Part shown: positions 1-26,465 of the stretch, in pieces | Layout of the letters: each line of letters begins with the position of its first letter | Position numbering within the stretch: position 1 is the stretch's first letter | Source of the DNA: a virus | Direction: 5' to 3' (one strand) | Virus record (IMG/VR): IMGVR_UViG_3300013126_000207 | Coordinates: 1 to 26,465 of that record | DNA length: 26,465 nt | The notes under the pieces: generated by a model | Told to the model about the DNA's origin: nothing | What the model saw: the letters and a program-made list of their open reading frames with translations, nothing else | The model's database searches: none | Program-made: the position numbers and the translations under genes

Positions 1-500
1 CTGGCTAGAGCGTTAGCTTCGGACACATCGGCTGCGCTAGCACTAGCTTGTGCGCTTGAAGCAGCAGCATTGATCGCTGCTATTAAAGCATCCGGCCCTA
101 TAGCCCCCGAGATTGTTGTCTTAACCGCGCGACTCAGTTGCTCAAAGGCTTGCTGTACCAGCATGGTAAGCTTATCGAAAGAACGCTCTTCCACGTCGGG
201 GCGGTAAGTCGAGAAGCTTACCGATTGCGTTGCAGCGATTTCGCGATAGGGGGTTATTTTGTACCCTGTCGCGTAGGTAGCTACCGTGGTAACGTCCCCG
301 CCGGGATTGTTGTTTTGGTCTGCGTTTAAGGTTACAGAGTAATCCGCACCTTGCGTAATCTCTACCTCAAAGCCTGTGCTATCTGTCAAGATCACATGCA
401 CGTCAGCTGCGGTAAACACTCGGAAGGTAAAAGGGAATACGGTCTGTGAACTGTTGCAGGAATACGGCCCTGCTTTAGCCTCGGTACTGGATACGGACAT
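1..500 (-). CDS. Tail fibre protein, N-terminal part (cut by window edge)
   Basis: The frame opens with ATG at 500 on the minus strand and stays open to the left edge, giving 166 residues of a longer protein. The N-terminus (MSVSSTEAKAGPYSCNSSQ, then FPFTFRVF) and the motif DKLTMLVQQAFEQLSRAVK near residues 125-143 match the virion-anchoring N-terminal domain of T7 gp17-type tail fibres. After that the chain becomes Ala/Ser-rich, as in the shaft that follows this domain. The receptor-binding tip lies outside the window. It follows the ejection-protein block, the usual place for a podovirus fibre gene. A Shine-Dalgarno AAAGGA lies 8 bases before the ATG, inside a hairpin loop. The family call is from recognition of this domain, not from a database search. 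Confidence 0.88.
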   Translation of the reverse strand, partial: MSVSSTEAKAGPYSCNSSQTVFPFTFRVFTAADVHVILTDSTGFEVEITQGADYSVTLNADQNNNPGGDVTTVATYATGYKITPYREIAATQSVSFSTYRPDVEERSFDKLTMLVQQAFEQLSRAVKTTISGAIGPDALIAAINAAASSAQASASAADVSEANALA

Positions 501-530
501 TAGCTCAATCCTTTGAAAGTTTGAGCTAAT
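499..530 (-). promoter_or_regulatory. Hairpin enclosing the ribosome binding site of the tail fibre gene
   Basis: ATTAGCTCAA and TTGAGCTAAT form a perfect 10-base-pair inverted repeat with a 12-base loop. In the minus-strand transcript the loop carries the AAAGGA ribosome binding site, and the 3' arm runs into the first two bases of the start codon. This would tune fibre translation. The inverted repeat is directly visible; the regulatory role is inferred. Confidence 0.5.
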
Positions 531-550
531 GTACCTTACAATTTTAAGTC

Positions 551-563
551 TATGCGCACCCTA
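551..563 (-). repeat. Conserved intergenic element, copy 1 (TAGGGTGCGCATA)
   Basis: Read on the minus strand, the element starts with the TAG stop codon of the 2231-residue ejection protein and continues GGTGCGCATAGAC, followed by an A/T-rich stretch. It lies about 50 bases before the tail fibre start codon. It is one of five similar copies in the leftward arm (others at 9577, 15378, 18552 and 20655). Promoter, regulator site or module joint are all possible. Confidence 0.6.
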
Positions 564-3500
564 GCGCTTGCTGTCAGGGCTAGCTGCACCACTAATCGTA
601 CCTCGTACAGCATCTAGCGTAGAGGTCGGCTCTATATCCCCTTGCCCCACGCCTGCAAGATAGCCTAGAGGCTTGTTCGCTGCGGTAACTGGTACGCCTG
701 TCAACATCGCAATCAGTGTTAAAGAGTCTTTAATCGCGCGGCTTGCGCTGCCATCATCCGCAATCGCTTTGTATATGCTATGAGGCGCGCGGCCTGCTGA
801 CTCTATCGCACCAATCGCCGGAGCTGAAGCTAAACGATCGTCGTATTGCTGCGGAGTAAATCCCGCCACGATACGAGTTGTTATAGGCCCTGCGATAGGC
901 ACCATGGCTGCGGTCGTGCGTAATGGCGCACCAAAAAAGAAACTAAGAAACTCGTCCAGGTAGCCGTCGTCCTCGTCATCATCCCCTCCACCACGCATCC
1001 CTTGCACGATAGCCTCAGCAACCCATGCGGGAACTAGGAACCCAGCGAACGCGATAAAGGTTAGTTGTCCTGCACCTTTCTTGATCCCGAACTCCTGTGT
1101 CACGTTAGCGACTGACGTGCCTAATACGTTAGCTTGCATATTGAAGTAACTGGCGAACTGCGTAAAGATACGCGCCCATGCGGGGCCAGTCTCATAGCGA
1201 GAAAGGTCTTCCGGTTTGATAGAGCCTTGAGTCTCACGCACTGTGCTATTAGCAAAGCGCACGGCATCTTTTTCGTTTAGGTTTTCTGCAAGTGCCTGGT
1301 TGTATGCGCCTGTCCAAGCAATCACATCGACAAAGTTCTGCGCGGCCTGCTGCATAAAGTAGGCGTGCTTGCTTGTCCAGGCTTTCGCTTCCTCGTACTT
1401 GGTCGGATTGATAAGCATATCCTCGATCTCGCTTCGTAGCTCGAAGCTCTGATCGCCTAGCCTGGTATTCATGAAAGTAGACGAGGCCGCCACGCTTTCG
1501 GCGGTCTGTGTCGGGTTCTTAATGTATTGCACGAACGCAGCTTTCAAGTGCGTAGGTTTGACTTTCAACGCAGCGATACTAAACCCCGTTAATTGTTGCA
1601 GTGTGTTAGTCACGTTAGCGAACATGGTTGCCATGCCTGCGCGTGATCGTGCAGCGCTAAAGAATTTATCCAGGGCCTTGCCTGCTGTACCTGTGCTCGG
1701 TGTCTGTACGATCTGCTTTGCTGCGCGATTAAGCCATGGCAATAGCATATCAGTATAGGCCACCGGATCGTAGCGGGTAAGCTTGCCGCCCATTGCTCGA
1801 AGTGTACGCATAACGTCCCGTACGTGAGTCTCCATGTGAGAGAACAAGAGCACTTTATCTATGTGCTGAGGTAATAGGCGAAGGTCTAAAGCTAGGGGGC
1901 GGTTGTACTCGACGCGAGATTTGGTGAAGCCTCGGCTCGCTGCGGGGAACATGAAAGCGTTACCTGCGTTCACGTCTTCTAGCGCCTGATTGATTACTGC
2001 GTCTTGCACCTCGAATGTATCGGTAAGTGCAGGAATGTACCCGCCACGATAGGTGCCGAAAGGAGTGGTAAAGCTTTCAGCACTGATTTCGTCAAAGTAC
2101 CGCCCGAAGACTTCGCGATGCGTTTTTTGCGCTAGAGGCTTGGTCTCTTCCAGTAGATCCCATACCCCCTGCACAAAGTCAAAGTGTGTTTTCGTCAGCT
2201 TGCCTTCATCTACCATACGAGCGATGAAGCTATCCCACTTGCTAGTATCTAGGCTCTTGTCTTCGCGTTCTACAGCCCACCCACGACCCAGTAGCAACTT
2301 GCGCTTGTTACTTGCGTTGCCTGTGTGGGCTATGGCATGGAGAAGCTCGCTCATGCCTGCGTCGCCTTTTGAATAGCCGAAGGTATAGCCGATCTCAGGC
2401 GCAGCGATGCGCCCAGGACGAAGGGAAGGTTCTACGCTTTTCAGCAAGTCGCGATAGGCGGATAGGTACTTGCGTACATCAATGCGGTATCGGTCTGCGG
2501 CCTCGGATACGGGGGTGAACACGTAGGCTCTAAAGCCGCCGGTTATCTTGCCTCCGTCCATGCGAGACACCCAAGACTCTACACGACGCAAGGCTGCACG
2601 CGCACCGAGCAGGACGCGGATCGCTTTCTCTTTCTCTGTGACTGCATGGCCTTCACCTGGTACTTTGTCCGGCATACCTAAAACATCAAGGCGTGCGCCT
2701 AGAGTTTCTACCACTTGTTCACGATCTACCAGCTTACCGTCAATCTCGACTTGTTTCTCGCGACGAGCCAAGTACCATAAGCTTTCTACTTGGTCGCTAA
2801 GTGCGCGCAGCTCGTCGACTGTTAAGTCTTTCATGTCTTTGGCGTTATCCTGCGCCTGCTGCACGTCCGCTTCGATTGCTGCATAAAGCTCAGGATCATA
2901 GGCTTTCACCGCCTCAAGGTATTTGCGCGGGTTTTGCCCACGGGCACCGATACCAAACTCAGCAAGAATGGCCTTCGTCGCGTTGACTAGATCCAGGTTA
3001 TGCGATCCTTTCAGATTATCAATCTTAGACGCTGCTATTTTTCTAAAGCGTTGTAACAATTTAGTAGCATCTGCTTGTGACTGGTATGCTTCACGGGTCG
3101 TGGCATGTTGTACCAGCTGATTGCGCTTCTGCGTGATCGCCATATCGCGGTCACCTTTGCGCATTGCCTCTTCCGCAAGTTTGCCCGCCTTGGCTGCATC
3201 TCTAGCAAACTTGTTCGGGCGTAAGTCTCTAACTTTAGTTTGTCCTATTTTCTGCTTAGCGTAATCTTTTGCCATGCGTGATAAGGTACGGGCTGAGCCT
3301 AGCGCCTTTTGCAAACCTGCTAGCTCAGTGGCGATTATCTTGGTGCGTACATCGTTATGGATCGCGGCGTCTGCCGCCTTCGCCACGGCTTCAGGTGTTG
3401 CAACTTCGCCATGCTGCTCAAGCATGCGCGTATCGGTAATGGCCTCGATCACATCCTTTATCGGAGGAGCGTCTATCAAGGCGCGTACAAGCTCGTCCCC

Positions 3501-6500
3501 TGAGGCAAAGCCGAACATATCCGCCACTAGATCCGGGTGCATACCGTCCTCGGCTAATGCACCGTATTGCCCATACCCTAGCTTCTGCCAGTTGATAGAG
3601 GGCTTAGCACTAAGCCTTGCGGTAATCTCTGCTGCGGTCAGTGTTTCGGTAGGGTACTCCGGCTTGTTCGGCAGCGACGACCATCTGAAAGTGTCATCTT
3701 TTATTTTCTGTACGCGATAGTTTTCCTTAGCGTTGACTAGCACTTCCCCTGCTAGCACTCTAGTCAGGGCATCTGAGTCGGTATCGTTAGTCGCATACAT
3801 CGCCTTGAGTGCGGGCAATGAGAGCTTAGATCCTTCTATTTTCGAGATTACGCCGTCGTTCTCAGTCTCGCCACGCTTCAGGAAGCGCAAAGCTTTGTAC
3901 ACTGGTTCGTCCTGTACTTCGGCAGCGACTATGGCACGGGTCTCTTTACGCAATGCGTTTGCATCCTTGTTGATGCGCTGCACGGTACGCTCGCGTAATC
4001 GAGACACCCAAGTCATATCCTTGAGGCTCTTAGCTTCCAGTGCTGTGATTGCATCCTGTGCGCTTTGCACCGACTCCCGAGCGTACTCATGGAAGGCTTC
4101 AGGTGTCATGCCTGCCTCTTCCGGTGAGTTGAATAAGAGCGACATATTGCGTGCTTGCCTGGCGTTGTCGATTTGATCTTGTGTTGCGATCATGCGATCG
4201 AACACTGCACGCACTTCAGGGTTAAGCGTTTCCCCCGCATTGGTGAGATAAGACATCATGTTACGGTAGACGTTAGAAAGCCATGCACGGAAGCGCTGGA
4301 ATATAGGTTGTAGTGCCAGGTTAGGCGCTTGACCTTCGAAGAGGTAAGCCTCGAACCCTTCGGCTAGTTTCTCATGGTGTGCGCGTTGTTGCTCGAAGCT
4401 AAGCGCGTGCCATGCGTCTAGCTGCTGCGTGAGTTCGCCTTGCAAACCGAACCAGTTAAAGACGGTTTGCATATCCTCAAGTATTTGGGTTTCTGCTTCA
4501 GTTGCGCCGCGCAGTGCGATCTGCTCTGCGAGTGCGATGTCCATTGCTAGGAATGAATGCCCAAGCTCATGTAAGAACGTCGAAAGGTCGGCGTTCTTGA
4601 GTAGGCTTATGGTGTTAGTGCTAGGAGAAAATCCCCCGCGAGTAGTGCTTAGTCGGGAAGATTCTTGGTTCTGTCTCTGAGGTTCTGCACTGACTCCTCC
4701 GCCATCTTCCGGAATATTTCCTTGAAGTTTGGAATATCCGCTCCGCGTGCCTTTGTAGACGGAGTCTGTGATTTCTCCTGTTTGGTATTGGTTGTCAAGT
4801 TCATTTTGTAACCTTTCAAGTAGATTATTATCCTCCACTATAGGTAAAGTTTCAAGGGGTACTATTTTTTGATTGCCTTTACCTAGCGAATTATCGACGG
4901 CGACAAATTCTACGCGAGGATCTTCACGGTATTTCTCTTGCAGTTTGCGGATAGTAGTAGACACCCCGATATGTGTATCTGCGTGCACTTGCAGCGGTAC
5001 AGTTCTACCCATTCGCATAGCCCTTGGAAGTGCCCCCATTACTAGGGCCTCTACCGGATCGCGATACGTATATTGAATACCTACGCTTCTACCGGAGGCT
5101 AAAGCCTGTTCTATCTTACTTACGGCGGAATCGTACGTATTCATATTTGTATCGTAGATGATGTCTGCGCTGTCAAATAAAGTTTTACCGTCCTCCAAGT
5201 GCAAAGATGTTGATTTACCTGCGCCCGTGCCCCCGGCAGTAAACAAGACGAAAGGTAGTCTTCCCTCTGCTACAGGTTGAGCGAGTTTTGCTTTATAAAG
5301 GTCTTTGATAAATTTACTTGCGGCCTCGTGAACATCGCCTGACCTGGATCTGTCTGCTCGATACTCAGGTGAAAGTTCTCGAGCTTCGTCCGTATTGAGA
5401 ATGCGTCCGCCATCTGTAGTGGATCTGCCTTCGCTGTCTTTTAAATTTGCATACTCATTCGTAGCAGCCGTGAAGTCTGCACTAATTTTATCTGCAAGGG
5501 CTTTGCCTATTCCGTTCTGGTTAAAGCTTTCCCCGGTGACGCTTTGCCCTGTGATCGTTAACGGGTTACGATTGAATAGTTCTGTTGGGGTAATCCCCAT
5601 TGCAGCTGCGCGCACGGCATAGTAACTGCTTGCCAGTGTCGCATAGGTATCGTTAACGCTCGGGCTAGTGTGGCCTGCCTGATTGAGCTGTGTTTTCAGC
5701 AAGCCCTTGACATCATTAGCTGACGCCTTGAAGTTCTCGTCCCCTTGTACCTTGCCGAGGCTTTGCTCTATCTGCTTGTTAAACTCTTCCTGGTACTGCT
5801 GCTGAAACACCTCAGACTCAGCGAACGTCATGCCGTCAGCATCTAGCTTGATGTGGTCGATTAGTTGCTGGTTGAAGTCTGATCCCGCGATCTGCGCTGC
5901 GTACTCGTCAAACGGTATGCGAATACTGCCGCCTGTCTGTAGTGCTTCCTCAAACTGCGTGGCGATAGCAGGCGAGACTTGCGCCAGTTGCTCAGCGACG
6001 CCACTTTGCGCCAAGACCTGAGCATCTACGTACACGTCTTGCACGGGGCCGTCTTCCAAGGCGCTTGCGACGAACTGCCGGAAGGTCTCAGGATCTCGCG
6101 CTTTCACCTGGCTATTTCGGCTTACCTCGTCCAGTTGTTGCAGAGTCTCACGGTGAACGGTTGCCTGCTCTGAGGCAATAACTCTATCCTTATCACGGCT
6201 TGCCAGTTGGTTTGCTACATGTAGACCACTGCCCATGAACAAAGTCGCTAGTGTGGTTTGTACGGCGATGTCAGGAATAGACTTAACGTAATCGCCCCAA
6301 GACACGTTAGGGTTTGCGATTGCGGTATCTACCGCGCCTTGCGCTATCTCTTCCGCAATCTCTGTAGGTACAGCGCGCTTTAAGTACCCTTTAACAAAAC
6401 TGCCTGCGGCCTCTTTGCCGAAGTTCTTAGCCACGAAAGCTAGCGGGTTGATGTCCGCGACCTCGATAGCCGACTGTATGCCAGCATTGGCGAAAGACTC

Positions 6501-7256
6501 TAACGGAGTACCGCCACGCATGCGGGTGTCTGCATAGGTGGTAGGCGCATACTGCGCTGTAGATATACCGACCCCCACTAATGGATTGCGTGTCACTATC
6601 GTGGCAGCGGTGGCGGGTAGCATCTTGCCTACACTATCCAAAGCACCAAAAGCCATGCGTCCTGCGTAGTTGTCTTCTAGGTTAGGGTCTTCGTACTTTG
6701 ATCGAGCAACGGCTCTTTGATATGCGGTCTTTGCGTCTTCCGTGGTGTTCTCCATGTTCATGAAGTTGCCTAAGAAGTCCGCGCCCGCAATGCGCATGCC
6801 TTGTCTTACCATTTCGGGCCATTGCTTTAGTTTGCTACCTAGCGCAATCGCCCAGTTATCCTGTTCCGGCGCCTGCAACCCGTTAGGGTCTTTAAGTTTT
6901 ACTTTGTCATATAAAGGCGGGTTTTGTGGCGGGTGCTGATACTTGGAAATAATTTTCTCGATGTCCGATAAATTCTCGGTGTCATCGTGCGCGATCGCTG
7001 CGAAGCTAGGCTCTTGCATCTGCTTCGCTAGTTTTGGGGAATTTTTTACGAGGTTATCCCAATAGAGTTGGTCTTGCTCTTCTTCTAGCTGCGGCAGGTT
7101 TTCTGCTGCAAGCAGGGCGTCCACTCCGGTAGCGCGGGACAACTTGATACCTTTTGCAGCGGTCTCCGGCTGAAAGGCTTTAGCTGTAGGCAGGGGGTTA
7201 ACTAAAGCTTCAGATCCCCCGTAGATTTCGTTTAGAACTTTAGGGTCGATAGCCAT
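561..7256 (-). CDS. Giant ejection / polyvalent internal virion protein with kinase-like and metallopeptidase-like domains
   Basis: A 2231-residue protein in the place of T7 gp16, the large internal core protein ejected with the DNA. Three regions stand out. Residues about 650-810 hold a P-loop, GGTGAGKS (675-682), followed by RDPVEALVMGALPRAMRMG, resembling zeta-toxin/UDP-sugar kinase folds. Residues 896-900 are HELGH, a zincin zinc-binding motif, with a Glu-rich segment (EGFEAYLFEG, from 966) placed where a third ligand would be. Residues about 2000-2045 (STVRETQGS, FTQFASYFN) resemble the conserved C-terminal domain of large phage polyvalent proteins. A hydrophobic helix lies at about 2065-2085, just before the acidic run GDDDEDD. 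The ATG overlaps the preceding stop by one base (TAATG), so translation is coupled. The virion role is inferred from position and size; the enzyme domains from motifs only. Confidence 0.85.
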   Translation of the reverse strand: MAIDPKVLNEIYGGSEALVNPLPTAKAFQPETAAKGIKLSRATGVDALLAAENLPQLEEEQDQLYWDNLVKNSPKLAKQMQEPSFAAIAHDDTENLSDIEKIISKYQHPPQNPPLYDKVKLKDPNGLQAPEQDNWAIALGSKLKQWPEMVRQGMRIAGADFLGNFMNMENTTEDAKTAYQRAVARSKYEDPNLEDNYAGRMAFGALDSVGKMLPATAATIVTRNPLVGVGISTAQYAPTTYADTRMRGGTPLESFANAGIQSAIEVADINPLAFVAKNFGKEAAGSFVKGYLKRAVPTEIAEEIAQGAVDTAIANPNVSWGDYVKSIPDIAVQTTLATLFMGSGLHVANQLASRDKDRVIASEQATVHRETLQQLDEVSRNSQVKARDPETFRQFVASALEDGPVQDVYVDAQVLAQSGVAEQLAQVSPAIATQFEEALQTGGSIRIPFDEYAAQIAGSDFNQQLIDHIKLDADGMTFAESEVFQQQYQEEFNKQIEQSLGKVQGDENFKASANDVKGLLKTQLNQAGHTSPSVNDTYATLASSYYAVRAAAMGITPTELFNRNPLTITGQSVTGESFNQNGIGKALADKISADFTAATNEYANLKDSEGRSTTDGGRILNTDEARELSPEYRADRSRSGDVHEAASKFIKDLYKAKLAQPVAEGRLPFVLFTAGGTGAGKSTSLHLEDGKTLFDSADIIYDTNMNTYDSAVSKIEQALASGRSVGIQYTYRDPVEALVMGALPRAMRMGRTVPLQVHADTHIGVSTTIRKLQEKYREDPRVEFVAVDNSLGKGNQKIVPLETLPIVEDNNLLERLQNELDNQYQTGEITDSVYKGTRSGYSKLQGNIPEDGGGVSAEPQRQNQESSRLSTTRGGFSPSTNTISLLKNADLSTFLHELGHSFLAMDIALAEQIALRGATEAETQILEDMQTVFNWFGLQGELTQQLDAWHALSFEQQRAHHEKLAEGFEAYLFEGQAPNLALQPIFQRFRAWLSNVYRNMMSYLTNAGETLNPEVRAVFDRMIATQDQIDNARQARNMSLLFNSPEEAGMTPEAFHEYARESVQSAQDAITALEAKSLKDMTWVSRLRERTVQRINKDANALRKETRAIVAAEVQDEPVYKALRFLKRGETENDGVISKIEGSKLSLPALKAMYATNDTDSDALTRVLAGEVLVNAKENYRVQKIKDDTFRWSSLPNKPEYPTETLTAAEITARLSAKPSINWQKLGYGQYGALAEDGMHPDLVADMFGFASGDELVRALIDAPPIKDVIEAITDTRMLEQHGEVATPEAVAKAADAAIHNDVRTKIIATELAGLQKALGSARTLSRMAKDYAKQKIGQTKVRDLRPNKFARDAAKAGKLAEEAMRKGDRDMAITQKRNQLVQHATTREAYQSQADATKLLQRFRKIAASKIDNLKGSHNLDLVNATKAILAEFGIGARGQNPRKYLEAVKAYDPELYAAIEADVQQAQDNAKDMKDLTVDELRALSDQVESLWYLARREKQVEIDGKLVDREQVVETLGARLDVLGMPDKVPGEGHAVTEKEKAIRVLLGARAALRRVESWVSRMDGGKITGGFRAYVFTPVSEAADRYRIDVRKYLSAYRDLLKSVEPSLRPGRIAAPEIGYTFGYSKGDAGMSELLHAIAHTGNASNKRKLLLGRGWAVEREDKSLDTSKWDSFIARMVDEGKLTKTHFDFVQGVWDLLEETKPLAQKTHREVFGRYFDEISAESFTTPFGTYRGGYIPALTDTFEVQDAVINQALEDVNAGNAFMFPAASRGFTKSRVEYNRPLALDLRLLPQHIDKVLLFSHMETHVRDVMRTLRAMGGKLTRYDPVAYTDMLLPWLNRAAKQIVQTPSTGTAGKALDKFFSAARSRAGMATMFANVTNTLQQLTGFSIAALKVKPTHLKAAFVQYIKNPTQTAESVAASSTFMNTRLGDQSFELRSEIEDMLINPTKYEEAKAWTSKHAYFMQQAAQNFVDVIAWTGAYNQALAENLNEKDAVRFANSTVRETQGSIKPEDLSRYETGPAWARIFTQFASYFNMQANVLGTSVANVTQEFGIKKGAGQLTFIAFAGFLVPAWVAEAIVQGMRGGGDDDEDDGYLDEFLSFFFGAPLRTTAAMVPIAGPITTRIVAGFTPQQYDDRLASAPAIGAIESAGRAPHSIYKAIADDGSASRAIKDSLTLIAMLTGVPVTAANKPLGYLAGVGQGDIEPTSTLDAVRGTISGAASPDSKR

Positions 7257-9016
7257 TATTTTTGTCCTGCTAGGTAGTATTCCTGAATTGATGTCTCGGT
7301 CGGCTCGATGCCGTTCTTGCGTAATGCGTTGCTGATTCTGGCACGAAGCGCTTGGGGTACGCGCACGGCAGTTGCGCTGCGGTCTTGAACGCCCGCAAAG
7401 TCCGCCTCGGTTCGGGTAAAGGCTTCACCATGCGCGATACCTAATACCGTACTTCTGTACTTCTTATCCACAAAGAGGTTATCTACCAGTTTCTTCACCT
7501 CAACCTGCGAAGCTTTCTCCCCGGCGCGTTCCTGATATTGTTGGAGGATTGGCTCTAATGTAGTGATAGCACGCGCTTTGATCTCTGCTTGCTTCTCTTT
7601 TTTAAGTTCAGAGAATGGCTTGCCATCCACTATCGCACCTTGTAAGCGGGACTCCAAGTAGCTTGCGCCAGTCTGCAACGTGGCTAGTTCGGGCGCGTTC
7701 TTAGGGTTACGGTACTTCTCTTGTAGAGATAGCACCTCGTTCACCGTCGCCGCGGATATTTTTTTCTCTTTGACTAACGGTAGCAAAGTCTCTTTAAGGT
7801 CTACGTTCTTGTACTTGTCCGGGTTGATGATGATGTCCTGCTTCACTAGCAAGTCGTTGATGGTCTTATCCATAGAGTCATTCGACATGGCCCGTGCGTG
7901 AGACTCTGCGCTGCGGGCTTCGCTTAGCATTTCGTCGTTATGTTGATCCACTGCCTGACTCGCTTTAAGATACAGCTCCGGCTGTGTTTTCAGCGGTGCG
8001 AGTAGTGCGGTCTTGGCGGCTGCGCCGATAGACCGCTTCGCGTTGATTGCGTCACCGATTGCGCTTTGCACGGGGGCGAGGGCTTTCTCCTCGATGTCCT
8101 TCTTGAACCTGTCCTCTGCACCTTGTTGGTCGCGAAGTTGTGCGATCACTTCTTTGCGCTTTTCGCCTGTGTAGTTTTCACGGGCGAATGCCTCAGCTTT
8201 TGCATAGTCGAGTTCACCCCCGCGCACTTTGGTCATGAGGTCGTCTGCTGCTTTTTGAGACTCTTGTAGGCGTCCGCCCAGCTCTAAGGCTTTCTCTATT
8301 TTCGCTTGATGATCGCCGAGGATAGTATTCTTGTGGCTATAGTAGTATGCCTTCGCCTCGTCGATTTTATCGTTCTGCTGAAGTGTTTCCAGTACCCCAA
8401 GGTGTAGCTTGGTGGTCTCGGTCTGTACCATTAGCGCTGCGGTCTGTGAGTCTTTACCCTGCGCTTGTGCTTGTGCGGTCACTGCTGCCGTGATACGTTT
8501 TAACGCTTCAGGAGCTGCGGCAGGGTCAGCGGCAGCACTATTGATTTGCGCAATGATGTTTGCCTTAGTCTCTTCCTCCACGGCCTTGCCGTTTTGTTCG
8601 GCGGCATGACTTCCAACGTACCCGCGAAAGCCCGGCATGTGCTTATCTGCGATTGCTTGCAATGCTTGTGCTATGCGGTTATTCGGTGCGTCTTTTACAT
8701 AGCGCGCCACCGTATCGCCGTAAAACTTGTCGGCTTCCTCAACCAAGCCCGAGGCGTTAAGCCCTTCGCGTTTTCTCGCTTGGATTTTAAAGTCGGTAAT
8801 TTCGGATAGGAAGTTAGCCTCGGCCTTGTTTGCGAGTGCGGTGTCTTCTTTGTCCTGGTACTGCTGCGCAACATCGCCTATCGCAGATAGCCCCTTGCCT
8901 ATGGTTTGCGCGTTTTGACTGTTATCGAATAGAGCAGGTGACGCGATACTTTGTTGTCGTGCGCCGGGTAATGCCTGCTCTTCTACTTGTTTGGTATAGA
9001 TCGGGATTGTTGCCAT
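7256..9016 (-). CDS. Internal virion / DNA ejection protein (T7 gp15-like position)
   Basis: A 586-residue, largely helical protein rich in Ala, Gln, Lys and Glu, with no signal peptide or membrane segment. It starts MATIPIYTKQVEEQALPGAR, a proline-containing N-terminus often seen in podovirus core proteins. The rest is long amphipathic helices, fitting a stacked internal core or trans-periplasmic channel subunit like T7 gp15. It sits between a gp14-like and a gp16-like gene and overlaps both by one base (TAATG), so the three should be made in linked amounts. The assignment rests mainly on gene order and protein character. A catalytic motif was not found. Confidence 0.75.
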   Translation of the reverse strand: MATIPIYTKQVEEQALPGARQQSIASPALFDNSQNAQTIGKGLSAIGDVAQQYQDKEDTALANKAEANFLSEITDFKIQARKREGLNASGLVEEADKFYGDTVARYVKDAPNNRIAQALQAIADKHMPGFRGYVGSHAAEQNGKAVEEETKANIIAQINSAAADPAAAPEALKRITAAVTAQAQAQGKDSQTAALMVQTETTKLHLGVLETLQQNDKIDEAKAYYYSHKNTILGDHQAKIEKALELGGRLQESQKAADDLMTKVRGGELDYAKAEAFARENYTGEKRKEVIAQLRDQQGAEDRFKKDIEEKALAPVQSAIGDAINAKRSIGAAAKTALLAPLKTQPELYLKASQAVDQHNDEMLSEARSAESHARAMSNDSMDKTINDLLVKQDIIINPDKYKNVDLKETLLPLVKEKKISAATVNEVLSLQEKYRNPKNAPELATLQTGASYLESRLQGAIVDGKPFSELKKEKQAEIKARAITTLEPILQQYQERAGEKASQVEVKKLVDNLFVDKKYRSTVLGIAHGEAFTRTEADFAGVQDRSATAVRVPQALRARISNALRKNGIEPTETSIQEYYLAGQK

Positions 9017-9522
9017 TACTTAATGCCTTTATAGGTGTTCCAGGCATCGGATACTTTAGGCGCACTGGTGAGTAGACTTCCGGCACCCGCTAGCCACGGG
9101 CTTTCGTTGTCCGCTTTCATTTGGTACAGCCCCGCGTTTGCTCGATCGTTATTGGCTTGCACTTTCGCTGCCCACACGTTCTTAGCCGTATTGTCTTTCA
9201 CGGTGAGGCTGTCTTGTTGGCTCAAGTATTCGGTATCAGTGAGGATGTTTAGCGCCGAGCCTTCGGATATGTCTATCCCGCGGCCTGCCAGCGTTGCGCG
9301 CTGGGTGCCCATGGTCTGCGCTGCGCGCCTGCGTTGGTCGATTAGGTCTTGCTCGCCACGGCGCGCGATGTCTTGCGCGTTCCATTCGGCGATTTTGGCG
9401 TTATTGTTGTTGACGGCTGCTTGATACTCGTACGCCGCTTTACTGTTAGAGCTTTGACTAAAAGCGCTATATGCGGTGAACGCCGCCCCCGCAACTTGCA
9501 TAATCAGCGGATCCATTGACAT
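9016..9522 (-). CDS. Internal virion protein (T7 gp14-like)
   Basis: A 168-residue protein starting MSMDPLIMQVAGAAFTAYSA, a short hydrophobic N-terminal helix, followed by a polar helical region. It contains QRATLAGRGIDISEGSAL, a segment typical of the small virion core proteins of T7-like and BPP-1-like phages. In T7 the equivalent enters the host outer membrane at the start of ejection; that role is carried over by analogy. It is first in a three-gene block that begins after a conserved intergenic element. Its stop overlaps the next ATG by one base. AAAGGGG precedes the start by about 9 bases. Confidence 0.8.
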   Translation of the reverse strand: MSMDPLIMQVAGAAFTAYSAFSQSSNSKAAYEYQAAVNNNNAKIAEWNAQDIARRGEQDLIDQRRRAAQTMGTQRATLAGRGIDISEGSALNILTDTEYLSQQDSLTVKDNTAKNVWAAKVQANNDRANAGLYQMKADNESPWLAGAGSLLTSAPKVSDAWNTYKGIK

Positions 9523-9576
9523 AGTTAGAACCCCTTTAAGAACGATAGCTTGAAGTCTAGCGTTGTTTCAAAAAGG

Positions 9577-9589
9577 TATGCGCACCCTA
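9577..9589 (-). repeat. Conserved intergenic element, copy 2 (TAGGGTGCGCATA)
   Basis: It begins with the stop codon of the tail nozzle gene and reads on as CCTTTTTGAAACAACGC. The next start codon, of the gp14-like gene, is 55 bases away. Its 13-base core is identical to copy 1, and the T-tract that follows resembles copy 3. Confidence 0.6.
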
Positions 9590-11623
9590 ATCGCCGAGCG
9601 CTGCCTCTAACACCAGGGCCAATACGGTAAGTGGTAACGGTGCGGTATTACGAATAGCCACCTGCCCGTAGCTATTCCACTCCGGCTTGATCTCGACATT
9701 TAACTCTGCGGACGTAAGCACAGGAGAAGAGCCAAAAGCATTTGTTAAACTGCTTTGATATTTCGTCAGCTTATCTGAGGTTGGCCCTACGAACACTTCT
9801 CCGGCGTTGTGTACCCGAACATAGGTGCGGTTTATGTTCTTCATTTGCCCTTGAGCGAACCCCTCAACCTGTAGCGTCAAGGGTAAAGTTTTTAGATCCG
9901 CCGTGATAGGTAAGCCGATATGTATCTTGCTTGCAGCATACTCCAAGGTGATAGCGCCCGAGGTAACGACACGCTGCGGGTGAACATTGCCGTCAGCTAG
10001 TACGTTAACCGTCTTGCCCTCGAGGTGGCCTAAGCCTGTTACGGTAGTAATTGCTGTGCCGTCGTACGATAGCCCGCAATCTACATGGAAGGCATCGACT
10101 AGCACAGTCTCTTCGCGAAGGTCTAAGCGCTCGATAAACCGTTTAGTTGTGCCATTCACCGTGCGCTTAACAGAAAGATAGAGCACATCCTTTGTGCCTT
10201 CCGGTATCCCTGCAATCGCTTCGACTACGCCGTCAGTGTTGTGTTGGTGCCAAGCCCATACCTTTTGCCCTGGCATATAGGTAACGCCTAACAAAACACC
10301 ATCATCGCGCACTGCCCAAACGATCGGGAACGGGGAACGGGTCACAGCCATATCGGTAATGATGTTGTTATCAAACAGGTGCGGGGCCATCATGCTAATG
10401 TCGTTAGACTTAAACGCATACGCCACATTATCGTAATTGACTTCATGCACACGGCTAGACTGATTGCGCACATACACGGCAGACTCGCCTGTCGTGATCG
10501 GTTGTACATTACTTGAGCCATGGTAGGACTGCGCACGCGCTGCGACGGTGTTCGGGCTGAGTACGTCCGAGTTCTGCGTATAGATTCGCCAGTCCCCGTC
10601 CGAAGTCATCAAGAGCAGATCGCTTAACGGGATCAAGTGCTGCACTCGAGACACTTGGCGTGCTGCCAGTCGCAGGATGATACTGTCATCGTCGCGGGTA
10701 GGTATCGAGTAGTTCATGTTTGACTCGGTCGCTGCGCGAGTCATCCAAACGTTTTGCGGTTTGTTGTTAGTGCCCGCAAAGCAGCGACGTTGTTCAAAGT
10801 AAGTGACGGCGCCCGGGTAATCCCCTACCGCCCCGAACGGGTTCGTTGTTTGCGGAGGCGTGCGGGTAAGGTCAGGTACGATATTGTCGTCCTTGAACGT
10901 CAGCGCGTCTGTCTCGCCCATAAAGCCGAACAATCCGTTCTTTTGTTTATAGACGTAATAGCGCACTGCGCCTGTGACAGCTGCAAAGGTGATCGTGTTG
11001 TAGTTGCCTGCCGTTGCCAGGTTGTTTGTCGTGGTTACGGTGGTTGATTGCGCAGACTCTTCCAGTCCGTCAGTAGCAATCGCGGTCACTACGTAGGAGT
11101 ACGAAGTCGTGCCTGATCCTGTCGGTGTAACCGCAGGGCTTGCGGGTGCGGCTAAGGTAGGGATGAAGCTAATCGTACTCAAAGCAAAGACCGTGGGGCT
11201 GCTGCGACGTAGTTCTCTAGGTGCATGGTTAGGGTGTACGAGTGTGAGTACGTCAGCACTTTGCACGTAATGGAGGTCGAATACTTCATCCTCCGTGTAA
11301 GGTGTGACGACCTCTGCGGGTACGCCCGTGTTCAGTACAGTACCGCCTAACGAGTGGAACCTGAAATAAAGGTGTCCGGCCTCGATCACATAGGCTTGCT
11401 GGTTATTGTAAGAGAACTCAAGCAAGGCGACTTTCTTATTGTCTATCTTGGTAGTGTTCACGAACTGAGTACCCTTACGCGCACGCGCTGGGCCATGCGG
11501 TAATATGATAAAGTTCTTGGCTTCTGATACACCTGTCTGATACTGAGTTAGATCTAAGCGCCCGAACATTTCGGGCGAGATTTCACCCCCGGCAAAGGAT
11601 CGCGTAAAGGTTTTGGTAGGCAT
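9587..11623 (-). CDS. Tail nozzle / tubular protein (T7 gp12-like) with an FN3-like insert
   Basis: A 678-residue protein beginning MPTKTFTRSFAGGEISPEMF, then GRLDLTQYQTGVSEAKNF and LPHGPARARKGT. This start is characteristic of the nozzle (stabilisation) proteins that close the short tail of many podoviruses. Residues about 158-250 look like a fibronectin type III-like beta domain (SYSYVVTAIATDGLEES, then VRYYVYKQKNG). The remainder is beta-rich, as expected for a propeller-type nozzle. It starts one base after the adaptor gene's stop, the usual T7 gp11-gp12 pairing. The FN3-like insert may bind carbohydrate or stabilise the tail; that is inference. Confidence 0.85.
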   Translation of the reverse strand: MPTKTFTRSFAGGEISPEMFGRLDLTQYQTGVSEAKNFIILPHGPARARKGTQFVNTTKIDNKKVALLEFSYNNQQAYVIEAGHLYFRFHSLGGTVLNTGVPAEVVTPYTEDEVFDLHYVQSADVLTLVHPNHAPRELRRSSPTVFALSTISFIPTLAAPASPAVTPTGSGTTSYSYVVTAIATDGLEESAQSTTVTTTNNLATAGNYNTITFAAVTGAVRYYVYKQKNGLFGFMGETDALTFKDDNIVPDLTRTPPQTTNPFGAVGDYPGAVTYFEQRRCFAGTNNKPQNVWMTRAATESNMNYSIPTRDDDSIILRLAARQVSRVQHLIPLSDLLLMTSDGDWRIYTQNSDVLSPNTVAARAQSYHGSSNVQPITTGESAVYVRNQSSRVHEVNYDNVAYAFKSNDISMMAPHLFDNNIITDMAVTRSPFPIVWAVRDDGVLLGVTYMPGQKVWAWHQHNTDGVVEAIAGIPEGTKDVLYLSVKRTVNGTTKRFIERLDLREETVLVDAFHVDCGLSYDGTAITTVTGLGHLEGKTVNVLADGNVHPQRVVTSGAITLEYAASKIHIGLPITADLKTLPLTLQVEGFAQGQMKNINRTYVRVHNAGEVFVGPTSDKLTKYQSSLTNAFGSSPVLTSAELNVEIKPEWNSYGQVAIRNTAPLPLTVLALVLEAALGD

Positions 11624-12262
11624 TTAGCGTCTCCAAGCCGTCGCATGTTTCGCGTCGCGAACGTCAGTACCTCTTGCACTTAGCCATGAAGGTACGTGCG
11701 CCGTTTGGTTGTTCTGATTGTTTGCGTCACTCGCTGCGGCCTCTAGGAAGGTTTTCTCTGCGAGCTTTTTCATTTCAGACGCTAGCTTCATGCCTGTGCT
11801 GCCTTTAACGATTGGCCCCACGATACGACTTGCCAGCAAGTGCGCCAATGCCTCGATAAATAGTGGGGTGTATTTGGTAGTATCCGTAATAACTGCGGTG
11901 TACTTCAGCACGGCATTCTCAACATTGGTCAAGATACGATCGCCTTCGATGATGTAGTCCTGCCGATTCTCGTCATCTGTATAAGCGCCGAGCAACACGG
12001 CTAGAGGTTTTAGCATATCGCTAGGCTTCGCGTACTGATACTTCCACACGTCAGTCGTTGCGGTAGCGTGTAAGCTAAGGGCTACGCGCTTCGTAGCGAA
12101 ACCCCAAGAGTGGCGCTCTAGTAACTGATTGCGCGCCAGTGCGTAGAAACGAGAGCATTGCAGTGCTTGTACAGTGCTATCTGGCGGGTCAATAGACGAC
12201 ACGTTCGCTTCGTCCCCGATCAATCCTAAGGCTAAATTACAAATATCTACTTCAGAAGCCAT
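11624..12262 (-). CDS. Head-to-tail adaptor (T7 gp11-like tail tubular protein A)
   Basis: A 212-residue protein starting MASEVDICNLALGLIGDEA. The motif ICNLALGLIG, the segment ALARNQLLERHSWGFAT and a helical C-terminus are typical of the podovirus adaptor that docks under the portal and receives the nozzle. In minus-strand order it lies directly before the nozzle gene. Its ATG overlaps by one base (TAATG) the stop codon of the small repeat protein upstream, which is good evidence that the upstream frame is translated to its end. Confidence 0.87.
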   Translation of the reverse strand: MASEVDICNLALGLIGDEANVSSIDPPDSTVQALQCSRFYALARNQLLERHSWGFATKRVALSLHATATTDVWKYQYAKPSDMLKPLAVLLGAYTDDENRQDYIIEGDRILTNVENAVLKYTAVITDTTKYTPLFIEALAHLLASRIVGPIVKGSTGMKLASEMKKLAEKTFLEAAASDANNQNNQTAHVPSWLSARGTDVRDAKHATAWRR

Positions 12263-12736
12263 TATCGCAGTCTCCGTCTAAATTGTTGATGTATTGCCCC
12301 CGTACCTGCGCTTGCTACGATAGGCGTATCGTTGAAGCCTGTACTACTGAGTGTTAGCGGTTGCAAGGTTCTAACCAATCCGGCAGCGATGTCTAATACC
12401 GCATTACTAGCCGCGGTAAGGGCTGCGAGCGTTTTGCTAGCGATACCAGTAATCGACAATGCCCCTTGCGACGTAGATGTTAGTGCAGCTAGAGTTGCAC
12501 TTCCGCTACCTTCTAAGCCTCCTATTAGATCCCCGGATGATGCCCCGGTAAGGGCTGCAAGCGTTTTACTTAATCCGCCTTGAATATCTACAGAAGCTTG
12601 CGACGCGGATGTTAGTGCGGTCTCGTCCGCCTACGAACTGGATAGGTCTACCTGTGTCGCCTTGGGCTAAGCCTTCCCAAGCGATCAAGTGCGCCCCTCC
12701 TGATATTTCTGTTACTACGGCAGCAATTTCTGCCAT
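12262..12736 (-). CDS. Repeat-containing virion-associated protein, broken by an apparent +1 frameshift
   Basis: ATG at 12736 has a strong AAGGGG site 8 bases upstream and begins MAEIAAVVTEISGGAHLIAW, but that frame ends after 56 residues at 12566. The neighbouring frame has no stop from about 12630 to 12262 and carries two copies of a 44-residue module, ALTSASQ...SKTLAALTGAS and ALTSTSQ...SKTLAALTAAS. Its stop overlaps the adaptor start by one base. Joining the frames near 12622-12632 gives one protein of about 157 residues; the 475-base span is one base longer than a multiple of three. The only start in the second frame on its own is a TTG at 12459, without a convincing ribosome site. A mutation, an assembly error or programmed frameshifting are all possible. 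The function is unknown; a small tail or head decoration protein is likely. Confidence 0.55.
12415..12620 (-). repeat. Two copies of a 132-base in-frame repeat
   Basis: Near-identical blocks recur exactly 132 bases apart: GGTAAGGGCTGC (12415 and 12547), running into GCGTTTT, and TTGCGACG (12466 and 12598), running into GATGTTAGTGC. 132 bases is 44 codons, so the repeat keeps the reading frame. The frame break in this gene lies at the edge of the 5'-most copy on the coding strand, which suggests repeat slippage or recombination as a cause. Confidence 0.7.
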
Positions 12737-12758
12737 GTTATATACCCCTTAAAATGGG

Positions 12759-12780
12759 CTAGGGGGTCAAGGCCCCCTAG
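12759..12780 (-). terminator. GC-rich hairpin after the capsid genes (possible terminator or processing site)
   Basis: CTAGGGGG and CCCCCTAG form a perfect 8-base-pair stem around a 6-base loop, in the 55-base gap between the 58-residue gene and the frame-broken gene. On the minus strand it is followed by CCCATTTTAAG rather than a clean T-run, so it is at best a weak terminator. It could instead lower expression of tail genes relative to capsid genes or protect the 3' end of capsid mRNA. Confidence 0.5.
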
Positions 12781-12791
12781 GCTTTCCTGCT

Positions 12792-12968
12792 TTAGCTTAA
12801 CGCTGCGGCTTCTTTTTTGCCGTCGTCTTTAGGCGTTTCTTTCACTTCTTTGACTTCGCGCATCCACTTACCTAACTCTTTCTTGTCTTTAATCTCAAAG
12901 ACATCGCCAGGGTTGCGTAGGTGGTTGCCGTAGTACCCTAAAGCTACTGCTTCTACTTTAATCGCCAT
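12792..12968 (-). CDS. Small virion-module protein of 58 residues, function unknown
   Basis: A 58-residue frame with ATG at 12968, starting MAIKVEAVALGYYGNHLRNP, then GDVFEIKDKKELGKWM and a charged Lys/Glu tail. Short proteins with a GYY...R.P/GEVF.I...KWM pattern often sit beside the capsid gene in phages, but none has a function I can name. The cement gene's stop lies only 17 bases upstream, and GAGAGGA provides a ribosome site. It ends just before the hairpin at 12759. Its position and ribosome site make it a real gene. Confidence 0.7.
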   Translation of the reverse strand: MAIKVEAVALGYYGNHLRNPGDVFEIKDKKELGKWMREVKEVKETPKDDGKKEAAALS

Positions 12969-12985
12969 TTTTCAAGTCCTCTCTA

Positions 12986-13447
12986 TTACAAGCCTGTCAA
13001 TGCGTCAGCGATCGCTGTCCATTGGCTCGGGTCTGTGGTTAATGCTGCAATCACGTTGTTAGTCGGGGCCGTACCGCCTTGGCTGTATGACAAGCGCATG
13101 TAGCGGCGGTTAGTCTGCGGGAACGGAATCACGATCGCCTGCCCCGCTTTCATTGCGCCTGCTACACCTGTCGCTACAGTCTGCAAGTTGGCTGAAAAGC
13201 CTGTATCGTCCGCTGTAAGCACGTTAGCTGTCAGTGTAGGTGTCGTACCGCCTGAGTCCGCAGTAGCTACTACAACGATGTAAAGCTCTTCATCGCCTAC
13301 GCCGAACTGGTTCGCTGCGCCACTGAAAGCAAGACCTACGTCTACGTCGTTAGTCGAGGCTGTAGGGCCTGCACCTGAAAGCGCTTGACCTGTGATACCT
13401 GAAGCACCCGGCACTCCTGAGAATAGCCATTTAGCATCTAAAATCAT
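12986..13447 (-). CDS. Capsid cement protein, Bbp16-like
   Basis: A 153-residue beta-rich protein starting MILDAKWLFSGVPGASGITG. It lies directly downstream of the major capsid gene with a 15-base gap and an AAGGAG ribosome site. In Bordetella phage BPP-1 the gene at this place (Bbp16) encodes the cement protein that clasps capsomers from outside, and the MILD start and alternating small/hydrophobic pattern fit that family. The FPQTNRRYMRLSYSQGG segment suits a jelly-roll strand region. The family call combines sequence impression and gene order. Confidence 0.75.
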   Translation of the reverse strand: MILDAKWLFSGVPGASGITGQALSGAGPTASTNDVDVGLAFSGAANQFGVGDEELYIVVVATADSGGTTPTLTANVLTADDTGFSANLQTVATGVAGAMKAGQAIVIPFPQTNRRYMRLSYSQGGTAPTNNVIAALTTDPSQWTAIADALTGL

Positions 13448-13462
13448 TATGTTTCTCCTTAA

Positions 13463-14467
13463 TTAAGCTACTACTGCTTCAGTGTTTAAGATTGAGTCAG
13501 AGCGATACACTGGAATACCGTCGAATGTAAGCACTTTACGGCCAGCAATCTCTTCCATGCTCAACGTTGAGCCTGCCACCTTGTTCACCATTTGACGACG
13601 CAAGAATGAACGAATGCGACGGTTGACGATAAAGCTTGGTTTACCCATGTTGATGTTAGGCAATAACTCGATTGCTTGAGTCATCAAGTCGATGATGTCC
13701 GCACCTGAGGCCGCGTTTTTGGTCAAGTTGCCTGTATCAATGTTGCAGATACGTACAACATAACGCCAATCGCGAACTACTAAGCCGCAATCCCATTGAT
13801 AGTGCGTACGGTAGCCTTGCATACGACCGCCTGCGCCGTCCACGTTCTCGATAGTGACTTCGCCCAGGTCTTGCATAGAGAAGCCGCCAGCTGAACCTTT
13901 AGGGTAAATGCCGTGTACTGTTTTAGGGCCCCACACTACCAAGTAGATAGAGGTTTGATCTGAGCCTGAAGCTGACGCATCGCCTTTGATGATGTTGTCG
14001 CCTGATTGCGCAGTCGTGTCGCTGAAGCGTGACGCCAAGCCTACAAAGCGCTCAGGTGTTGCGTTAGAGCCGTACAGTAATTGTGTGCTGAATGTTTGGT
14101 TCATTGACTCAAGGAACGCTGAGTCTTCAGACATGCGCCAGTCTTCAGTATTCCCGTTCAAGTCCGCAAGTTTCTTGTCGATCTCTGCGTACGCTTCTAG
14201 CATACCCAAAGAGTCACGCACTTGTTGCGTTTGTGATTTACTTGGTTGTACGCCGTAGTTCAACATGCGCCATGTCACCGCAGGTAAGCCTGTGCGGATG
14301 GTCGTCAAGTGGCCTAAGCCGTCGTTCGCCTCGTACCATGGAATGACATCCAAGAGTTCGTTAGTTTGGTTTAGCATTTCTACGATAGTAGAAACGCCGC
14401 CCTCTGAGCCTGAGCGTTTAGAAACTTCCGCTAAGGTAGGGTATGTTGCACTGGTAATTAAAGCCAT
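13463..14467 (-). CDS. Major capsid protein (BPP-1 Bbp17-like HK97-fold family)
   Basis: A 334-residue protein starting MALITSATYPTLAEVSKRSG. Recognisable segments are EMLNQTNELLDVIPW, IRTGLPAVTWRMLNYGVQPS, LEAYAEIDKKLADLNGN and RMSEDSAFLESMNQ. Together they are typical of the BPP-1 group capsid proteins, whose HK97 fold has a permuted topology. There is no N-terminal delta domain or protease site, consistent with the separate scaffold gene upstream. It starts with ATG behind AAGGGG, overlapping the end of the scaffold region by tight spacing. Expression is expected to be the highest of the late genes. Confidence 0.9.
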   Translation of the reverse strand: MALITSATYPTLAEVSKRSGSEGGVSTIVEMLNQTNELLDVIPWYEANDGLGHLTTIRTGLPAVTWRMLNYGVQPSKSQTQQVRDSLGMLEAYAEIDKKLADLNGNTEDWRMSEDSAFLESMNQTFSTQLLYGSNATPERFVGLASRFSDTTAQSGDNIIKGDASASGSDQTSIYLVVWGPKTVHGIYPKGSAGGFSMQDLGEVTIENVDGAGGRMQGYRTHYQWDCGLVVRDWRYVVRICNIDTGNLTKNAASGADIIDLMTQAIELLPNINMGKPSFIVNRRIRSFLRRQMVNKVAGSTLSMEEIAGRKVLTFDGIPVYRSDSILNTEAVVA

Positions 14468-14479
14468 AATTTATGCCCC

Positions 14480-15097
14480 TTATTTTTTCATGTTTGATTT
14501 AGGGTAGAGCGATACTGGGTCAGAAGGCCCCGGTGCGTCAGTGCTTCGCACTATCAGCTTATCGTCTGCTACCGCGTTCCCGATCTTTACGAACATCCGT
14601 ATCACTTCGGGGTGATTACCAAAGCCTGTACTCTTCAGAAGGTCTTTGATTTGAGGGGTGCCAAACGCTGAAAGCGCTTTGTTTGCGACCGCTAAATTCT
14701 CAGAGAACTTCTCGCCGCCGAACTCTTTGTCCGTCCGCGATTGTTCTATCCACTCCCGTTGTGTTGCCTGGTATTGTTCAGCCTGTTTTGCTTGTTGCTG
14801 TATGTTGAGGTCGACTAATGCTTGCGCCTCTTCGTGTGTTAGGTTCTTGGCCTTGACGAACTCAAGGAACTTTGCGCCTAGCTCAGGGTCTAGCGTGATC
14901 CCCTCAGGGAGCTTAGGCTCAAAAGGCAACGGATTAGCCGGAATCTCCGGGGGTGCGTTGCCTTCTGCTGGTGTTTCTGCGGGAGCGTCTGTCGCATTAG
15001 GCGCAGCGTCCCCTAATACTGGTGCAGCGCCCTCGGCAGGCACGTCTGTTACAGGTGCATCCGTTGTTTGATCCTGCGCTTGTTGCTCTTCAGCCAT
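14480..15097 (-). CDS. Capsid scaffolding protein
   Basis: A 205-residue acidic protein directly before the capsid gene. Residues 1-55 are Ala/Pro/Glu/Asp-rich and probably disordered; residues about 80-125 form a Gln-rich helix (LTHEEAQALVDLNIQQQAKQ); the C-terminal half has EFGGEKFSENLAVANKALSA and GFGNHPEVIRMFVKIGNA. The last two are characteristic of scaffold or scaffold/protease proteins of podophages. A catalytic triad was not recognised, so scaffold alone is favoured. The short basic C-terminus (YPKSNMKK) fits a coat-protein contact. Confidence 0.82.
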   Translation of the reverse strand: MAEEQQAQDQTTDAPVTDVPAEGAAPVLGDAAPNATDAPAETPAEGNAPPEIPANPLPFEPKLPEGITLDPELGAKFLEFVKAKNLTHEEAQALVDLNIQQQAKQAEQYQATQREWIEQSRTDKEFGGEKFSENLAVANKALSAFGTPQIKDLLKSTGFGNHPEVIRMFVKIGNAVADDKLIVRSTDAPGPSDPVSLYPKSNMKK

Positions 15098-15098
15098 A

Positions 15099-15347
15099 TT
15101 ATTTACCTTGTAAAATATCCGCCCACTTATCGGGGGCTATGGTTATGATCTCGTCGGTTAGAAACAGAGCGAAGTTTCTGCGCCCTTCGTTAAATGCTGC
15201 TAGGTGAGTGTCCTCGCCTGCGAAGGTAGACCTGTAAAGGCCCGCCGTATCCAGCATGCGGCGCAACACTCGGCGTCCTCTGCTGTCCGATAGAAGCCAT
15301 TTCATGTCCTCAATCTCGGCGGCGCGTCTCTTCTCTGCTTCAGTCAT
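15099..15347 (-). CDS. Bbp19-like small head-module protein
   Basis: An 82-residue protein, MTEAEKRRAAEIEDMKWLLS, with DSRGRRVLRRMLDTAGLYRS and FNEGRRNFALFL. This pattern is that of the Bbp19-type proteins found between portal and scaffold in BPP-1 relatives; the role is unknown. It is the first gene after a conserved intergenic element (copy 4), and its stop lies one base before the scaffold start. No enzymatic motif is visible. Confidence 0.75.
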   Translation of the reverse strand: MTEAEKRRAAEIEDMKWLLSDSRGRRVLRRMLDTAGLYRSTFAGEDTHLAAFNEGRRNFALFLTDEIITIAPDKWADILQGK

Positions 15348-15377
15348 AGCTGGAACGATACGCGGATTTTTTTAGGG

Positions 15378-15391
15378 TTTGAGCACCCCTA
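15378..15391 (-). repeat. Conserved intergenic element, copy 4 (TAGGGGTGCTCAAA)
   Basis: It begins with the portal gene's stop codon and continues CCCTAAAAAAATCCGCG, sharing AATCCGCG with copy 3. The next start codon, of the Bbp19-like gene, is 30 bases away. It differs from the consensus by having CAAA where the other copies have CATA. Confidence 0.55.
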
Positions 15392-17083
15392 CGCCGGGGA
15401 CGCGGAAGAGTACCCGCTGAACTGTCGCATTACGTCAGATAAAGCGTTATCCTCCCCCGAGGGGATGCCTGCCAAACTGCCCGCAGTCTTTGCCATTTCA
15501 GCGGCTTGCGCCATGGCTTGCTGCTGCGCTTGTTGCTGTGCGCGAGCGGTACGGATCTCAGTCACTCGGTCATCTGCTACGATGAACTGAGGGTCTACGC
15601 CCATCATTTCGCCGTAGCCGTCAATGATCTGGTCGGTGTCCAGTTTGTCCCACACGCTCGGGTCTTGCTTCGCGGCTGCTAGATTGCCTACAGTCATGAG
15701 TAATCTATCCAGTGAGCCTAAGCCTACCGCGCGCTGCGCCTGGGCCAAGGTCGATACGAACTCGACTTTCAGGTTCATGCCTTCCAGTTCAGGCGGTGGG
15801 GGCGGCACTAAGTCCGCCTCGAGCATGTGCTGGAATGTCATGTCGATAAGCGGGCTTAACATTTCGTTATGCAAACGCTCTAGCACTGGCCCGAGCATGA
15901 GTAGCTTCTCTTCGTGGCGTTCTGCGATCTCGGTCGCTGTGATCCCGCTGCGGTTATCGTTAGCCAGCATCATGAACAGGTCAGCGTAGAACGCTTCGCG
16001 GGTGCGGCCTCGCACATCGTTGATGTCCTCGAGCAGATAGCTCAAGTTTAGCTGCACGTCGAAAGCGCTACGGATACCGTTCTGAGGCCCTACCATGTCG
16101 ACGTAAGTCAACCCGCCCGGTAACAGGTCGTTTGGTTTGTCTTTCATCGCGATAGGGGCTTGCAATGGTGGCTTGGTCTGATAGTCGATAGCCTCGCCTT
16201 TGCGGAGTTGTTCGTGTTGCAGCTGAATGACATCGCCTAGTGCGCGCATGCCTGGACTGTGCCCGTAAATGTCGCCACTCCGTACCGACCATCTAGGCAC
16301 TAGCAGGGGGAACTCGTCGAATCCTCCTTCGCTAAGTGGCTTCTGTGCATCGCCTGCGGCCTCAAAGTAGCATGACTTGAAGCGCTTGTTCTTGCCGTCT
16401 TTCTTGCCGTACTCGCGCTCGTTCTCCGCGCGAGGCTCTACTGCGTGCATGACTGTGATCCATGCGTCATAGTTTTTGCGGTCGTATTGATTCTTGACGT
16501 TTTGGCTGACGTTCTCTAGACCGAACTTCTGCACCATCTGCGCCACAGTCATAGGTATTTCGCGGTAGCAGGTATCGACCACACCGCGGTAATCCGTACT
16601 GATCGCATACTCGCCCGCCGTAAGCGGGTAGAATCTAATCACGTCGTTAAAGTCTGATTGCACGAAGCTTGCTGCCGTACCAAATGCGCCTAGCTCTTCG
16701 TACATGGTATGTAACGAGCGATAAGTATTAGACCGCGAGAAAATCTCGCGCATGACTTTAGAGCTTTTGAATAGCCATTGTTTCACAGGGTCGTATTGTT
16801 CTAGGTCGTCGTCTGGAATACCTAAACGGAACCAAGGCCGCGCCGGGCTAGTCATGCCGGACATCAAGCCAGCGCCTAGAATATCCAGTGCGCCCGTTGC
16901 GGTACTATCCAGAATATTGCGATTGCGCGATCCACCTTTGTTACGGTCGCTGCTAAGATACCGTCCGCTGCGAGGCAATAGATACTTGGAGATTTCCTTG
17001 TAATCCTGTAGCCAGGTTTCGCGCTCGTTGTTTAACGTAGCGTTGCGGCGTTTATATCGGGTGATTGGTAGTTCGTGATCCAT
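15389..17083 (-). CDS. Portal protein (head-to-tail connector)
   Basis: A 564-residue protein. Its N-terminal part (RYKRRNATLNNERETWLQDY, ISKYLLPRSGRYL, ILDSTATGALDILGAGLMSG) is the signature of the podovirus head-tail connecting protein family. The C-terminal end is Gln/Ala-rich (about residues 510-532, RAQQQAQQQAMAQAAEMAK), as in the helical barrel end of other portals. It forms the dodecameric ring at the packaging vertex, with the terminase docking outside and the gp11-like adaptor below. It starts at ATG 17083, four bases after the stop of the 234-residue gene. The next gene begins beyond conserved element copy 4. Confidence 0.92.
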   Translation of the reverse strand: MDHELPITRYKRRNATLNNERETWLQDYKEISKYLLPRSGRYLSSDRNKGGSRNRNILDSTATGALDILGAGLMSGMTSPARPWFRLGIPDDDLEQYDPVKQWLFKSSKVMREIFSRSNTYRSLHTMYEELGAFGTAASFVQSDFNDVIRFYPLTAGEYAISTDYRGVVDTCYREIPMTVAQMVQKFGLENVSQNVKNQYDRKNYDAWITVMHAVEPRAENEREYGKKDGKNKRFKSCYFEAAGDAQKPLSEGGFDEFPLLVPRWSVRSGDIYGHSPGMRALGDVIQLQHEQLRKGEAIDYQTKPPLQAPIAMKDKPNDLLPGGLTYVDMVGPQNGIRSAFDVQLNLSYLLEDINDVRGRTREAFYADLFMMLANDNRSGITATEIAERHEEKLLMLGPVLERLHNEMLSPLIDMTFQHMLEADLVPPPPPELEGMNLKVEFVSTLAQAQRAVGLGSLDRLLMTVGNLAAAKQDPSVWDKLDTDQIIDGYGEMMGVDPQFIVADDRVTEIRTARAQQQAQQQAMAQAAEMAKTAGSLAGIPSGEDNALSDVMRQFSGYSSASPA

Positions 17084-17086
17084 GGT

Positions 17087-17791
17087 TTAGCTTCCTAATA
17101 GCGTCACTTCATCGGGTGTGGTCGGCCCTGCGCCGCCCCCTGCGTTACCCCCTTGGCGACGCGCTGCCGTATTCTCTGCCTGCTCAGGGCCCCCTTGCGC
17201 AAATTGTTTTTGTTGAAATGCGCTATAGGCATACGCCACGATGTCAGACCCTTTGTTCACTTGCGCGAAGTAAAGCCCTTCGTTACTGGCGTCTGGTCGT
17301 AGATATAACTGATTTTCGCCTAGGTCTCCGCTTGAGTTGCGGGACATAGTGTTCGGATCTAGCGCGATACCTGATAGTTTTATGCGTTGTTTTGCGGGGG
17401 TTCCGTAAAGCATATCTATGGCAGAATTACCGTTAGGGTTTTGCATTCCCCCCATGCCAATTACCCCGCTGCCTAAGGGCTCTTTCACTTTTGGACTATC
17501 AATCTCCGCGTACACATTACCTTGTGCATCTGTCACCAGGCGAGAAAACCTGCCCCCGTGCATTTGGTAAGGGTTTTCTTTCGGCGCCTGGTTCATTCCT
17601 GATAGATTGAATAAGCCTCCCATACCGATTTGCTGCTTTGGCTCCGGGGGAGGCGCTACGCTCTTGATGTCCAGCATGAGGCCATTTAACGCCTTGCCGT
17701 CTGCGAATACCTGCCCGGTCTTATCGAAAGTGAAAGACTTGTAGTACCCGGAAGGCGGGGTATATGCGGGTGCTTGTGGCGTTGTTGACAC
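17087..17791 (-). CDS. Gly/Pro-rich virion-module protein of 234 residues, function unknown
   Basis: The likely start is GTG at 17791, one base after the upstream gene's stop (TAACGTG), so translation is probably coupled; no ATG exists before residue 39. The chain starts MSTTPQAPAYTPPSGYYKSF. It has low-complexity Gly/Asn/Gln stretches and ends GGGAGPTTPDEVTLLGS. The C-terminal TLLG(S) matches the end of the 94-residue protein just upstream. Such tags are common in small head-module proteins beside podovirus portals. The role is unknown; a minor head or portal-associated protein is plausible. Confidence 0.7.
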   Translation of the reverse strand: MSTTPQAPAYTPPSGYYKSFTFDKTGQVFADGKALNGLMLDIKSVAPPPEPKQQIGMGGLFNLSGMNQAPKENPYQMHGGRFSRLVTDAQGNVYAEIDSPKVKEPLGSGVIGMGGMQNPNGNSAIDMLYGTPAKQRIKLSGIALDPNTMSRNSSGDLGENQLYLRPDASNEGLYFAQVNKGSDIVAYAYSAFQQKQFAQGGPEQAENTAARRQGGNAGGGAGPTTPDEVTLLGS

Positions 17792-17792
17792 G

Positions 17793-18077
17793 TTAGCCGC
17801 CTAGCAATGTGGTTGTGCCCAGGGTCGGCTTCTTGAGGTCTTCTTCGCCTAGGGCTGAACCGTCTGTCAAGAAAGTAGCGCCCTGTCCGCCTTGCTGTGC
17901 GCGTCTAGTTTTCTCGCGTGCTATCGCAGGCGTCACGTTAGGATCACTCGGCGCTTGCGGCGTAGGTGGGGGAGGTGGCGGCGGAGGCGCAGACGGCGGA
18001 GATTTACCGCCTCCGCCACCCGCATTCGCTAAGGTCGAAGCCATTAGCAGTGCCAAAATAATAAATAGTTTTTTCAT
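17793..18077 (-). CDS. Small head-module protein with an N-terminal Sec signal peptide
   Basis: A 94-residue protein. Residues 1-19 (MKKLFIILALLMASTLANA) form a textbook Sec signal peptide with an ANA cleavage box and no lipobox Cys. A Gly run and eight consecutive prolines follow (PPPPPPPP, about 32-39). The C-terminal half (EKTRRAQQGGQGATFLTDG, ending TLLGG) resembles small proteins encoded between terminase and portal in podophages, which normally lack a signal peptide. Its ATG overlaps the GNAT-like gene's stop by four bases. Either this virion-type protein is exported, or a secreted protein has been inserted here; which is not clear. Confidence 0.72.
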   Translation of the reverse strand: MKKLFIILALLMASTLANAGGGGGKSPPSAPPPPPPPPTPQAPSDPNVTPAIAREKTRRAQQGGQGATFLTDGSALGEEDLKKPTLGTTTLLGG

Positions 18078-18505
18078 AGCTTCATCCTCAAGATTGCAAT
18101 GTCGGCAAGATAGTTGTCTTTAGGGTGGTACTGCGGAAGTCCGCCTACGTGCTCAAAGCCCAGTTTCATCGCCATGCGCTGGATACTGCCGAACGCCGTC
18201 CAGATCATTACTTGCTTCCAGCCTTGTGCTTTAGCGTACTCGCAGCCTTCCGTCAGCAAGGTACGAAACTTCTTGCCGTCGCCCATGATGTGCGGCGTCA
18301 CTACCCCGTTGAACTTGTTGCCTTCGCAACGCAGCATCGCGGTCTCGTCACCCCAAAGTATCTGATTGCCTGCGTGTATTTCGTTCGCGATGTAGATGAT
18401 CGCGTCCAGCTTCGTGTAGTCTGCTCGAATGTCAGTCGGATTTACATAGCGCCACAAAAGCTCCTGCACTTGTGGATCACGAATGTTTAACTCTCTGAAT
18501 GCCAT
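18074..18505 (-). CDS. GNAT-like acetyltransferase-fold protein
   Basis: A 143-residue protein with the layout of a GNAT domain. It has an N-terminal helix pair, a central strand (LRCEGNKFNGVVTPHIMG), an acetyl-CoA-type helix (FRTLLTEGCEYAKAQGW) and a C-terminal segment IQRMAMKLGFEHVGGLPQY. The last, with MKLGFEHVG, is the usual end of GNAT domains. The pyrophosphate loop (R/Q-x-x-G-x-G/A) is poor, so catalysis is uncertain. Comparable proteins sit between terminase and portal in several podophages. It overlaps the next gene by ATGA and begins after conserved element copy 3. Confidence 0.68.
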   Translation of the reverse strand: MAFRELNIRDPQVQELLWRYVNPTDIRADYTKLDAIIYIANEIHAGNQILWGDETAMLRCEGNKFNGVVTPHIMGDGKKFRTLLTEGCEYAKAQGWKQVMIWTAFGSIQRMAMKLGFEHVGGLPQYHPKDNYLADIAILRMKL

Positions 18506-18551
18506 GTCGCCCCCTAAACGTTTGAGGGATACTAGCGCGGATTAAAAAAGG

Positions 18552-18565
18552 TATGAGCATCCCTA
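18552..18565 (-). repeat. Conserved intergenic element, copy 3 (TAGGGATGCTCATA)
   Basis: It begins six bases after the terminase stop and reads on as CCTTTTTTAATCCGCGC. The next start codon, of the GNAT-like gene, is about 47 bases away. It overlaps the edge of a perfect 14-base palindrome (TACGGCTAGCCGTA, 18564-18577) that contains the terminase stop codon. Confidence 0.58.
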
Positions 18566-18568
18566 CGG

Positions 18569-20143
18569 CTAGCCGTAAGGGTTGTACTCTCGTCGCGCAT
18601 TGTGCTTAGTGCTTTGGGTTGGGTGAAGGATCTCGCGTGGGGTGAGTGGTGTATCCATGTTTGCTAGCACGTAAGCAGAGCCATAGTCAGGGCTGCGGCC
18701 TAAGCGCTTCACGATGTCTTCTCGGCTTTCGACCTTGATCTTGATGCCTGACATTGACCATTTTGGCGTAGTCAAATCCGCACGTAGTTGTTTGTTTGGG
18801 GGTAGTTGTATGCCTAGGTTGTTAGCTGGGTCTAGCGCCTCGCGCAGCTGCCACCATAGCTGTGTTCTCAGGTTGAAATATTGCAGGTTGCCCGACTTGC
18901 TCGTCGCTGTGGGGGCTTCCGCCACGTTGACGCCGTACACATCAAGCTCTGCCTGCCTAAGGAAGTCGTAAGGGCTAGAGCCGACGCCGATCACGTCCAC
19001 ATGAATGCGCGCCCTATCTCGCATAGCTGCGACTACCGCACCCGCAACGGTAGGGCCGTCAGGGGTTTGCGATCCGGCTAGCTCGATTGGATGATCGAAC
19101 CAGGTGTTATGGCGTCGTGCGATGATGGTCTTGTCCTTACCGCCTCGCGCCACGTCCACGCCCAGGCTATCCATGACTTGAAGCCGTGTGGGTTTAGTCC
19201 ATCGCTCCATGGCCTCGTCTACCCATGCGGTCGGTATCACTTGCCATGGGTCATCCTCGATGCCCGCCTTGAAGTCTCCGTACAGCATTTGACTACGCAA
19301 AGGCTCGGGCATGGCTTGTAATGTCGCCATGTAGCCAGTACCTACGAGGTGCGGGTTATCGGTGATCCGCGAAGGGATGAACGTGCGGCTCATAGGCTTG
19401 ATGATGTCCACGGGCTTGTATTTACTTTGATCGAAGTCGTAAATGCGGTCATCCCCTACAAGCACGAAAGGCTTACCGTCTTCAACCTCGAAGTCTTCCC
19501 CGTTAACTGTCGCGAAATAGCGAAGCTCGCCCGGCTCTGCGGGGTTTGGGTGTTTATCATCCAGCCATGGTGCAAAGAACGAGATTACCCAGCGACCTTC
19601 TGCTGTAGTCGGCGGGTTGAACGTGAGCAATGCCCGGCAGCGTTGGCCTTTTTTCGTGGTTCGCAGCCAGCCAAGTAAAAAGCGCACAGCCTTCTCGCGC
19701 AAGTTCGTTGCTTCATCGAACACTAGCATATCATGCGGGCGCCCTTGGTACTTGGTTTCGTCGCCGGGGTTAGGCACAGAGCCGAACTCGACTTGCCTAT
19801 CTGATAATCGCCAGATCTTTTCCTGCCCGTTAAAGCCGTCGCGCCCACCGAGTAGCTCTGTCATACGGTCGATGATGCCTGCTAACTGGGTAGACTCCTG
19901 CCGTATAATCATGCTGCGATCGTGCTGCGTCGTGGCTAAGCCTACCGCTAGATCGGTCTTACCGCCACCCGCAGCACCGCCATAGCCTACGATGTCGGCT
20001 AAGCTATTGAACGCTGCGGTCTGTGGCCCTGGCAACGGTTCCCATAGAGCCTCAGGGGCGCTTAGCAGTTTGTCTAGTTCGGCTTGCTCTTCGGGGGTTA
20101 GGTACGGCAAAAGCTCCGCAATCTGCGCTTCGGAGTAACTCAT
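18569..20143 (-). CDS. terL: Terminase large subunit
   Basis: A 524-residue DNA-packaging ATPase/nuclease. The Walker A is GGAAGGGKT (residues 55-63) and the Walker B MLVFDE (139-144), with coupling motif LLTFNPP (172-178). The C-terminal RNase H-like nuclease shows Asp330 in DSLGVDVARGGKDK and Asp383 in HVDVIG, with Asp486 a candidate third ligand. The length is usual for the family. Its ATG overlaps the small-subunit stop by four bases (ATGA). It acts with the small subunit and the portal to fill the capsid. Confidence 0.95.
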   Translation of the reverse strand: MSYSEAQIAELLPYLTPEEQAELDKLLSAPEALWEPLPGPQTAAFNSLADIVGYGGAAGGGKTDLAVGLATTQHDRSMIIRQESTQLAGIIDRMTELLGGRDGFNGQEKIWRLSDRQVEFGSVPNPGDETKYQGRPHDMLVFDEATNLREKAVRFLLGWLRTTKKGQRCRALLTFNPPTTAEGRWVISFFAPWLDDKHPNPAEPGELRYFATVNGEDFEVEDGKPFVLVGDDRIYDFDQSKYKPVDIIKPMSRTFIPSRITDNPHLVGTGYMATLQAMPEPLRSQMLYGDFKAGIEDDPWQVIPTAWVDEAMERWTKPTRLQVMDSLGVDVARGGKDKTIIARRHNTWFDHPIELAGSQTPDGPTVAGAVVAAMRDRARIHVDVIGVGSSPYDFLRQAELDVYGVNVAEAPTATSKSGNLQYFNLRTQLWWQLREALDPANNLGIQLPPNKQLRADLTTPKWSMSGIKIKVESREDIVKRLGRSPDYGSAYVLANMDTPLTPREILHPTQSTKHNARREYNPYG

Positions 20144-20625
20144 GCGAGATCGTCGTCTTGCTCTGCTTGAGGTGCAGTAAGTTTGCGCTGCGCAGCTTTC
20201 TCAAGTAATACCGCAATGGCTGAGGCTTTGTGCTCTACCAGGAGAGGCCCTTCGTCTTTGCCTGTCAGCTCTACGGCTTGCTTGTCGCCATATTTTTTAG
20301 GGCTCCATTTCGATAGCAGTTTTAGTCTCGTCTCTATGCGAAGCTTAGCGTGTGCCACGGCGCCTGTATCTGTACCGCCGTTATCTGTGCGCCCTGGTTG
20401 TTCGTCGGCTATGTCGATAGTGTTTTCTGCTATTGCGTCATGTCCTACCTCGCGCGCATACGCGAAGCGTCTATTAAAATCCTCGTCTTTTTCTTTCCAC
20501 AAATACACCGTTTGCCAACTCGGCATGTTTTCATCTCTGCAAATAGCTCTTAGCGTTTCGCCTTCCGCGATACGCGCTACGATTGTGTCTACTATCTCAG
20601 GTGTTTTGATTGTTGGTCTCGCCAT
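20140..20625 (-). CDS. terS: Terminase small subunit
   Basis: A 161-residue protein from ATG 20625 (MARPTIKTPEIVDTIVARIA). A longer frame reaches 20718 only through a TTG and would overlap the preceding gene, so the ATG is preferred. Residues about 5-50 form a helix-turn-helix (ETLRAICRDENMPSWQTVYL) for recognition of the packaging site. The segment AIAENTIDIADEQ and the later WSPKKYGDK are typical of Sf6-type small terminases. The gene overlaps terL by four bases. It begins 30 bases after conserved element copy 5. Confidence 0.87.
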   Translation of the reverse strand: MARPTIKTPEIVDTIVARIAEGETLRAICRDENMPSWQTVYLWKEKDEDFNRRFAYAREVGHDAIAENTIDIADEQPGRTDNGGTDTGAVAHAKLRIETRLKLLSKWSPKKYGDKQAVELTGKDEGPLLVEHKASAIAVLLEKAAQRKLTAPQAEQDDDLA

Positions 20626-20654
20626 GGTTTTATTTTCCAGTAATTCGCAAAAAC

Positions 20655-20668
20655 TATGCGCACCCCTA
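20655..20668 (-). repeat. Conserved intergenic element, copy 5 (TAGGGGTGCGCATA)
   Basis: It begins with the stop codon of the small HTH gene and continues GTTTTTGCGAATTACTGG. The terminase small subunit starts 30 bases later. This is the most upstream copy in the leftward arm, at the entry to the packaging and head genes. Confidence 0.6.
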
Positions 20669-20836
20669 TCGCCTTTTAAAATTGCAAATGTCTCTTGCAC
20701 TGCGCGACGAAATATCAAACTTGCGCGCTAGCTTTTTCCATCCCATACCACTAGCCCGACAATTCCTAAGCAACTCAACTTCGTGATCTGTGAGTTTTGC
20801 TTTCGGATGGTTTTCTCCATGTTTCACGTTTTCCAT
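20666..20836 (-). CDS. Small helix-turn-helix protein (56 residues)
   Basis: The chosen start is ATG 20836 with an AAGGG ribosome site 7 bases upstream; an extension to 20875 would need TTG. The protein, MENVKHGENHPKAKLTDHEV, continues with LLRNCRASGMGWKKLARKFD and ISSRSARDICNFKRR. That is a compact helix-turn-helix like the DNA-binding tails of phage HNH endonucleases, but no HNH nuclease is present. It lies between the iteron array and the terminase genes. It could be a late-gene regulator or an accessory terminase/origin-binding protein. Confidence 0.72.
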   Translation of the reverse strand: MENVKHGENHPKAKLTDHEVELLRNCRASGMGWKKLARKFDISSRSARDICNFKRR

Positions 20837-20867
20837 TCTATACCCTTCAAGAATAAAAATACAACTT

Positions 20868-21115
20868 TGCAACACGTACAGTGCAACACACCCCTATATA
20901 CTACGTATATAGAGGGGGCGTGTTGCACAACTATGACTACGCACAAAAAAGATTGCAACACAAGTGCAACACACGTGTTGCAGTACATACACCGCATAAA
21001 ATAAGGCTTTCAGCCAAAGTGCAACACAAGTGCAACACGGATTAACAAAGCCGTGTTGCAGTTTTAAAAGTAAGTGCAACACGGGTGCAACACGGTTTTT
21101 AATATCCGTGTTGCA
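20868..21115. repeat. Iteron-like array: 12 copies of TGCAACAC, a candidate replication origin
   Basis: Eight direct copies of TGCAACAC start at 20868, 20882, 20954, 20965, 21020, 21031, 21075 and 21086. Four inverted copies (GTGTTGCA) start at 20920, 20975, 21053 and 21108. The pattern is four groups of two direct copies and one inverted. The last six direct copies are spaced 11, 55, 11, 44 and 11 bases, all multiples of 11, so they face one side of the helix. The stretch 20837-21201 has no convincing gene. It lies directly after a primase/helicase gene, the expected place for an initiator-bound origin. A multi-site operator is the alternative. Confidence 0.75.
20881..20928. repeat. 48-base interrupted palindrome inside the array
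   Basis: GTGCAACAC at the left end pairs perfectly with GTGTTGCAC at the right end. Inside are CCCC with GGGG and TATATAC with GTATATA, separated by a TAC loop and small bulges. A cruciform or RNA hairpin is possible. The A/T-rich centre is a candidate DNA-unwinding site or a transcription stop between the replication and packaging genes. Confidence 0.6.
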
Positions 21116-21201
21116 CGTAATAAAATGCGAGTTGGTATCTTTCCGCGAGATTAGCCCACAAAATACCCGTAATAAATTGCAACTTGTAATTTTTAACATG
21201 C

Positions 21202-23169
21202 TCATAGTAATGTCACCGTGTCGTCGTCTTCGAGGATAAAAAACGACCCATCCTCTGAAAGTTTGGTAAAAGCGCGTTTTAAAACTTGTGCACGGGTATC
21301 TCTACCTTCAGGTTTTGGCATCATACTTACCGCTATTTCGATTACCGCCTTTTGCTCTATGCCTGCGGTTTGAGACAGCCCAATCTCGGATAGAGCGTTA
21401 AGAATGGTCTGCTCGTTCTTTCCGATAGGTTTATCACTACCTAAAGGCATTTCAGCCTCAGAGCAGATACAAGTAGTAATAGGATCTCCGTCCTCGTCTT
21501 CTCCAATGGTTACAGGCTCCAAGGCAAACCCCCACTCCTTAAAGTCTGCGCCGTCCTTTTGCTTAGTGGTACGGATGTAACGCCCCATAGGAGTACGTAC
21601 GACTTCCAATTCTGCGTCAGCGGCGGCTCGTAAGCCTGACCACCCGCGAGCGCCTTTGCTTGAGTCCTTGCCGGAGTGGTGGACGAGCAACACTAGAGCA
21701 CCCGTTGCTTTGTGAATGCCTTTACAATGGGCCAAGGCCTTACCCATATCGTCTGAAGCATTCTCGTTCGCGCCTGCTAGGGTTTGAGCGAAGGTGTCCA
21801 CAATGATTAGCGAAGGTTTATCGCCACTAGCGAGGATGGATTTAGCAATGTCGATAGCATCCTCTTTGAGTAACAGATTAGGTGCAGCATCTATGATGTC
21901 TAAAGGTACAGAAGACAGATCTATCCCGGATACCGTAGCTAAAGCGATAAGACGATTACGAAAACCCGCAGCACCTTCTGCTACAAGGTAGACGACACGG
22001 CCTTGCGTGGTGCGCAAGCCTCGCCAGCGAAGGCCACGAGCGATAGCGAACGCCATATCCAAAGCGACGAACGATTTACCGGAGCCGGACTCCCCAAAGA
22101 GCACGGCAAGGGCTGCTTGAGGCAGTAGGCCCTTGATGATGTACGACCATGTCGCGCGTACTGCGAAGTTTGAAGCAGGAATACAAGGGAAGCGCATAGC
22201 GTGCTGGACTGTTACCGGTGTATTCGTCTCTAGGTTGTCGAACTCTTCGAGATTAGTCACGTTAAGATTGATATGTGCGCCATTCTGATTAGCGAGTTGC
22301 ACTAGCGTACGGGCCGTGATGATCTTGGCGTTGCCTTTGCCGAAACTATCCCAGCGCGCAAGCAAGGCCTCTTCCCCTGGGTATTTCTCAGAGGCCGACG
22401 ACCAGGTATTCCACAATGCGAAGCCCTGCCCGTTCGTCTCGTGGTGTAGAGCCATACCGATAGATAACCAGGTGTTGTGATCCGTGGATGGATCGAGTAC
22501 GTCCAACGCTTCGCGCACGATCTCGAGCGACAAGCCTAAAGGTTGCTTGGCCTGCGCGTTGTCCTCTTCCGATATGCCTTCCCCAAAGCGAGAGCGCAGT
22601 AGCGCGGTCAGTCGAGTGTCCGGGGCCGCGATAGTGTTAGTCGCCTCGGTCAGTTCGGTGATCTCCAAGGCATTGCCCGTGAAAGTGACGAAGCCCTTAG
22701 TAGCGAAGCCCTCGACACCGAACTGCGTTGCTGAGGCGTGGGACTTCTGATTGCCTGCGACATTGCCCAGAACGAAGACGTGAACGCCTTCGCCTGACGG
22801 AGAGTATTCCGCATAAGTGCCCACGCCAAAGCCTTCGATGTCTTGGTGAAGCCTGCCATTGACCATGCACTTGTCAAAGTCAAGTACCGAGAAGTCGCCA
22901 TCAAGCGTGGCTAGCCCGATACCGTCCATATTCTTGCGCGCAGCTGCCGAGCGAGCAGCATCGAACGTGACGAGCTGCTGCCTGTCCTCAGGGCGGCCTT
23001 GCACACCGTAGCGCTTTGCGCCATTTGCATAGTAAGGCACCTTACGCGGTTTGGCTTCTCCATCCATGTGCTCGAAGCGCCACATGAGCCAGATTGGACG
23101 TGATGCGATTAGTTCAGGGGCTTGAATAGTGCTTAGATGGGGGTTTATTTTAGTCACGGCGGCACTCAT
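21202..23169 (-). CDS. Primase-polymerase/RepA-like replicative helicase
   Basis: The start is ATG 23169 (MSAAVTKINPHLSTIQAPEL), giving 655 residues; a TTG at 23199 has no ribosome site, and the ATG overlaps the small membrane gene's stop (ATGA). Counted from the TTG (add 10 to ATG numbering), residues about 30-200 are a primase-polymerase domain with Asp107/Asp109 in SVLDFDK and SPSGEGVHVFV (133-143). Residues about 225-300 are a PriCT-2-like linker (DPSTDHNTWLSIGMALHHE). Residues about 345-570 are a RepA/RecA-type ATPase with Walker A GESGSGKS (369-376), Walker B LIIVDTF (464-470) and LVLLVHHSGK (502-511). It would prime and unwind phage DNA. The adjoining repeat array is the likely origin. 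Confidence 0.9.
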   Translation of the reverse strand: MSAAVTKINPHLSTIQAPELIASRPIWLMWRFEHMDGEAKPRKVPYYANGAKRYGVQGRPEDRQQLVTFDAARSAAARKNMDGIGLATLDGDFSVLDFDKCMVNGRLHQDIEGFGVGTYAEYSPSGEGVHVFVLGNVAGNQKSHASATQFGVEGFATKGFVTFTGNALEITELTEATNTIAAPDTRLTALLRSRFGEGISEEDNAQAKQPLGLSLEIVREALDVLDPSTDHNTWLSIGMALHHETNGQGFALWNTWSSASEKYPGEEALLARWDSFGKGNAKIITARTLVQLANQNGAHINLNVTNLEEFDNLETNTPVTVQHAMRFPCIPASNFAVRATWSYIIKGLLPQAALAVLFGESGSGKSFVALDMAFAIARGLRWRGLRTTQGRVVYLVAEGAAGFRNRLIALATVSGIDLSSVPLDIIDAAPNLLLKEDAIDIAKSILASGDKPSLIIVDTFAQTLAGANENASDDMGKALAHCKGIHKATGALVLLVHHSGKDSSKGARGWSGLRAAADAELEVVRTPMGRYIRTTKQKDGADFKEWGFALEPVTIGEDEDGDPITTCICSEAEMPLGSDKPIGKNEQTILNALSEIGLSQTAGIEQKAVIEIAVSMMPKPEGRDTRAQVLKRAFTKLSEDGSFFILEDDDTVTLL

Positions 23170-23282
23170 AGCTTGCACCAATGGATGACCCAGGGCCAAA
23201 GCACTAAAGCGCCTAGCAAAAGCAAAGCAAACACAACAAGGATAATCAATACTTCTATTTTTTCATCGCGGGATAGCTTCAT
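23166..23282 (-). CDS. 38-residue single-pass membrane peptide
   Basis: ATG 23282 overlaps the previous gene's stop by four bases, and its own TGA overlaps the primase ATG by four bases (ATGA on both sides). The peptide has a charged start (MKLSRDEKIE), a hydrophobic run of about 20 residues (11-31, VLIILVVFALLLLGALVLW) and a short WPWVIHW tail. Exact coupling on both sides argues that it is translated. Its function is unknown; membrane anchoring of replication or a small exclusion/toxin-like role are guesses. Confidence 0.72.
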   Translation of the reverse strand: MKLSRDEKIEVLIILVVFALLLLGALVLWPWVIHWCKL

Positions 23283-23497
23283 TTTTTAAGCACTCCCTTA
23301 ATGAGTCCGGCCTTCTGTCTTTCCACATTGGCATTGAGGATCAACTTCGCAGCCTTAGGACTTTGCCCTGTCTTCGTGGCATCTATCGCCTTTGCTGCCT
23401 GCTCTTCCAAAGCTTCTGCTTTAAGCGCATGGCGCTTCTCGGCGGGCGTTAACCTGGCGTAACGGCTAGCACTCCCTGAGTTTCCCTTATTTGCCAT
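23279..23497 (-). CDS. Small basic protein of 72 residues, function unknown
   Basis: The protein (MANKGNSGSASRYARLTPAE, then KRHALKAEALEEQAAKAIDA) is Lys/Ala-rich, with two likely helices and a basic C-terminus (AGLIKGVLKK). It overlaps the preceding gene by 11 bases and the following one by four, inside the early leftward operon. No domain is recognised. A nucleic-acid-binding accessory protein fits its charge, but there is no direct evidence. Confidence 0.7.
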   Translation of the reverse strand: MANKGNSGSASRYARLTPAEKRHALKAEALEEQAAKAIDATKTGQSPKAAKLILNANVERQKAGLIKGVLKK

Positions 23498-23696
23498 TGC
23501 TAATCCCTTTCAGTCCCTCGGCGCGCAAACGCGAGTCAAGTACAGTGGCTACGTGTATTTGTTCCGCGGCCCATTGATGAAGGACATCGCGGGCAAGTTC
23601 GCTGCGGTCTTTGCCGGTAACACGAGAAAGAGACTCGAGCACGACATCAGTTTCTTGAGTGATTTTTCCGCGAAAATCTTTTAGTTCTAAGCTCAT
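23487..23696 (-). CDS. Possible ribbon-helix-helix regulator (69 residues)
   Basis: MSLELKDFRGKITQETDVVL followed by ESLSRVTGKDRSELARDVLH. The pattern is a short basic strand (KITQETDVVLESLSRV) then helices containing KDRSELARDVL, which resembles Arc/CopG-type ribbon-helix-helix proteins. The ATG overlaps the Cro-like gene's stop by one base. As second gene after the leftward promoter it could be an early regulator. The fold assignment is tentative because of its shortness. Confidence 0.65.
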   Translation of the reverse strand: MSLELKDFRGKITQETDVVLESLSRVTGKDRSELARDVLHQWAAEQIHVATVLDSRLRAEGLKGISNGK

Positions 23697-23953
23697 TACT
23701 TGGCTCCTTGCCGAGGGGGTTCGCCGAAGACATCGGGGCGAAGATCGAAACGGGTTACTTGATTTTTAGTGAGTACCTCGATGTTGCGGCAGTAGTGGGC
23801 AGGAACTCCGAGAGGCGCGGTAAGCCAGTAGGAAACGTTCTGTTGTGCCACGACTTTGCCGTCTAGGGGACGGCGCAGATCGGTGATTGCTTCTGCGAGT
23901 TTTTCTTGCGATCCGCAAAGCTCGATCGCTTTTTGTAACGGGGAAAGGTTCAT
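23696..23953 (-). CDS. Cro/YdaS-like repressor
   Basis: An 85-residue protein, MNLSPLQKAIELCGSQEKLA, with helix-turn-helix QEKLAEAI...QQNVSYWL and the ending NQVTRFDLRPDVFG. The RFDLRPD segment is the usual end of YdaS/Cro-type proteins of prophages. It is the first gene of the leftward arm, divergent from the S24 repressor, the classical Cro position. It should block the repressor promoter and commit the phage to lytic growth. Its promoter lies at 23985-24013 with the 18-base operator in the spacer. Confidence 0.8.
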   Translation of the reverse strand: MNLSPLQKAIELCGSQEKLAEAITDLRRPLDGKVVAQQNVSYWLTAPLGVPAHYCRNIEVLTKNQVTRFDLRPDVFGEPPRQGAK

Positions 23954-23984
23954 AGTTGATTATTGCCTGAGTAAAAGATGAACC

Positions 23985-24013
23985 ATTCTACAAAACAATT
24001 TGTAATTAAACAA
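23985..24013 (-). promoter_or_regulatory. Leftward early promoter with operator in the spacer
   Basis: On the minus strand, -35 TTGTTT (24013-24008) and -10 TAGAAT (23990-23985) are separated by exactly 17 bases. That spacer is filled by the operator ATTACAAATTGTTTTG(TAG). It drives the Cro-like gene, whose start lies about 30 bases further on. Repressor binding would cover both boxes. Confidence 0.7.
23988..24005. promoter_or_regulatory. Operator 1, probable CI binding site (CTACAAAACAATTTGTAA)
   Basis: It lies between the divergent repressor and Cro-like genes. Its reverse complement differs by one terminal base from the operator at 25196-25213. Half-site TTACAAA, dyad symmetric. A shorter TTGTACAA dyad nearby (24023-24030) could be a weaker second site. 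Confidence 0.7.
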
Positions 24014-24055
24014 CAAAAACTCTTGTACAAATAGAAAATAGGGATTTGGTACGAT

Positions 24056-24739
24056 ATGCACATGAAAACATACAGCGAGAGACTCACGGCAGCCATGCAC
24101 TACGCGGAGCTTAACCAAAGCCAGCTAGCCGAAAAGATCACTAAATTTTTAGGTAAGAAAGTAACGCCGCAATCTATTCAATATTTGTGCGATGCAGACA
24201 AGGCGGCTTCGGGGAGTAAATACTCGGTAGCTATTGCACATGCTTGCGGGGTAAGCGCCGGGTGGTTAGCCAATAATGAAGGGGTAATGATCCCTAAATA
24301 TAACAATGCGAGTTCAGCAAATATAGATACCAGGCGCATTCCGGTATTGAGCAAGATACCCGCAGGAGGAGCAAAGCAAATCGTAGACGCATATCTAATG
24401 GGTGCAGGCATGGAGGACATCGCCACAGACTTGGAGTTAAGCACCTACTCCTTTGCGCTTATTATTGAGGGCGATAGTATGGAGCCTGAGTTCAAGACGG
24501 GAGACAAGGTTATCATCGACCCGCAGATCCTTCCGCGCCCGGGGGATTATGTTGTCGCGAAGTGCAACGGGGACGAAGGTACGTTTAAGAAGTTCAGGCC
24601 TAGAGGCCAGATCAACGGCGTGGAAGTCTTCGAGCTAGTACCATTAAACGAGGATTACCCTACGATCAGATCAGATAGTATAGAATGCAGCGTCATAGGC
24701 ACTATGGTTGAGCATCGTAAATACTACAGGAGGCGGTAA
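24056..24739 (+). CDS. CI-like phage repressor (S24/LexA family)
   Basis: A 227-residue protein with an N-terminal HTH (residues about 6-70; LNQSQLAEKITKF, VTPQSIQYL) and a C-terminal S24 self-cleaving domain. The catalytic Ser141 is in GDSMEPEFKTGD and the Lys in GTFKKF (178 or 179). The Ala103-Gly104 pair in IPAGGAK is the candidate cleavage site, so induction by activated RecA is expected. ATG 24056 follows AGGGA by 11 bases. A second ATG at 24062 lies seven bases after TACGAT (24050-24055), so a leaderless transcript starting there is possible. It maintains lysogeny by binding the TTACAAATTGTTTTGTAA operators. Confidence 0.88.
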   Translation: MHMKTYSERLTAAMHYAELNQSQLAEKITKFLGKKVTPQSIQYLCDADKAASGSKYSVAIAHACGVSAGWLANNEGVMIPKYNNASSANIDTRRIPVLSKIPAGGAKQIVDAYLMGAGMEDIATDLELSTYSFALIIEGDSMEPEFKTGDKVIIDPQILPRPGDYVVAKCNGDEGTFKKFRPRGQINGVEVFELVPLNEDYPTIRSDSIECSVIGTMVEHRKYYRRR

Positions 24740-24740
24740 C

Positions 24741-25076
24741 ATGAGAAAGTTAGTATGGGTTTTACTGTTAGGGATGTCGGGTTGCACTCAGGTTGAGGTA
24801 AAGGAAGCGACAGATGCGGAGAAAAAACAGGTGACTACTATTTACGCGGATTGCTCAGCTCAAGCAATACAAGCAATGGACGACGGAAAATCCGACGCCT
24901 ATACGGTAGCATCCGCAGCCAGTACCGCATGCGGTAGAGAGTTCGAGAACCTTCTTGCGGTTTATAGTAAAGGTCAGACTGGCAGTGCGAAAGTAAAGGT
25001 AAGAGAAAGATTCACAACCCACCGCAAAGAGTGGTTAGTACCTATCGTCTTAAAAGTTCGCAAAGAACCTAAATAG
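24741..25076 (+). CDS. Lipoprotein co-transcribed with the repressor
   Basis: The start is ATG 24741, one base after the repressor's stop, with AGGAGG 8 bases upstream. The 111-residue product begins with MRKLVWVLLLGMSGC, a lipoprotein signal with lipid-carrying Cys15 in an MSGC box. The residue after Cys15 is Thr, not Asp, so outer membrane sorting is expected. Three later Cys and mixed helices follow; no domain is recognised. Being tied to the repressor, it would be made in the lysogen. Genes in this place often alter the host surface or block superinfection; that role is inference. It ends at a TAG inside a hairpin, ahead of a terminator. Confidence 0.8.
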   Translation: MRKLVWVLLLGMSGCTQVEVKEATDAEKKQVTTIYADCSAQAIQAMDDGKSDAYTVASAASTACGREFENLLAVYSKGQTGSAKVKVRERFTTHRKEWLVPIVLKVRKEPK

Positions 25077-25095
25077 TTAACTTATAGGTTAACTA
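25074..25095 (+). repeat. Inverted repeat TAGTTAAC/GTTAACTA at the lipoprotein stop
   Basis: A perfect 8-base-pair inverted repeat around the loop TTATAG. It contains the stop codon and lies five bases before a second hairpin with a U-tract. It probably adds to termination or protects the mRNA end. Confidence 0.5.
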
Positions 25096-25099
25096 TTAG

Positions 25100-25124
25100 C
25101 CCGCTATATGCGGGTTTTATTTTG
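25100..25124 (+). terminator. Rho-independent terminator after the repressor-lipoprotein operon
   Basis: CCCGC and GCGGG form a 5-base-pair GC stem with loop TATAT, followed by TTTTATTTTG. It lies 24 bases after the lipoprotein stop and before the next promoter, isolating the lysogeny transcript from the right-hand operon. Confidence 0.78.
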
Positions 25125-25161
25125 CCTGTAAAAACAAGGCACTACAAAATTTCGTCTTAAA

Positions 25162-25179
25162 TTACAAATTATTTTGTAA
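25162..25179. promoter_or_regulatory. Operator 2 (TTACAAATTATTTTGTAA)
   Basis: It differs by one base from operator 3, starts 34 bases upstream of it and lies just before the -35 box of the right-hand promoter. Paired sites about three helical turns apart suit cooperative repressor binding. Confidence 0.7.
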
Positions 25180-25186
25180 AAAGTGC

Positions 25187-25216
25187 TTGACGTGATTACA
25201 AATTGTTTTGTAAACT
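25187..25216 (+). promoter_or_regulatory. Right-hand operon promoter containing operator 3
   Basis: -35 TTGACG (25187-25192) and -10 TAAACT (25211-25216) have an 18-base spacer. Operator 3, TTACAAATTGTTTTGTAA, spans 25196-25213, covering the spacer and half the -10. The arrangement copies the leftward early promoter. It leads into the LPD29-like gene after a 42-base leader. Confidence 0.72.
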
Positions 25217-25257
25217 ACACCCATCGACTCATTAAACACCTTTCGGAGGGTATCAAA

Positions 25258-25746
25258 ATGAAACAACAATCTACTTGGGCACTAGCAGCCAAACAAATTA
25301 AAAACTACATGAAAGCTAACAACATTGTGGGCAGTGTTACTAGCGAGTCATATTCAATGGGTTCATGTGTACGGGTTTACGTAGAAGACCTTCCACCAGC
25401 GATCAGCAAACAGTTAGAAGAGTTCGCAAAGCAATACCAGTACGGTAACTTTAACGGAATGGAAGACCTATACGAGTACAGCAATAATAGAAAAGACATC
25501 CCGCAAGTTAAGTATGTTTTTGTGAACAACAAACCCTCAGACGAAATGCGTCAGAAAATTTGGGACTTCGCTCGGGGCTTTTACACTGATCTGAGCGATG
25601 CCCCTGCGGATGTTAAAGAAGCCTCTTTGTATAGAAACGTAAACATGCAATGTTACGGCGATCAGATTATTTGGAGACTTTATAGCGCTGGGTACATGGA
25701 TAGCCAGTTTTGGGAGTTTTACCTACCGAAACAGGAGGCCGCGTAA
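25258..25746 (+). CDS. LPD29-like (polyvalent-protein-associated) protein
   Basis: The start is ATG 25258 with GGAGGG 9 bases before; a TTG at 25183 would lie upstream of the promoter's -35. The 162-residue protein has a segment VRVYVEDLPPAISKQL, then QYQYGNFNGMEDLYEYSNN and IPQVKYVFV. That pattern is the hallmark of large-polyvalent-protein-associated domain 29, found alone or fused in phage and plasmid proteins linked to host-defence conflict. Here it stands alone as the lead gene of a repressor-controlled operon. The molecular activity is unknown. No catalytic motif stands out. Confidence 0.75.
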   Translation: MKQQSTWALAAKQIKNYMKANNIVGSVTSESYSMGSCVRVYVEDLPPAISKQLEEFAKQYQYGNFNGMEDLYEYSNNRKDIPQVKYVFVNNKPSDEMRQKIWDFARGFYTDLSDAPADVKEASLYRNVNMQCYGDQIIWRLYSAGYMDSQFWEFYLPKQEAA

Positions 25747-25748
25747 TC

Positions 25749-25877
25749 ATGTGCGCCACGCCCTTAATATCCGGGCTTTCATATTCAGTGAAAGCCTTCG
25801 GCAAAAACTTCACAGTAGCAGCCACCAACGGATCTGACGCAATCGCTAAAGTTATCTACAGGATGATAAACCCATGA
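25749..25877 (+). CDS. Small protein of 42 residues, function unknown
   Basis: ATG 25749 follows the previous stop by two bases and has AGGAGG 10 bases upstream. The product starts MCATPLISGLSYSVKAFGKN and contains NGSDAIAKVI. Its TGA overlaps the next gene's ATG by four bases (ATGA). Position, ribosome site and overlap support a real gene. It resembles short phage proteins with an F.V.A...CDAI-type pattern, none of known function. Confidence 0.65.
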   Translation: MCATPLISGLSYSVKAFGKNFTVAATNGSDAIAKVIYRMINP

Positions 25878-26158
25878 GCCTAAACATACAGATCATGAGC
25901 GCGGAAGAGTTGGCCAGTTGGTACACCCCTAAAACAGAAAGCGAGCAAGCGCTTTTCGATAAGCTAAAAGAAACATTAAACGAAATATCTAACTTTGAAC
26001 AAGACCATAGGCAGGAGCTAGGAGAGTTAGACGACAAAAATACAGAACTTTTAGATCGTATTAAAGAACTGGAAGAAGAACAAGACGAGCTGCGTAATGA
26101 AAAAGCAGACTTAGAAATCGAGTGTAACGACCTAAAAACCTCATTAACTTTAATCTAA
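25874..26158 (+). CDS. Coiled-coil protein of 94 residues, function unknown
   Basis: Residues 1-18 include SAEELASWYTPKT. From about residue 22 on the chain is a highly acidic coiled coil with heptad leucines and few helix breakers (KNTELLDRIKELEEEQDELR, then LEIECNDLKTSL). It overlaps the preceding small gene by four bases. Length and composition point to an oligomerising partner or anti-host decoy; the function is not recognisable. Confidence 0.72.
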   Translation: MSLNIQIMSAEELASWYTPKTESEQALFDKLKETLNEISNFEQDHRQELGELDDKNTELLDRIKELEEEQDELRNEKADLEIECNDLKTSLTLI

Positions 26159-26171
26159 AGAGAAAAACATT

Positions 26172-26465
26172 ATGCAAATCACAGAAGCATTACTTATTGA
26201 AAAGAACGCCAGCTCCGAGGGTAAAACGTGGTTCTTGGCGCACTTCCCGGAAGGTGGCGAGTACCAGGATGTACTTAATAAGGCCGCAGAAACAGACAAA
26301 GCGAGCTATGCACAATGGCTGTTAAATACCTTCGGCAAAACAAATGGGGTGCTTGAAGTAGAAAACATAGAAGGCAATCACTTTTTCTTTGCTGGATCTA
26401 TTCGCGTAACTGGTTCCATTCAACTAACAGGAAGCCTCTATGCTGGCGACGGCATCGAAGCTGGC
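26172..26465 (+). CDS. Beta-repeat protein of the accessory operon (cut by window edge)
   Basis: ATG 26172 is 13 bases after the previous stop, and the frame is open to the window end (98 residues). The N-terminal part (MQITEALLIEKNASSEGKTW) is followed from residue about 71 by repeats of the form GSIxVTG, GSIQLTG, GSLYAGDGIEAG. Such short beta-solenoid repeats occur in phage accessory proteins with strings of GIxAG. The repeats probably continue beyond the window. Function unknown. Confidence 0.75.
   Translation, partial: MQITEALLIEKNASSEGKTWFLAHFPEGGEYQDVLNKAAETDKASYAQWLLNTFGKTNGVLEVENIEGNHFFFAGSIRVTGSIQLTGSLYAGDGIEAG

Follow-up and report, generated by a model that had tools for sequence, protein, structure and literature searches.

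Probable late promoters and a candidate cognate HTH regulator in BPP-1-like podoviruses

What is the role of a short element that recurs between the virion genes of a phage, always on one strand and at the ends of gene blocks? The window (the whole stretch of DNA analysed here, a linear virus record of 26.5 kb that covers part of a genome) carries on its minus strand genes in the same order as Bordetella phage BPP-1: a repressor region, primase, a small HTH gene, terS, terL, GNAT, portal, bbp19-like, protease and capsid genes, then nozzle, ejection proteins, a large internal protein and the tail fibre. The initial annotation reported five minus-strand copies of the element at block ends, and all five are present where it placed them (Table 1). 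We consider it very likely that they are the promoters of a virion-gene regulon, served by a cognate phage late activator, the HTH protein. The sequence support consists of repetition, strand, position, fixed spacing, conservation, covariation of the HTH protein with the box, concerted allele switching and successful predictions. From these signals we infer that transcription starts at the sites, that the DNA there is bound by the HTH protein, which activates rather than represses, that it is made early, and that some of the resulting mRNAs are leaderless.

Two other regions of the window deserve mention. At the bbp15 position (12262-12740, minus strand), a small protein apparently lies in two frames (MAEIAAV...QFVGG, then ADETALTSASQ...), which suggests a frameshift, either programmed or a sequencing error. 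At 23696-24739, a YdaS/Cro-like protein adjoins a LexA-like repressor on the opposite strand; this ordinary immunity region suggests a temperate phage.

The five window copies and their second half

The core of the originally proposed consensus, TAGGGnTGCkCATA, holds, with some adjustment: the n is optional (the copies at 551 and 9577 lack it, reading TAGGGTGCGCATA), the copy at 15378 ends in CAAA, and that at 18552 reads GATGCTCATA. As described, the TAG is the stop codon of the upstream gene at 551, 9577, 15378 and 20655, and at 18552 the motif begins six bases past the stop. In the window phage the T-rich tract is loosely present, and relatives do not keep it; BPP-1 has none. Searched literally with three mismatches allowed, the consensus gives 14 matches in the window against 12.3 expected, i.e., not above chance; the pattern AGGG[N]TG[CT][GT]C, with N optional, matches only the five copies when both strands are scanned. 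Below, the box GTGCKCATA is numbered 1-9 and offsets are counted from its first base.

Overlooked at first was the second half of the element. A hexamer TAnnnT begins at base 27 (17 bp past the box) in four of the five copies, and the fifth has GAAAAT. The combined pattern NTGCKCAWA-N17-KANNNT has six minus-strand matches in the window (the five copies and a weak intragenic one at 8553) and none on the plus strand, compared with a mean of 0.12 and a maximum of 1 in 300 dinucleotide shuffles. It should be noted that this pattern was derived from the window sites, so that the real test lies in relatives.

Among 50 distinct boxes that directly follow a stop codon, TAnnnT lies at offset 27 in 50% and at 26 in 26% (76% together), and no other offset between 10 and 40 has more than one site. 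For boxes away from stop codons the background is 0.2-1.8% per offset, but 4.4% at offset 27, probably reflecting true sites missed by gene calls. Similarly, in 129 boxes from HTH-bearing loci the hexamer is found at 27 in 55, at 26 in 10 and at 28 in 4, with no more than 3 at any other offset. By phage, TAnnnT at base 27 occurs at 3/3 sites in BPP-1, 3/3 in DC33, 4/4 in zth2-2 and 4/5 in the window. De novo searches to which the box was not supplied returned site clusters in the window (4 sites), BPP-1 (3), DC33 (3), zth2-2 (4), L119 (3) and L128 (3).

The start codon falls 5-8 nt past TAnnnT at 46 of 65 sites (about 70%), and exactly 6 nt past it at 27. Because a sigma-70 transcript would start at this point, the mRNAs of sites with this geometry, including those of bbp19-like, GNAT and some terS genes, should be leaderless. 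In the window the arrangement is seen at P1 (GAAAAT AAAACC ATG) and P3 (TATCGT TCCAGCT ATG); P2, P4 and P5 have leaders of 23-31 nt with Shine-Dalgarno sequences (at P2, a 23-nt leader with AGGGGG).

Table 1. Coordinates in the window of the predicted promoters P1 to P5, the HTH gene and associated start codons
Feature	Position	Strand	Remarks
HTH protein, 56 aa (Bbp27-like)	20666..20836	minus	predicted activator binding the boxes; stop codon abuts P1
P1 box GTGCGCATA	20655..20663	minus	positions -38 to -30
P1 -10-like hexamer GAAAAT	20632..20637	minus	weakest of the five
terS ATG	20625-20623	minus	begins 6 nt past P1 hexamer; predicted leaderless
P2 box ATGCTCATA	18552..18560	minus	
P2 -10 hexamer TAGTAT	18529..18534	minus	predicted to drive 18505 through the portal gene
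P3 box GTGCTCAAA	15378..15386	minus	
P3 -10 hexamer TATCGT	15355..15360	minus	predicted to drive bbp19-like, protease, capsid and nozzle genes
bbp19-like ATG	15347	minus	begins 7 nt past P3 hexamer; predicted leaderless
P4 box GTGCGCATA	9577..9585	minus	
P4 -10 hexamer TAGACT	9554..9559	minus	predicted to drive three ejection-protein genes from 9522
P5 box GTGCGCATA	551..559	minus	
P5 -10 hexamer TACATT	528..533	minus	predicted to drive the tail-fibre gene
tail-fibre ATG	500-498	minus	gene extends beyond the window edge

The element and the HTH protein in relatives

An exact-motif search does not find the window's element at the junctions of 80 terL and 80 portal relatives. Scanning all viral contigs for the window sequence with its T tract gave 8 matches, a chance-like number. 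Absence of copies from the relatives' junctions was the observation that the initial annotation took as counting against the element. The exact sequence is indeed absent; yet a drifted cognate element occupies the same junctions, so judging by exact sequence would mislead. The searches come up empty because the box drifts with its protein. BPP-1, DC33, zth2-2, MW202640 and MW202722 carry their own box versions (e.g., GTGCCCGTG, GTACCCGTA) at the same junctions and with the same 17-bp spacing, as do dozens of metagenomic podoviruses. In BPP-1, GGGTGCCCGTGCC is found at terL>GNAT, bbp20>bbp19 and bbp10>bbp9, and DC33 has GGTACCCGTA at the matching places; thus, the word at a junction is lineage-specific rather than fixed. 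The predicted BPP-1 promoters of bbp19 and GNAT lie at 20746 and 24131 (minus strand), and the hexamer upstream of bbp9 reads TAGCCT. A DNA palindrome (GGTRYGCRYACC) was also considered as the conserved unit; it suits the window but fails in BPP-1.

There are complications. BPP-1 lacks a box before terS. The sole other late-strand GTGCCCGTR in that genome (L177) is at 26293, just inside terS and without TAnnnT at 27; it may be a remnant, or else a control site. In several HTH-bearing groups (e.g., L014), no box was recognised by the search pattern. Separately, L021, L023, L029, L031 and L033 have another candidate box, CGTATGGCT, just past the HTH stop codon, with TAnnnT about 27-28 bases on; they probably represent a further allele group of this system, outside the pattern. 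A rough calculation puts false positives of the HTH-locus scan at about 0.1 per locus, so lineages with a single site are less certain and may include false boxes. Incidentally, the record of Limnohabitans phage DC33 (PQ492659; L178) is filed under Inoviridae, a label that looks wrong given its BPP-1-like podovirus genes.

Between the primase gene and terS, most of the related phages encode a Bbp27-like HTH protein of 56-80 aa; that of the window shares 47% identity with BPP-1 Bbp27 over 51 aa (tblastn). AlphaFold2 folds the L139 homologue into a tri-helical HTH (mean pLDDT 83); for this model, Foldseek against the PDB returned generic HTH matches only, none at E<=0.001, with sigma domain 4 among them and not distinctive. 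NCBIfam has no family for the protein, and no MotA family match to it was found in Pfam or PHROGs. It matches only the C-terminal HTH part of PHROG 6156 and resembles the HTH domains of HNH/homing endonucleases (PHROG 6156, 20467); the BPP-1 RefSeq record labels Bbp27 an endonuclease. Unlike those enzymes, however, it has no nuclease domain, sits before terS and is accompanied by a regulon of cognate boxes. The T5 D5 protein is needed for late transcription in T5, and 4 of 25 homologues show a weak match, at the level of the HTH, to D5-like regulators (PHROG 323). Between the primase and HTH genes of the window, at 20867-21117, GTGCAACAC / GTGTTGCAC iterons also form an array, pointing either way and spaced by 11 and 55 bp, that looks like a replication origin.

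Covariation of the HTH protein with its box

Covariation supports the suggestion that the element is bound by the small HTH protein at 20666. The best of 195-225 variable residue-base pairs links a recognition-helix residue (D59 of L139) to box position 5: Asp goes with G in 10/10 cases, Lys with C in 12/13 and Asn with A in 2/2. In a family-wise permutation test, made on clustered proteins without a full phylogenetic model, p is <0.001 for 80% clusters (N=32), 0.0013 at 65% (N=24) and 0.004 at 60% (N=18). A second pair joins box position 7 to a residue of the N-terminal arm; it has p=0.007 at 80% and is not significant at coarser clustering. The pairings of Asp with C and Lys with G (read on the opposite strand) and of Asn with A (on the same strand) fit common contact preferences. 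There are exceptions to this code: Lys occurs with A in L292 (RKIC) and in L006, the partner of Arg is A in one group but C in a second, and position 5 is T in two of the window boxes. Importantly, covariation of this kind shows recognition, not activation.

A natural allele switch provides a second line of evidence. L258 and BPP-1 share 91-97.6% DNA identity over long late-gene stretches, but the HTH protein reads ...STVRDIC in L258 versus ...GAIAKIC in BPP-1, and all three predicted L258 promoters have GTGCGCGTA where BPP-1 has GTGCCCGTG. Neither the host nor simple drift accounts for this concerted change of boxes following the HTH allele.

The code can also be used to predict boxes. MW202640 gave no cluster in the first de novo search; from its helix, AKIC, the box GTGCCCGTA was predicted, and this occurs four times, with TAnnnT at 27, at terL>GNAT, bbp19, nozzle>bbp12 and bbp10>tail, i.e., four of the five window junctions. 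In MW202722 (VQKIC), four GTACCCGTA sites occur as predicted at the same junctions. For Caulobacter phage SR18 (RDII), the predicted boxes GTGCGCATG and GTGCGCTTA are present, following the HTH gene and again at a late junction; here the prediction was borne out for the box only, as the hexamers deviate from TAnnnT at 27. A later set of loci was collected through the capsid protein, and their boxes were read unconstrained; of these, L258, L316 and L270 agree with the code, and L281 and L284 repeat the GRIC-with-A pattern.

Promoter class and alternative readings

In a logo of 58 sites (the metagenomic ones are partly redundant, and those from related contigs are not independent), G1, T2, C6, T8 and A9 are conserved, and positions 3, 5 and 7 are variable. 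Not one of these sites has a TTGACA-like -35 or the TGn of an extended -10 (0/58 for each), and a standard sigma-70 promoter scan stays below or at shuffle level. Set against a sigma-70 promoter with an activator box at -35, the element has the fixed -10 spacing and no usable -35 or extended -10, and the evidence for a trans-acting factor recognising the box is the covariation. We predict that the element is a promoter in which the box, at -38 to -30, takes the place of the -35 hexamer. Lacking both a -35 hexamer and an extended -10, such a site should leave host RNA polymerase in need of help, i.e., of a factor at the box. Of the options listed in the initial annotation, a late promoter or activator site is thus strongly favoured by the sequence, now with a -10 at fixed spacing and a cognate HTH protein.

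The closest functional parallel is the T4 middle promoter, where the centre of the MotA box lies at -30 and the distance to the -10 is 12+-1 bp (PMC2988021). About half of these promoters have TGn. As in the MotA/AsiA system, a short non-palindromic phage box stands in for the -35, the sigma-70 -10 is kept and a small phage protein would be the activator (PMC2988021). The geometry is different, with the box at -38 to -30 and a 17-bp spacer, and so does not fit that of MotA; TGn is absent from all 58 sites; and MotA has a double-wing DNA-binding domain, whereas here the protein is a tri-helical HTH of 56-80 aa (L139 model). The best reading is that the system works like T4 MotA without being homologous to it.

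The covariation would suit any binding role, and the box overlaps the polymerase footprint, so one could propose that the HTH protein acts as a repressor or road-block, keeping weak late promoters silent for as long as it is present. The stoperators of mycobacteriophage L5 are likewise asymmetric short sites in one orientation within short intergenic gaps; however, they have no fixed -10 partner. They are bound by the immunity repressor; the box here tracks the Bbp27-like HTH protein, presumably a separate factor. With neither a -35 nor TGn at any of the 58 sites, the bare promoter should be very weak, with little to repress, which makes repression the less economical reading; moreover, the strict 16-17 bp spacing to TAnnnT suits an activator at -35, and a road-block needs no fixed spacing. 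We regard repression as improbable.

A conserved box at -35 plus a -10 also resembles the promoter of an alternative host sigma factor, which would require no phage factor. We think this very unlikely: the -10 is the TAnnnT of the primary sigma, and the boxes of the near-identical BPP-1 and L258 differ, tracking each phage's own HTH allele.

Two further options, both raised in the initial annotation, find no support. An RNA-level element past the stop codon (a processing site, hairpin or terminator) might draw on the small hairpin possible in some copies (GGUG CGCA UACC at 9577) and on the T-rich tract following several of them, but the pairing is lost at 551 and 20655, an Rfam search gave no match, terminator-like sites are no commoner than in shuffles and BPP-1 has no T tracts; it would also leave TAnnnT, the start-codon distance and the HTH covariation unexplained, and we give it hardly any credence. 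Short homologous joints for module exchange are just as implausible, since boxes of only 9-10 bp that differ among phages cannot be shared joints across lineages, and they are accompanied by another fixed hexamer and by a cognate protein, even if the sites do fall between gene blocks and conserved boxes might secondarily guide recombination.

Returning to the activator reading, the proposed sequence of events is as follows. Early leftward transcription of the early/replication operon would make primase and the HTH protein. The latter would bind, as a small non-palindromic site, the 9-10 bp box directly past the stop codon (-38 to -30), which is followed by the 17-bp spacer and a minimal sigma-70-type TAnnnT; a recognition-helix residue would contact base 5 and the N-terminal arm, probably, base 7. 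Acting at -35 in place of sigma region 4, the protein would recruit or stabilise sigma-70 polymerase and turn on P1 to P5, with the mRNA often expected to begin at or beside a start codon about 6-7 nt past the -10. A bolder version, which we hold tentatively and at somewhat less than even odds, is that a one-domain HTH protein of 56-80 aa, kin of the DNA-binding tail of HNH endonucleases, alone replaces sigma region 4 at -35, that podovirus families run late transcription by interchangeable regulator-box alleles, and that leaderless mRNAs serve to translate much of the capsid operon.

BPP-1 serves as the model phage in work on diversity-generating retroelements. Full-text literature searches found nothing on Bbp27 or BPP-1 late promoters, and no assigned late regulator or late promoters for the BPP-1 family in the literature searched. 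The present analysis offers a candidate late regulator and candidate late promoters for this family together, as a testable late-gene switch. It also offers a readable protein-DNA code with natural orthogonal regulator-box pairs. For dozens of uncultured phages, start sites are predicted exactly; the operons of metagenomic contigs can be mapped by their promoters, and a number of late mRNAs become candidates for being leaderless.

Follow-up and report, generated by a model that had tools for sequence, protein, structure and literature searches.

The window, by which we mean the whole stretch of DNA analysed, is a full IMG/VR record of 26,465 bases (26.5 kb) and a fragment of a temperate podovirus. 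The phage is BPP-1/epsilon15-like: TerS, TerL, portal and major head and tail proteins are encoded, the portal and head-tail gene order are homologous, and the portal is 54-58% identical to those of BPP-1, Limnohabitans phage DC33 and relatives. On the minus strand, an operon runs in the order YdaS, an RHH-like protein of 69 aa, a 72-aa protein, the primase-helicase (23199-21202), a repeat array, a 56-aa HTH protein, TerS, TerL and structural genes. The HTH protein (20666-20836, minus strand; bbp27 in BPP-1) lies between the array and the terminase in close relatives. It carries an HPxAKLTD motif and is kept in that place in BPP-1-like phages. The Sf6-like terminase small subunit (20140-20625, minus strand) is the next gene past the array and the HTH protein. 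One gene for a 2231-aa virion-type protein, situated in the tail end of the late operon, fills 561-7256 on the minus strand, and relatives have even larger genes at the homologous position, up to 9.6 kb in L019. A Cro/CI-type switch with YdaS-like and S24 repressors lies at about 23.95-24.06 kb; TTGTAAT/ACAAAAC-like repeated sites at 23970-24030 and 25150-25215 flank the CI-type repressor gene and are likely its operators.

The first-pass annotation had raised extrachromosomal (phage-plasmid) maintenance. This is not supported, since the closest relative (L025) has a tyrosine integrase, a ParA-type AAA_31 protein is found in 0 of 25 relatives, and the record is a fragment. An integrase is present in 7 of the 25 relatives, including the nearest, and a serine recombinase in 1. 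Neither a tyrosine nor a serine recombinase is present in 17 of them, mostly of 38-48 kb (G003-G006, G008-G013, G015-G018, G020, G022, G025).

The array consists of 12 exact copies of TGCAACAC at 20868-21115, arranged direct-direct-inverted four times over. The first pass had described it so, and this is confirmed. Shuffles of the whole window give a mean of 0.93 copies and a maximum of 5; only 2 further copies lie elsewhere in the 26.5 kb. Group 1 (20868-20927) has sites at 20868(+), 20882(+) and 20920(-). Group 2 (20954-20982) has sites at 20954(+), 20965(+) and 20975(-), the last two of which form a perfect 18-bp palindrome, TGCAACACACGTGTTGCA. Group 3 (21020-21060; sites at 21020(+), 21031(+) and 21053(-)) and group 4 (21075-21115; 21075(+), 21086(+) and 21108(-)) are 82% identical across 44 nt. 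The multiples of 11 bases noted earlier hold for the six direct copies from 20954 to 21086, with gaps of 11, 55, 11, 44 and 11 bp, but not for the first pair, which is 14 bp apart. Helical phasing at 11 bp is also not a conserved feature, since direct spacings in the relatives peak at 8-10 bp (90 arrays); it is peculiar to the window's copy of the array. The 48-base palindrome reported within group 1 (20881-20928) does have an A/T-rich centre, but it is imperfect, with 32 of 48 positions symmetric and outer arms of 14 nt that are 93% symmetric; we found no evidence of a special role for it. The array starts 86 bp past the stop codon of the primase-helicase. The A/T-rich stretch between the two (21116-21201; best 30 bp 83% A/T) is a candidate unwinding region, and a partial site recognized by sequence, TGCAACTT, with the core TGCAAC, is found at 21178-21185 on the plus strand.

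The gene bordering the array had been called a RepA-like primase/helicase, and Pfam, an AlphaFold model and PDB matches bear this out. Its product (665 aa from a TTG start; 21202-23199, minus strand) comprises a primase domain (about aa 25-190), PriCT_2 (228-303), an AAA_25/RepA-type ATPase (352-513; Pfam E 4e-36) and a C-terminal winged helix (about 590-665). The ATPase matches RSF1010 RepA (1g8y) both by sequence (E 3e-10) and in Foldseek. The primase domain matches PDB 7ola/7om0 (E 2e-29), an entry that we take to be the SaPI5 primase-helicase, and also the primase-polymerase of phage NrS-1. The winged helix (aa 590-665; 21205-21432, minus strand), which we propose as the iteron-binding domain, is modelled with confidence (mean pLDDT 85.5) and is preceded by a low-confidence linker. 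Foldseek gave only weak matches of this domain to winged-helix structures, as expected of a small common fold. The recognition helix comprises aa 636-650 (RAQVLKRAFTKLSED; 21250-21294, minus strand), and residue 639, a Val in the window (codon 21283-21285), sits early in the modelled helix.

Arrays behind the helicase in related phages

We fetched relatives by helicase alignment (80 viral and 80 bacterial-genome loci) and tested 169 loci for a 7-mer repeated more often than in dinucleotide shuffles (p <= 0.02), within an 820-bp stretch that spans the helicase stop and runs on past it. Of the 169, 114 (67%) have a significant array immediately behind the helicase, with a median start 27 bp after the stop codon. 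With the same test, arrays were called in 8 of 169 control regions elsewhere in the loci (about 5%) and in 3 of 67 regions upstream of the helicase. The test was negative in 55 of the 169 relatives, including Caulobacter phage GB2A (42% identical). The repeats vary among relatives: besides TGCAACAC there are TGCACCAC, TGAAGGGT, AGTAGGGT, TGAAGCA, GCCACAC, CGGGACA, CCGGACA, CGTCACA and others. The A/T-richest stretch lies inside the array in 20 of 88 relatives; in the window, the A/T-richest 30 bp precedes it.

A pattern scan reached a distant relative (L014) in which an AAA_25 helicase, a TGCAACAC array, an HTH protein and the terminase follow in the same order as in the window. On a 9.6-kb viral contig (L015:4129-4451), 13 TGCAACAC sites lie between the terminase side and the plus-strand early side; no recognisable primase-helicase was found on this fragment, so that the helicase may lie beyond the fragment's ends, or else the array is separable from its gene. 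Three pattern hits (L016, L017 and L018) were set aside because they look like other uses of a similar string. In two of these (L017:3823-4086 and L018:4222-4485), GTGCAACA-type repeats lie on both sides of a likely attachment site, beside a tyrosine integrase. They resemble integrase arm sites, with chance or convergence accounting for the common string.

Arrays also follow other classes of helicase. Among VapE-like helicases (from L003), they are present in 71 of 73 distinct loci. Where two near-identical helicases have different iterons, nearly all their differences fall within the last ~40 residues: the final blocks have 69% and 20% identity in such pairs versus 94% and 86% in pairs sharing an iteron, and the most informative columns fall in the final hairpin, GKxxR. 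In L203-L282, where the helicase cores are 94-100% identical in most blocks, the last 40 codons and the downstream array make up a hypervariable cassette, its two parts switching together among phages. Joint exchange of the adjoining tail and array could contribute in the VapE family. D5-type helicases related to BPP-1 bbp29 have smaller arrays, in 36 of 63 loci, many of them closely related to each other. In BPP-1 itself, four AAACGAGGCAA copies, two direct and two inverted, lie between bbp28 and bbp27 (L020:15760-15900); this set gives p 0.04 alone, and the arrays of its relatives are clearer.

Recognition helix and repeat core

The iteron core follows the recognition helix of the neighbouring helicase. 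With C-termini aligned by motif, Gln then His in the helix RDTRxQ-x goes with TGCAC, and TGCAA accompanies Gln, Leu or Met followed by Arg, Val, Lys, Leu, Met or Gln. Ser-Asn is paired with TGAAG, even in such dissimilar members as L049 and L108; Glu goes with TGCC in unrelated members, and Glu-His (L107) with TGCCCC. The presence of His639 or of another residue matches TGCAC or TGCAA in 37 of 38 non-redundant helicases (Fisher 2e-8), against 7e-4 for the next best among 1201 residue tests; one exception, L106, has a weak array. We chose presence/absence tests since plain mutual information ranked poorly, owing to high-entropy columns, and placed residue 208 about level with residue 639. One label, that of L025, was changed from TGCAA to TGCAC: TGCA is its own complement and had misled the automatic labelling, and TGCAC is what the consensus AAAGTGCA gives when its opposite strand is read. 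If the first label is kept, the rule holds for 36 of 38 helicases (p 6e-7).

On a helicase tree from which the C-terminal domain was left out, the core must have changed 11 times or more, and the changes are not clustered, so that common descent alone does not explain the match between residue and core. Independent pairs on well-supported branches agree in 5 of 6 cases and oppose in none (p 0.06), too few for significance alone. Similarity of motifs also follows similarity of the C-terminal domain once the ATPase core is accounted for (partial Mantel 0.26; 0 of 500 permutations). For an out-of-sample set, two further scans provided 71 new distinct loci, 31 of them with a Gln-type helix, and we required at least 5 core copies. 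The predicted core was right in 25 of 26 loci (TGCAA 18 of 19, TGCAC 7 of 7). The single miss was a matter of 8 versus 9 copies, and TGCAC counts are inflated where G precedes TGCAAC. A new Glu-type locus (L447) has five TGCCAC sites, as the rule predicts; a new Ser-His locus (L484) showed no clear array. Taken together, the covariation and the out-of-sample prediction indicate that the choice of iteron lies with the DNA-binding domain at the C-terminus of the helicase, and binding of the iterons by this winged helix is strongly implied.

The same analysis bears on two other readings of the array. Because the gene for the 56-aa HTH protein directly adjoins it, and is kept there in close relatives including BPP-1, the array might be the binding site of that protein, or of another small regulator, controlling late transcription of the terminase-capsid operon. 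We regard this as very improbable. The first-pass annotation had listed the HTH protein among the possible binders, yet the repeat is not tracked by any of its columns: over the same 31 loci, the best gives p 1.3e-3 against 1.1e-6 for His639. Of the 85 loci that have an array and over 3.5 kb of downstream sequence, 36 lack both the HTH protein and the terminase. Many of these 36 belong to more distant helicases, and in several (L109, L055, L107) the helicase rule is still obeyed. Since the array lies just upstream of the terminase genes in the window's phage group, it might instead serve as a packaging site (pac/cos) to which the terminase small subunit binds, a reading to which we give hardly any credence. 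In TerS and TerL, no column follows the core (best p 1e-3 to 1e-2 across the HTH protein, TerS and TerL), as against 1e-6, 4e-5 and 7e-8 for His639 on the respective locus sets; arrays remain where no terminase genes are nearby, and they are also found behind helicases of unrelated classes, where the gene order differs.

The array as a probable origin

By sequence comparison, the array's position is conserved, its repeats are diverse, and their core covaries with the recognition helix. The twelve-repeat cluster is very probably the phage's replication origin, and the origin reading of the first pass is supported as the most likely one. That reading had left the initiator unidentified. An initiator that reads the array still fits, but a separate protein is not required: the repeat core covaries with the recognition helix of the helicase, and the initiator is therefore most probably the neighbouring primase-helicase, through its C-terminal winged helix. 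As a whole, the proposal that the array is a replication origin and that its initiator is the primase-helicase encoded immediately upstream on the minus strand seems to us highly likely.

We suggest a plausible course of initiation. The C-terminal winged helix, tethered to the ATPase by a flexible linker, would bind the 8-bp iterons; such a linker fits the variable 8-12 bp pitch of the direct sites. Many bound copies would concentrate subunits and assemble a hexameric RepA-type ring on the origin, and two rings would be possible given the direct and inverted sites. The adjacent A/T-rich DNA would then open, the ring would load, and the fused primase domain may make the first primers. Ring loading, melting and firing are here inferred from SaPI Rep, Cch2, P4 alpha and pRN1 (PMC7581432, PMC6092414, PMC4234260). 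In 5 of 6 relatives, GC skew changes at a point 1-3 kb beyond the array, which is also where early genes give way to late ones; the sign of the change is the reverse of what a leading-strand G excess would give.

The binding that we deduce for this family does not by itself show firing, and P4 has a second alpha-binding region (crr) besides its ori (mentioned in PMC6092414). Binding of the array by the winged helix might thus serve chiefly to repress replication or keep count of it, in handling or incompatibility control, with initiation elsewhere. We consider this improbable, since only one array is seen within the window and regions with this layout in SaPI/PICI elements do function as origins (PMC6092414, PMC7581432).

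Extending the origin-initiator proposal beyond the RepA type, we lean towards the idea that one logic is common to the fused primase-helicases of temperate tailed phages across three or more unrelated ATPase classes (RepA-type, VapE-like and D5-type). The iteron array would follow the gene directly and be read, via a residue-to-base code, by a C-terminal DNA-binding domain that evolves fast. If this is true, origins in a large share of temperate phages would be predictable from protein sequence, and constant change of the code may prevent phages and satellites resident in one host from setting off replication at one another's origins.

Relation to known replicons

For most temperate phages, the replication origin has yet to be mapped. 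In this case a probable origin and its probable reader are named together and predictably so, with one helix residue foretelling the repeat core in new loci (25 of 26). We found no prior description of this arrangement within the open-access literature. The natural initiator-iteron pairs would also be of use in working out a winged-helix recognition code and in building orthogonal replicons.

RSF1010 RepA has a homologous RepA-type RecA-like ATPase domain. However, a separate protein, RepC, reads the iterons of RSF1010, whereas our proposed reader is fused to the helicase; no RepC match was found by Pfam or PHROGs among ten neighbouring proteins on this fragment record. P4 alpha, like the window's protein, is a multifunctional primase-helicase with a C-terminal winged helix, which in P4 binds the origin repeats (as summarised in PMC4234260). 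It differs in combining a Toprim-type primase with an SF3-type helicase, in place of an archaeo-eukaryotic-type primase with a RepA-type ATPase. The pRN1 ORF904 and BIP-1/BPP-1 replication proteins share with the window a prim-pol, a helicase, a C-terminal winged helix and, just downstream of the gene, an origin (a probable one in the window), and BPP-1 is a close structural-gene relative of the window phage. For the BIP-1/BPP-1 type, a stem-loop origin was proposed with the binding motifs left unidentified, and no origin iterons were reported for BIP-1, which is nearly identical to BPP-1 (PMC4234260). In contrast with that proposal, relatives of the BPP-1 helicase carry arrays of 4-5 copies (36 of 63), which offer candidate sequence motifs for this type.

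A similar layout is that of the SaPI/PICI rep-ori systems (SaPI Rep, Cch2 of SCCmec, EcCICFT073), in which short iterons likewise lie immediately 3' of the initiator-helicase gene. The C-terminal domain of SaPI Rep and Cch2 binds iterons downstream of its own gene (PMC7581432), and a primase is sometimes fused to the initiator helicase (PMC7581432, PMC6092414). The ATPase of these systems is DUF927 or D5, whereas that of the window is RepA/RecA-like AAA_25. In the PICI origins an A/T-rich region stands between two sets of iterons; the window has no such two-set layout, which is not general in its relatives either. Finally, the host element there is a satellite, while here it is a tailed phage with its own capsid and portal genes. 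A survey called the iteron/helicase layout unique to phage-inducible islands (PMC6092414); our comparison extends it to tailed phages, which bears on where satellites got their replicons.
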